Assembly (NCBI GenBank): GCA_015143295.1
Contig: CM026557.1
Location: forward strand, 27,189,760 to 27,253,759
DNA from: Tetracentron sinense
Taxonomy: Eukaryota; Streptophyta; Magnoliopsida; Trochodendrales; Trochodendraceae
Direction of reading: 5' to 3'
Length of the DNA: 64,000 bases
How positions within the stretch are numbered: position 1 is the first letter of the stretch; every line of letters begins with the position of its first letter. Shown here piece after piece: positions 1 to 64,000 of this stretch. Made by a program: the position numbers and the translations under genes. The notes under the pieces were generated by a model that was not told where the DNA came from, ran no database searches, and was given only the letters and a program-made list of their open reading frames with translations.

Positions 1-241
1 CCCATCATAGAAAATGAGAGTATCATCTGTAAATAATAAATGAAAGATTAGGACAACATTCCTAGACATAATACCCCACTTTTTGCTCTTGAAAACTTTT
101 CTTCAATCCTCTGCTCAAAACTTCTTCTGCTAGGATAAACAATACTAGGGGATAAAGGGTCACATTGCCAAAGACCCCTACATGATTGGAAAAACTCATG
201 TAATCTCCCATTTAGAATAACCAAAAAAAAAGGAGAGACAA
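1..241 (-). pseudogene. LINE (non-LTR) reverse transcriptase, 3' part
   Basis: On the minus strand the translation shows a DPLSP-type motif (reading GLWQCDPLSPS) followed, after one frame change, by TDDTLIF, which matches the catalytic (F/Y)xDD motif of plant L1-type reverse transcriptases. The enzyme would copy LINE RNA at a nicked target. The reading frame is broken by a stop near 48-50 and a frame change, and it runs off the left window edge. It continues on the other side of the solo LTR at 2103-2330, so this is one LINE copy split by a later insertion. The family call rests on motif order and is reliable; the clade within L1 is not resolved. Confidence 0.8.
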
Positions 242-682
242 TGTCGCGACCCAAAATACCCCCTAGGAGTTAGGGATTCATTGACTTGTGACTACTGTAT
301 CATACCTCCAGTATAATACATAAGGCACACGTGGAGACCTGTCAGAAACACAAACATATCTAGCGGAAGCAATAAAGAATGCACAGCGGAAATAAAATAC
401 TAAACATAACGGAAGCAAAGCGATACTCGTATAACTCAGTTCAAGTATGAACCAACAAAAGTATATACATGTGAGAAACCCAAAAGTGGAGTGGACAAAC
501 CCCACACTCACATAACAAAAGAACACCTTAAAGTTCTAAGTCTGCCAATCAACAAAAGTCGAAGTCTCGACACCTATCTACTGCGCCATCCTCCTGATAG
601 TGATCCATGGATGGCTCTGGGTCGAAGTACTCTTCCTCCAACCATGGCTCCGTTCCACATAGATCAAACGGAGCCCGAGCAC

Positions 683-1422
683 CTGCCGATGTTAACAAAT
701 ATTGGCTGAGCGTGAAATACTTAGCGTATACAAACTAATAACAATAACGCATTAATCATAGAGCATACAATTCATGGAGAATGAAATCCGTAAAAACATG
801 TAAGAGCGTGGAAACCTTGAAATAACATGTGAGATGAAGTTCAAAACCTAAACCAAAACTGTAACCGTGTGAGTCATGCGATAATCATAGCCTTGTGAGT
901 TTGTGGAGTTCCTTAGAGTCATTTATGATCCGTAGAGACATAGAAATACCTTAGAGCACAACATAGAGCCAATACCATAGAGATCTTAGAGCGTTACATT
1001 TATGATCCGTAGAGCTTGTGAGACAATCTTAGAGCTTATCATAGAGTTCCTTGTGAGCATAGTATGATCCGTAGAGCTTGTGAAGCGATCTTGGAGAATT
1101 CATAGGGTTACTTAGAATCGTTCCTTATTAGTCTTTTTGTGAAAAACACCCTTTTCGTACATTGAAAAATCCATGGAAAACATCGATTCATGCAAGACAT
1201 GCGAGCATATGAGAGAAATCATCATATTTAGCATAAGAATCCCTTAGAGGTATTTCATCAAACACTTAGAGTGCATCATAATAGTATCCTTCACCAAAGT
1301 ATATAACTACATACTTTCACACTATAAACACCCAAGATATATATACATAAGTAGTATAGATTTAGAAGAACATCATTTAGTAACTCAGTAAGATTGTAAG
1401 ATTGCTAGTAGAGTGTATCTAC
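683..1422 (-). other. Probable LTR-internal intron (copy 1)
   Basis: The donor AAG|GTAGATACACTCTACTA and the acceptor ATCGGCAG|GTGCTCGGG are found at the same positions in the sister LTRs. The intron would be 740 bp in the leader RNA. It contains degenerate repeats with the core CTAAGATCG...CACAAGCTCTACGGATCAT (about 900-1130). Confidence 0.55.
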
Positions 1423-1616
1423 CTTGGTGAAATCAATGAGTTTGATTCCAAAAAGCTTGAACAAGCAAGAACCTTGAGTTCTTGGTTGAGAATCACCAAA
1501 GAGAGCTTCATCTTCCTTCAAGCTTGATCACAAGTAGTTCCTCTCCTTCTTTTCTCTCTCAAAATCTCATAAGATAGGGTACAGAGGGTTTCTGAAACCC
1601 TAAGGCACGAACTCAG

Positions 1617-1628
1617 CCTATTTATAGG
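1617..1628 (-). promoter_or_regulatory. TATA box of LTR copy 1
   Basis: The minus strand reads CCTATAAATAGG, at the same place as the TATA boxes of the two sister LTRs. Confidence 0.8.
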
Positions 1629-1681
1629 CAAGGGGTGGTGGTTAAAGTCGTAAACACCCTTAATGAAGAAAATCTGCTTAT

Positions 1682-1869
1682 GACCGATCGATCGGTGGTA
1701 TAGACCGAGCGATCGGTGGCTTACCGGTCGATCGGTGGTTTCAGCTGAGCGATTGGTTGAAAACACCCTCTCTGAAAAAATTTCCCCATACAAAAAAGTT
1801 GACCGCTCGATAGCTACCGAGCGATCGGTAGAAGACCGGTCGATCAGAGGTATCACCGAGCGATCGGTG
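1682..1869 (-). promoter_or_regulatory. GATCGATC palindrome cassette of LTR copy 1
   Basis: About eight 14-bp sites close to ACCGATCGATCGGT occur here (variants ACCGAGCGATCGGT, ACCGGTCGATCGGT). They form two groups around a non-palindromic core at about 1769-1800 that reads TTTTTTGTATGGGGAAA on the minus strand. The cassette ends about 55 bp upstream of the TATA box. Its role is inferred to be a multi-site binding platform for a dimeric DNA-binding protein; this is not shown. Confidence 0.75.
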
Positions 1870-2102
1870 ATCCCCTGTTTTGCTGAAAAACCTTGTTTAT
1901 GCTACTTGAATCTCCTCCAATCCAATTCTAACACTCTTTTATGCCTAAAACATACTTCTTAGTGATATATAGACCCACTAGAACATGTGCTCCATACTTC
2001 CAACCTCGTATATTCAATTAAAGCTTGCTAGTGCACAAGTTCACACTAGAACACTATTCAAACCATTCACTACTTAGTGAAATGAAATTTTGGGGCTCTA
2101 CA

Positions 2103-2330
2103 GACAATGCACCCTTTGATAAGCTTTAGAAATCCTTCACTGAAACTAAATTTCTTCAAAACCTTAATAAGGAAATCCCACTCTAATCTTTCATATGCTT
2201 TCACCATATCAAGCTTAAAAATCAAGTTCCCCCTCTCACTTTCTTGTTTATGTTAGCCGCTAAGTCTTGAGCCAAAGATCAACTTAGGAAGAATTGCCCC
2301 AGTCTAGATGTTATAATTTTAGAGATTATT
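2103..2330 (-). pseudogene. LINE reverse transcriptase, 5' part of the same copy
   Basis: The minus-strand translation contains LAQDLAANINKKVRGG, then a one-base frame change, then FKLDMVKAYERLEWDFL, the typical first catalytic-Asp block of plant L1 reverse transcriptases. It leads directly into the fragment at 1-241 once the solo LTR (242-2102) and one GACAA copy are set aside. A stop also lies upstream at the FFLS block. The element is dead and no LINE 3' tail is visible in the window. Confidence 0.8.
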
Positions 2331-3335
2331 ATATAAAAGACATTTCATAAACTGATCGGTCTAAAATCTCTAAATGTAGAAGGTTCTTCCACTTGTAAAA
2401 CCATATGATAGATGCATAGGCATCTTTTCATATTTGATTCTCGTCTTATATTTACTTATAGAAGTTATTCTAGTTTGAAGATTAGGTGCTCTTGTTATAT
2501 ATTTGATCCTTCTCTTTTATACATTTCCTCACATACTAGTGGACCGCACATGCGCTGCACGTGAGAGGGGGGAAGGGAGAGACAGAGATGGAAGAGGGAT
2601 CCTAGTGAGACCCACATGATGTACGTGTGTGAAAGGGAGAGAGACATGGGACAATATAGAAGGAGAGAGGCTTAAAGTGGAGATGATTTTTAAAAAGATA
2701 AAATGACCCATAAATTTGTAATAGATATATATTTAGGTTAAAGGATAGTTTTTCATTTTAATATATCCAATCTATGTTTTTAGCAAGAGAATCCATAGTC
2801 ATTTTTGTTATGATAATAATGATGTAAGTGTAAGGGAAATTTTGTTCAATCAATGTTTATAAGTACCTTATTTTCATTATAATAGTAGAGATAAAAAGAT
2901 ATAAATAAGGGTAATTTTGTCATTCTCATTATAATAGTAGAGATGATAAGTGTAAGGGTAAATTTTTTAGTAGTGAAACAATTCAATCCACGTTTTAGGG
3001 CCTTAGTTTTATAGAGATAATTTTGTCAATAGGGAAGATGATATAAGTTGGAAGGATAATTTTGTCATGCTCACTATAATAGTATAGAGAGAAAATGTAA
3101 GGATAATTTTGTCAATAACAATAAAATTCAATCAACATTTTTAATAGCCCTATCATCTTTTTATAATAGTACAAATAATAATAAAGAAAATAAGTGTAAA
3201 ATTTTGTCAATAAGACAAAATTCAACCAACGTTTTTAACAACCTCATTCCCATTCCCTTTAGAATAGGAGATGAGTTGGGATCACCTTCAATTGCAATTG
3301 AAAAAATTAAGAACTCTCTCCATTTCAATCGCACC
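2331..3335. other. Non-coding gap with degenerate AT-rich repeats
   Basis: No gene is visible. Positions 2530-2720 hold purine-rich sequence beginning CTAGTGGACCGCACATGCGC. Positions about 2820-3215 hold a diverged repeat of roughly 100 bp built on GGATAATTTTGTCAAT and ATTATAATAGTAGAGA. It could be the decayed tail of a non-autonomous transposon, but no clean end was found. Confidence 0.5.
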
Positions 3336-3439
3336 TAAGGGTGTCAATGAGCCGGGTCAGGCTTCTCTACGCCAGGTGCCCGCCCAGGCTAACCTGACCC
3401 ATTTATTAATTGGGTTGGGCTTAGACTTAGAGTCTAAAA
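3336..3439. mobile_element. hAT-like MITE, left part
   Basis: The sequence begins TAAGGGTGTCAATGAG, an imperfect inverted match of the right end at 28582 (reverse complement TAGGGGTGTAAATGGG). The flanking 8-mers are ATCGCACC (3328-3335) and ATTGCACC (28583-28590), an 8-bp target duplication with one mismatch as expected for hAT elements. Interior GGGTCAGG/GGGCTTGG-type words occur on both halves. The two halves total about 324 bp and are separated by the Copia insertion. Confidence 0.7.
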
Positions 3440-4271
3440 TGTTAGACATTTATGCCCACGAAAGCCATTCCAGAATTTTATTTATCTATTTAATCAATAA
3501 ATGCATATTTTACATTCACACATTGTCTTCTACATTGGGTAACATATCAAAAGTATCTCATTGGATGAGACTACTTTGTCCCTTAGGTAACATTGTAGGA
3601 AAGCCATCAAATTAGTTGATAACTCATTGCTAAGGAGATATGGTTTTTCGGTTCCTTGTAGACCTAAAATTGTTCTAAGTTAATCAGGATACATTTGGAC
3701 AATGTATTCCTAATAACTTACACATTGTTAGTTCCATATGATGGAGTGATGAATCTCAATCATTGAGAGAATGGTCTCTTGACTAAGATGTGGATATAAG
3801 TAAGAAGTACTTATATTGCCATTGGATCGCTCAGTGGATACCCTTAGAAATATACTGTCTTTATATTTAGGGTAGTCCATTTGACAGATTGTCCTTAACC
3901 TGAGAGGTTGATATCTTCTCTAGTATTTGCCTATATAGCTTTGACGTAGCCAATCATCAATGTTCAACACACCGGACTAAATACGGGCTCGTTGGGTTAT
4001 GTATGCTATATTCGAAGAAGTGTGTATACACTCAACAAGGATTCCACTACTCTTACAAGAGTAAATAATATTGAGTTGATACTTGTCAAAACCGGACTTA
4101 AAAAACCCAGCTCTGGTATTTATCGATGAAATGGTTTTATCAAGGAATTTATTTTTCGTATAAAAGAAATGTAATTATAATTATTATTTCTTTTAAAGAA
4201 TTTCTAAAATGTTTTGAAAGTCTAAGTTTGACTAAAAGTATCAAAGAAAATGGGTTCTCAATATAAGTCAG
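3440..4271 (+). repeat. Copia 5' LTR, segment 1
   Basis: It aligns with 26213 to about 27044 of the 3' LTR and is interrupted after GTCAG (4267-4271) by the Tat element. Confidence 0.9.
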
Positions 4272-5094
4272 TGAGGGGGGAAAATACCGGAAAGGACACG
4301 CGTCAGCTGAAACTGTTCATCTCTGGTTAACTGGTAGTAGGTGGGAGTTGAAGGGTGTGATACCCTGACCTGCACTCCGATGATAAAGTAAGTAGATGGA
4401 GAAGATGATGAATAGTAAGACATACAATATCACTCAAAAATATATGTGTTCTTCGATCCCCTTTTAACACTGAAATTCTCAGGGTATTTATAGGTTAACC
4501 TTGGTATGGCCATAGATGACCATAGATGACCATACCATGTGCCCTGCACTCATTACCAAATATGCCAGTAAAATCTACCACCTGTTGCATCACACGTGAA
4601 AGCCTACCATTAGTTCAGTCGGTTGGGTCTGACAACACACAGAAGTGACCTGCATTAAATGTCAAGACAGTGCTTTCGGCCCACTTGTCAGAACAATCGA
4701 TCGCCTCCTGATTACTCCCTCCTGCGAGTCGGTCTCGTTGTTGACTCGAGCTCGGGTACGTTGTATATGTCTTAAAATATGACCTCGACATCTTTATCTG
4801 AATCACAACGGACTCGTTGTTCAATTAACATCGAAAACGTTGTCGAGAATACAACGTCTACGTTGTGCACAAGACAACGAACACGTTGTCAAAACCACAA
4901 CGAGAACGTTGTTCGTAAGACCACGGATACGTCGTAATTTATACAACGTGAACGCTATGCATCAAACAATGTTTATCCTTCTATTTTAAGCACGTGACTC
5001 AAATACATGTCCACGTGTCACTTTCGTGCACAAAACAACAAAAGCTAGCTCATTCCCCAACGTCACTTAATTTTTACGAATTTTATCCCTTACA
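4272..5094 (-). repeat. Tat element 3' LTR
   Basis: It ends TGAGGGGGG...CTTACA and is the left-hand copy, which is 3' with respect to the minus-strand genes. It carries its own TATA box (CCTATAAATACCC on the minus strand, about 4483-4495). Confidence 0.92.
4804..4958 (-). promoter_or_regulatory. ACAACGnnnnCGTTGT palindrome cassette (Tat 3' LTR)
   Basis: Successive inverted pairs of ACAACG and CGTTGT have 3- to 4-base centres, for example ACAACGTCTACGTTGT, ACAACGAACACGTTGT and ACAACGAGAACGTTGT, with weaker pairs at both ends. In the transcription direction the cluster lies about 310 bp upstream of the TATA box at about 4485-4494. Confidence 0.75.
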
Positions 5095-5110
5095 ATTTGC
5101 CCCTTTATGA
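5095..5110 (-). other. Tat polypurine tract
   Basis: The minus strand reads ATAAAGGGGCAAAT directly next to the 3' LTR, as expected for the plus-strand primer. Confidence 0.7.
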
Positions 5111-5529
5111 GGCTTAGAACGTAGTTCGAAGTGTCATAAATGGACAAAAGAGCGACAGACCATACCTGACTCTACTTCCTGAATCTGAATCGTTGCGTGA
5201 TTTACACTGCGAAGATAGAACGCTCAAGCCAGCTGGTTTACACGTGCGAACCGTCACGCTTCATTAATGCAAGACAGACTGTCATCATTACCATTTTTGT
5301 AGAGCCCCGAAATTTCATTTCGCTAAGAATGAATAGTGTGTGAATAGTGCCCAAGTGTGGTTTTGTACACTTATGAGTCTTATGTTAATATAGGTGTTTG
5401 GAATTATGGCGTATATGTTCCAATGGGTCTATATGTCCTTAGGGAATGTGTTGAAAGCATAAAAGAGTGTTGGAAGTGCATTGGGGAAGATTCGAGTGGT
5501 GTAAACAAGGTTTTTCAGCAAAACAGGGG

Positions 5530-5720
5530 TCGACCGATCGCTCGGTCATTACCTGCGATCGATCGGTCCACTACCGATCGCTCGATGGCTATCGCACGGT
5601 TAACTTTTTTGTATGGGGAAAAATTCCAGAGAGTGTGTTTTTGACCGATCTCTCGGTCATAACACCGATCGATCGGTAAGCCTCCGATCGCTCGGTCCAT
5701 AGCACCGATCGATCGGTCAT
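5530..5720 (+). promoter_or_regulatory. GATCGATC palindrome cassette of LTR copy 2
   Basis: Seven to eight sites occur (GACCGATCGCTCGGTC, ACCGATCGATCGGT and variants) in two groups around the core TTTTTTGTATGGGGAAA at about 5605-5638. The last site ends about 52 bp before the TATA box. Confidence 0.78.
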
Positions 5721-5771
5721 ACGCAGTTTTCTTCATTAAGGGTGTTTAAGACTTTAAACACCACCCCTTGC

Positions 5772-5782
5772 CTATAAATAGG
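5772..5782 (+). promoter_or_regulatory. TATA box of LTR copy 2
   Basis: CTATAAATAGG lies just downstream of the palindrome cassette and upstream of the leader CTTAGGGTTTCAGAAACCC. Confidence 0.82.
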
Positions 5783-5985
5783 CTGAGTTCGTGCCTTAGG
5801 GTTTCAGAAACCCTCTGTGCCCTATCTTAGGAGATTTTGAGAGAGAGAAGAAGGAGAGGAACTACTTGTTGATCAAGCTTGTGGAAGATCAAGGTTCTTC
5901 CACTTCCCTTGGTGATTTCCAACCAAGAACTCACTGTTCTTGCTTGTTCCAGCCATTGGGAGTCAAAACCATTGATTCCTCTAAG

Positions 5986-6735
5986 GTAGATACACTCTAC
6001 TACAATCTTGCAATCCTACTAGTTACTAGATATGATTCTTCTTATATATGCCCTATCTATATGTATTGATTCTATGTATGAAAAGGTGTGATTATATACT
6101 TGGATGAAGGTTACTATTATGATGCACTCTAAGTGTTTGATGAAATACCTCTAAGGGATTCTATGCTTAAATATGATGATTTCTCTTATTAAGTGCATAT
6201 GCTCGCATGTCTCGCATAAACCGATGTTTTCCATGGATTTCTCAAAAGTACAAACAAGGGTTTTTCACGAAAAGACGAATAATGAATGATTCTAAGAAAC
6301 TCTATGATTTCTCTAAGATCGTTTCACAAGCTCTAAGGATCATACCATGCTCACAAGAAAACTCTATGATAATGCTCTAAGATCGTCTCACAAGCTCCAC
6401 GGATCACAATGAAATGCTCTAAGATCTCTAAGGTTATGCTCTATGGAAATGCTCTACGGTATTGCTCTATGCTCTATGTCTCTACGGATCACAATGACTC
6501 TAAGTAACTCCATGAACTCACAAGAACTCATAAGGCTATGATTATCGATTGACTTACACGGTTACAGTTTTTGTTTCGAATATTATCTCACATATGTTTT
6601 CACGGTTTCCATACTTTAAGGATTTTACGGATTTCATTCTCCATGTCTCGTATGCTCCATGCCCAACTGCTTTACTGTTATTAGTTTGTATACACTGAGT
6701 ATTCCATGCTCAGTCGATATTGTTATGATCGGCAG
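5986..6735 (+). other. Probable LTR-internal intron (copy 2)
   Basis: The donor CTAAG|GTAGATACACTC and acceptor GATCGGCAG|GTGCTCGGG give a 750-bp intron. The conserved block CTGAGTATTCCATGCTCAG (6695-6713) lies about 25 bp before the acceptor. Degenerate 30- to 60-bp repeats occupy 6300-6540. Confidence 0.55.
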
Positions 6736-7315
6736 GTGCTCGGGTTCCATTCGATTTGTGTGGCGACGAACCTTGGGTCGAGGAAGAGTACCGTGACCCG
6801 GAGCCTTCCATGGATCACTATCATGACGATGGTGCTCTAGATAGGAGTCGTGACTTCGATTTCTGTTGATCGACCGACTTAGAACTTGTGTCATTTTGTA
6901 TGTGAGTGTGGGGTTTGTCCACTCCACTTTTGGGTTTCTCACACATGTATACTTGTTGGTTCTTACTTGAGCCAAGCTATAGGAGTATTCATTTTGCTTC
7001 CGCTATGTTTAGTATTTTATTTTCCGCTGTGCATTGTATTTCGTTTCCGTTATGTATGTTCAGGTACTCTGACAGGTTTCCACGTGTGCCTTATGTATCA
7101 TACTGGAGGTATGGTACGGCGGTCACGAGTCAACTTACCCTTAACTCCTAGGGGGTATTTTGGGTCGCGACAATTTTGGAATTCAAAACACTTTATATCT
7201 CTGACGGTTACTCTCTTTACGTAAAACGTCGATCCTGCCACCACTCTTTCCGGCTTTGACACAGGTGTACGGCTCTGATGGAGGCTATTCTTGTCTTTTC
7301 ATTTCTCTGAGGTAT

Positions 7316-7324
7316 CTATAAAAA
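7316..7324 (+). promoter_or_regulatory. TATA box of the Tat antisense gene
   Basis: CTATAAAAA lies about 255 bp upstream of the chosen ATG at 7579, on the strand opposite to the Tat polyprotein. Confidence 0.6.
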
Positions 7325-8200
7325 TCCCTCTGGGTTGCTTCGTTTCACTTATCTCGCCACTGAAGTACTGTTACTCTGCCTCATTTGCGTCTCAAGAGAA
7401 AGTTCAAGCTCTCTTCAGGCTCTCTCGTTTTTCTCTTTGTGGTACGCTCTTATTCCTTTTCTAACTGTCTTTATTGATTCTTCTTCTCTCTCTTTCTCTG
7501 CTTCTTTTTCTCCTTCTCTATCGTCAGTCAGCCTATCCTTTTCTTACCCACTGTTCATTGTTCCGTTTCCCTCAATCCATGGCTACCGAGACCCCCATAG
7601 AATCCATTAGGCTAGATGAAGTTAGAGGCCAAACCGAAGATGAGGCTAGTTGCACTGGTAGCGCACCGTATGGTGCCTACATCGAGAAATCTTCCGCCTT
7701 ACGCCAACAACAGTTAGCATACTTTAACCATTTTAGGGAGCGTTTCGCGTTTCCTTCCCACGTCAACCTTCATTTCAAAAGGGAAGACGCCCATATTGAC
7801 AAACGATCAGCCTATATCATTGTCTACCTCTCCCAACTCGAAGCTGGTCTTCGATTTCCTCTTCATCCCGTCTTGGACAAAGTCCTTTCCACTCTACACC
7901 TTGCCCCAGTGCAAATGCACCCCAGCTTCTACAAATATATGTCCATGATGATTAAATTCATCAAGGATGGATACCCTATAGAAGCTAGACACCTCTTCCA
8001 CTTCTGCCACGCCGTCAGATGCCGAGGTACTGACGATGGCCCCTTTAACTATTATTCCTGGAACAAGAAGCCGTTGTACCCAGACCTTTTCTCAGGCATC
8101 CTGGACAGAGAAAGAGGGTGGAAGGCAACTCCCTTCGTTGTCTCTGGGGGCTGGAAGGCAGAGACTTCCACTGTGCCCAATGTTTTCCAAGATAAACCAG

Positions 8201-8334
8201 GTAACACAATACCGTTGTCCGTTGTCCGTTGTACATTACTTCTTCTGTCTCTCCATCTCAGCGTCCATTGTCAGTTACTTTTATTCGTCCTGCTTACTTC
8301 CGTTGTCTCACACTTTTGTTTCTGCTCTTTGCAG
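8201..8334 (+). other. Intron 1 of the antisense gene
   Basis: CAG|GTAACACAAT ... CTCTTTGCAG|TTG; it is pyrimidine-rich before the acceptor and joining keeps the frame. It contains three CCGTTGT words in tandem (8212-8233). Confidence 0.75.
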
Positions 8335-9137
8335 TTGAAGGGAAGAAACTCCCGTTCAAAAAACTTGCGCTCGAGGAGGAAAGTCTTCTTACAAACATCA
8401 AGCGAGTACGAGGTGGGGAGTACATCCGGTGGACACCACTACCACCTCATACTTGGAGTTTCTTCAGTAGCTCGAATCCGTCTTCACAAAGGCAACAAGG
8501 CACCTCCTCCTCCTCACCCGCAGTTGAGCCGAGCTCGGAAGAAGAAATGGCCAGCACCAACCCTCCTGCACTGATCCGAAAGCCAAGGACAACTCATCCT
8601 GCAACTGCGCTGCCTCCTCTTCCACCTCCTCCAAAGACAGTTCCCTCCACAACGGGAGAGGCACCTTCCGAGCCGAAATGGAAGATTCTTACCCAGGCTG
8701 AGTTCGAGGCCAAAAAGAAAAGAAAGGAAGAGAAGCGCCGTGAGAAGGACAATGCGCCTACTGCCACTTCTTCCCCTTCTGCTCCTGCAACACACCAAGG
8801 AGCAAAAGCTGCAACGGGAACGCCAGTAGTCAGCAAGATACCTACTGCTACTCCAGCTGTGGCTGCCCCGATCGCTTCGAGCTCCGCTCTGGTTGCTGTT
8901 GCCACAACGGATACGACCACGACGCGTCTGCCAATTGGAGCACCACCTTCAAAGGACATAGACTGGTCACCCGACTTCACGCGTTTCGGGAGGCCCACCG
9001 ATAACGACTCGGTGCAGACCTCGGAGAAGGTTGCTAGGGCCTTGACCCACTCTATGAGACTTCCCCAGGACATTGCTGATGCTGGCAAGATATCCTTGCC
9101 CCAAGTCTCTTATGCAGCCTGCCAGTCCATGGCCTTG

Positions 9138-9220
9138 GTATGACTTCAGTCCTTTCTCCCCTATTTACTTGTTCAATTCTCGTTGTGATATACTAATGTT
9201 CCTGATCTTTCGTACTATAG
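9138..9220 (+). other. Intron 2 of the antisense gene
   Basis: The donor is TTG|GTATGACTTC and the acceptor ACTATAG|CTG, with a plant-like branch site TACTAAT at about 9191. The intron is 83 bp, and removing it avoids an in-frame stop. Confidence 0.75.
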
Positions 9221-10014
9221 CTGAATGTCCTCCTCCACGAGTTATGCGATCGTAGTACCTACCACTACAATCACCTCAAAGACTCCATCAGCTACTGGTA
9301 AGGAAGGACTGAGGCACTAGAGAGAACTCTGGCCGAGGATCGACTCAAGATTGAGTTCGACCTGTCTCAAGCCCGAGCTGAAGTGGTGCGGGTGGAGGAG
9401 AAGTTCACTGCCACCTTCAAGGGGCAAGAGAAGGCAGAAGGCGAAGCTCGAGCAGCCAAGGAGGGAGAAAAGAAAGCCAAACAAGAAGTGGAGAACGCCG
9501 TTCTCCGACTTAGCGAGTTGGAGCTCGTCTCTTAGGCTCTGAGCAGGCAACTTGAGGAAGCTGAAGCAGCGAGAGCGACGCTGATGGAGGAGCTCGAGGA
9601 AGCCAAAAAAGCTGAAGGGCCATCGAGCAAGCGGTGACCATGAGATTGCAACAACACTATCAGTCTCAGCTGGATACTCTTCTTGACGAGGACAGGGCAG
9701 AGACCGAGAAGGAGGTGATCAACATGCTCCGCCAACAAGGTCGTCTAAAGGAGGACAACGAGGAGGACGTGACTACCTTCTCCGAGCTTCAGAGCAAGGA
9801 TGTCATCGACCTCGACAACGAGACCGAAGTCGAAGGAGTTGAGAAGCCATACCCCCTCGAAGGCCCTGCACCTCTTCCAGCTGAACCATACTTTGAGCCA
9901 GCTACTCCTGAAGCTCCTCCTGTTGCCGAAGATCCTCCCGTTGCCACGGAAGCTACTGATGCTGCTGATCCTACTGTCTCCCCTACTGCTGTCCCTGCTA
10001 CTGCTGAAACTTGA

Positions 10015-10743
10015 TTTCTTCTCTCCTTCTTACTGAAACTTTTGTAATGCATTCTCTTTCTCCCCATGTGATGGGGTTTATCTGTACGTTACCCAGCAAT
10101 GGGTTTCTCTAAATGAATGAGCAATCTCTCTTTCTTTTCTTTGCACCTTTCTTTACTCTTTGTAGTGTAACTGGAATTTGCGGAGCTCGTACAACGTATG
10201 CATACAAGAAAGAATATAACATAAGTGTATGATATGTTTTACGGATCATAGAATCAGACATAATCATAATAGCTCACAACGTAGGCACTTGAGTGTATGT
10301 AAATGAATCTTTTTCGTAATGATTGATGCACACATCGAACAAAGCACTCTGAATCATACACACAACGGAAACATACACACAACGGAAAAGAGAAATATGC
10401 CTAGATACATCGTTATGTAGTTCACTGTGAATGTAATCTGACAAATAAAATTTCATAAGATGAACATAAAGTAACTCAGTTTAGAGACACTTGCTCAGAG
10501 GATGCCATTAGGATAAGCCACTGGATTTGCTCAGATGACATCCTTAGGATAAGCCACTAGTGTCTTGTTGTGAGTATGCTGTTCGAGCAAAATTTTATTC
10601 GAATTTGCAAAACATTCACAATATTACACTGATGTTCCAGACAACGAATTAACGCAAAACTTCGTAGCAGTATAATTTAAATGCGCACGGAATAACACTG
10701 GAAAACTCTTTATTATAACAACTCATTTATTCACCACAGATTC
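10015..10743. other. Convergent gap between antisense gene and integrase
   Basis: No coding region is visible. It holds the presumed 3' ends of two convergent units. A direct repeat of about 36 bp, with the core AGGATAAGCCACT, occurs twice at about 10487-10561. CACAACGG/ACAACG words occur six times. Confidence 0.55.
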
Positions 10744-11990
10744 TATTGAAAGAATTGCCTTAGGTTCATAATATTCCAGGATTCTTGGATAAGATTACCT
10801 TGCAGATCTTTCAAGTAGCAAACTCCAGGACTCCCCAATCGTTCTACGATATAGGGTCCTTCCCAATTAGGCCCCAACTTGCCACTGTTAATCTCCCTGG
10901 TATTCTGGAATACTTTTCGGAGAACGAGATCTCCGACCTGAAGGACTCTTCACTGTACCTTTCGGTTGTATGCCTTCCTTAGCTGTTGCTGATATCTCCT
11001 CATCTGAATGCTAGCATCTTCTCGCTTTTCTTCTAACAAGTCGAGGTGAATGGCCATGAGCTCAACGTTCTTGTCTTTCTCTCCACTCTGCTTCTTGCTA
11101 TGCCAAGAGCGTATTGCGGGCAAACTAATCTCAGTAGGAATGACAGCTTCCATGCCATAAGCCAAAGAGAAAGGTGTTTCATTTGTAGGACTCCTCGGTG
11201 TCGTCCTATATCCCCACAATACGTTGTGCAGCTCGGTAGTCCATTTTCCCTTCGAGTCTTCCAATCTTCTCTTCAAGGCGTTCAATATATTTTTATTAGC
11301 TGCTTTAGCCAATCTGTTTCCCTGAGGATAATATGGAGACGAGAAAACATGTTTGATCTTCAATTCGCTGCAAAAGTCTGCAATGATACGTCCTGAGAAC
11401 TGTTTCCAGTTGTCAGTGATAATGGACTGAGGTATGCCGAACCTACAGACGATATGCTCCCACATGAACTTCTTCACTTCTTGTTCTCTGATACGAGCAA
11501 GGGGAACGACTTCAATCCAACGAGAGAAGTAATCAATTGCCATGAGGAGAAAGATTAGATTCCCTGGGGCTTTAGGGAAAGGTCCCATAATATCAAGACC
11601 CCATCGTGCAAATGGCCAAGGTTGGGAGACAGTGTTAAGCTCTTGAGCTGGAGCATGAATTAAACGAGCATATCGTTGACACTGGTTGCACTTCTTCACA
11701 TACTTTTGAGCATCAGCTTGTATGTAAGGCCAGAAGTATCCTTGCCCCAGAGCTCGATGAGCTATCGTTCTTCCCCCTGAATATATGCCACAAATCCCTT
11801 CATGAAGCTCAGCAAGAATCCTCTCCACATCTACAGGATGAACGCATTTCAACAAAGGTCCCCCGAAAGACTTTTTATATAACTCTCCCTGCACCAGGAC
11901 ATATCGAGGTGCCTTGAACTGGATACGTCTTGACTCTTTTACAGTGATAGGAAGAACTCCATCTTTCAAGTAAGCCGTCAACCCTGTCAT
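10744..11990 (-). pseudogene. Tat integrase
   Basis: Integrase joins the cDNA to the target. A zinc-binding HHCC-like block (HRALGQGYFWPYIQ ... KKCNQCQRY) is followed by the catalytic core with Asp in WGLDIMGPF and Asp in SIITDNWKQF. The expected third acidic residue is missing: where Tat elements have a Glu before AANK, this copy reads LAKAANK, so Glu is replaced by Lys. The usual Gly of the TDNG motif is Trp. A TGA at 10950-10952 cuts off a still recognisable C-terminal region (VGDLVLRKVF ... GPYIVERLG) that ends near 10744. It is inactive on several counts. Confidence 0.85.
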
Positions 11991-14038
11991 CCAACTTGGT
12001 ACTGGATTAACAAAACATACCTCCCGCTGAGACTGGAGTGTTTATCAGACTGCATCATGGAAGCAAGATAAGCCAGAGCATCAGCATGCCTATTCTCATC
12101 TCTTCGGGTATGCTTGATCTCCACAACGGTGAATGCTTCACACTGCAAATGAATGAGTGCAGTATACTGTTTTATTCGATCATCCTTGCATTCATAGTCT
12201 CCATTCACCTGATTCACTACAAGCTGTGAATCACAAAAAACTCTCAATCTAGAGACTTGCAGCTCGTGCGCACTCTGCAAGCCAAGCAGCAATGCTTCGT
12301 ACTCAGCTTCATTGTTGGAGGCAGCAAACCCAAGACGTGACATCTTCTGTACTTTTATGTTCTCCGAACTAATGAGCACAATACCAAGTCCTGAACCACT
12401 CGAGTTAGAAGATCCATCTACGTACAACAGCCAATCAACCCATTCTGATGATTTATCTCCATCTACAACGATATCTTCGTTGTCAACTTGATCAGGGAGC
12501 TCACGAAGATCAGCAATCACCTCCTCTGCCTCCTCCACATGGAAGTCAGAAAGGAATCCTGCCATTGCCTGGCCCTTCTCTAAACTTCTCGCTCTGTACT
12601 GAATATCGAACTCACTCAGAGCCACAGCCCACTTCGACATCCTTCCCGCCAACTCGGGTCGTCCCAACACGACTTTCAAATGATACGTTGTGATGACAAT
12701 GATAGTATGAGCATGAAAGTAAAAACAAAGCTTTTCAGCAGAAAAGACAAGAGCAAGACACACCTTCTCGAGCTTGCTGTAATTACATTCTGCCTTGAGA
12801 AAATTTTTGCTGATGAAATATACAGGCCTCTCAACGCCGCCACAACACCGGACAAAGACTGAGCCAATGGCCTGCTCTGAGACAGAAAGATACAGATACA
12901 AGACTTCACTTGGTTCAGGGACAGAGAGAATAGGGGCTGAGCCTAAATACTCTTTCAAAGCAATGAAAGCTCGAGAACACTCTGGCGTCCATGCAAAGAT
13001 AGAATCCTTTCTCAGGAGCTCGAAAAGGGGTTTACAACGATCAGATGACTTTGAGATAAACCGATTGAGTGCAGCGATACGCCCTGTTAACTTCTGGTTC
13101 TCCTTCTTCGACTTGGGCTCCGGTATGTCCAGCAGAGCTTGAATCTGAGCTGGATTAGCTTCAATACCCCGCTGGCTCACAAGATATCCCAAGAATTTAC
13201 CAGAGGTAACCCCGAAAGTACACTTCTCTGGGTTTATCTTTAAATTGAAAGTTCTCAGAATAGAGAAAGGCTCAGCAAGATCCTTCACAAGGGTATTCCG
13301 AAGTCGACTCTTCACAACGATGTCATCAATGTAAACTTCAACCGTCTTGCCGAGGAGTGGCCCAAACATGAGATTCATCAAACGTTGATACGTGGCACCG
13401 GCATTCTTCAGACCAAAAGGCATAACACGATAACAGAACAAGCCACGCTCTGTAATGAAAGTGGTCTTCTCTTGATCTTCTTCCGCCAGGAGGATTTGAT
13501 TATAGCCCGAATAACCATCCATAAATGATAACATTTCATGGCCAGCAGTGGCATTGATGAGCCTGTCAATCCTTGGCATAGGAAAAAAGTCTTTGGGACA
13601 TGCTCTATTGACACCAGTGAAGTCAATGCAAACTCTCACCTTCCCATTCTTCTTGGGTACAGCTACCACATTAGCTATCCAGTCAGGATACTGCACTTCT
13701 TGGATGAACCCAAATTGGATCAGCTTGTCTATCTCTTCATTCACTGCATCATGATAGGTTGGGGCAAGTCTCCGAGGTTTCTGCTTCACCGGAGGGACAG
13801 CAGGATCAACGTTGAGGTGATGGCAGATAATGCTCGGATTTATGCCTGTCATATCTTTGTGCGACCATGCAAAGACATCAAGGTTCTTCTTCAAGAATTC
13901 TAGCAGCTCGCCCTCTTCGTCCGTTGTCAAGCTCGTCCCTATCTGCAGCACCTTTGGCTCTTCTTCTGTTCCTAAATTAACTGCCTTCGTGGGCTCAACA
14001 GAAGGTCTACACAACGTGGCCTCCAAGCTCTCTCCCAC
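11987..14038 (-). pseudogene. Tat reverse transcriptase-RNase H
   Basis: The RT domain occupies roughly residues 80-290: PKKNGKVRVCIDF, MDGYSGYNQI, MPFGLKNAGATYQ and the catalytic YIDD (VEVYIDDIVVKSR). A connection region with FLGYLVSQRGIEANP follows, then a first RNase H-like domain with the usual Asp and His sites altered, then a second, typical RNase H (LYVDGSSNSSGSG, NNEAEYEALL), as in dual-RNase-H Tat elements. It is in frame with the protease segment upstream, separated only by a TAG at 14060-14062. The downstream join to integrase is frameshifted near 12020. The 684-codon open stretch is the best preserved part of the element. Confidence 0.9.
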
Positions 14039-14059
14039 AACGGAGTCGACCTGTAATTG

Positions 14060-15277
14060 CTATTTGTGCACAACGGAAGGAGAGAGATCACACTTCTGCG
14101 TCGCCAACTGATCTCCTCTGATCTCCTGGGGACCGTCCTGCGTCGGGTATTTCAACACCTGATAGTACAAGGAGGGAACAGCCTTCATCTCGTGGGTCCA
14201 CCATCGACCCAAAATCGCGTTGTAAGGCGATGGAGCATCCAAAATGGAAAATCTGGTTTGTAGGACAACGGGTCCTACCACAATGGGTAAGACGACGTCG
14301 CCTAATGGTTTCATCGAACTGCCATCAAACCCAAATAGCGGGGTCTGAGTAGAGATGAGAACGGACGGATCCAACTTCATCTGAGTGAAAGCATGAAGAT
14401 ACAAAATGTCTGCCCCACTCCCGGAATCCACGAGCACCCTTTTGATGTTGAAATCTCCTATTCTCATGGTGAGAACAAGAGCATCATAATGAGGCCGGAT
14501 TACCGTTGCCAAATCATGATCAGTGAAAGTAAGCGTCTGTCCCACGCTTCTTGCAGGCATCTGCACCTGACAAACCTCAGCTTCGTGAGACATCTTCCTC
14601 GTCTTTGCTCTGAAGTCTCTCTCTACGTCCTCCTCTGGTTCTCGCACTCGGTAAATGACATTGATGGTGCCCAAAGGGGCTCCCCCTCGTCCTCGTCCAC
14701 TGGTACTTGGATTACTGGCAGGCTCTCCTGTACGGGGTTGAGATAACGGTTCTATGGTGTGCATCGCGTTACCGTTATCGAAACTGAGATACTCTCCTAA
14801 GTACCCTTCCTGGACCAGTATCTCCAAATACTCCCTCAAGATGCGACATCGGGTTGTAAGATGACCACGACACTTATGATAATGGCAATACTCATGTGCC
14901 CGTGGTCCCGACGTAACATCTTGTACAGCTCTAGCAGGCCATTCGAAATACACTTGACCCTCCTTTGACTTCATGATGGTCGCTGGGCTAGCAGTAAAAT
15001 GGATGGGATCCGTCTGAGCTGCAAAAGGTCGCCTCTTACTAGGCTGAACACCTCTCTCTCGCTGCACTTGTGGCTATTCCTGGCGAGGCTGATAATGCTG
15101 CCTCGCCTGCTGCTGAAAGTTCGGGCTAGGACGTCTCTCCGTCCTACCCTGCTGCTGGGATTGATTATAATTACCTTCATACGGGCGCCGAACCGGCTGA
15201 TCCCGCTGAGTCACATTCACTATTTTCTCCTTCTGCTTCCTAGGTGGTGAGTCCTCAGATGAGGAAGACGCATACCT
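14060..15277 (-). pseudogene. Tat gag C-terminus (zinc finger) and aspartic protease
   Basis: The nucleic-acid-binding block YCHYHKCRGHLTTRC with the following LREYLEILVQEGYL is typical of Tat gag C-termini. The protease active site VLVDSGSGADILYL follows, about 200 residues later. A TAG lies near 15079 and another stop at 14060-14062 separates it from RT. The frame is otherwise continuous with 15577-15278 upstream and with RT downstream, so this was one gag-pol frame. Confidence 0.85.
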
Positions 15278-16504
15278 CTACCTCTTCTCCTTCCTCCTAG
15301 ACGACCGGCGTGCTTTCTCTATCACGTTCACCCCTCTCATCCTCGGCTTCGGCACAACGGAGACATCATCTTCGTACCTTCCATACTTGGTTGCACAAAC
15401 CATCATTTCGTCCATCTTGACAGGATAGTCAAGAGCCAGGGACTTATAGAGCTCGGAATGCCTGGGGATAGCATTCTTAAAAGCAACAATACAACTCCCT
15501 TCATCGACCTTATCGATGCTATGGACTTCATCAGTGAAGCGCGAAATGAAGTCTCTCAAGGATTCTACCGGTTTCATCCTTAAAGAGAAGACAGTATCTG
15601 CTCCTTCCTTCTTTTTTTATTGATAATGAATTGATCAATAAAAGCCGACCTGAGCTCGGCGAAGTTGCTGATTGAACCAGGAGGCAGATTACGAAACCAT
15701 CTTGATGCAGCTCCTGCCAAGCTATTGGGGAAAGCTTTGCAATACAGATTATCATCTGGATTGCGAACTGCCATTGCATGCTTGAAGTCCAATAAGTGCT
15801 CCTCCGGATCCGTTTTCCCGGTGTACATGGGGAAGATTGGAGTCATAAACTTGGAAGAAGTGTATGACTGATTGATGACTTCTGTGAAAGGAGAGTTCTT
15901 GACGTTGTCCTTTGCTGATTGAGCAAAGTGATCAGGAATCCCTCCTTTCATGCTCTTGACACAAGCACTGATCATAGCCTCCACCTCCTTGGAAGTCATC
16001 CAAGTCTTCTGAGCAACCGCTCCTTCGGCAGCACCTCTCGAATCTTCTTGTCCTGCTTCTTCTCGTAAATCAATACGATCAGAAGGGACTCTCTGCTCCG
16101 CACGAACTGGAGGTTGTCTTGCCTCCCTCTCAGTGGGAGGAAGCACAAACCTGGTGTCACAGTTCTCCGGTGCTAAAGGGGGAGAAGAGAAGTCAAGCTG
16201 ACGTCTCACTGATGATCTCTGAGATGGCCCATCATCTACTTCGAGCCTACTATGCTAGATTGCATCAAGCCTTTCTTGCATCATCTGCTGGTGTCTGGTG
16301 ATCTGATCCAGAGCAGATTGCTGTCTTTGCAACATCATCAAAATATTATCAGAGACAGAAGGCTCAATGGGGGGGCATGGTCCTCTCTGGCTGGTCAGAC
16401 GATGGACTGACCCCAGGAATGAAAGACTGCATGACAGAAGGTGTGAAAGGGGTGGCCTGAGGGGTTTGATTCTCACGCCCGGGTACAGAAGTCTGATCAG
16501 TCAT
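15278..16504 (-). pseudogene. Tat gag (capsid) region
   Basis: The chosen ATG at 16504-16502 (MTDQTSVPGREN) lies 35 bp inside the primer-binding site, as expected for gag. The capsid-type core reads TGKTDPEEHLLDFKHAM ... NLPPGSISNFAELRSAF, then SLRDFISRFTDEV, the retrotransposon gag signature. It is broken by a frame change in a run of C at about 16370-16376, a TAG at 16255-16257, a frame change in a run of A near 15615 and a stop at 15278-15280. Gag would package the element RNA in virus-like particles in the cytoplasm. Confidence 0.85.
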
Positions 16505-16538
16505 GATCACAAAGAGCTAAGGGAGGTTCTTTTATGAT

Positions 16539-16556
16539 TTCCCACAGACGGCGCCA
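16539..16556 (-). other. Tat primer-binding site
   Basis: The minus strand reads TGGCGCCGTCTGTGGGAA, four bases from the 5' LTR end. The TGGCGCC type is characteristic of Tat/Athila-lineage elements; the exact tRNA was not assigned. Confidence 0.85.
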
Positions 16557-16560
16557 ATTT

Positions 16561-17383
16561 TGAGGGGGGAAAATACCGGAAAGGACACGCGTCAGCTGCA
16601 ACTGTTTACCTCTGGTTAACTGGTAGTAGGTGGGAGTTGAAGGGTGTGATACCCTGACCTGCACTCCGATGATAAACTAAGTAGATGGAGAAGATGATGA
16701 ACAGTAAGACACACAATATCACTCAAAAATATATGTGTTCTTCGATTCCCTTTTAACACTGAAATTCTCGGGGTATTTATAGGTTAACCTTGGTATGGCC
16801 ATAGATGACCATAGATGCCCATACCACGTGCCCTGCACTCATTACCAAATATGTCAGTAAAATATACCACCTGTTGCATCACACGTGAAAGCCTACTATT
16901 AGTTCAGTCGGTTGGGTCTGATAGCACACAGAAGTGACCTGCATTAAATGCCAAGGCAGTGCTTTTGGCCCACTTGTCAGAATAATCGATCGCCTCCTGA
17001 TTACTCCCTCCTGCGAGTCGGTCTCGTTGTTGACTCGAGCTCGGGTACGTTGTATATGTCTTAAAATATGACCTGGACATCTTTATCTGAATCACAACGG
17101 ACTCGTTGTTCAATTAACACCGAAAACGTTGTCGAGAATACAACGTCTACGTTGTGCACAAGACAACGAACACGTTGTCAAAACTACAACGAGAACGTTG
17201 TTCGCAAGACCACGGATACATCGTAATTTATACAACGTGAACGCTATGCATCAAACAATGTTTATCCTTCTATTTTAAGCACGTGACTCAAACACATGTC
17301 CACGTGTCACTTTCGTGCACAAAACAACAAAAGCTAGCTCATTCCCCAACGTCACTTAATTTTTACGAATTTTATCCCTTACA
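16561..17383 (-). repeat. Tat element 5' LTR
   Basis: It has the same length (823 bp) as 4272-5094 and differs by about 20 substitutions with no evident indel. The TATA box is CCTATAAATACCC on the minus strand at about 16772-16784. Confidence 0.93.
17093..17247 (-). promoter_or_regulatory. ACAACGnnnnCGTTGT palindrome cassette (Tat 5' LTR)
   Basis: It has the same arrangement as in the 3' LTR, with three near-perfect 16-bp palindromes and flanking degenerate pairs, about 310 bp upstream of the TATA box. One GTCG-type terminal site has changed (ACGTCGT in the other copy, ACATCGT here). Confidence 0.75.
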
Positions 17384-18285
17384 GTCAGTATTAGATATTT
17401 TCCTTATAACAATATTGGTAGTGGAGGGACGCATCTGTAAATAAATCTTGAAATAGAAATAGCTGCAAGTAATTCTCTATTTTCTGGAGGTTAATCACAT
17501 TGTGTTAATGGACATTAATTGTGATTGGTGGAAGTCCAGGGATATAGATAAAATTCTATAATCCTAATGGAGTGTAGGAAAGAGGTTTCCTAGTAACAAT
17601 GCTTTAACCAAAAGGTTGAGTACTTGGTCCCACAACCGGAAATAGGAGATCCCTTTAGATCCCACACACAAGGACTTTCTTAAACTATTTAATTTAATTA
17701 TTAATTATATTAATTTAGTTCTCTAAGTAATCGCTATATGGTATAGTGAAGCTCTGAAAGGTGGAATCACATTAGATGTGAAAAACCAAATGGGTAGGAC
17801 CCATTGGGGATTATGATAAAAGATCATATAAGACAATAGAGGGTTTGGAACCCTCAAAGGGGGCGTGTGGGAGTGGGGCCCACTTAGGGTGGGACGCCCA
17901 CTCCATGAGGAGATATTAATTTAATTAGTTTCTAATAACTAATGTTCTTATTGGATAAGGTTAGTTAGTTAGTTACAAATTAAAGATTCCCTAATTGTTA
18001 GGGATTCTATTAGTTTCTTGCTAATCAAAGAATCGTAATTGGATTAGGATAATGATTAGTTAGTTACTAATGGATAAGGTTAGTTTCTATTTTGATTAAT
18101 CCTAATTAATTAAGGCGAAATCAAAAAAGGAAACAAATTGAGGAATCCTTATTGGATAAGGATTAGGACACTTGGGTTGCAAGCAACCCAAACCCTATAT
18201 ATAGGGCTAGACGTCCAAGGTATGAGGGATACATTCATTTCCAACAATCTCTCTCTCTCCTTCCTCAAATCTCACGCCCCTCCCC
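17384..18285 (+). repeat. Copia 5' LTR, segment 2
   Basis: It resumes with the duplicated GTCAG and aligns with about 27055-27970 of the 3' LTR. It is interrupted again after TCCCC (18281-18285). Confidence 0.9.
18144..18204 (+). promoter_or_regulatory. Copia LTR promoter: two palindromes and a TATA box
   Basis: A palindrome with perfect 9-bp arms, AATCCTTAT-TGG-ATAAGGATT (18144-18164), is followed by GGGTTGCAAGCAACCC (18174-18189) and TATATATA (18197-18204). The 3' LTR has the same arrangement at 27825-27884. In the 5' LTR this promoter is cut off from the body by the solo LTR 80 bp downstream. Confidence 0.65.
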
Positions 18286-18508
18286 TGTAGAATCCCGAAT
18301 CCGCATTTCACTAAGCAGTGAATAGTGCTCAAGTGTGGTTTTGTGCACTAATGGGCCTTATGTTAATATACGTGGTTGAATTTATGGAGTGCATGTTCTA
18401 ATAGGTCAATATATGTTTAAGGATTGTGTTTAAGCATAAAAGGAGTGTTAGAATTGGATTGGAGAAGATTCAAGTACTGAAAACAGGGTTTTGCAGAAAA
18501 CAGGGGAC

Positions 18509-18697
18509 CACCAATCGCTCGGTGATAACCTCCGATCAAACGGTCTTATACCGATCGCTCGGTAGCTATCGAACGGTTAACCTTTTTGTATGGGAAAAAA
18601 TTTCAGAGAGGGTGCTTTCAATCGATTGATCGGTTGAAACCACCGATCGACCAGTAAGTCACCGATCGCTCGGTCTGTACCACCGATTGATCGGTCA
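18509..18697 (+). promoter_or_regulatory. GATCGATC palindrome cassette of LTR copy 3
   Basis: Its layout is that of copies 1 and 2 but with more decayed sites (ACCGATCGCTCGGT, ATCGATTGATCGGTTG, ACCGATTGATCGGT). The core TTTTTGTATGGGAAAAAA lies at about 18572-18600. Confidence 0.72.
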
Positions 18698-18749
18698 TAC
18701 GCATATTTTCTTCATTAAGAGTGCTTAAGACTTTAGCCACTACCCTTTG

Positions 18750-18760
18750 CCTATATAAGG
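18750..18760 (+). promoter_or_regulatory. TATA box of LTR copy 3
   Basis: CCTATATAAGG stands at the place of CTATAAATAGG in the sister LTRs. Confidence 0.75.
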
Positions 18761-18963
18761 GCTGGGTTTGTGCCTTAGGGTTTCAGAAACCCTTTGTGCC
18801 CTATTTTGAGAGATTTTGAAGAGGAAGAAGAAGGAGTGAACTAGGAGTTTCTCAAGCTTGAAGGAAGATCAAGATCATTCCTTCCTTGTGGTGTTTCTCA
18901 ACCAAGAACTCAAGGTTCTTGCTTGTTCAAGCTTTTGTAATGAAAGTCTTTGATTTCACCAAG

Positions 18964-19687
18964 GTAGATACACTCTACTACCAATCTCGCAATACTACTA
19001 GTTACTAAATGTTGTTCTTCTCAATCTATACTATATATATCTTGATTGGCTATGGTGCGAAAGGATGTTGTATTATGTTTGGATGTAAGCTATCATTATG
19101 GTGCACTCTAAGTGTTTGATTTAATGCCTCTAAGAATTTTGGGTGTTTAAAACATTTATTACTCTCTATGCTCATATGCTCGCATGTTTCACATGAACCG
19201 ATGTTTTCTATGGATTTCTCAAAGTTACGAAAAAGGGTTTTCAATAATGACTTATAAGGAATGATTCTAAGCAACTCTATGATATCTCCAAGATTGGTTC
19301 ACAAGCTCTAAGGATCATGATACACACTCACAAGAACTCTATGATAAGCTCTAAGATCGTCTCACAGGCTCTAAGGATCACAAATGAAATGCTCTAAGAT
19401 CTCTATGGTTTTGCTCTATGGTATCTCTATGTCTCTATGGATCATAAATGACTCTAAGTAACTCCATAAACTCACAAGGCTATGATAATCACTTGACTCA
19501 CACGGAATTGGTTTTGGTTTTGGTTAACGGATCTCATCTCACATGCTACTTCACGATTTCCACGCTTTAAGATGTTTTAAGGGTTTCATTCTCCATGAGT
19601 TGTATGCTCTATGCTTATTGCCTTATTGTTATTAGTTTGTATACGCTCAGTATTCCACACTCAGCTGATATTTGTTATCATCGGCAG
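18964..19687 (+). other. Probable LTR-internal intron (copy 3)
   Basis: CAAG|GTAGATACACTCTAC ... ATCATCGGCAG|GTGCTTGGG; 724 bp. It is equivalent to the introns in copies 1 and 2. Confidence 0.55.
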
Positions 19688-20139
19688 GTGCTTGGGTTTC
19701 ATTCAACTTATGTGGCACGAAGCCTTGGGTAGAGGAAGAATACTTCGACCCGGAGCCTTCCATGGATCACTACCAGGATGATGGTTCATTAGATAGGTGT
19801 CGGGACTTCGATTTCTGTTGATCGATAGTAGTTATGAAGTTACTTGATATTTTGTTAAGTGAGAGTGAGACTTGTCCACTCCACCCACCCCTTTTTGGAT
19901 ATTACGTACATGTATATTTTGTTGGTTCACGTTTGGACCAAGTTATAGGAGTGTTTACCTTGCTTCCGCTATGTTTAGTGTATTTTGATTCCGCTGTGCA
20001 TCGTATATCGTTTCCGCTATGTTTGTCTATGTACTCTAACAGGTTTCCATGGGTTCCTTATGTATCATATTGGAGGTATGATACGGCGGTCATGAGTCAA
20101 AGTATCCCTAACTCCTAGGGGGTATTTTGGGTCGCAACA

Positions 20140-20554
20140 TCCCCCTCTTGCTCTTAGAGGTGTATGGTCATCCTTCTCCCCTTTTCTCTTCTCTTGTGTT
20201 CTTAGTTTTGAATATCAACAAGAAGAATCTCAACAAATGTTCTTGATCAATAAAGATTGGATCTTTATTTCAAGATCCTAGAGCTGGAAATTTGGAAGGG
20301 CCCTTAGCTTCCATTAGAGAAAGCTTTAAAGAAAAAGAAGGTCCATGTGGATTGCGAGTGAGACTTAACACTTGTGAATTTTTGCCGGTCTAGCATTCTA
20401 TCATGGAATTGACTTAACAATTTCAAAGTCGCAAAGGTGATTGTGATTTTTACTCTCATTGAATAAAATCAATGAGAATATTAGTCAGATCTTGGGATTC
20501 GATGTATGCCCCCCAAGAACTGTTTTTCTAAAATTAAAAAGAGACATACTTTCA
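20140..20554 (+). repeat. Copia 5' LTR, segment 3
   Basis: It aligns with about 27971-28362 of the 3' LTR and ends ACATACTTTCA. Confidence 0.9.
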
Positions 20555-20555
20555 G

Positions 20556-20568
20556 TAGTATTAGAGCC
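20556..20568 (+). other. Copia primer-binding site
   Basis: TAGTATTAGAGCC lies one base after the 5' LTR. It is a two-mismatch version of the initiator-Met tRNA site TGGTATCAGAGCC; both mismatches are G:C to A:T type changes. Confidence 0.75.
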
Positions 20569-22334
20569 TTGGCTATGCTTCTCTTTGATTTTAGGGTATA
20601 ATCAATTTTTAATATATCATATTACCCTCCCTATGAATTTCAGCCACCCCTATTATTGAATCTTTATTATTCTTGATTATGAGCTAATCACTAATAGGGT
20701 TAAGGGGTCCCCCTGTTGTTATTGAGGGAATAAAAAATTAAGCCGCTAAAAATTAGTGTGATACTAATTTTAAGTTTGGATGATTCCAAAACCTCTCAAA
20801 ATTTAATAGGGACAAATATTTAGTGGTATCTAAATCTTGATTATAGCCCTTAAGGATTTAGAGATCCTTATTAGTATTAAATTAAATTGTTTAATTTATT
20901 CTAAGAGCCCTGGGCTAGCATAAATAATGTATATAATATTTATCATGATAAATAATTATTAATTTATGTGTTGGATGGGTTCCACAAATCATACCTCCTT
21001 CCCTTTCCCCTCTCCTCCCCTTTTTCTTATTTTTATAATAGGGTTGCTGATTCATGGTGGACTAAATCAACCAAAGGAGATGCCCGGAGAACCATTGCAA
21101 GATAGCAAATTGTAGTAGGGCTTTATTTAATTCCCCTATTGTAATTAAATAAGGTCGTATGATTTTTGTGAGCCCATTGTGAGATTATAATATGATTATA
21201 ATTATTATATTATTATTCATGTGATGATTAATAGTATTTCCTTTAACCCGGAAGCTGTGATAATTGTGATTATCGCTTTTATGATAATTTAGGATAATTT
21301 GATTTTATTTTAATTAATGGATTGTGTTTAATTGTAAATTGTTTATATTTAGACACAATACATTACTAGTACTCTTTTGGACGTGGAGTTTGTGACCCAT
21401 GCGGAGATTTTTACGTAAAACCTTTGCATACGAGATTATTGGATAATCGTGTCTAAAAAGACATTAATCGTAGATGGATCACTAAACTGACATCCAAATA
21501 CCCTAAAGTTATAGGGATGAGTAGTTTTTGATTATAAGGTGAAAACCCTAATGATCAAAACCCCCTATGAGGGCTAGTGGGAGTTTATCTCTTCTTGATA
21601 ATCCTATTATCAAAAATTTTCATAATCCATATGATGAATATTTGAATATTGATTCGATCATGCCTGTTTAATATATTGTTCCCTTCAAGAAAAATATTAA
21701 GTGATAATAAATGGGATTATTAATCCTAAGACCTTCCATTATCAATAAGACATGAATTAATTAGCCTGAGTCTTGTCTTGCCAAAAGGTATAGACATAAT
21801 TCAATCTAAATTAAACTCCTAGAGACTTATTTCTATTGTAGATAAGTTTGTGCATGGCCTGATAAGGAGTGTCAACTAAAATGGGGACACAGCCTTACTT
21901 GATCATATGACGAACGAGAATAATTGGTTTCACTTAAGCAAGGAAACATGGCGGCTGAAACAATGACAGTCATGTTGTCCTTGGAGGTCGCAAGAAAATT
22001 AGAAATCACTAATTTACATAAGGAGTTATGCATGAAATGCTCAGTGATGGATGGTTACTATTCACCTTGTATTGCATGTGTGATACTATCCTAAAATGGA
22101 AGATTACATGTGTATTATGAGGATCCCATTACTCATCTAGAATAAAAGGTTTATTCCCTAATTTCATATACTAAAGGGAATGATGAAATTTGAAGAAAGA
22201 TGAGAGGATCATCGGATTTTAAAATCCCAAAAATCCAATGAATATATGTGTGAAAATTAATGTAATAATTTATGCTTATTTTATTTTGTAGATAAGCCAT
22301 AAATCCCCTTTCCAAGATTCTAGAAGAGAATCGG
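20569..22334 (+). other. Copia 5' leader
   Basis: There are about 1.77 kb of AT-rich sequence between the primer-binding site and gag with no supported gene. The gag reading frame can be followed upstream of the first ATG to about 22287 (residues NPLSKILEENR), so the original start codon was probably lost. Confidence 0.6.
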
Positions 22335-23615
22335 TTGACTGGTCCAAATTTTGTGGACTGGAAAAGAAACCTTGACATTGTGCTTATCTCTCAGAAGATA
22401 GCATATGTCCTTACTTTCGACTATCCGGAATTTGATGAGGCAATTCAGACCCCAAAGGCGGTTGGGAAAGCCTTAAAATGGCATGAGTCAAATAGTTTGG
22501 CCAAATGCGACATGCTTGCATTCATGTCAATTGTCCTTCAGCAACAGCACGAGGGTTTTGCTACAGCTAAGGACATATTGATTAATCTCAGGGAGATGTT
22601 TGGGGAACAGAATAGAACTGCTAGGCAGTTGGCTATGAAAGGACTGATGAGGACCAAGATGTCTGATGGTAGCCTAGTCCGGGAGCATGTTGTCAAGATG
22701 ATGGGGTTCATTAATGAACTCTTGACCCTTGGAGCAGATCTTAATCAACAGAGTCAAACGGATGGGATCCCGAACTCTCTCCCGGAATCCTTTTCAACTT
22801 TTGTGTTGAATTACAACATAAAAAAATTGGAGACAGCTCTGCCAGAGCTCCTTAACATGTTACAAGGAGCTGAGGACCTTATGAAGTGTACTAAGCTCTA
22901 TGCAAATATGGTAGAGGGAGTTGGACCTTCAAAGCCCAAGCCTAAGGGCAAAGGCCAGAAAAAGAAGAAGTTCAATTTCTCCAGGTTCCTTAAAGGCAAG
23001 AGGGGTAAAAACAAGAAAGCTTCTGAGATGAAAGACAAGGAAAAGAATCAAAATGTCTGCTTCTATTATAAGAAACCAGGTCACTGGAAGAGGAATTGCA
23101 AAGTTTACTTAGCATCCCTCATGGACAAGCCTTTGGAAGGTATGTCAGAATCTTTCATCATTGAATCAAATTTCATTATTAGTTCCTCAAACTCTTGGTG
23201 TGCAGATAGTGGATCCACCTCACATATTTGTAATATGTTGCAGGGGTTTCAGGAGAGCAGAAAGCTCAGTGATGGGGAAGTCAAGATAAGGATGGGAACA
23301 GAAGCAAGTGTTGCTGCGATCGCCATCGGAACTTATGTTTTAGAATTTTCTTTAGATAGGATTTTGGTTTTAAAAGACTGTTTATATGTGCCAGACATGT
23401 GCAAAAATTTGATTTATGTTTCTAGTTTAATCTTTAATGGTTATTCAGTGAATTTTGATACTAATGTAATTATCAAATACAATAATAGTCTTATTGTTTC
23501 CGGTACATTGTTTAATGGTCTTTATTATCTTGATCCTATAAGAAATTCTGTAAATAACATTGAGGATAAAGAGTCCACCAGTGTAAATAACATTAGGCCA
23601 TGTCAATTTGGATAG
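22335..23615 (+). pseudogene. Copia gag and aspartic protease
   Basis: The gag opens with LTGPNFVDWKRNLDIVL, the N-terminal capsid signature of BARE/Angela-like Copia. The basic linker (KPKGKGQKKKK) precedes the zinc knuckle CFYYKKPGHWKRNC, in which the second Cys of CX2C is replaced by Tyr. The protease site WCADSGSTSHICN follows. The frame is open for 426 codons but ends at a frame change near 23595, with loss of the segment holding the first integrase histidine. Gag would form the particle; the protease would cut the polyprotein. Confidence 0.9.
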
Positions 23616-24250
23616 GCTCAACAGATTGATAAAGGATGGTCCTTTAAACCATTTGCATGTTGAACCTTATCCAACTTGTGAACCTTGTTTGCAAGGTAAA
23701 ATGACCAAAAGGCCATTTAGAGGCAAACCTATGAGAGCCACAAGTATATTGGAATTAATTCACATTGATGTATGTGGACCCATGAATCATTCAGTCAGAG
23801 GTGGCTTTGTCTACTTCATTACATTCACAGATGATTTTTTAAGATATGGTTATATATATCTAATGAAACACAAGTCAGAATCTTTTGAAAAGTTCAAAGA
23901 ATTCTGAACTGAAGTAAAAAAGCAATCAGGTAAATGTATTAAAACTCTCATATCCGACCGAGGAGGAGAGTACCTCTCAAATGAGTTTATGGATTATCTT
24001 AGAGATAATGGAATTTTATCCCAATGGACTCCCCCGGGAACACCCCAGCTTAATGGTGTTTCAGAAAGAAGAAATCGAACCCTATTGAATATGGTTCGTT
24101 CAATGATGAGTAATACTGATTTGCTAATATCTTTTTGGGGATATGCTAGAGACTACAATCTATCTATTGAATAGGGTACCTTCTAATTCTGTTTCCAAAC
24201 TCCAATTGATTTATGGATGGGACGAAAGCCTAGTCTAAAGCATGTCAGAG
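23608..24250 (+). pseudogene. Copia integrase
   Basis: The zinc-binding pair CEPCLQGKM is followed by catalytic Asp in ELIHIDVCGPM, Asp in LISDRGGEYLS and Glu in GVSERRNRTLLN, so the DDE triad is intact. The upstream His part of the HHCC finger is damaged at the frame change near 23595. A TGA lies at 23905-23907 (probable CGA to TGA), two compensating frame changes fall between about 24150 and 24212, and a TAG near 24255 replaces the Trp of the WGCP motif. Confidence 0.88.
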
Positions 24251-24594
24251 TATAGGGTTGTCCTGTTCATGTGCAAAAACAAAACTTTGACAAGTTGGAA
24301 AGTAGGACTGAGAAGTGCCTATTCATAGGATACCCAAAAGAAACTCATAGATATTATTTCTATAATGCTTGCGAACAAAAGGTGTTTGTAAGCAGAAATG
24401 ACATTTTTCTAGAAGAAGATATGATCCTCAATAGAGAAGATGAACTTAGAATTGATCTTGAGGAGCAAAGTCAGGATAAAGTGACCATGGTTAATCCCAT
24501 CTTAACCGAACTTTTAAATACACAACAGCCTAGGAGAAGTACAAGGATCAGTCGACCTCCAGATTGATTTTCTTATCAGCATGAGGTATATTCT
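24251..24594 (+). pseudogene. Copia integrase C-terminus and linker
   Basis: Residues CLFIGYPKETHRYYFYN and the RRSTRISRPPD block are typical of the Copia integrase C-terminal region before RT. A TGA at 24565-24567 (likely CGA to TGA) interrupts the frame. Confidence 0.8.
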
Positions 24595-25798
24595 ATGGAA
24601 TCGGATTCCTTAGATGATGATCCATACACTTATAAAGAAGCAATATGTGATATTGATTCTGATAATTGGAATAAGGTCATGGAATCTGAAATGGACTCCA
24701 TGTACTTGAATGGTGTCTGGACCCTGGTTGAAAAGCCTGAGGTAATTAGACCCCATTTGGTGCAAATGGATCTACAAGAGGAAACGTGGATCTAATGAAA
24801 AGATAGAGACCTTTAAAGCAAGGCTTGTGGCAAAAGGGTGTAATCAAAGAGCTGGTATCGACTATGAGGAAACCTTTTCACCAGTAGTAATGTTAAAGTC
24901 CATTAGAATTTTGTTATCAATTGCAGCTTTCTATGATTATGAAATATGGCAGATGGATGTCAAAACCGCTTTCTTGAATGGAAACATTCAAGAGGATATT
25001 TATATGGACCAACCCGAACATTTTGAACTCTATGGCCAAAATAATAAAGTCTGCAAATTGATAAAATCCATATATGGCCTTAAGCAAGCTTCTCGGAATT
25101 GGAATATCCGTTTTGATGAATCAATCAAATCGTTTGGTTTTCAACAAAACATCGATGAGGCATGTGTGTATAAGAAGGTCAGTGGGAGTGCAATAACTTT
25201 CCTATTTCATTATGTAGATGATATTCTACTCATTAGGAATGATATAAGAATGTTATCAACGGTTAAAATCTGGTTGTCATGTAACTTTTCAATGAAAGAC
25301 CTCGTTGACGCATCCTATATTATTGGTCTTAAATTGTTTAGAGATCGAAAGAAAATGATGCTGGGATTGTCCCAAGTCAATTATATTGACAAGATCTTGT
25401 GCAAATATAGCATGGAAATTTCTAAGAAAGAGTTTTTACCCTATAGGCATGGAATTAGTCTCTCAAAATCAAAGTCTCCAAAGACTGATGATGAAAGAGA
25501 GCAGATGAATCATATCCCATATGCATCTGCAGTGGGAAGTCTCATGTATGATATGTTGTGCACAAGACCTAATATTTGTCACGCATTGAGTATCGTGAGT
25601 AGATATCAATCAAATCTAGGTCCTGAGCATAGGACAGTAGTTAAGCACATTTTCAAGTATTTGAGTAGGACAATGCACCACTGTTTGGTTTACAGTGGAG
25701 AAGATCTGTTTGTTGTAGGGTACACAGATTCAGATTTTCAGGCAGATGTTGATGATAGAAATTCCACCTCAAGATTTGTCTTTACTCTTGGGAAATGA
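24595..25798 (+). pseudogene. Copia reverse transcriptase
   Basis: It opens with DPYTYKEAICDIDSDNWNKVM, then shows a one-base frame change near 24752. The core motifs are KARLVAKG, DYEETFSPVVMLKSIR, WQMDVKTAFLNG, SIYGLKQASRNW and the catalytic FHYVDDILL. The frame then runs to a TGA at 25796-25798 within the start of RNase H. The order integrase before RT places it in Copia. Confidence 0.92.
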
Positions 25799-26197
25799 GC
25801 ATTTAGTTGGAGGAGTTGCAAGCAATCAACAACTGTTGACTCAACAACTGAAGCTGAATATGTTGTTGTATGTGATGCTGTAAATGAAGCAGTGTGGATA
25901 AAGAAGTTCATTCTTGAACTTGGTGTTGTCTCCTTGATTGAATCTCCTATCACACTTTATTGTGATAATAGTGGTGCTGTAGCTCAAGTCATAGAGCCAA
26001 GAGCACATCGGAAGACTAAGCACATTGAAAGGAGATTCCATCTGATTCGAGACATTATCAAGGGAGGAGACATTGAGTTATCCAAGATTGTGTCAGCGGA
26101 TAACGTGGTGGACCCATTTACTAAAGCACTACCTCAGAAGGTGTTTGAGAAACATCTTGAGTCGATGGGTATTCGATACATAGGAGATTGGCTTTGA
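25799..26197 (+). pseudogene. Copia RNase H
   Basis: It is in frame with RT after the TGA. Motifs include DSTTEAEYVVVCDAVNEAVW, LYCDNSGAV, RTKHIE-type (here KTKHIERRFHLIRD) and DPFTKALPQKVFEKH, ending at 26197 just before the polypurine tract. It would degrade the RNA strand during cDNA synthesis. Confidence 0.9.
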
Positions 26198-26200
26198 GTA

Positions 26201-26212
26201 CAAGTGGGAGAT
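26201..26212 (+). other. Copia polypurine tract
   Basis: CAAGTGGGAGAT lies immediately before the 3' LTR, the usual plant Copia form. Confidence 0.85.
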
Positions 26213-28362
26213 TGTTAAACATATATGCCCACGAAAGCCATTCCGGAATTATATTTATGTATTTAATCAATAAATGCATATTTTACATTCGCACATTGTC
26301 TTCTACATTGGATAACATATCAAAAGTATCTCATTGGATCAGACTACTTTGTCCCTTAGGTAACATTGTAGGAAAACTATCCAATTAGTTGATAACTGAT
26401 TGCTAAGGAGATATGGTTTTTCCAGTTCCTTGTAGACCTAAAATTGTTCTAAGTTAATCAGGATACATCTGGACAATGTATTCCTAATAACTTACACATT
26501 GTTAGTTCCATATGATGGAGTGATGAATCTCAAACACTGAGAGAGAAGGGTCTCTTGGCTAAGATATGGATATAAGTAAGAAGTATTTATATTGCAACTG
26601 GATCGCTCAGTCGATACCCTTAGAAATATATTGTCTTTATATTTAGGGTAGTCCATTTGACATATTGTCCTTAACCTGAGAGGTCGACATCTTTTCTAGT
26701 ATTTGCTTATATAGCTTTGATGTAGCTAATCGTCAATGTCCAACACACTGGACTAAATACGGGCTCGTTGGGTTATGTACGCTATATTAGAAGAAGTGTG
26801 TGTACGCTCAACAAGGATTCCACTACTCTTACAAGAGTAAATAATATTGAGTTGATACATCTCAAAACCGGACTTGAAAAACCCAGCGCTGGTATTTATC
26901 GATGAAATGGTTTTATTGAGGAATTTATTTTCTATATAAAAGAAACGTAATTATGATTATTATTTCTTTTAAAGAATTTCTAAAATGTTTTGAAAGTCCG
27001 TTTGAATAAAAGTATAAAATAGAATGGGTTCTCAATATAAGCCAGGGATTAAAGACAGTATTAGATATTGTCCCGTAAGCTTGTAACAATATTGGAAGTG
27101 GAGGGACGCATCTGTAAATAAATCTTGAGATAGAAATACCGGCAAGTAATTCTCTATTTCCTGGAGGTTAACCACATTGTGTTAATGGACATTAATTGTG
27201 ATTGGTGGAAGTCTAGGGATATAGATAAAATTATATAATCCTAATGGAGTGTAGGAAAGGTGTTTCCTAGTAACAATGCTTTAACCAAAAGGTTGAGTAC
27301 TTGGTCCAACAACCAGAAATAGGAGATCCCTTTAGATCCCACACACAAGGACTTTCTTAAATTTTTTAATTTAATTATTAATTAAATTAATTTATTTCTC
27401 TAAGTAATCACTATATGGTATAGTGAAGCTCTAAAAGGTGGAATCACATTAGATGTGAAAAACCAAATGGGTAGGACCTATTGGGGATTATGATCAAAGA
27501 TCATATAAGACCATAGAGGATTTGGAACCCTCAAAAGGGGCGTGTGGGAGTGGGGCCCACCTAGGGTGGGATGCCCACTCCATGAGGAGATATTAATTTA
27601 ATTAATTTCTAATAACTAATGTCCTTATTAGATAAGGCTAGTTAGTTAGTTAGTATCTAATTAAAGATTCCCTAATTGTTAGAGATTCTATTAGTTTCTT
27701 GCTAATCAAGGAATCCTAATTGGATTAGGATAATGATTGGTTAGTTACTAATGGATAAGGTTAGTTTCTATTTTGATTAATTCTAATTAATTAAGGAGAA
27801 ATCAAAAAAGGAAACAAATTGAGGAATCCTTATTGGATAAGGATTAGGACACTTGGGTTGCAAGTAACCCAAACCCTATATATAGGGTTGGACGTCAAAG
27901 GCATGAGGGACGCATTAATTTTCAGCAATCTCTCTCTCTCTCCTTCCCCAAATCTCACGCCCCTCCTCCTCTTGCTCTTCATTCTCCCCTTTTCTCCTAT
28001 CTTGTGTTCTTAGTTTTGAATATCAACAAAAAGAATATCAAGAAAGGTTATTGATCAATAAAGATTGGATCTTTATTTCAAGATCCTATAGCTGAAAATT
28101 TAGAAGGGCCATTAGCTTCCATTATAGAAAACTTTAAAGAAAAAGAAGGTCCGTGTGGATTGCGAAGGAGACTTAACACTTGTAAAGTTTTGCCGGTCTA
28201 GCATTCTATCGTGGAATTGACTTAACAATTTCAAAGTCGCAAAGGTGATTGTGATTTTTACTCTCATTGAATAAAATCAATTAGAATCTTAGTCAGATCT
28301 TGGGATTCGATGTATGCCCCCCAAGAACTATTTTTCTAAAATTAAAAAGAGGCATACTTTCA
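26213..28362 (+). repeat. Copia 3' LTR (uninterrupted)
   Basis: TGTTAAACATATATGCCC ... GGCATACTTTCA, 2,150 bp. It is the empty-site reference for both insertions in the 5' LTR. Promoter palindromes and TATATATA lie at 27825-27884; one palindrome has decayed to GGGTTGCAAGTAACCC. Confidence 0.92.
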
Positions 28363-28582
28363 GACCCATTGCCCGATTTGGTAGGCTGTTAATCGGGCTT
28401 GGCCCGACTAACCTGGCCCGATTAGGCCCGTTTAGTCCATACACAAAATTCTACAGATGATTTTTTAGGCGGGCTAGCCCGGCTCAACCCGATTAATAAG
28501 TAGGCTGGCCTGGCCCATTGATTAATTAGGCCATGTTGGGCTCAGCCCGACCTGACCCGAATCCTACCCATTTACACCCCTA
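28363..28582. mobile_element. hAT-like MITE, right part
   Basis: GGCCCGACT/CGGGCTTGG-rich sequence ends TTTACACCCCTA, the inverted partner of the left end at 3336. It is followed by ATTGCACC, the second half of the 8-bp duplication. Confidence 0.7.
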
Positions 28583-28898
28583 ATTGCACCCATGGGTCAA
28601 CACATGTCACTTTTAATATTTGTTAATTATGGTTAAGATTAAATAACCCTTAGGGTTCAACAATCTAACCTTGGTTTTAATAATATTAAAAAAAAATTAA
28701 TCCTGAAAGTAATTTTTTTTTTTTAAACTTTTTTTAAAGGTCAATTAAAGGGTCTTTGTGCTATTGAACTCTCCAATCGCATGCAATTGAAGAGATTCGG
28801 ACTCATATAAGATATTCACTCACTGGGTCTCTTTTTATTTGTATTAAGGCTTTCATTTAAAGGAAGAGTTTCCTTATCATTTTTGTAAGGTCATTATT
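28583..28898. other. Non-coding gap
   Basis: AT-rich sequence with A and T runs (28688-28732). I see no gene or element end apart from the MITE flank. Confidence 0.5.
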
Positions 28899-30126
28899 TG
28901 TATTGGCTTAATTCTGATGTCAAAATGGTGTCAATGTAAGTTTAGTGTCGTTGTTCCTCTGGTTGATGAAGTTTGGTGAAGATGAAGCTCCAAAGACTCA
29001 AGTGAAGTAAATTCCGGCTTCAAGCTTCACTGACACTATAAGGATGGTAAGTGACCTAGATACCTAGTGATTACCTTAGGTAGAATTGACTTAGAAAATC
29101 TTAATCATACACCCTAGGTGATTAGAAATTGTCCCAAGTTTAATAGCCATTTGATGGTCTTTATGAGAGATTAGATGTAGTGGAAGAGGACACAGTGCAA
29201 AAGAATTGCATAGGCCGTTCGAACAACTAGTAGGGCCGTTCGAAAGCCCAAGAACAACCTAGTAGCCGTTCGAACGAGCATGTATAATGAAAATTCCAGT
29301 AACTACTCTGGTGGCCCATTTTTGTCCATATCCAATCAATCTCAGGACCGTTCGAATGTCCCTTATGGCCATTCGAACGGACCTCAAAAATTCGTTTTCA
29401 AAATCATCCAAACTCTGCTTTGGCAAGTGCTATTGCCTTCGATATTTAATTGGTGATCCCTTAGCTCATTCTATGGAAGTGGTGAGAGAGTTTAGAGATT
29501 ACTCTGAAGATTTTAGGGTTCTTAAATCCCCACTTGGTGGATAACCTTAGTTCTCCTCTCTCATGCTCTAGTTGATGCAAGATTGAATTTTTCTATCTTG
29601 GATGTGCATCGATTGATCTCCTTTATTGTTTGAGATCCCACTGGAGCTATTCTATACCTTCGATTTAGTTTGAAAACTCTGTGTGAGTATTTGGTTGGCG
29701 TTGCCAAAGCTGTCGAGGACGGAGATGGATCTTTGGAGATCGTGGTTGGAAACTTTGAGAAGAGTTGGCCGGTGAGAAACCAAAGCTGCTGCTGCAAGGA
29801 TCGAATGAGGAGTTCATGGTGTTCTACAAGACAGAGAATTTGTACTGAGGAACAGTGTTTGGTGTCCGGTTAGGTAAGATTTGAGTATTATGTTTGATAA
29901 CTATTCTCATATTGGATTTTGTGCTGGACTAGATCCCGTGGTTTTTCTCAGAAGGGTTTTCCACGTAAAAATCTTGTGTGTGGTGGATTTCTTGTCTTCT
30001 ATTCTTTCTGCACTTGTTTGTTTTGTTTGCCATAACTCTGATTGATAAATCAATAAAATTAAAAGTGATAGATATTGCTAGGAAGAACTATTCACCTCCC
30101 CTCTAGGTCAAAGGAATCATTGAACA
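28899..30126 (+). mobile_element. Solo LTR of a SIRE-like Copia element (tentative)
   Basis: It starts TGTATTGGCTTAATTCTG and ends near GGAATCATTGAACA. It carries the features TTTCCACGTAAAAATC and CTATTCACCTCCCCTC near the end, which are familiar from SIRE/Maximus-type LTRs. No primer-binding site or polyprotein follows. The ends are approximate because the flanks (TTATT and GGGAT) do not match. A possible splice donor, TTAG|GTAAGATTTG, lies at about 29871. Confidence 0.5.
29212..29392 (+). promoter_or_regulatory. CCGTTCGAACGG palindrome cassette
   Basis: Five sites on the theme GGCCGTTCGAACGG (GGCCGTTCGAACAAC, GGCCGTTCGAAAGCC, GCCGTTCGAACGAGC, GACCGTTCGAATGTC, GGCCATTCGAACGGAC) are spread over 180 bp. 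They lie about 50 bp upstream of a TATA-like GATATTTAATT at about 29438. Confidence 0.7.
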
Positions 30127-30151
30127 GGGATAGTTCAGTTTATTTCTTATT

Positions 30152-30168
30152 ATCTCTCCCTCTCTCTA

Positions 30169-30204
<36 letters not shown>
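30152..30204. repeat. (CT)n(AT)n microsatellite
   Basis: CT dinucleotides pass into AT dinucleotides without interruption. Confidence 0.9.
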
Positions 30205-31080
30205 CTACCAGAAACCCCATGCGATGCATGTGTGTGAATAAAAAATAAAATAAATCTCTACACTATCTCTCTATCCCTCTTAGCATAATTTCCTAAAATT
30301 TATCTCTACATTCTCTCTTTTGTCCCTCTTATCACAATCCCCTAAAACCTCTCTCTACATTCTCTCTATCCCTCTTATCACAATTTCCTAAAATCTCTCC
30401 CTTTCTAGAGGTTTCAGAGAGAGAGAGATAGATATAACGGTTGAGATTAGAAATACAACGGTGGAGGGATCAATCACCCAAAATCCCTCCAATGGTGTTT
30501 GAAATGAGAGGGAAACTAAGAGAGAGAGTTAACGGTTTAGATTAAAGGAGGGTGCCACATGGCATCCTTAAAATAGAACACATAAGATTCTTGGGATTGA
30601 AGATTGAAAAGCAAAGAGACAAGGGGTTACGTGGCATCATTGAAGCTTGTAATGAGCGGTCCCTCTAGAAAGACGACATGTGGCATATTTTTTTAAATAT
30701 GACCATTGGATTTCAAGTTGGGTCCATTGGAGACACGTGTCAAAAACATCAGTCCGATCGGACATGTTTAGACCGTTTGATTAGACCCTAGTTTGTAGCA
30801 TTTTAACCCCTTAATGTTCACTAGACTCTACCTAGGATATAGAAATGGATGATCTTCCCTTCTTCGATCGGACGGTCTATAAATGTCCAATCGAGCTAAT
30901 TTTTTGTCACGTGTTTCTCAGGCAACCAGTCTTGACATCAAATGGTTAGATTCAAAAACAACTCGCAATGTGTCACCTTATTAAGGACAACTCATTACAA
31001 ACTTCAATGAGCATGACTCATTAGAATGCTACTCTGATATATATATATTATCTTCTTTTTTCTTATCTTATCTTATTTTA
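30205..31080. other. Non-coding region with CT-rich minisatellite
   Basis: Three copies of a 45- to 60-bp unit containing CTACATTCTCTCT and CTTATCACAATTTCCTAAAA lie at about 30255-30410. The region opens with ACCCCATGCGATGCATGTG, similar in kind to the CCGCACATGCGCTGCACGTG at 2542. A palindromic TCCGATCGGA-like word occurs near 30752. No gene is seen. Confidence 0.5.
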
Positions 31081-31626
31081 TATATAATGAGAATTCTCCC
31101 CTTAAAAATGTAGGTTGGATTTTTTATAATTCCCAAACTACCCTTATCATAATCACTATATAAGACAACCACTTGATTGTATGTTTACTTAGTGCCCATA
31201 CTACCCCTCACTCATATATCTATTACTAGGTTATAACCAAACTCCTTGGAGTCCAGTTTCTCCAATGAGGTCATCATGTATACCTTTTAATACTTCTTAA
31301 CTGTGATTAAGATTCACCCACTTATCTTTGAATTTTCGAAAAAAAAATTTAACCCTAGGAGTTAGTGAATTTTAATCAGGGTTACAAAAATTAATTTTTT
31401 TTTCTCTAAAAATTAAGGATATGTTGGTGCCAGCATTTTTAGAACCGGTAGAGTGACCAGTTCCCGATGCCACCGGTTCGACCGTGTCCTTTTATTTAAT
31501 ATATTGTTTTTGTTTCCATTTTCCCTATTTTCTTGGCCAATTCAACAGGTTTTTAACCCCGGTTTTCCGGTGGAACCGATCGGATCTAGCCTGTTCTTAA
31601 TACAGTCCGGTTTTGGGAGGTATCAG
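31081..31626. repeat. Foldback-type repeat, left part
   Basis: Positions about 31242-31320 (AACTGTGATTAAGATTCACCCAC) recur inverted at about 42586-42680 (GTGGGTGAATCTTAATCACA), and GTCCAGTTTCTCCAATGAGGTCA matches the inverted right end GACCTCAGTGGTGTAACCAGAC. ACCGGTTCGACC-type sequence at 31440-31620 is also mirrored right of element A. No transposase is present. Confidence 0.5.
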
Positions 31627-32270
31627 TGTAACGACCCGGAATTTTAATATAATAAAATTATGTGTTCATGGGTCCTTAATGAAGGTTAATTAGTTAATTA
31701 TTTGTTAAATTAATAAAAAGTGGATTTTACTCGGGATTGAAGTGCACCGAGGAAATCTCAGTATCTTTTGGCGAAAATCACACACAGTGTGCCGGTCGAC
31801 TGCCAGGACACACCCCTACCATATCGGTTCCGTCAGGTATCATTTCGCGGGACCGCGGGGCCATTATGTGTGATAAAATTGAGAAAAATGGGAAAATTAC
31901 ATATTTCCAGAAATTAAGTGGGACCCAATATCTGTTGGAGATCCTAATAGAAATCCGTGGGGTTGGCACTAATGCGTGTCGGTTGGCCGTGGGGACTAAT
32001 GTCTGTAGTTTCGGCAGTTAGTTATCTCAAACGAAGAAGCGACAGCGTGTTTTGTGTCAGAAATCAGAAAATTAGTGGGTTTTGCAATTTTCTTCCGGAC
32101 TAAAGTGCAGCTGTCAAAACTCAGTATTTTTTCCCGAAATTTTTACAGTAGGTGTCGGACTGCCCCAGGTTTGGTCACCTAAAGTTTCATCAAAATCGGA
32201 TGTCATTAAGTAGGACTACAGAGGCCGTATACATAAGAGAAGGCAAAAAAATAGTCAAATTGGTCAAACC

Positions 32271-32340
32271 GTTGACTCGGTCAACGAGACCATTAATTAT
32301 GGTCATGTGCTATGCACATGACCTTATCTGTATATAAAGG
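32271..32340 (+). promoter_or_regulatory. Element A promoter: two palindromes and a TATA box
   Basis: GTTGACTCGGTCAAC (32271-32285) is followed by an inverted repeat with perfect 10-bp arms, GGTCATGTGC and GCACATGACC (32301-32323), then TATATAAAGG (32331-32340). The 3' LTR has the same order at 40171-40240. Confidence 0.72.
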
Positions 32341-32664
32341 AGGCCAACCTCCCCCATTTTCTCACGTTTTGTAAACAGGGGAGGTTCTGCCACAGCACTT
32401 TAGAGAGAGAAAGTGAGGAGAGAGAAAGGAAGAGAGAGAAAGGGAAAGGGAGGTCCCCTTTGGGTTTTTCGACGTCCCCGACGCGTTGGCGGTGTCTGAT
32501 TTCTTCTCTGACGCCTTGATTTGCGTGTAGAGAGAGAAAAAAAAAAGGTAGAGAGAGAAAGTGAAAGTTAGAGAGAGAGGAGCTTTATCTTGGGGTTGAT
32601 CGCCCTCTCGGATGTGTTGGTGGTGCCCGTTTTTGCGCCAGTCACCTCAAAAAACGTGAAGCAG

Positions 32665-34075
32665 GTAAAACCCCTCTCTTTTCTTCTCTTTTTCCGCTTA
32701 TTTTGCTATATTATTTCATGTGATGTATATGCATGTCTTTTGACGTGAATGAAAAAGGGGTGGAGACCCCATGTGATATTGTGATTTTATGTGGTCCCTC
32801 GGGGAGCCCAGATCGGGTCCCGGGTAAATTGTATCGCCACTCTAGAGTGACGAAAAATTGTTTTGCATGTCTTGTAAGGCTATGGAGACATCCATTATCT
32901 TGAAAACGCTCCGTAATGAAACGGTGTGTTACCGGAGTTAGTTCACGAGCACGAGGCCCAAGTATTTCAGTTAATCAAGCGAGGCTTGGGTTAACTGTGG
33001 TTAACCTGTGGTTAGAAAATCTAACCAGGGTTAAGTATAGTCCGTGGTTCCTCTTTGACTAGATCAGGAGAGACGGTGTCCAGTAAGGCCCGGGGTTCCT
33101 CCGTGACTGATAGTCGAGAGATGTCGGTCTGTTTGTCTAGGTCGTCCGTGGTGCCTCTTGGACTAGGTCAGGAGTGGCAGTGTCCTTCATGGCCCGTGGT
33201 TCCTCCGTGACTGATAGTCAGGAGATGTCGGAGTCTAGGGAGTTTAAAGTGGCTGAACATCAGATAGTGTATAGTTCGGGGTTCCTCTCTGGGTGAGTCA
33301 GAAGATGTCGGCACCGTGTCTATCGGGGTCCCTTCTTGGTGGAATGTCAGGAGATGGCGGCATTGGTATAGATGTCGGGGTTCCTCCATAGACTAGCCAG
33401 AAGATGATGGTAGGCAGGTTGGTCGGGGTTTCTTCATGACTGATACCCAAGGCGATGGCGGCGAATACACGGTAGATGTGGCCAGTCAATTGAATGGAAA
33501 AATATGTCCTTATTGGGCGAATGCCCATGTTGTGAGTGTAAGCTTCGGATACAAAGTGGTCTGAATCGGTATACTCAGGGTTGGTGTATTTGTTTGATTT
33601 GGTGAACTCATGGTTCGGTATGGAATCATCGGATTCCAGGTGAGTTGGGTTGGTATACCCAAGGTTTGGTCATGTTCGGGTGAAAGCCGGAACAGCGTGT
33701 GTGAGTCTAAATGACTCAATGTATTATGATTATGATTTAGAGACTTTAAGCTAAACATTTGTGGGTTGTGGCCAATTTATAGAGTCTCAGGACTCGAAAT
33801 GAAACATGATTGATGATCGAAATGATAATTTGGTAATATAATATATTCATAACTGAACCTCATAATTGGAAAGTAATGTGAGGTCGGGAACCTCTGTTAG
33901 GGTGACGTAACCCTAAGTGACCTTGGGTCACAATTTATTATATACTATTCTATTTTACTGTGCAAATTGAACTGCTTATTATATCATTATTGATGCGTGT
34001 TATTATGTGAAAAATAGTTTAGAAGGATTGTGGTTTTATTGAGCTCTATAGCTGACTGACTTTTTATGTCAGCAG
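32665..34075 (+). other. Probable LTR-internal intron (element A)
   Basis: The donor GAAGCAG|GTAAAACCCC and the acceptor GACTTTTTATGTCAGCAG|AT, which has a good pyrimidine tract, give 1,411 bp. The equivalent in the 3' LTR is 40578-41989. The intron contains the LTR minisatellite. Confidence 0.55.
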
Positions 34076-34376
34076 ATCTCGAAGCTACTGACCAGTAAGT
34101 GAAAAGTTCAACTGGACATTTTGGAAACTTGTACGAATTGTACCCGGCGTGATAGAAGCGGCTACTTTTGTAAAAAAAACTTGATGTAAATAATACAGGT
34201 ATATGATTTGTATGATGGCTATTGTGATGACAGGTATTATTTTCTTTTTGGAAGCATCTGATAAATGTTTAAATTTCCCACATTTTCGCGGGTAAAGTCT
34301 TCCGCTTGCATGATTTGACGAACGGACGCACGTCTTGGAACTTGATTCCCTAGGCGCGGGTTCGGGGCATCACAAT

Positions 34377-34389
34377 TGGTATCAGAGCC
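34377..34389 (+). other. Element A primer-binding site
   Basis: TGGTATCAGAGCC, complementary to the 3' end of plant initiator-Met tRNA, lies two bases after the LTR. Confidence 0.95.
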
Positions 34390-34552
34390 TATAGCAATAA
34401 CCATCACACAAATCATACTTTAGCATAATACACCTAAGAACCGTTGGATAGGCGGTCCCTTAGAGATTTATTCGGTATTCCTAGTTGAGTGATTGTTGTA
34501 CATGTCATGTTTCGAAATCAGACATTGATTTGGAATATGTGCATGTGCAGGA

Positions 34553-34789
34553 ATGGCAAGGACACACCGAATTCCCACAAAGAGGGAGATAGCTCTGTTT
34601 GAATGGGCGGTGACTATGCAAAGAAGACGTCACGCCGGATGGTCGTGTTACCGCACTATACACCTAAAGGTGATAAAACCACTCCGCAAGGGATTGACCG
34701 CACAAGCAATGCGCGAATCCCTAAGAAAGAGCGAGATTGATTGGTTGTTGAGAGAGGCTAGACCTGAGACAGAGGATCAGGCACCATAG
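34553..34789 (+). CDS. Small basic open frame in the leader of element A
   Basis: This 78-codon frame (Arg/Lys-rich, starting MARTHRIPTKREIALFEW) lies between the primer-binding site and gag. I do not recognise the product. Its ATG directly follows a splice-acceptor-like ATGTGCAG|GA, and the gag ATG also follows an acceptor-like TTATAG|GTG at about 35109. It may be a leader peptide on an alternative transcript or a chance frame. No counterpart was seen in element B. Confidence 0.25.
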   Translation: MARTHRIPTKREIALFEWAVTMQRRRHAGWSCYRTIHLKVIKPLRKGLTAQAMRESLRKSEIDWLLREARPETEDQAP

Positions 34790-35115
34790 GGGGGTAGTGT
34801 AGCAGTCTCACCAATAGAGGTTGAGACTTACGAAGTATAGGATCATGGTGGAAGAGCGTGGTGCATCTATATTGTTTTGGGGTTTTGGAATATAATAGAT
34901 GCCCTACTCGATCTTTCCATCATTAGATCACTTTTTGTATGTGTACAGCTATATGATGTTTTGTATACGCTGGTGTACTATATACTGTACAGTGTTGCTT
35001 TGTATATATTAAAGATGAAGTGAATGAAATGTCTCTTTTTGGATATCGAATTCTCAGTGCATTTCAGTTTCATTTTATTATTAAAAGTTCGTTACTTTAT
35101 AATTATAGGTGAATC

Positions 35116-36138
35116 ATGCCACCTCGACGAGCACCCGAGAATACCTTGGCTGGGGCATTCGAGGCTATTACAGCCCTAGCCAACCTAATTCAGCAACAAC
35201 AGGCCCAGAATATGAATGGAAATGGGAATGGTAGTCGTATCCCCATTGCTACCATGCCAGAGTATGGGAATGTGACCCGATTGGAGAAGTTTAAGAGGCT
35301 TGGACCGTCGGCCTTTTCGGGCACGACTGATCCGCTGAAGGCGGAGAACTAGATCAGAAGTCTGGAAAATGTTTTTAGGGCTATGTCTTTGCCAGAAAAT
35401 GACAAGCCCGAGTTCGCTATCTTTCTACTTGAAGGAGAAGCGGAACATTGGTGGACCACAGTGGAAAGGACAGTTTCACCGCATCAAAGGCCCGTGACTT
35501 GGGCAAAATTTACTGAATTGTTTTATGAGCGCTATTTTTCAGCGTCAATGAAAAAGAGGCAGGAGATGGAGTTTCTTCAGCTGACCCAAGGAAATATGTC
35601 GGTTAGCGAGTATGAACAAAAGTTTAATCAACTCTCGAGGTTCGCTGCGAGATTTGTCGAGGATGAGCAGTGGAGGGTTGAGAAATTTGAAGAATGATTG
35701 AAGTCGGCTATCAGAGGGAAATTGGTAGCTCAACGATTTATCTCATTCTCAGAGATAATAGATAGAGCACTCAGAGTAGAGCGAGTGCATGAAGAACTGG
35801 CACAGTCTAGTGCTGGCAAAGGCAAAGGGACAATTGGGAAGCCCTGGATAAAGGAGAATAACCGGCAGTTTACTGAGAAAAGAAAGTTCGAGGACATGAA
35901 AAGCCAAGGGTCTACAGGAAGATTGGGGCTTAAGTGCAAGAAATGTGGTCAGGGCCATTTGACGAAGGACAGTAGAGAGAAGGTTTGCTTCCAGTGCGGA
36001 AAGCCTAGACACTTCAAGAAGGATTGCCCTAAGGCTCAACCACTAGCGTTGGAAGGCGGAAAAGGAAGAGTGTTTGCAATTACCCAGGAAGAGGCACAGC
36101 AGACCGAAGGTGTCATCGAAGGTAAACTTTTGCTTTGA
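35116..36138 (+). pseudogene. Element A gag
   Basis: Gag starts at MPPRRAPENTLAGAF. The capsid signature runs through FLLEGEAEHWW, FYERYFSASMKKRQEMEFL and QGNMSVSEYEQKFNQLSRFA. Two zinc-knuckle-like motifs follow; the second (CFQCGKPRHFKKDC) keeps its CCHC residues, while the first ends in Ser where Cys is expected (CKKCGQGHLTKDS). In-frame stops occur at 35350-35352 (TAG in place of a conserved Trp after AEN) and 35695-35697 (TGA). The frame is lost at the protease boundary near 36125, probably by a small deletion. Confidence 0.9.
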
Positions 36139-36980
36139 TTGACACTGGTGCTACACATTCGTTTGTCTCTACTCGTTTTGCTAAACACATAAGTTACAAG
36201 CCTGATACACTCAAAAGCATGATGTCTATATCTACACCATCAGGGAAAGTTCTGTGCACAAAAACAGTCTATGATAGGTGTCCCATACTTGTCAATAGTG
36301 TACGGATGTTAGTAGATCTGATCGTGTTAGACATGAAGGATTATGATGTTATCCTAGGGATGGATTGGTTGGCTAATTACCATGCAGTGGTAGATTGTAA
36401 TGCCAAGAAAGTGATATTTCGAATTCCGGACATCCCAGAGTTCGAAATGCAGGGGATTGTCCGAGGTCAAGCACCCAAGCTAATATCAGCAATTAAAGCA
36501 TGTCACCTTCTAGACAAGGGGTGTACTTGGTATTTAGCTGCAGTGGTGGTCGATAAAGATGAAGATGACACTTTAGGGAATACCCCGGTGGTCAGAGAGT
36601 TTCGAGATGTGTTTCCTGATGAATTACCAGGACTCCCTCCTACTAGAGAAATCGATTTTACAATCGATGTTACTCCGGGTGTAGACTCGATATCTAAACC
36701 ACCGTATCGGATGGCTCCGGCTGAGTTGCAAGAGCTGAAGATTCAGTTGCAAGACCTATTAGATAAGGGCTTGATTCGTCCTAGTGTTTCACCATGGGGA
36801 GCACCGGTGTTATTTGTCCGAAAGAAAGACGGGAGTCTGCGTCTGTGTATAGATTATCGTCTGCTGAATCAAGCGACGATCAAGAATAAGTATCCTCTCC
36901 CCAGGATTGATGATCTATTTGATCAGTTGCAAGGCGCCCAAGTGTTTTCAAAGATTGATTTACGGTCCGACTATCACTAA
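36135..36980 (+). pseudogene. Element A protease and start of reverse transcriptase
   Basis: The protease active site is [11 protein letters not shown], with DVILGMDWL downstream. The RT begins with [14 protein letters not shown] and includes [20 protein letters not shown] and [11 protein letters not shown], where the usual Gly before Tyr is Asp. The frame ends at TAA 36978-36980, at the codon for the conserved Gln of the YHQL motif. The next segment continues in the same frame. Confidence 0.92.
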
Positions 36981-38077
36981 TTGAGGGTCAAAGAAGAAGA
37001 TAGTCAAAAGATAGCATTCCGAACTCGGTATGGTCACTACGAGTTCTTGGTGATGCCTTTTGGACTGACAAATGCGCCTGCAGCCTTTATGGAGTTGATG
37101 AATCATCTTTTCAGGCCGTACTTGGATCAGTTTATTGTGGTATTTATTGATGATATCTTGGTGTACTCACCTGGTCATGAGAAACACGCTGAGCACTTGA
37201 GGATTACGCTACAGACATTAAGAGATAATCAGCTGTATGCTAAGTTCTCTAAGTGCGAGTTTTGGATGGAAGAGGTAGCCTTTCTTGGGCATATTGTGTC
37301 AAGAAATGGAATATCTGTTGATCCTTCCAAGATTCAAACAGTAACCGATTGGGCAAGGCCATCCACTATTACTGAAGTTCGAAGTTTTCTTGGATTGGCT
37401 GGGTACTACCGCAGATTTGTAGAAGGTTTCTCGAAGATAGCAGCTCCATTAATGGAATTGACTAAGAAAGATGTGAAGTTCGAATGGACGACATCTCGGG
37501 AGCGAAGCTTTCAAGAATTAAAGAAGAGATTAACAACCGCTCCAGTATTGACAACTCCCTCAGGATCTGGAGGATTTGAGGTGTATTGCGATGCTTCCAG
37601 TAAGGGACTCGGTTGTGTCTTAATGCAAAATAAAAAGGTCATTGCTTATGGTTCGAGACAACTCAAGATTCACGAACGGAATTATCCCACGCATGACCTG
37701 GAGTTAGCTGCGGTAGTTTTCGCACTAAAAATTTGGAGACATTATCTTTATGGAGAGAAGTTGGTGATCTATAGTGATCACAAGAGTTTAAAGTATCTAT
37801 TCTCCCAAAAGGAACTCAATATGCAACAGCGTAGATGGATGGAATTCTTGAAGGATTATGACTATGTAATCCAGTATCATCCTGGTAAGGGTAACGTGGT
37901 TGCTGATGCCCTAAGTAGAAAGACAGTTGGATCTATAGCATATATGAGGGCAGAGCGATGGAAGATGATCGAAGAATTCAAGAGTTGGAATCTGAGTCTA
38001 GGATTCCAGGGTAATAGTGCCAAGTTGGCTAGTATTCAGGCCAAGCCAGTGTTATTACAAAGATTCAAGAAGCACAG
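36981..38077 (+). pseudogene. Element A reverse transcriptase core and RNase H
   Basis: [17 protein letters not shown] is followed by the catalytic [11 protein letters not shown], then [15 protein letters not shown] and an RNase H domain ([48 protein letters not shown]). A frame change near 38050 leads into the integrase frame. Confidence 0.92.
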
Positions 38078-39481
38078 TTGGAAGATCAGGAGATCAAAGT
38101 TATCAGAGATAAGATTCTTCAAGGAAAAATGGGTGATTTTGAAGAATCTGAAGATGGAATACTTCGATTCAAAGGTCGAATCTATGTGCCTAGAAATCCT
38201 GAGTTGAAGAATGAACTGCTCAATGAGGCACATCGATCTCGTTTTACGGTGCACCCCGGAAGTACAAAGATGTATCAGGATGTGAAGAATAACTACTGGT
38301 GGAACGGCATGAAGAGAGAAATTGCAGAGTATGTATCTCGATGCCTTGTTTGTCAGCAAGTCAAGGCAGAACATCAGAAACCACCTGGATTTTTAAATTC
38401 ATTGCCTATTCCCGAGTGGAAATGGGAGCACATTACGATGGATTTTGTGGTAGGGTTACCAAAAACAAGGAGTGGGCATGATGCCGTTTGGGTGATAGTT
38501 GATCGATTAACAAAGTCTGCTCACTTTCTTGCTATCAAGGATACCATAACCCTGGAAAATTTATCAAAGTTGTATATCAAGGAGATTGTGAAGCTGCATG
38601 GTGTGCCGGTATCTATTGTGTCAGATCGCGATCCGCGATTTACTTCCCGATTTTGGAGGAGCTTGCAAGAAGCTTTAGGTACGCAGCTAAACATGAGTAC
38701 AGCTTATCATCCACAAATCGATGGACAGTCTGAGCGTACAATACAAACTCTAGAAGATATGATGCGCACTTGCAGTCTGGACTTTCAAGGAAACTGGGAT
38801 GATCACTTGCCATTGATCGAGTTTGCATATAATAACAGTTATCAGGCAAGTATTCAAATGGCTCCTTACGAGGCCTTGTACGGCAGGAGTTGTCGGTCAC
38901 CAGTATGTTGGACTGAAGTAGGGGAACGTAAACTACTGGGACCTGAGTTGGTGCAAGAAACAACAAAGAAGATCGAGTTGATTCGATCGAGGTAATTATC
39001 TGCACAAAGTCGACAGAAAAGCTATGCAGATGGAAAGCGCCGAGACTTAGAGTTTCAAGTCGGCGACCATGTCTTCTTGAAAATCTCTCCATCAAAAGGT
39101 ATTGTACGATTCGGAAAGCGGGGAAAGTTAAGTCCGCGATTCATTGGACCTTTTGAGATTTTGGCTAAAATAGGAGGTGTAGCCTACTGTTTGGCGTTAC
39201 CACCAGAGCTGGCAAGGGTTCACAATGTATTCCACATATCCATGTTGAGAAAATATGTACATGATCCCTCGCACGTGATACGATATGAACCAGTTCAAAT
39301 CAGAGAGGACTTAAATTTTGAAGAAAAGCCAGTGATAATTTTGTACCGCAAGGAACAGGTGTTACGAAACAAAACGCTTAAGCTAGTTAAAGTTTTATGG
39401 GAACACCATAGCATAGAGGAAGCCACATGGGAACTTGAAGATGTCATTAGGAGTAATCATCCTCAATTATTTGATGACTAG
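38078..39481 (+). pseudogene. Element A integrase with C-terminal chromodomain
   Basis: The HHCC finger ([15 protein letters not shown] ... [11 protein letters not shown]) precedes the DDE core: [21 protein letters not shown] and [14 protein letters not shown], with all three acidic residues kept. A TAA at 38993-38995 interrupts it. The C-terminal part has GKLSPRFIGPFEI and a chromodomain-like tail (VLWEHHSIEEATWELEDVI), which in chromoviruses targets integration to heterochromatin. It ends at 39481, 46 bp before the 3' LTR. Confidence 0.92.
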
Positions 39482-39527
39482 TATATATGTAAATTTCGAA
39501 GATGAAATTTTTGTAAGGATTGGAGAT

Positions 39528-42288
39528 TGTAACGACCCGGAATTTTAATATAATAAAATTATGTGTTCATGGGTCCTTAATGAAGGTTAATTAGTTAATT
39601 ATTTGTTAAATTAATAAAAAGTGGATTTTGCTCGGGATTGAAGTGCACCGAGAAAATCTCAATATCTTTTGGCAAAAATCACACACAGTGTGTCGGTCGA
39701 CTGCCGAGACACACCCCTACCATGTCAGTTCCGTCAGGTATCATTTTGCGGGACCGCGGGGCTATTATGTGTGATAAAATTGAGAAAAATTAGAAAATTA
39801 CATATTTCCAGAAATTAAGTGGGACCCAATATCTGTTGGAGATCCTAATAGAAATCCGTACGGTTGGCACTAATGCGTGTCGGTTGGCCGTGGGGACTGA
39901 TGTCTGTCGTCTCGACAGTTAGTTACCTCAGATGAAGAAGCGACAGCGTGTTTTGTGTCCGAAATCAGAAAATTAGTGGGTTTTGCAATTTTCTTCCGGA
40001 CTAAAGTGCAGCTGTCAAAACTCATTATTTTCCCCGAAAGTTTTACAGTAGGTGTCGGACTGCCCCAAGTTCGGTCACCTAAAGTTTCGTCAAAATCGGA
40101 TGTCATTAAGTAGGACTATGGAGGCTGTATACATAAGAGAATGCAAAAAAATAGTCAAATTGGTCAAACCGTTGACTCGGTCAACGGGACCATTAATTAT
40201 GGTCATGTGCTATGCACATGACCTTATCTATATATAAAGGAGGCCAACCTCCCCCATTTTCTCATTTTTGTAAACAGGGGAGGTTCTGCCACAGCACTTT
40301 AGAGAGAGAAAGTGAGGAGAGAGAAAGGAAGAGAGAGAAAGAGGAGAGAGAAAGGGAAAGGGAGGTCCCCTTAGGGTTTTTCGATGTCCTCGACGTGTTG
40401 GCGGCGTCTGATTTCTTCTCCAATGCCTCGATTTGCGTGTAGAGAGAGAGAGAGAAAAAGGTAGAGAGAAAAGGTGAAAGTTAGAGAGAGAGGAGCTTTA
40501 TCTTGGGGTTGATCGCCCTCCCGGACGTGTTGGTGGTGCTCATTTTTGTGCCAGTCACCTCGAAACGCGTGAAGCAGGTAAAACCCCTCTCTTTTCTTCT
40601 CTTTTTCCGCTTATTTTGCTATATTATTTCATATGATGTATATGCATGTCTTTTGACGTGAATGAAAAAGGGGCGGAGACCCCTATGTGATGTTGTGATT
40701 TTATGTGGTCCCTCGGGGAGCCCAGATCGGGTCCTGGGTAAATTGTATCGCCACTCTAGAGTGACAAAAAATTGTTTTGCATGTCTTGTAAGGCTATGGA
40801 GACATCCATTAGCTTGAAAACGCTCCCTAATGGGACGGTGTGTTACCGGAGTTAGTTCACGGGCATGAGGCCCAAGTATTTCAGTTAATCAAGCAAGGCT
40901 TGGGTTAACTGTGGTTAACCTGTGGTTAGAAAATCTAACCAGGGTTAAGTATAGTCCGTGGTTCCTCTTTGACTAGGTCAGGAGAGACGGTGTCCAGTAA
41001 GGCCCGGGGTTCCTCCGTGACTGATAGACGGGAGATGTCGGTTTGTTTGTCTAGGTCGTCCGTGGTGCCTCTTGGACTAGGTCAGGAGTGGCGGTGTCCT
41101 GCATGGCCCGTGATTCCTCCGTAACTGATAGTCAGGAGATGTTGGAGTCTAGGGAGTTTAAAGTGGCTGAACATCAGATAGTGTATAGTCCGGGGTTCCT
41201 CTCTGGGTGGGTCAAAAGATGTCGGCACCGTGTCTATCGGGGTCCCTTCTTGGTGGAATGTCAGGAGATGGCGGCATTGGTATAGATGTCAGGGTTCCTC
41301 CGTAGACTAGCCAGAAGATGACGGTAGGCAGGTTGGTCGGGGTTTTTTCATGACTGATACCCAGGATGATGGCGGCGAATACACGGTAGATGTGGCCAGT
41401 CAATTGAATGGAAAAATATGTCCTTATTGGGCGAATGCCCATGTTGTGAGTGTAGGCTTCGGATACGAAGTGGTCTGAGTCGGTATACTCAGGGTTGGTG
41501 TATTTGTTTGAGTTGGTGAACTCATGGTTCGGTATGGAATCATCGGATTCCAGGTGAGTTGGGTTGGTATACCCAAGGTTTGGTCATGTTCGGGTGAAAG
41601 CCGGAACAGCGTGTGTGAGTCTAAATGACTCAATGTATTATGGTTATGATTTAGAGACTTTAAGCTAAACATTTGTGGGTTGTGGCCAATTAATAGAGTC
41701 TCAGGACTCGAAATGAAACATGATTGATGATCGAAATGATAATTTGCTAATATAATACATTCATAACTGAACCTCAGAATTGGAAAGTAATGTGAGGTCG
41801 GGAACCTCTGTTAGGGTGACGTAACCCTAAGTGACCTTGGGTCACAATTTATTATATACTGTTTTATTTTACTGTGCAAATTGAACTGCTTAATATATCA
41901 TTATTGATGCGTGTTATTATGTGGAAAATAGTTTAGAAGGATTGTGGTTTTATTGAGCTCTATAGCTCACTGACTTTTTATGTCAGCAGATCTCGAAGCT
42001 GCTGACCAGTAAGTGAAAAGTCCAATTGGACATTTTGGAAGCTTGTACGAGTTGTACCCGGCATGATAGAAGCGGCTACTTTTGTAAAACAAACTTGATG
42101 TAAATAATACAGGTATATGGTTTGTATGATGGCTATTGTGATGACAGGTATTATTTGCTCTTTGGAAGCATCTGATAAATGTTTAAATTTCCCACATTTT
42201 CGCGGGTAAGGTCTTCCGCTTGCATGATTTGACGAACGGACGCACGTCTCGGAACTTGATTCCCTAGGCGCGGGTTCGGGGCGTCACA
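39528..42288 (+). repeat. Element A 3' LTR
   Basis: It is almost the same sequence as 31627-34374, with an extra 13 bp in the GA-rich leader. The stretch before it (39501-39527, GATGAAATTTTTGTAAGGATTGGAGA) serves as the polypurine-like junction. Confidence 0.95.
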
Positions 42289-42690
42289 ATCAGAATCGGA
42301 GACCTAGCGGGTTTCCGGTTCAACCGGCTAGTCCAGTCTGATTTTAATAACACTGGGGTGAATTCTAGGGGTAGATGAATCTTAACCACAGTTAAGGGGT
42401 GTCGAAATAGACACATGATAACCTCAAGGGTGTAACAGACTCTAGTTGTGGTTAAGATTCACCCACCCCTAGGATTCACCTGCTTATTCTTCGTTTTTAG
42501 AAAAAATGTTAATGTTTTAAACATGGTTAAAATTCACTAACTCCCAAGCTTAAATTTTTTTTCATATTTTTGCTCTAAAAACCAAAGATAAGTGGGTGAA
42601 CCCTAGGGGTGGGTGAATCTTAATCACAATTAAGGAGTGTTGAAAGGGACACATGGTGACCTCAGTGGTGTAACCAGACTCCTCACTCTC
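42289..42690. repeat. Foldback-type repeat, right part
   Basis: Two copies of a unit with AACCACAGTTAAGG or AATCACAATTAAGGAGTG and GGTGAATCTTAA occur at about 42345-42500 and 42590-42680. The second is the inverted match of 31242-31320 on the left of element A. Confidence 0.5.
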
Positions 42691-43010
42691 TTGGCAAAAC
42701 TCTCCGAAAGAAGAACGCCTCGCTAACCCCATCCGCCCCCTTTCTTTGCTATAGCCAAAATGTTCCTAAAGCTTTTTGGTTCTTAAAATGTCCCTACGTC
42801 ATATTTCTATTAGCAACGTGTCCCTCACAATTTTTTTTAATCCAAAATGTCCATCATGTTTGTATACCTAAAGTATTCCTTAATTTATTTATTTTTTTAA
42901 ATACCCTTGTACACGCTAATTTCAAGCATATTTTATGATAGACATCTCGAATTTTGCTATCAAATTACCTCCATTTTTGTATGGATTTTATTATTTATGT
43001 GGGGGACTAT
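42691..43010. other. Non-coding gap
   Basis: AT-rich sequence with words such as AAAATGTCC in weak repetition. No gene or element end is identified. Confidence 0.5.
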
Positions 43011-43267
43011 TGTAGAACCCCGTAACTCATTTGCATAGTTAGTGAATAAAGTCTGTGAATAATGTCGGTGCATAGTTAATTTAGGCCTAGAGGCCTTCTA
43101 TGTATGTTGGCATATGATGAATGAATGAAAGAGTTGTAATCAAACTATGTGTGTAGTGTGGGTTAAGGGAGTTAAAAGAGTGAAAACACTCTAAGTGAGT
43201 TAAGGGAAGAGTGGAATCACTCTAAGTGTGAAAAATGGGGAAAAATAGAGAAAATGGGCAAGTTCTG

Positions 43268-43534
43268 CAGGTGGTCAGTCGACCGCCCCTCATGGTCGGT
43301 CGACTGACTGTCTTGAATGTGGCCCAAAAATGGGCCACAGTGTGTTGTGATCAGAGGCCGGTCGACCGCCCCCTCTGGCCGGTCGACTGACTGTCCAGAA
43401 TGTGGCCCAAAATGGGCCACAATAGGGTTTTGTTCGTGGCCAATCGACCGACTATATGGATTTTGGACAAAAACCAGGGCCACATCAGCATTTGCAGCCT
43501 GGCTGGTCGACCGCCTCTCCCAGCCGGTCGACCG
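43268..43534 (+). promoter_or_regulatory. GGTCGACC palindrome cassette
   Basis: Seven sites around GGTCGACCG (CAGTCGACCGCC, CGGTCGACTGAC, CCGGTCGACCGCC, CAATCGACCGAC, TGGTCGACCGCC, CCGGTCGACCGACC) are mixed with two copies of the separate inverted word TGGCCCA..TGGGCCA. TATAAATA follows 75 bp downstream at 43610-43617. Confidence 0.72.
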
Positions 43535-43609
43535 ACCTTTAATGAAAATGGGGTTTTCCCCTTTTTCGTGAATTTTAAGAGCAAATTAGGATTTTTAACA
43601 CCCTTGGCC

Positions 43610-43617
43610 TATAAATA
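43610..43617 (+). promoter_or_regulatory. TATA box of the 43011 LTR
   Basis: GGCCTATAAATACAC, in the position expected from the related LTRs. Confidence 0.75.
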
Positions 43618-43831
43618 CACACCCATTTCGTGGGTTTTGGGTTACTAAGACCTAAGGGGAGTTTTTAGAAGGGAGAGGGGAGAAAAGCTAGGGTTTTTTA
43701 AGAGTCTCCTCAAGATCAAAGGTGAAACCCAAGTTTCTCCTTCAAAGCTTCTCAAGATCGAAAAGGGAAGCAAGGATCTTGCAAGTCAAGCTGTTTCTCA
43801 TGCACAAAACCACGAGGATTCACTCTCAAAG

Positions 43832-45736
43832 GTAGATACATTCTACTAACTTGCTTTGCTATAACACCTTAACATGTAGTGTGGTTAATGAATAGTTTTT
43901 GATTAAAAGAGTAGATACTCTCTACTAGTTCTCCATGTTAAAATTAACTAATGGAAAGGAAGATAAAAAGGATGAGTTTTGATAAAGAGAGCGTAAATAC
44001 ACTCTCCTAGATAGTTTTGTTAAGATTCTTTTATGTTAAGTGAGGTTTAATGGGATGAGTTTTGAGATAAAGAGTTGGATACACTCTACTAACTAGCTTA
44101 TTGATTTATGGATGGATTGTAAGGTTTGATGTATGATTTTTGAAGAAAATTAAGGAGTATATCTTTGTATGCGTATACCATGAAAACAAATGAAATAGAA
44201 TCGAGGTTTATGGCCTCGTATATGTAGATGATTTCTACTAGCCATCCATGTTATGATTCATTTATGAAAAACCAGATTTGAAGTATGTGTTTTGTTGTAA
44301 AGAGTGTAGACACACTCTACAAACTACCTTGTTATGATTTCGTGAAGAAAAGTAAGGTGAATGGATGATTTTGATGAAACTAGGCTAAGTAGCCATGTAG
44401 ATAGGCTATGCTATCTTCATGAATGCAACTCAATGATCTGTTTCCAAGTTTTAATTGCTCTCTATATATGATTACCATGATGCTCCTACGTACTTATAAT
44501 GCTTACAAGTACTCTATGCATATCTAATGCTCACAAGTACTCTAAGCACATGTATAATCTTGCTATGACTGTAATTCGATAGGAATGTGATGATGTTTAA
44601 ATGCTTTATATGATTTCCATGATGCTCACAAGCACTACGCACATGAATGGGTGTATGATCAAGATGTCTCATAAGACTCATGAGTAAAAATTCATAAGTT
44701 TCATAAGTAAAAAAAAAAAGTTCATAAGAAAGGTTCATAAGAAAGGAGAAATAAAGTTGTAAGAAAAGAAAAGAAAGCTCATAAGAAAGGAAATGCGTTC
44801 ACAAGAAAAGAAGTTGGAAATGCAAAGCATGAAATGATGTTAGTGTACTAAGATGAGGTACGGGCACTAACATCTGTTTCCAAGTAAGTATGAGAGAATA
44901 CTGGTATACTAAGACTAGGAATGGGTACTAGTATCTATCTCCAAGTTAAATAAAGAATATGAAATGATGCTAGTGTACTAAGACCAAGTATGGGCACTAG
45001 TATCTGTTTCCAAGATAAGTAAAAGGATACTAGTGTACTAAGACCAGGTACAGGCACTAGTATCTGTTTTCAAGAAATATGAAAGGATGTTAGTGTACTA
45101 AAACCAGGTATGGGCACTAACATCTATTTTAAAGAAGCTAAAAGCATGAGAGGATATTGGTATGCTAAGACCGGGTATGGGTACTAGTTTCTGTCTCCAA
45201 GTAAAAATGAAGAATATGAAAGGATACTAGTGTACTAAGACCAAGTATGGGCATTAGTATCTGTTTCCAAGAAATATGAAAGGATGTTTAGTGTACTAAG
45301 ACCAAGTATGGGTACTAGCATCTATCTCCTAGTAAGTGAAAATTAATAATCTTATAAGATGCTCATAAGTTAAGAATCTCATAAAATGCTCATAAATAAC
45401 TCACCAGACTCATAAGACGAATAAGAAAATCACAAGACTCATAAAACGAATAAAAAACTCACATGACTCATCAGACGGATAAGAAACTCACAAGACTCAT
45501 AAGACGCATACAGAACTCTAAAGACTCATAAGTATGCACAAACTCAAAGCATGATTGAAAGTATGATTTTCTAGAATATGAACTTGTTAGCTTGATTAAG
45601 AAAATATGACACCTGATTATGCATGTGTTGTTGATGAACTGTACACTATATTAAATGTTAATGTTTTGTAACATTGTGAGTTAGTAGCTTGTATACGCTA
45701 AGTATTCAATACTCAGCCGAACTATTATTTCGGTAG
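43832..45736 (+). other. Probable LTR-internal intron (43011 LTR)
   Basis: The donor AAAG|GTAGATACATTCTAC and acceptor TATTTCGGTAG|GTTCTAGG give 1,905 bp and include the 44832-45335 minisatellite and TCATAAGA-type short repeats. Confidence 0.5.
44832..45335 (+). repeat. Minisatellite, eight units of about 60-70 bp
   Basis: Each unit has TAGTGTACTAAGACCA, then GGTATGGGCACTAGTATCTG and TTTCCAAG, with variable spacing. It is family-specific to this LTR. Confidence 0.85.
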
Positions 45737-46752
45737 GTTCTAGGTTGGGGCCTTGATATGTGGCCTTCTGGTTGAGTTTGAGTGACAGAGGCATGCATTT
45801 TGGGTTAGCATTTTAGGGATTCTTGTCAGACTTGGGTCATGATCTCATGTAAATATATCTTTTCATATTTCAGTTCTTGTGAACCCTTGTGCTTGGAAGA
45901 TAATTTATGTTATAAAAAAAAATTTATGCTTTGGCTTTTGGTATGCCTTGTACGCTTTTCAGGATGGTTTGAAGTATAAGTGACAATGCCAAAGTCTCAT
46001 TACTCTCTTATTTTGAATGGGGTGCTATGTGGCACCCTTTCATTGGGATTAAAAAGGATCTTTATATTGGGATCCCTAAAAAATGTTGCCCGGGGTATTG
46101 ACCCTAAGGGGGGGGCTGATTAGGGTCTATGGCAAATTAAAATATTTTGTTTCAATTTCCTAAGTGGAATTTCAACTAATGCAAGTTGAAGGGAATTAAA
46201 AGCCAAGCAATACTAAACATGCATTCAAACAAGAATTAAAGAGATAGAGAGAATGCAAACACTTGACACCATGATTTGTTATCAAGGTTCGGCAATCCGC
46301 CTACTCCCCGCCTCAAGCTATACCCGCTAGAGGATTCACCACGATTTATACCCAATCGTCAATCTTCTTCCGAGTGAAGTTCAAACCTTGCTAAGGAACA
46401 ATCCTCCTTAGACTTAGCCCCCTTTCTAGGTAGAGGCCAGACCTTTACACTCCCTTGCAGGCTGGGATACCGCCTCTTACAAAGCTCTCTGGCTTCACGG
46501 ACAAGAGTCCCTCAGACCTCTTGATTTGAACACACTTTAGGTAAGTGGTTTTATGGACTTTGAAGGCTCCTTATACAAGCTAATTAGTCTCTCTTAGCTC
46601 ACTTGAAATCTTCCAAAGATTGGAGTTGAATAGCTCAAGAACTTGGATTTGGGGATTCAAGGTTCAACTTTGATAGATTTAGAAATCTAAGCTTGGAGTG
46701 ATTGATTCTAAACATTGGAAGTATTGGAGTTGTTTTTTCATTCAAAGATTAA

Positions 46753-46764
46753 TCCTATTTATAG
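46753..46764 (-). promoter_or_regulatory. TATA box of the 46084 LTR
   Basis: The minus strand reads GCTATAAATAGGAT, about 85 bp downstream of the palindromes in transcription direction. Confidence 0.65.
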
Positions 46765-46847
46765 CCCAAGCAAAAATATAGTCGTTAGAGGCTTCACTGG
46801 AATTGAACTAGCCGTTGAAAACTAGCCGTTGGGCTTTTCCCGCAAGC

Positions 46848-46954
46848 ACTCGTCGATGAGTGAGTAGGAGTCGTCGACGAGTGGGATGACAATTCTCAAA
46901 TTGAGCTTTCTGTTTTGCCACTCGTCGATGAGTCACCAAGACTCGTCGACTAGT
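46848..46954 (-). promoter_or_regulatory. ACTCGTCGACGAGT palindrome cassette
   Basis: Four sites occur: CACTCGTCGATGAGTG, AGTCGTCGACGAGTG, CACTCGTCGATGAGTC and GACTCGTCGACTAGTC. They lie upstream of the minus-strand TATA box. Confidence 0.72.
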
Positions 46955-47634
46955 CCTCTGTTTTTCTACAGAGAACTCATCTTTGCTTTGACCAAAATGA
47001 TGGGAATGATTTCCTTGGTCTATACCTTAATCTTTATCATGATTCTTATCATGTTTTAGGTCATTAGATAGATATTCAAATATAGACTCAAAGTACCTAA
47101 GGTCAACCTAAGTAATTTGAGCAATTCAACCTCCGACCTTTGAGGACTTTTTACAAAAGTCACTCTAGACTCAAAAAATAAACATTAAACCTTCTTGAGT
47201 CTTGATCTTCATCTTGGATGTAACACCCCGAAATACCCCCTAGGAGTTTAGGGATATTTTAGGTGTCACACTCTGTACCTATCAAACCATCCTGTAATGC
47301 ACAAGATAAAAATACAGTACTAACAACGATAATCAGAGCGCGGAAGCTATCATATATGCGGAAGCGTAAACAAATTTTCATTTCCTCTGATGATCCAAAA
47401 TAGTATTCCAAGTTAACATAAATACAAGACATGTCTAAGTCTAAGGTGGACAGGCCCACCTATCAAAATATCAAAATACACAAGACCCTCTCATAATCTC
47501 CCCTCAACAGTAGTCGAGGTATGGCCACGCATTGAGGTCTCGGTCCGCCTGAGACTGTAATGGAATAGTCGGCTCTCTCTCCTCTATATACTCTTCCTCG
47601 ACCCAAGGCTCCGGGTGGAGGGCTCCCTCAGTAC

Positions 47635-48852
47635 CTGCCGACATGAAAGTACGGCTGAGCATGGAATACTCAGCGAGTACAAGCTACTAGCAGACCACAA
47701 TAATAATAAAACACACAATAGTAATATTATACAAGCAGTAATAGAAACCTCACAAAGAAACAGTATAGGGCATGACACAATACAAGCATCCTGACGTACG
47801 TACATGAATGCGAAAACGCCGATAAAACTCATGCTTGAAAACCCCTGTCATGTCCCGGTATGCCTCGTAGAAATCATGTATGCGTGCATGCATGAATGCA
47901 TGATCATCATCTTGTAAACCTCCATCTTGTAACTTGTGAGCCAGAGGCTAGCACCCGAATCTCCCTGGGCTGCCAACCTCCTTGATATGCAATGCACTTG
48001 TGAGCCAGAGGTTAGCACCCGAATCTCCCTGGGCTACCAACCTCCTTGTTATGAAATGCAGGGTTTTCTTGTGAGCCAGAGGTTAGTACCCGAATGTCCC
48101 TGGGCTACCAACCTCCTTGACAATAGGTGATTTTTACTTCTTGTTTAGTTTTCTTGTGAGCCAGAGGCTAGTACCCGAATGTCCCTGGGCTACCAACCTC
48201 CTTGACAATAGGTGTTTTAGGGGTTATCTTGTGAGCCAGAGGTTAGTACCCGAATCCTCCCTGGGCTACCAACCTCCTTGACATGCAATATTTTCTTGTT
48301 GTTTATTATATGCACATGCTCTTGAAATCTCGGTTCATGCTATCATGCGTGCTCGTGTACGTGTCCATAGTGGCAATCATGATAATGATAATAACCAAAA
48401 TATGACATTACAATTCAATTCATGATATGAACATAGGTAACATAAGTAGTTTGCATAACATTTGAATTTATAAGAACGCATGCATAAAACCCATTTCTAT
48501 ATTCTTCATTGAGATCATTTATTCATAGTTTAGGTATTTTGTCAAACACTTTCATACATTATTCCTTAGTAGTTTATCTCCTTCTTTTAAATGCATATTT
48601 TCCATTCAATCACACAATGGTAAGTTTGTTATTTGCACTATGCCCATCCTCCATTTTCCAATCCACAACCCCACATTCAGCATCCAATCGCCACATCCAA
48701 TCTCCCATCCACACATTCATTCCATTTCCCTTCTTGTTTATATTTGTTGAGTTAATACAATGCATAGGGAAGGGAAAGCATAATGTATAGAATCACCATT
48801 TACACTAGAAAACCTAGGTTATTGCTAGGGAAAGTTAGTAGGGTGTACTAAC
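47635..48852 (-). other. Probable LTR-internal intron (element B 3' LTR)
   Basis: On the minus strand the donor is GAGCAAG|GTTAGTACACC and the acceptor TCATGTCGGCAG|GTACTGAGG, 1,218 bp. The conserved GCTGAGTATTCCATGCTCAGC precedes the acceptor. The copy in the 5' LTR is 55177-56419. Confidence 0.55.
47933..48290. repeat. Minisatellite in element B 3' LTR
   Basis: Five units of about 62-75 bp with CTTGTGAGCCAGAGG, TAGTACCCGAAT and CCCTGGGCTACCAACCTCC. The same array is in the 5' LTR at 55474-55832. Confidence 0.92.
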
Positions 48853-49247
48853 CTTGCTCAAGGCTTGATCCTTGGTGGGAAACTTGATTGAAGCTCCAAA
48901 AGGGTAGGGAACAACCCTTGCTTGGGGAAGACTCGAGTTGGGGAAGAAACCCCTTTCAACACGTACGTGAGATGGCTGCCCTAGCTTGGAGAGTGGCTCC
49001 CACACGAGCTTGAGCCTTGAACTTGAAGCAAATCCAAGTTTGAGGACGACCAAGGATGGTCCACCCCTTTGATTTCTTCCTCAATACCAAACCCTAGGTT
49101 AGAGCTTTCTCCTCTTCTCTTTCTCTCTCTCAAAATCCCTCAAATGTTGTAAGTGAGGCCTCAAAGGGTCGAGCAAACCCTTATGGGTAAGGGTTTAACG
49201 CCCAAAAGACGAAAAAGCCCTTACTGAAATTTCTGCAAAACACGGGG

Positions 49248-49432
49248 ACCGAGCGATCGGTGGTTATGACCGATCGATCGGTTGCCTACCAAGCGATCGG
49301 TGTTATTGACCGATCGACCGGTCAAAAACTCACTCTCTGGAAAATTTCTCCATACAAAATTTCTGACTGTGCGATAGCTACCGATCGATCGGTTATGAAC
49401 CGATCGATCGCTGACTGGACCGAGCGATCGGT
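49248..49432 (-). promoter_or_regulatory. GATCGATC palindrome cassette, element B 3' LTR
   Basis: Seven sites (ACCGAGCGATCGGT, ACCGATCGATCGGT, ACCGATCGACCGGT and others) surround the core seen here as CTCTCTGGAAAATTT...CCATACAAAA. The flanking GCGATAGC is also shared with family 1 LTRs. No canonical TATA box follows; the place holds ACCCATAAGGG. Confidence 0.78.
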
Positions 49433-49645
49433 GCTCTGTATGTCTGGACTGTTTTGACCATATCTTTTGACTCGCTCGTCGAATTTCGACGATTCAACTT
49501 GCGTTGGGTTCATGTTTCGAAAATGCACATTTCTGACGTTTCGGAATTTCCGATTTCTCTCTTATTTATTAATTAGACTATGAGGAAGGCCAATTAGCTA
49601 CGAAATGCCTATTCATTTAAAGATGGAAAAGTCTGGGGTGCTACA

Positions 49646-49659
49646 TTCTCCCCCCCTTA
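49646..49659 (-). other. Element B polypurine tract
   Basis: The minus strand reads TAAGGGGGGGAGAA, adjacent to the 3' LTR. Confidence 0.92.
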
Positions 49660-49737
49660 CAAAAATTTCATCCCCGAAATTTGGACGATACATACACGCA
49701 CAAAATCAGAACAAAATTACAAGCCATTTGCACAAGT

Positions 49738-50541
49738 CTATTCAAACAACTCGGGATACTTTGCTTTGACTTCGGCTTCACGCTCCCACATGGCTTCTTC
49801 TCGTGCATGATGTTGCCATTGCACGAGGACTAGCGGAATAGTCTTGTTGCGAAGCACTTGATCTCTCCTATCCAAAATATGAACCGGCTTCTCAACTAAA
49901 GTGAGGTCCTCTCGGATCTCTATCGGATCAAGCTCGATGACATGAGAAGGATCCGGGATATACTTCCGGAGCATAGAGACATGGAATACATTATGGACCG
50001 TCGCCATGTGAGCGGGCAAACCAACACAGAAAGCAACTTCACCAACTCGAGTAATGATCTCGAACGGACCCACATATCTCGGGCTAAGCTTGCCTCTCTT
50101 CCCGAATCGCATAACACCCTTGGTTGGTGAAATCCTTACAAATACAAAATCACCGACTCGGAATTCAAGATCCCTCCTTCGGTTGTCGGCATAGCTTTTC
50201 TGTCTATCTTGTGCGGTCTTTAACCTCTCCCGGATAAGCTTGACCCAATCCGCGGTTTGTTCAGTTAACTCGGGGCCCAAAATCTTTCTTTCTCCCACTT
50301 CATCCCAATACAACGGGGATCTACAACTCCTTCCGTACAAAGCCTCGAAAGGCGCCATTTGTATGCTTTCTTGATAACTATTGTTGTAAGCGAATTCCAC
50401 CAAAGGTAGGTGATCTTCCCAACTTCCCTTGAAGTCTAGCATACATGCTCGGAGTATATCTTCAATAACCTGATTCACCCTCTCGGTTTGCCCGTCGGTC
50501 TGTGGGTGGAAAGCTGTGCTAAAGTCTAACCGGGAGCCCAT
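49738..50541 (-). pseudogene. Element B integrase C-terminal half and chromodomain
   Basis: It continues the integrase frame after TGA 50560-50562. The catalytic Glu is in [40 protein letters not shown] and a chromodomain-like C-terminus (LVQWQHHAREEAMWEREAEV) follow. It stops at 49738, 92 bp from the 3' LTR. The chromodomain is inferred from position and aromatic pattern. Confidence 0.93.
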
Positions 50542-52236
50542 TGCACCTTGAAAACTTTTTCAAAACCTGGATGTGAATCTTGGGTCTCTATCCGACACAA
50601 TACTCACTGGCACCCCGTGCAATCGGACTATTTCCTTGATGTATAGCTCCGCTAACTGATTGGAGTTGAATGTAGTCCGGTACGGTAAGAAATGAGCGGA
50701 CTTCGTGAGTCTATCAACAACTACCCATATAGCATCGGTCTTCCTAACCGTCTTCGGCAACCCCACGATGAAGTCCATAGAGATATGTTCCCACTTCCAC
50801 TCGGGAATAAGGAGAGACTGTAAAAGACCCGCCGGTCTCAAATGCTCTGCTTTCACCTGTTGGCACACCAAACACCGTGCCACATACTCCGCAACCTCCC
50901 TCTTCATGTTTCGCCACCAAAAGTGACTCTTGAGGTTCCGATACATCTTTGTCCCCCCGGGATGCACTGTATACTTAGACCGGTGAGCTTCGTCCATAAT
51001 CTCTCTCCGAAGGTCTGCATTGGCTGGGACACAAAGCCTTCCCTTGAATGTAATAGCACCTCGGCTAGTGAGAGAGAAGTCCGTACTACCCTTGGCCACT
51101 TCCTTATCCCAGAAAGCCAACAAGTCAGTGTCTGTGGCTTGATACTCCTGGATCAAGTCTATAAGGTACGGCCGAACTGTAACATTTGCCAAAACCGGAC
51201 TGCGGACAGAATCGTTCACACTGATGTCTAGATTTGCCAAATCGTCTAACAGTCTCCATTCCCGCACCAACATGTGAGCCAACAACCCCGATGGTTTCCT
51301 ACTCAGAGCGTCTGCCACCACATTTGCTTTTCCCTGGTGATAATGGATAGTACACTCGTAGTCCTTTAAGAACTCAATCCAACGCCGTTGTCGTAAGTTT
51401 AGCTCTTTTTGGGAAAAGAGATACTTGAGGCTCTTGTGGTCCGTGTACACATAGAACTCCACCCCGTACAGATAATGTCGCCAAATTTTAAGTGCAAACA
51501 CGACCGCCGCAAGCTCCAAGTCGTGAGTGGGGTAGTTCTTTTCATGCTCTTTCAACTGCCTTGATGCATAGGCAATGACCTTCTTGTGTTGCATTAGGAC
51601 ACACCCGAGTCCAACATGCGAGGCATCACTGTACACCTCATACCCAAAAGGTCCAGATGGCACAGTAAGGACAGGGGCTGTGGTGAGGCGTTTCTTCAAC
51701 TCTTGGAAACTTACTTCACATCGGTCACTCCAACTGAACTTTGCATTTTTCCTTGTCAAGTAGGTGAGAGGTGCAGCCAAACTGGAGAATCCCTCCACAA
51801 ATCTACGGTAGTAGCCTGCCAATCCGAGGAAACTACGTATCTCTGTGACGCTCTTGGGCCTCTCCCAACTCATGACGGCCTCAACCTTGGCTGGATCTAC
51901 AGAAATGCCCTCGGCCGACACCACGTGTCCCAGAAATACGACCTTCTCTAACCAGAACTCGCACTTACTCAATTTGGCATATAGCCTATGCTCTCTCAAC
52001 ATCTCCAGAGCAAGGCAGAGGTCTCGTGCGTGATCTTCCCGTGTCTGGGAATACACCAAAATGTCATCAATGAATACAATCACGCATCGATCCAGGTAAG
52101 ATCGGAACACCCGGTTCATCAAATCCATGAATGCCGCCGGTGCATTCGTCAGCCCAAAAGGCATGACAAGGAACTCGTAATGCCCATACCGAGTCCTGAA
52201 AGCCGTCTTCGGAACATCCTCCGACTTGATCTTTAG
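50542..52236 (-). pseudogene. Element B reverse transcriptase core, RNase H and integrase
   Basis: [17 protein letters not shown], the catalytic [26 protein letters not shown], RNase H ([25 protein letters not shown]), then the integrase zinc finger ([15 protein letters not shown] ... [11 protein letters not shown]), Asp in MDFIVGLP and Asp in [12 protein letters not shown]. It ends at TGA 50560-50562, where a conserved Trp is expected. More than 530 codons are open without damage. Confidence 0.94.
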
Positions 52237-52647
52237 CTAATGATAACCCGACCTAAGATCAATCTTGGAGAAAAATCTCGCTCCCTTTAGTTGGTCGAAC
52301 AAGTTGTCTATCCTTGGCAAGGGATAACGATTCTTGATAGTTACCTTGTTCAACTGATGGTAGTCTATACACATCCTCATAGACCCGTCCTTCTTCTTCA
52401 CAAAGAGAACCGGAGCTCCCCACGGTGAGACACTTGGTTGGATGAAGCCGAGTTGTTGTAACTCCTCAATTTGCTTCTTCAATTCTTCAAGCTCTATCGG
52501 GGCCATTCTATATGGGGCTCTTGAAATCGGAGCGGTGCCCGGAGTAAGCTCTATAGCGAACTCAATCTCCCGATTCGGAGGTAACCCGGGAAGTTCCTCC
52601 GGAAACACGTCCAAGAACTCACTCACGACCGGAATGGCCGAGGAGTT
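52237..52647 (-). pseudogene. Element B reverse transcriptase N-terminal part
   Basis: [51 protein letters not shown] and [11 protein letters not shown] are all in frame. It ends at TAG 52237-52239, which replaces the Gln of YHQL. Element A has TAA at the equivalent codon. Confidence 0.93.
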
Positions 52648-53069
52648 TTATGCTTCTGGGTTTGCTATACTCAAGGCTGCGAGGCGAGCAATGTCCCTCT
52701 CTCTTAATCCTCGGAAGTGAAAAGGCTTACCCCCTTCCGGCTTGAAATTCACCATCTTTTCAAAACACGCAACATGCCCGTGATGGTTTGACAACCAATC
52801 CATCCCTAAGATGACATCAAAATCCAAGTCTTGAAAATCTAGGACGATGAGATCGGCTAACAGTTCATTCTCCCCCACTTGAACCACACTATCCCTGAAT
52901 ATCTTGTCCGTATCAACTGACTTGCCGAGTGGAGTTGCAATGGTCAACTCCTGCTTTAACGGAGTAGCCTCAGTCAAAAATCCCTTCGCGAAACTAGGTG
53001 ACACAAAGGAGTGAGTGGATCCTGTGTCGATTAACACTCGGGCAAGACATTCGTTCACTAACAAAGCGC
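52648..53069 (-). pseudogene. Element B aspartic protease (exon 2 start)
   Basis: The active site is VLIDTGSTHSFVS, with [21 protein letters not shown] downstream. It follows the 132-bp intron and is in frame with gag once that is removed. A TAA at 52648-52650 separates it from RT in the same frame. Confidence 0.92.
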
Positions 53070-53201
53070 CTGTGCGATTAAGTGACTACTATTAGTAGAT
53101 TTCAAACAACAAGCATCATACATAGGTAACCCCTAGTATAGAAACTCACAAAACAAACCATAGAAATTTTACACAATTTAAACCCTAGAATTCGTGCGTA
53201 C
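53070..53201 (-). other. Spliceosomal intron at the gag-protease junction of element B
   Basis: On the minus strand the donor is GTGCAAG|GTACGCACG and the acceptor AATCGCACAG|GCGC. A consensus plant branch site CTACTAAT lies about 25-30 nt before the acceptor. The intron contains stops, is T/A-rich compared with its exons, and its removal restores phase between gag and protease exactly. Element A has no such insertion at the matching place. Confidence 0.82.
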
Positions 53202-54459
53202 CTTGCACGACATCGTCGGATGCACGTGCGTCTCTCTCTGATAGGGCGAAAACTCGACCCTGTGTGGCTGGGCGAGGAGGCCGTGTAGACGGTGAGGCCC
53301 TCGAAGCCTGAGAAGAGATAGGCTGAGATGTCTGCCTAACCGGGGGCCTGCTCCCTGAAGACTGAGTTGGCAATTGACGCCGGGGACAATCTCTGACCAT
53401 GTGGCCTTGGTCACCACAATGGAAGCAACTTCCTGAAACTCTCCGGCATTCTCCCGCTGGATGCCTCCTCCCACAAAGAGTGCAAACATCATGCAAATAG
53501 GAGGAAAGAGCATATCCTGTAGCCTGAGTAACTGCGGGGCGAGGAGCATATGAGGTAGCCGGGCGAAAGGCCGGTGGAGCAAAAGAGCGGGGAGCCTGTG
53601 GTGCTAAATACATCCTCTGTGACTGAGCCGGCCCTGCGGACTGATACAAGCTCGTCCTTGCTCTTTTCTCCCCTGAACTACTCGACTGTCCTTTTTCCAT
53701 TCCTCTCCTTTTGAAGAACTCCTCGGAGTTCGACTCGGCCAATGGTGCTTTATCAACAACTTCGGAATATGTCTCATGTCTAAACATCGAGACTCGGTCC
53801 TTGAGATAGGCCTTCAACCCCCTCTCGAATTTCCGGGCCTTCATAGCCTCGGTCGCTATCATGTGTGGAGCAAATCGAGATAGCTCCGAAAATTTGGCTT
53901 CATAAGCAGCTACGGACATATTACCTTGCTCCAAGGTAATGAATTCGACTTCCATCTTTTCTTTCATCCCGACCGGAAAGTACTTCTTGTTGAAAACCTC
54001 CAAGAATTCCTCCCAAGTCCAATCTTGACCTTGCCGGGTCAACTCTCGGGTCCGAAGTACAGACTTCCACCAATGATCGGCCTCACCTTCAAGCATGAAG
54101 GTGGCCCATGTGACCCTTTCCACTTCAGAAGGTGCTAATACCGAGAATATCTTCTCAAGTTGCCGGATTCAACCCTCGGCAACAAGTGGATCAATGCTTC
54201 CACAAAAAGTTGGAGGCTTCATCCTCCGAAAAGCTTCTATCCCGGCTTGGGCTCGGTTAGGAGGAGCCGGTATAAGTGCCGCATTAGGCGGAGTGGCCGG
54301 TTGCCTTGCCGCCAACATAGCCAAAGTCTCGGCTATGGATGCGAATGCTTGGGCAAAGTCAGGTTGATCATCACCCGATGGAGCATCACCTCCATTACCC
54401 CTCGTGTTGTACCCGCGACCCCGGGTATTGCGTCTCATGATTTCTCCGGAGAACGACAA
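53202..54459 (-). pseudogene. Element B gag
   Basis: The frame opens at 54459 (MSFSGEIMRRNTRGRG; the likely native start is the second Met, MRRN). The capsid region includes FMLEGEADHWWKSV, FNKKYFPVGMKEKMEVEF and QGNMSVAAYEAKFSELSRFA. Two intact zinc knuckles follow: CTLCGRRHPAGEC and CFHCGDQGHMVRDC. A TGA at 54169-54171 replaces the conserved Trp that follows the AE motif, the same codon hit in element A. It ends at the intron donor at 53202. Confidence 0.93.
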
Positions 54460-54745
54460 TACAACGTGAGTCTAACTTGGATATGCATTTAGTACAAATT
54501 TCGCAATTCACTCAATACATATTCATCAAACATATTTAATAAGTACAACACAATTAATGCACATATGGTATAAAACACAACATCATCCATACAATCTGTG
54601 TTCCTAGCGTAGGACTCTAAGTTTGGTTGAGATTCAACCTATTTTGACTAGGACTAACTTGTTAGTCCATACTTGGAATACAACTAATGCCTTGTTCAAT
54701 CATGGTCTCTAGTACAATGCGACCCTAGGGACTCTAATGCCTAGA

Positions 54746-54757
54746 GCTCTGATACCA
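54746..54757 (-). other. Element B primer-binding site
   Basis: The minus strand reads TGGTATCAGAGC, three bases after the 5' LTR; initiator-Met tRNA type. Confidence 0.95.
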
Positions 54758-54760
54758 CTC

Positions 54761-57204
54761 TGTAACACCCCGAAATACCCCCTAGGAGTTTAGGGATATT
54801 TTAGGTGTCACACTGCGTACCTATCAAACCATCCTGTAATGCACAAGATAAAAATACAGTACTAACAACGATAATCAGAGCGCGGAAGCTATCATATATG
54901 CGGAAGCGTAAATAAATTTTCATTTCCTCTGATGATCCAAAATAGTATTCCAAGTTAACATAAATACAAGACATGTCTAAGTCTAAGGTGGACAGGCCCA
55001 CCTATCAAAATATCAAAATACACAAGACCCTCTCATACTCTCCCCTCAACAGTAGTCGAGGTATAGCCACGCATCGAGGTCTCGGTCCGCCTGAGACTGT
55101 AATGGAATAGTCGGCTCTCTCTCCTCTATATACTCTTCCTCGACCCAAGGCTCCGGGTCGAGGGCTCCCTCAGTACCTGCCGACATGAAAGTACGGCTGA
55201 GCATGGAATACTCAGCGAGTACAAGCTACTAGCAGACCATAACAATAATAAAACACACAATAGTAATATTATACAAGCAGTAATAGAAACCTCGCAAAGA
55301 AACAGTATAGGGCATGACACAATACAAGCATCCTGACGTACGTACATGAATGCGAAAACGCCGATAAAACTCATGCTTGAAAACCCCTGTCATGTCCCGG
55401 TATGCCTCGTAGAAATCATGTATGCGTGCATGCATGAATGCATGATCATCATCTTGTAAACCTCCATCTTGTAACTTGTGAGCCAGAGGCTAGCACCCGA
55501 ATCTCCCTGGGCTGCCAACCTCCTTGATATGCAATGCACTTGTGAGCCAGAGGTTAGCACCCGAATCTCCCTGGGCTACCAACCTCCTTGTTATGAAATG
55601 CAGGGTTTTCTTGTGAGCCAGAGGTTAGTACCCGAATGTCCCTGGGCTACCAACCTCCTTGACAATAGGTGATTTTTACTTCTTGTTTAGTTTTCTTGTG
55701 AGCCAGAGGCTAGTACCCGAATGTCCCTGGGCTACCAACCTCCTTGACAATAGGTGTTTTAGGGGTTATCTTGTGAGCCAGAGGTTAGTACCCGAATCCT
55801 CCCTGGGCTACCAACCTCCTTGACATGCAATATTTTCTTGTTGTTTATTATATGCACATGCTCTTGAAATCTCGGTTCATGCTATCATGCGTGCTCGTGT
55901 ACGTGTCCATAGTGACAATCATGATAATGGGAATAACCAAAATATGACATTACAATTCAATTCATGATATGAACATAGGTAATATAAGTAGTTTGCATAA
56001 CATTTGATCAATTTATCATTTATAAGAACGCATGCATAAAACCCATTTCTATATTCTTCATTGAGATCATTTATTCATAGTTTAGGTATTTTGTCAAACA
56101 CTTTCATACATTATTCCTTAGTAGTTTATCTCCTTCTTTTAAATGCATATTTTCCATTCAATCACACAATGGTAAGTTTGTTATTTGTACTATGCCCATC
56201 CTCCATTTTCCAATCCACAACCCACACATCATACATCACATTCGGCATCCAATCGCCACATCCAATCTCCCATCCACACATTCATTCCATTTCCCTTATC
56301 TTGTTTATATTTGTTGAGTTAATACAATGCATAGGGAAGGAAAAGCATAATGTATAGAATCACCATTTATACTAGAAAACCTAGGTTATTGCTAGGGAAA
56401 GTTAGTAGGGTGTACTAACCTTGCTCAAGGCTTGATCCTTGGTGGGAAACTTGATTGAAGCTCCAAAAGGGTAAGGAACAACCCTTGCTTGGGGAAGACT
56501 CGAGTTGGGGAAGAAACCCCTTTCAACACGTACGTGAGATGGCTGCCCTAGCTTGGAGAGTGGCTCCCACGCGAGCTTGAGCCTTGAACTTGAAGCAAAT
56601 CCAAGTTTGAGGACGACCAAGGATGGTCCACCCCTTTGATTTCTTCCTCAATACCAAACCCGAGGTTAGAGCTTTCTCCTCTTCTCTTTCTATCTCTCAA
56701 AATCCCTCAAATGTTGTAAGTGAGGCCTCGAAGGGTCGAGCAAACCCTTATGGGTAAGGGTTTAACGCCCAAAAGACGAAAAAGCCCTTACTGAAATTTC
56801 TGCAAAACACGGGGACCGAGCGATTGGTGGTTATGACCGATCGATCGGTTGCCTACCGAGCGATCGGTGTTATTGACTGGTCAAAAACTCACTCTCTGGA
56901 AAATTTCCCCATACAAAATTTCTAACCGTGCGATAGCTACCGATCGATCGGTTATGGACCGATCGATCGCTGACTGGACCGAGCGATCGGTGCTCTGTAT
57001 GTCTGGACTGTTTTGACCATATCTTTTGACTCGCTCGTCGGATTTCGACGATTCAACTTGCGTTGGGTTCGTCTTTCAAAAACGCACATTTCTAACTTTT
57101 CGGAATTTCCGATTTCTCTCTTATTTATTAATTAGACTATGAGGAAGGCCAATTAGCTACGAAATGCCTATTAATTTAAAGATGGAAAAGTCTGGGGTCC
57201 TACA
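54761..57204 (-). repeat. Element B 5' LTR
   Basis: It is 2,444 bp, with the same arrangement as 47219-49645. Differences include two short insertions and the loss of 8 bp inside the palindrome cassette. The minisatellite lies at 55474-55832 and the probable intron at 55177-56419. Confidence 0.95.
56815..56998 (-). promoter_or_regulatory. GATCGATC palindrome cassette, element B 5' LTR
   Basis: As in the 3' LTR, except that the site GACCGATCGACCGGTC is reduced to GACTGGTC (about 56877-56884) and the first site has decayed to CCGAGCGATTGGTGG. Confidence 0.76.
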
Positions 57205-57489
57205 TTGGATCTGATTTGGCTATAAGCTTCATGATCCTTCTTGGACTTTGGCTTGGGATCTACAAGATCTTCAATTTGACTTCAAAGTGATCCAATGACT
57301 TGGCTTTGACTTGCTTGATGAATCTTCTTCATAGATGCTTTTTCTATTGAATGGCTTGCTAATACTCTTGGTTAACTGAAATTCACTTAAACTCATAGAG
57401 ACATTAGTAACACAAATATCCTTTCATTATTGTGTTATCATCAAAATTAAGATGGAGGCTTTTGATAAAAACCTAAAAGCTAACAAACA

Positions 57490-57699
57490 GTAGCAAAGGA
57501 TCCCTTTTATTAGGGATTCTCTACCATATGGCAGTTAGGTATTCACTGCCAGCTGGGGAAGGTTTGACCCTAGTCCAAAGCCTACCTGTTCCATGGACCA
57601 GTTTATTATTAAAAGGGGACTGACTTTAGTCAGTTCACAGGCCAAAGAAAGGATGGACTTTGGGCTTGACCCTGGTCTGATTAGGTCTATGACTAATTT
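57490..57699. other. Unidentified LTR-like region, left of the 57700 solo LTR
   Basis: There is no gene. Inverted words GGGACTGACTTTAGTCAGTTC and repeated TCCATGGACCA/CATGGACCA tie it to the sequence right of the solo LTR (60330-62096). Confidence 0.4.
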
Positions 57700-57913
57700 T
57701 GTAGAGCCCCGGACCTTTTCGCATTTAATGCATGACACTTTCGTTGCTATTTTGCATTTAAAGAGGTATAATTAATAATTAAGGAAGAAATTGGAAATTC
57801 CGAAATGTTAGAAATGTTCCTTTTCGAAGTACGAACCCAACGCAAGTTGAATCGTCCAAATCGGACGAAACGAGTCAAAAGATATGGCCAAAACAGTCTG
57901 GACCTGCAGGCAA

Positions 57914-58450
57914 TAGTAGCTCGGAAGGCACTAAGGAAGTAGCTCGGAAGGCACTAAGGAAGTAGCTCGGAAGGCACTAAGGACGTAGCTCGGAAGGCAC
58001 TAAGGAAGTAGCTCGGAAGACACTAAGGACGTAGCTCGGATAACGTGCTCTGACAACGTGCTCCGATAAGGCACAGACAATGCATAGACAACGTACTCTG
58101 ATAACGTATACGTTGTGCATCCATTGTGCAACAGACAACGGGTACGTTGTACAGCAAACAACGTGTACGTTGTACAGCTCACAACGGGTACGTTGTACAG
58201 CAACAACGTGTACGTTGTACAGCTCACAACGGGCGCGTTGTACATAAGACAACGGACAACGAGCTCAGCACTATGCACAACACAACGTGACAACGTGTTC
58301 AGCACTATTCACAGCACAACGTGTTTGGCACTATTCACAGCACAACGTGTTCGGCACTATTCATAGCACAACGTGTTTGGCACTATTCACAGCACAAAGT
58401 GTTCGGCACTATTCACAGCACAACGTGTTTGGCACTATTCACAGCTCAAC
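57914..58450 (+). promoter_or_regulatory. Composite repeat and ACAACG palindrome cassette
   Basis: There are three blocks. First come six direct repeats of about 23 bp (GTAGCTCGGAAGGCACTAAG) at 57916-58040. Then palindromes of the type ACAACGnGTACGTTGT occur about four times with the spacer ACAGC (58130-58245). Last are about seven 26-bp direct repeats (CACAACGTGTTYGGCACTAT...) at 58275-58450. It stands where the sister LTR at 62097 has a GATCGATC cassette. Confidence 0.78.
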
Positions 58451-58778
58451 GTGTTCAGCACTCGTGTTTTTGTAGAAATTTCAGTAAGGGTATTATGGTC
58501 TTTTGGTCGGTTCACTCTTACCTTAAGAGTTCAACCCGAGCCTTTATGGCTCATTCTCAACACTTTGAGGATTTGGGGGATTAGAAGAGAGGAGAAAGGG
58601 TTTCCTAAGCTAGGGTTTTGCTTTTGGAGAAGAATCAAAGGGGTTTTGAGACCCTAGATCACTTCAAGTCTGGTTTTTCTCCAAGATCACGGCTCAAGCA
58701 CTCGTGGAGAGCGTTCCCCAAGCTAGGGCAGCACCTCACGGTCGTTTTTGGAAGGGGTTTCTTCCTCATTTCTTCAAG

Positions 58779-59915
58779 GTCGGTACTTCTTGCTACCCTC
58801 CTAGTTATAGTTTCTCTTTTCCCTTTATTTTCCTTTGTTTTCCTTCATTTACACATGTATTATGAGATGGGTTGTGAATGGTGAATGGGAATGGTGAATG
58901 GAGATGGAATGGGCGATTGGATGCCAAGGGTTGTGTTGTGATGATTAAAATGGGGAGGGCATTGTATCCATAATAAACACACCTTTATGATTTGAGTAGA
59001 CTCACCTAGAAAAGCATGATTTAGGTTTAAATGAATAATGAATAATGAACACACCATGTTTGATGAAATGCCAAGGTGAATAAAATGAGTTGTAAATTAG
59101 GAAATGCATGCCTAATAAATTATGAATATTGCTAGGGCCTATGATAGTGTGTTTTCTTGCTTTCCCTAAATGATATGAATATTACATTGCTCAATCATTG
59201 ATGTTATATGTGTTATGAAATTACCCAAATGTCATATTTAAATTTAAATGCAAGTATGTACACGGTTCCCACGAGCACGGCATGCATGACATGATTTATC
59301 GAGGTTTTCAAGAACATGGTTAGAGGTGGGACATATCCTACGATATGTTTTACCTCGCTTTTCACAAGAAAACAAGAACCAACATTCCATGAGGGGTCTC
59401 CCCTCACTCACAAGTGCATATCATGAAGAAGGGCCTCCCTTCCCTCGCAAGTACATACATATCATGAAGAAGGGTCTCCCTTCCCTCGCAAGTGCATTGC
59501 ATAAAGAAGGGTCTCCCTTCCCTCTCAAGGCATCTCTCAAGCGCATCTCACAAGGATATCTCACAAGTGTATCTCACAAGTTACATGATCACAAGCAAGC
59601 ACGTATGACATGCATGACATGACACGTATGACACGCTCGACAAGATCAAGTAAGACAAACACGACAAGCTTTCAAGTACGAAAAGATATTTCAAGCCAAG
59701 TCAAGTGCACGATGTTTTCAAGAGGTTTTATCGGCTTTCTACGAAATACAAGCATGATTATAAATTGCTTTGCTTCCTTGTATGATATGAATTGTTTCCT
59801 TCTAACATATATGAATTGCTCCTGAATTATGTATACTATCTGTATGCTATGACTATTGGTTAGTATTTGGTACCCGCTGAGTATTCCATGCTCAGCCGTA
59901 CTTCTTATGTCGGCA
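58779..59915 (+). other. Probable LTR-internal intron (57700 LTR)
   Basis: TTCAAG|GTCGGTACTTC ... CTTATGTCGGCAG|GTTCTGAGG, 1,137 bp. The conserved CGCTGAGTATTCCATGCTCA lies at 59876-59895. A 45- to 60-bp repeat (GAAGGGTCTCCCTTCCCTCG) occupies about 59390-59530. Confidence 0.55.
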
Positions 59916-60329
59916 GGTTCTGAGGGAGCTGCTGCTCCATTTGATGTTTGTGCTCCTGGTCCATGGATGGAAAAGGGGTACGTTGAGGAACCTTTGGAGG
60001 AACCTCCAGTAGAGGGTTACCATTAGGTGGTTGTAGATTCTGAGTGGATTAGCTGTGGGTGAGCATGAGTGATTATATCCATGTATTTTGGCGGGTATGT
60101 CCGCACTTTCTTTGTTTTGATCTTTTTGTATAAACTTGGATTTCCATGTGTTTATACTTAGAGGTTTGTTAGACTTCCGCTGTGTCTTATAGTTATGCTT
60201 CCGCTGTTATCCTCTATTGTATATGCCCTGTGGGTGTTTTGCAGGTGGTTTGTCAAGCAAGTCATGTAAAGCCATGATTAGTCGTCCAAAGTTCACTCTA
60301 ACTCCTAGGGTGGGTTATGGGTCGCGACA

Positions 60330-62096
60330 AATTTGGCCATGGACCATGTTTAATGAGGGCCAACTTTGGCTAGCCTGTGGACTTGTCTTATAAAGTCTGT
60401 CCATGAACTAACTCAAAGAGTCAATGCACAAGGGCTAACTCAAGTTTGTTCATCGGGACAGATTTCAGACACGTGTCAGTCCTATAGGGACTGTCAGAAT
60501 GCATGTCTGCAGGGTATCATTACCCTGCTGCTAATATTAAATGTTGGCGCACGTGCCTTTGGCACACGCAAAGGCCAACCATCCATTTCATAGGCGGTGA
60601 TTAGGTGTGGATAGGTGCACCATGCACCTGCCCTGCAAACAGTGAGATTTCATTGCCACAAATGTCCCTCAAGATCTGAACGGCTGAAAATGATTCAGCC
60701 ATTCAGATCCAACCACGTGGCAATGATCGTTGGGAGGCTAATAGTCTCCTCATTCAAGAGGCTACTCCTTAGTAGGAAGCCCACTATGAGGTGGGGGTTA
60801 CTGAGAAAGCCTCATGATGAGGGTTACTCATCCTTAATCTTTAAGTGGTCTTCTTTAACAAGAAAGGAAGGGCAACCGACACAAGGGAATATTGACTAAC
60901 CTACTTTTTTCTTTGCCCCCGTCCTGACATTCCCCAGACGACGGGAGATATTCTCCGGCCATTAGGGCCATCCATTTTAAAATAGATGGCCATGATACAA
61001 TTTAAGGGGTCCGTATATAAGGGACACTTAATCTATGGGGAAGGCATTTTCCTTCCTAGAAACTAGAGCTTGGAGAACTCCAAAGAACCAAAGTTCCCTA
61101 TTTATGCTCTTAGAAGAGAAAGTTCATCTAAGAAATTTCTTTCTTCCCTCAATTTCTTCTTTCTTTCTTCAAGTGGGTTCAGTTTTTTTATCAAACCAGT
61201 AGTGGGAAAGAGCATTTGGCTCTTTCTTGTTTCCCTTTTCTTGAAAGTAACACTTTATTTGGGTTTCTTGGCTCACAGAAGGAGCGATGAGGGAGTTTCC
61301 TCATCTAGACAATTTGGAATGCCCTTCTGAGCATTCTTTGGGGTTTTCCCTATTGAAGGGATCCCTAGAATGCCCATTTGTGCTTCCTGCTCTTTCCGGC
61401 AAGAATTCTAATGCCATTACTGGAGTTCCAAGGTTTTCTAATAAGGGAAACCTAACTAGTTACCATAAAGGTGACCTCCTATCCGCAAACTTGTCTGTAG
61501 ACTAACTTGTTCAAAGGAATTTTTTCGCGAGCTAAAACTGGTGCCCAGAACATTTGTGTCCATGGGCTCTAATTAATGTTCATGGGCACTATGCCTACAG
61601 GCATTAATTATTGATCGTGGACATTTTGTCCATGGGCTTGGACTTTTTCAAATTTTGGTTAAGTCTTTAAAGTTGTCTGCAGACTAGACTTTTCCAAATT
61701 TTGGTTAAGTTCATAGAGTTTTCCACAGACTGTTTGTGACCTGGACTTTTCCAAATGTTGGCTAAGTCCTGAGAGTTATCCACATACTTATCTATGGGCT
61801 GGAATTTTCCAAAATTTGGCTAAGTCCTAAAGAGTTGTCCACAGAATGTCTACTGGCTGGGCTTTTCCAAAATTTGTTTAAGTCCTGAAAAAGTTGTCCT
61901 TGGACCATTTTAAACAAGTTAAGGCCATTAATATACACCTAATTAAGTTGTCTCATAATTAAGCATGCTTTGAGTCCCTTGGTATTTTAACTTAGGGGCT
62001 TATTGGTAAGCCTGGCCTTGACCATTTTGGTTGAGGCCTGGGGTCTATTTGTGACCTCAAGATTAGGTTATTTCATCCTCTTAGGGACATTGCTAA
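60330..62096 (+). other. Unidentified LTR-like region with hairpins, TATA and minisatellite
   Basis: No protein is recognised. A hairpin with 16-bp arms (one mismatch; GATCTGAACGGCTGAA arm) lies at 60673-60709, and one with 13-bp arms (GGCCATCCATTTT arm) at 60966-60991. A TATA box, CCGTATATAAGGG, lies at 61011-61023. A minisatellite of five units of about 60 bp (CTTTTCCAAATTTTGG, TTAAGTCCTGAGAGTTGTCC) lies at 61640-61907. The order is that of an LTR, but the ends were not found. Confidence 0.45.
61640..61907 (+). repeat. Minisatellite, five units of about 60 bp
   Basis: Units contain GGACTTTTCCAAATTTTGG, TAAGTCCT and GTTGTCCACAGA, with 10-25% differences by eye. Confidence 0.85.
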
Positions 62097-64000
62097 TGTA
62101 GAGCCCCGAACCTTTTCACATTTAATGCATGACACTTTCGTTGCAATTTTGCCTTTAAAGAGGTATAATTAATAAATAAGGAAGAAATTGGAAATTCCGA
62201 AACGTTAGAAATGTTCGTTTTCAAAGTATGAACCCAACGCAAGTTGAATCGTCAAAATTGGACGAACGAGTCAAAAGATATGGCCAAAACAGTCTGGACC
62301 TGCAGGCAACCGATCGCTCGGTCCATAGAGCGATCGATCGGTCCAAAACCGATCGATCGGTAGCTATCGACTGGTCAAGATTTTTGTATGGGGAAATTTT
62401 CCAGAGAGTTGATTTTTGGTCGAGAGCTCGGTCAACACACCGATCGCTCGGTAGGCAACCGATCGATCGGTCATTAACACCGATCGCTCGGTACTCGCGT
62501 TTTTGCAGAAATTCAGTAAGGGTATTATGGTCTTTTGGTCGGTTCACTCTTACCTTAAGAGTTTAACCCGAGCCTTTAGGGCTTCATTTCGACACTTAGA
62601 GAGATTGGGAGATAAGAAGAGAGGAGAGGGCGATCCCTAAACCTAGAGAGAGATCTTAGAAGAGAAGGGAAGAGAGTGGAGGATTGCAAGAGGGGTTTTT
62701 GGATTTGGAGAAGAAGAGCACAAATCGAGCCTTGATCTCGCTCCTACTCGCCATTGGAGCTTGGATCTCCAACATCAAGCTTGGGTTTCACTTCTACAAG
62801 CTTCTTCAAGCCTTTTCAAGCATTGGATCAAAGGGATTTCATCCCATAAGGTAGATACACTCTACTAGGTTCTAATTTCATAAACCCTTAATGAAAAGCA
62901 TGATTTTCTTGACAAGTATAGTTATATATAGCCTCTTATATGTAAAAATACACTCTTCTAGCAATTGATTTCATGAAACCCTTTCTACATCAAGATAAAA
63001 TCCCATGAATGATGGTGTGAATTAAATGTGATGATGTTATGCTTCCAACCAACAAATAAAAGATGGTAATTTTTGAGTTGTTCTATATGTTAGTATCCAA
63101 GATGAAAAGCATGTTAAAAGCAACAAGTTTTGGGAAGAACAAGTAGAAAAACCTTATTTTAAATGTGATTGGAATGGTGTGATGTTATTGTATATGGATT
63201 ATGGTGATGGATGAATTATGTTGAGTATGAGACATATGACCATATGTAAAGGGTTTTCCCTAATGTCTACCATGTTATATCACAACTGCTATACGGACAC
63301 ATATGCATATGCATGATCGAGTTTTTCTAAATTATGGGTATCCCAAAAGAAGAAATACATGTATATAAGATGCAATACAAGAATAAGAAGACGAAAAGTA
63401 TAAGATGTAAATGAACCAAATGAATAGTACAAGAAGCACAAGATGTATACAGAAAGTATAAGAAGCACAAGCGGTATAAGGAAAAGTATAAGAAGCACAA
63501 GATACATACAGAAAATACAAGAAGCACAAGATGTTACAAGAAATACAAGAAGATGGAAAGTATATGGAAAAAGCCGACAGGGATGCGACGATAGCAGGCC
63601 GCCTAAAAGGGAAAGGGATACTGGCATCGGACTCCGATGATAGCAGGCCGCCCGGAAGGGAGATGGATACTGGTCGTCTACCCTTAAGGTAGCCGAAGGT
63701 GAGGAGAACATTAGGCCACCCAGCTTACGTGGGTACAGGTACTAGTTGTCCTACTCCGGAGGTAGCAAATGATGAATACCAAGGTATTTTAAATACCCGT
63801 ACAGGATAATAAAAGATAAAAGCCAAGGTATTTTAAATACCCGTATATGCAAAGGTGCAAGATGATAAGAAGATGTTTTCGACAAAAGATGATAAGAAGG
63901 TGTAAAAGACAAAAGATGATAAAAAGATGTTTTCTGATAGTATTTCCCGAGATATATGCACACGATATGATTTTGTTTTCCGCGCTCTGATTTCAGGAAT
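62097..64000 (+). mobile_element. LTR, Gypsy-type family 2, copy 2 (cut by window end)
   Basis: It starts TGTAGAGCCCCGAACC after GCTAA (62092-62096) and runs off the window. The first 210 bp match the 57700 LTR closely, as does the stretch after the cassette (GTAAGGGTATTATGGTC, TTACCTTAAGAGTT). A splice donor ATAAG|GTAGATACACTC lies at 62851. Later repeats are AAGTATAAGAAGCACAAGAT (63430-63550), GATAGCAGGCCGCC (two copies, 63590-63670) and AAAGATGATAAGAAG (63855-63930). Whether it is solo or part of a full element cannot be told. Confidence 0.85.
62309..62492 (+). promoter_or_regulatory. GATCGATC palindrome cassette, 62097 LTR
   Basis: Seven sites (ACCGATCGCTCGGTCC, GCGATCGATCGGTCC, ACCGATCGATCGGT and others) surround the core TTTTTGTATGGGGAAA / TTCCAGAGAG at 62380-62409. 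Confidence 0.78.

Follow-up and report, generated by a model that had tools for sequence, protein, structure and literature searches.

The closest described counterparts of the sequences analysed here are the RM boxes of Sireviruses. In the portions of the source available to us, these are repeated palindromic motifs, of which the 3′ LTR, chiefly its upper half, carries 3–14 copies (Bousios et al. 2010, PMC2829016); they form CpG islands at a short distance upstream of a TATA box and are reported to be absent from Ty1/copia elements other than Sireviruses (PMC2829016). The palindromes of maize Sireviruses are described, in excerpts, as sequence-variable clusters in the LTR cis-region and as small-RNA hot spots (Bousios et al. 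2016, as cited in PMC5311732 and PMC10760457). More broadly, the available part of PMC10760457 states that LTR cis-regions are often repeat arrays, sometimes palindromic.

Here we analysed a 64,000-nucleotide stretch of Tetracentron sinense DNA (the window), for which a preliminary description had reported clusters of CG-containing palindromes at twelve LTR regions. We lean towards reading these cassettes as U3 enhancer (upstream activating) modules made of sites for dimeric proteins and exchangeable between LTRs.

Palindrome arrays in twelve LTR regions

A blind scan of the whole window for CG-dyads (arms of at least 5, gap of 0–6, CG within the dyad) counted 133, compared with 68.2 ± 7.0 in 40 dinucleotide shuffles. 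Ten windows reached 4 or more dyads per 200 bp, where shuffles averaged 0.2 such windows and never exceeded 2; nine of the ten were regions of the preliminary description, the remaining one lying at 41345–41635. A second blind scan, which looked for clustered copies of a single palindromic 6-mer, yielded 10 clusters (mean 0.13 and maximum 1 in 60 shuffles) and added two listed regions, at 29.2 kb (TTCGAA, five copies) and 43.3 kb (GTCGAC, six copies), with two of the ten clusters outside the listed regions (ACTAGT at 44927–45226 and CATATG at 63233–63306). The 46.8 kb array, with four dyads, was detected solely by a scan with its own word. Both blind scans lay far above their shuffles, and the palindrome clusters at the twelve LTR regions are real.

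Dyad density was 19.8 per kb in the cassettes of ten LTRs versus 0.9 per kb in the remainder of those LTRs, a contrast that is partly circular because the dyads themselves set the cassette limits. Beyond the 13 tested LTRs it was 1.5 per kb, a figure in which the 29 and 46 kb arrays are counted as outside. The two array-free LTR families had 2.5–3.2 dyads per kb (the Gypsy element at 31.6–42.3 kb) and 0.9 dyads per kb (the Copia element at 3.4–28.4 kb). At up to 2 mismatches, the five words together occurred only five times outside cassettes. The array size of 4–8 palindromes given earlier stands, except that LTRs with the ACAACG word reach 9–10 when weak matches are included.

Families and elements carrying the arrays

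The twelve array copies represent about seven LTR or LTR-like families. Three solo LTRs delimited by self-blast make up F1. F1a (242–2102, minus strand; 5-bp target-site duplication (TSD) GACAA) carries its cassette at 1683–1868 (minus), with the word ACCGATCGATCGGT in seven dyads, or eight with one weak match. F1b (5298–7172, plus; TSD ATTTT) is nested in element T, and its cassette (5533–5717, plus) has seven ACCGATCGATCGGT dyads, three and four of them flanking an A/T-rich centre. F1c (18286–20139, plus; TSD TCCCC) lies within a Copia 5′ LTR and has eight dyads at 18510–18695 (plus) when up to 3 mismatches are allowed. The chromodomain Gypsy element F2 (47219–57204, minus; TSD TTGGA) has LTRs at 47219–49645 and 54761–57204 that are 97% alike. 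Its RT and integrase stand in Gypsy-type order, and its chromodomain match is weak; a PDB search with its integrase end returned the Ty3 and PFV integrases. Its 3′ LTR cassette, the low-coordinate copy (49248–49432, minus), has seven dyads, and its 5′ LTR cassette, the high-coordinate copy (56815–56991, minus), has six plus a weak one, with one dyad partly deleted. No relatives of the F2 RT were found in viral contigs, and a search with exact ACCGATCGATCGGT gave 41 stretches with one site each, which we take as chance.

Six copies, from F1, F2 and F3b, have one homologous module of about 185 bp in common, together with some short colinear blocks. Several copies therefore reflect descent, not convergence, and the LTRs cannot all be called unrelated, as had been supposed.

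The remaining arrays have other words. The 29 kb array (29213–29382, plus) consists of five CCGTTCGAACGG-type dyads in an LTR-like host with putative limits; none is perfect, so the word CCGTTCGAACGG as previously reported is represented by imperfect dyads of its type. F4, an LTR-like sequence (43011–46083, plus) that begins with TGTAGAACCCCG and has an arbitrary right end, shares blocks of 60–67 bp with F1b, F2a and F3a; a TSD was looked for and not found. Its array, at 43 kb (43273–43537, plus), has seven GGTCGACC-type dyads arranged as three 21-bp pairs plus one. The 46 kb array (46847–46955, minus), within putative LTR limits, has four ACTCGTCGACGAGT-type dyads in two 21-bp pairs. A SIRE-like identity of the 29 or 46 kb LTR-like sequences is putative, no coding sequence to back it having been seen within the window.

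Element T (4272–17383, minus; TSD GTCAG) is a Gypsy element of putative Tat/Retand type with a nested insertion, LTRs at 4272–5094 and 16561–17383, and coding sequence for RT, RNase H, a second RNase H and integrase. Its 3′ LTR array (4805–4958, minus) comprises seven dyads of the ACAACG-N4-CGTTGT type, four of them perfect-armed, in an exact 23-bp register, and the array of the same type in the 5′ LTR (17094–17247, minus) is as in the 3′ LTR. Retand is defined, in the available portion of PMC11963269, by an antisense TRP28 (PF04195) ORF between Gypsy pol and the 3′ LTR. The antisense ORF of T (7465–8574) fits this layout in position, after Gypsy pol and before the 3′ LTR, and has a weak PF04195 match (E 4e-4) whose 20.9 bits fall below the curated cut-off of 26.2.

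Such an ORF, typical of Retand, would suit a reading of the arrays as targets of silencing or self-regulation: methylation or repressors would be drawn to the symmetric CG-rich sites, or the LTR would be bound by a protein of its own element, such as the antisense TRP28. A capacity to bind DNA has been suggested for the PF04195 domain of Retand (PMC11963269, in part), and the ratio of observed to expected CpG is higher in 12 of 12 cassettes (0.75–2.49) than in the remainder of the LTR (0.32–0.73). However, a purely harmful target should be lost from the element, TRP28 would serve T and not the remaining families, and the match in T is below its cut-off; we consider this reading very unlikely. 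Integration into palindromes was also set aside as an explanation: as far as the available text of PMC6911290 goes, it concerns short target-site palindromes, and the T, F1b and F1c insertions are not in a cassette.

Spacing, conservation and replacement of the palindromes

If the cassettes are enhancer modules, each two-fold-symmetric site would bind one dimeric DNA-binding protein, and sites about two helical turns apart would allow neighbouring dimers to cooperate upstream of the LTR promoter. LTR lineages would have a similar layout with differing words, and because the words differ, the factors probably differ as well. A whole cassette would be exchangeable for another within an LTR family, perhaps through gene conversion or through template switching when two RNAs are packaged together. 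Protein binding, activation in preference to repression, and factor identity are the parts of this reading that we infer.

With the repeat left free between 10.0 and 10.6 bp, the only setting in which the strong phasing result appears, the centres of the dyads share one face of the helix in four array types that are independent of each other, at 10.0–10.4 bp per turn (F1b and the 29, 43 and 46 kb arrays; R 0.95–0.99, p ≤ 0.005). For the homologous arrays of F1a, F1c, F2a, F2b and F3b, R was 0.76–0.96 (p 0.0005–0.04). With phasing fixed at 10.5 bp, p was 0.0005 for the 29, 43 and 46 kb arrays, 0.014 with F1b included and 0.11 for all six array types. The T and F3a arrays were not phased and keep a 22–23 bp register, a grid of about 2.2 turns. 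Both this failure and the p of 0.11 at fixed phasing count against the enhancer reading, as does the fact that duplication of a palindrome with a short spacer could yield similar spacing.

The arrays had been placed just upstream of the TATA box. This is accurate for F1 (55–56 bp; 55 bp in F1b), the 43 kb array (72 bp) and the 46 kb array (83 bp, minus strand). At 29 kb the sole candidate is a weak TATTTA at 60 bp; the downstream TATA box of the T LTR is 312 bp off, with another TATAAA within the array, and in F2 and F3 nothing matched the TATA patterns that were applied. The distances of 55–83 bp support the enhancer reading; T, F2 and F3 count against it. The proposed convergence on an architecture for dimeric factors likewise survives in part: the place is similar across lineages, and form and spacing favour dimers, whereas F1, F2 and F3b have shared descent.

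Among 423 arm pairs, 349 were intact, 71 had one-sided changes, one was compensated and two were of other kinds; compensated changes beyond chance were not seen (1/74). Half-site sequence, rather than pairing, therefore seems to be kept, which favours sequence-specific dimeric proteins over structure. Were structure to matter, hairpins in DNA or in U3 RNA, at the 3′ end of the genomic RNA, would feed small RNAs and silencing, or RNA dimerisation and template switching. For every one of the 12 cassettes, folding is indeed more stable than in its 100 dinucleotide shuffles (z −3.7 to −6.9), and the small-RNA hot spots of maize Sireviruses point the same way; palindromes, however, are expected to fold in any case. 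Moreover, T arms hold one sequence while spacers drift, although structure alone would allow paired arm drift, and helical-face spacing would be meaningless for RNA hairpins. We judge the structural explanation unlikely.

Across nine comparisons of F1 with F2 or F3b, dyads were 0.86 alike, the centre 0.78, spacers 0.59 and the flanks 0.40 and 0.44. Within F1 alone, dyads (0.88) showed no advantage over the right flank (0.89), which counts against the enhancer reading. In the T array, the arms of the seven units were 0.88 alike, compared with 0.38 for the N4 core, 0.30 for the spacer and 0.26 at random, and the 23-bp register was kept without an indel. Neutral turnover, in which slippage or template switching adds and removes short U3 repeats and amplifies palindromic units by chance, would predict even decay, at odds with arms far better kept than spacers in T and in F1 versus F2/F3b, and with the survival of the T register. 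Repeats elsewhere, such as 44962–45342, also lacked a CG-dyad cluster in the blind scan. Turnover does find support in several cassettes called as 19–23 bp tandem repeats and in F3a, where tandem arrays of 23 and 26 bp adjoin the dyads and core (0.65) and spacer (0.69) are still alike, as in a young tandem repeat; overall, it appears to us improbable.

Cassette replacement is seen in a single case. The solo LTR F3a (57700–60329, plus; TSD AATTT) and its sister F3b (62097–62640, plus, the portion aligning with F3a outside the cassette by self-blast and alignment) are 94% and 87% alike on either side, yet have different arrays at the same place. In F3b this is a ACCGATCGATCGGT cassette (62309–62492, plus) with six dyads and a weak one; a protein search with the ORF across it gave four candidates, none at E 10 or better. 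In F3a the site is occupied by a replacement block (57914–58459, plus) in which six ACAACG-N4-CGTTGT dyads (58101–58241; steps of 34, 23, 23, 22 and 23 bp) are surrounded by tandem repeats of 23 and 26 bp, so that 57914–58450, earlier called a palindrome cluster, contains dyads but is mostly plain tandem repeats.

The T LTR and F3a have the same word at about 23 bp, and transfer of a cassette between T and F3a was considered and rejected: with the arms fixed, the rest was hardly above shuffles (forward score reached by 26 of 500, reverse by 273 of 500). Against this, blastn does match the arrays (E 1.5e-4), with one 34-bp match beyond them (82%, E 5e-4). Judged from these sequences, a common factor for the two arrays would be as possible as shared descent.

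Comparison with known systems

The preliminary description knew of no named feature of this kind. In the available parts of PMC2829016, Sirevirus RM boxes resemble the arrays in being symmetric and CpG-rich and, broadly, in how many copies there are and where these lie; they are the closest known feature, and the kind is therefore already known. The 43 kb word contains the Vitis word CGGTCGACCG, which, like the Tnd-1 word (ACAATCGATTGT), has a central TCGA (PMC2829016, in part). TCGA is also the centre of all four gapless words here, a pattern noticed post hoc and contradicted by the published Usier word, which is gapless and ACGT-centred. The CGG-CCG core of RM boxes occurs in one of the five words, that of the 43 kb array (CGGTCGACC type); in ACCGATCGATCGGT and CCGTTCGAACGG the order is reversed (CCG...CGG), and the ACAACG and ACTCG words show neither order. 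Sirevirus Tnd-1 likewise lacks the core in the portion available (PMC2829016).

The one literature match for ACCGATCGATCGGT was a paper about a bacterial regulator, and the 15 papers listed for six shorter words included no LTR-titled one. Among the matches listed for palindrome arrays in Gypsy LTR promoters, no title or abstract opening reports them, nor do the available parts of PMC12016029 and PMC9780303.

These results suggest that palindrome arrays may act as exchangeable switch modules in LTR control regions. A wider proposition, which we find doubtful, is that plant LTR lineages have a common promoter grammar of swappable cassettes of TCGA-centred or spaced CG palindromes, which would sit about two turns from each other, in many cases facing the same side of the helix, and be recognised by a diversifying family of dimeric host factors; a change of cassette would alter the host signal or escape a silenced specificity. 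If this holds beyond the window, the RM box would be not the oddity of a genus but a layout found more widely among promoters of plant LTR retrotransposons, acquired and swapped as one module. Such a layout would help to identify the host factors that wake or silence large retrotransposon families and to understand how elements can switch regulation in a single step.

ONSEN, the heat-responsive element, similarly has an LTR promoter with sites for a host factor, but its LTRs are without CG sites in the available text (PMC3907296), whereas the cassettes here are CG-dense. The maize Sirevirus palindromes belong to the Copia families Ji, Opie and Giepum (PMC5311732 and PMC10760457, in part). RM boxes are called at a minimum of 8 copies per element; here there are 4–8 dyads per LTR, mostly in solo LTRs or fragments. 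The two array hosts with coding sequence considered here, the chromodomain Gypsy F2 and the Tat/Retand-type Gypsy T, are not Ty1/copia Sireviruses, and cassette replacement and helical spacing are features not met in the available portion of the RM box description (PMC2829016). Arrays in Gypsy LTRs, cassette replacement and phasing are what is new in this one window.

Clustered dyads in nested LTR retrotransposons

Self-comparison, Pfam scans and inspection of ends resolved the 64-kb window into nested LTR retrotransposons. A Copia element (3440–28363) has its 5′ LTR interrupted by one solo LTR and by the Gypsy element T (4272–17383, minus strand; TSD GTCAG), which encodes RT and two RNase H domains. 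Antisense to T lie plus-strand ORFs (7465–9140), the first with a sub-cut-off match to PF04195 (TRP28); such antisense ORFs are described as a mark of Retand elements (PMC11963269), and the layout fits. Also present were the Gypsy element F2 (47219–57204; TSD TTGGA), with a weak chromodomain match; a further Gypsy element (LTRs at 31.6–34.4 and 39.5–42.3 kb); three solo LTRs of the F1 family (TSDs GACAA, ATTTT and TCCCC); the solo LTR F3a (57700–60329; TSD AATTT); and its relative F3b, starting at 62097. F4 (43.0 kb) and the surroundings of 29.2 and 46.8 kb look like LTRs with unproven ends, and Pfam scans of the window recognized no accompanying coding part. The sample is one 64-kb window with about seven LTR or LTR-like families, and we infer the lineage of the solo LTRs.

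Scanning the whole window for CG-containing dyads returned 133, compared with 68.2 ± 7.0 in 40 shuffles, and ten windows with at least four dyads per 200 bp, compared with 0.2 in shuffles. Nine of these ten fall among the 12 array regions listed in the preliminary description. The tenth (41345–41635), in the 3′ LTR of the further Gypsy element, which lacks arrays, holds four CG-dyads, all of different words and none repeated. The listed regions at 29 and 43 kb were recovered by a scan for repeated palindromic 6-mers, which also gave one cluster of CATATG and one of ACTAGT away from the listed regions, the latter inside a tandem repeat; the 46.8-kb array was missed by both blind scans and detected only using its own word. 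In ten LTRs, dyads reached 19.8 per kb within cassettes and 0.9 per kb elsewhere (1.5 per kb outside the 13 tested LTRs); cassette limits were drawn from the dyads themselves, making the blind scans the fair test.

Word scans gave the four to eight sites per array originally described, or 9–10 in T if weak matches are counted. F1, F2 and F3b carry ACCGATCGATCGGT-type cassettes, with 3 + 4 dyads flanking an A/T-rich centre; T and F3a carry ACAACG-N4-CGTTGT; and the 29-, 43- and 46-kb arrays are of CCGTTCGAACGG (no perfect copy), GGTCGACC and ACTCGTCGACGAGT type, respectively. TCGA, noticed after the fact, is the centre of all four gapless words. CpG observed/expected was higher in the cassette than in the remaining LTR in 12 out of 12 cases (0.75–2.49 versus 0.32–0.73), and in ten LTRs whose starts are known or inferred, the cassette starts at LTR position 137–263. 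A location just upstream of the TATA box held for F1 (55–56 bp), 43 kb (72 bp) and 46 kb (83 bp). The TATA box of T lies 312 bp downstream of the array, with another TATAAA within it, and the patterns used matched none in F2 and F3.

Conservation and spacing of the dyads

We favour reading the cassette as an upstream activating array, the sites of which would be bound by dimeric proteins. Between F1 and F2/F3b (nine comparisons), identity was 0.86 in dyads, 0.78 in the centre, 0.59 in spacers, and 0.40 and 0.44 in the left and right flanks. The corresponding values were 0.94, 0.87, 0.75, 0.82 and 0.68 for F2 versus F3b, and 0.88, 0.87, 0.78, 0.79 and 0.89 within F1, where the right flank is kept as well as the dyads. 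The A/T-rich centre (5600–5629 and homologues), also conserved (0.78 between families), contains a near-palindrome. Across the seven units of T, identity was 0.88 in the arms and close to the random level of 0.26 in the N4 core (0.38) and in the spacer (0.30); F3a arms were identical (1.00), but its core (0.65) and spacer (0.69) were also alike.

The main rival is structure-based silencing, consistent with stable folding of 12 out of 12 cassettes (z −3.7 to −6.9) and with the small RNAs described as drawn to maize Sirevirus palindromes. Yet arms change without compensation beyond chance, which argues against structure as the selected trait. The count covered 423 arm pairs from ten arrays. It omitted F2b and T5, which are second LTRs, and, in all arrays but those at 29 and 43 kb, sites with more than three mismatches; three arrays had their degenerate outer positions trimmed. 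Of these pairs, 349 were intact, 71 had one-sided changes, 1 was compensated, with about 1 expected by chance (hand estimate), and 2 were otherwise changed. Given the common descent of the F arrays, some of the changes are not independent events. Changes of this kind suggest that it is the sequence of the half-sites, rather than their pairing, that is under selection.

Adjacent dyad centres lie 19–21 bp apart in F1–F3b, apart from a 14-bp step that four F arrays gain when weak matches are counted. The seven close pairs at 29, 43 and 46 kb all have a spacing of 21 bp. In T, each of the six steps between the seven units measures exactly 23 bp, and in F3a four of five steps measure 22–23 bp, the remaining one being 34 bp. 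When each step was displaced at random as the null, helical phasing was strong in F1b and at 29, 43 and 46 kb (R 0.95–0.99 at 10.0–10.4 bp per turn; p ≤ 0.005) and varied with the mismatch limit in the homologous arrays F1a, F1c, F2a, F2b and F3b (R 0.76–0.96; p 0.0005–0.04). T and F3a showed no phasing in the range tested (p 0.94–0.98), a grid of 11.4–11.5 fitting instead, and all six array types jointly, at a fixed repeat of 10.5 bp, gave p 0.11. Self-comparison matched 43278–43368 to 43361–43450. Repeated 21-bp steps inside one array may be products of pair duplication, which makes the family, and not the pair, the independent unit.

Cassette replacement and possible LTR mosaics

Within the activating-array reading, whole cassettes would be exchanged between LTRs by a presumptive route. 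Identity between F3a and F3b is 94% over the 214 bp preceding the cassette and 87% over the 150 bp following it (blastn; 201/212 and 128/144 aligned bases in a second alignment). The two differ between these flanks: where F3b carries the ACCGATCG cassette, F3a holds a block of 546 bp composed of tandem repeats and ACAACG dyads, and the similarity of the two stretches stays within the range of shuffled sequence (local score 25, against a mean of 20.7 and a maximum of 37 in 100 shuffles). Because F1 and F2 carry ACCGATCG at the matching place, the F3a block is probably derived. Tandem repeats of 23 bp (5.5 copies; 57915–58040) and 26 bp (6.7 copies; 58290–58462) lie beside the F3a dyads and include CTCGG and ACAACG pieces.

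F4 has short blocks in common with F1b, F2a and F3a (blastn), yet a different dyad word. One block of 60–69 bp, in the 3′ LTR part, is common to F1b (6677–6743), F2a, F3a and F4 at 78–90%. Beyond about 544 bp (62640–64000), blastn matched F3b to neither F3a nor F2a, and to F1b over only 21 bp, which suggests that F3b is mosaic or truncated; F3b and related LTRs may thus be mosaics.

Relation to Sirevirus RM boxes

The arrays had been thought to lack a named counterpart, but RM boxes, the palindromic repeated motifs of Sirevirus (Ty1/copia) LTRs, resemble them in being symmetric, repeated in similar numbers, CpG-rich and similarly placed in the LTR (PMC2829016). RM boxes are described there as absent from other Ty1/copia elements, and no Gypsy elements were seen among the data described in the part of that paper considered. 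Among the matches listed, titles and abstract openings reported no palindrome arrays in Gypsy LTRs, a weak negative from a search with the subscription literature mostly outside it. The Vitis and Tnd-1 words are likewise TCGA-centred, whereas the Usier word is centred on ACGT (PMC2829016, Table 3), and the CGG-CCG core of RM boxes occurs in only one of the five words here. Arrays of this kind are carried here by F2 and T, both of them Gypsy elements supported by coding sequence.
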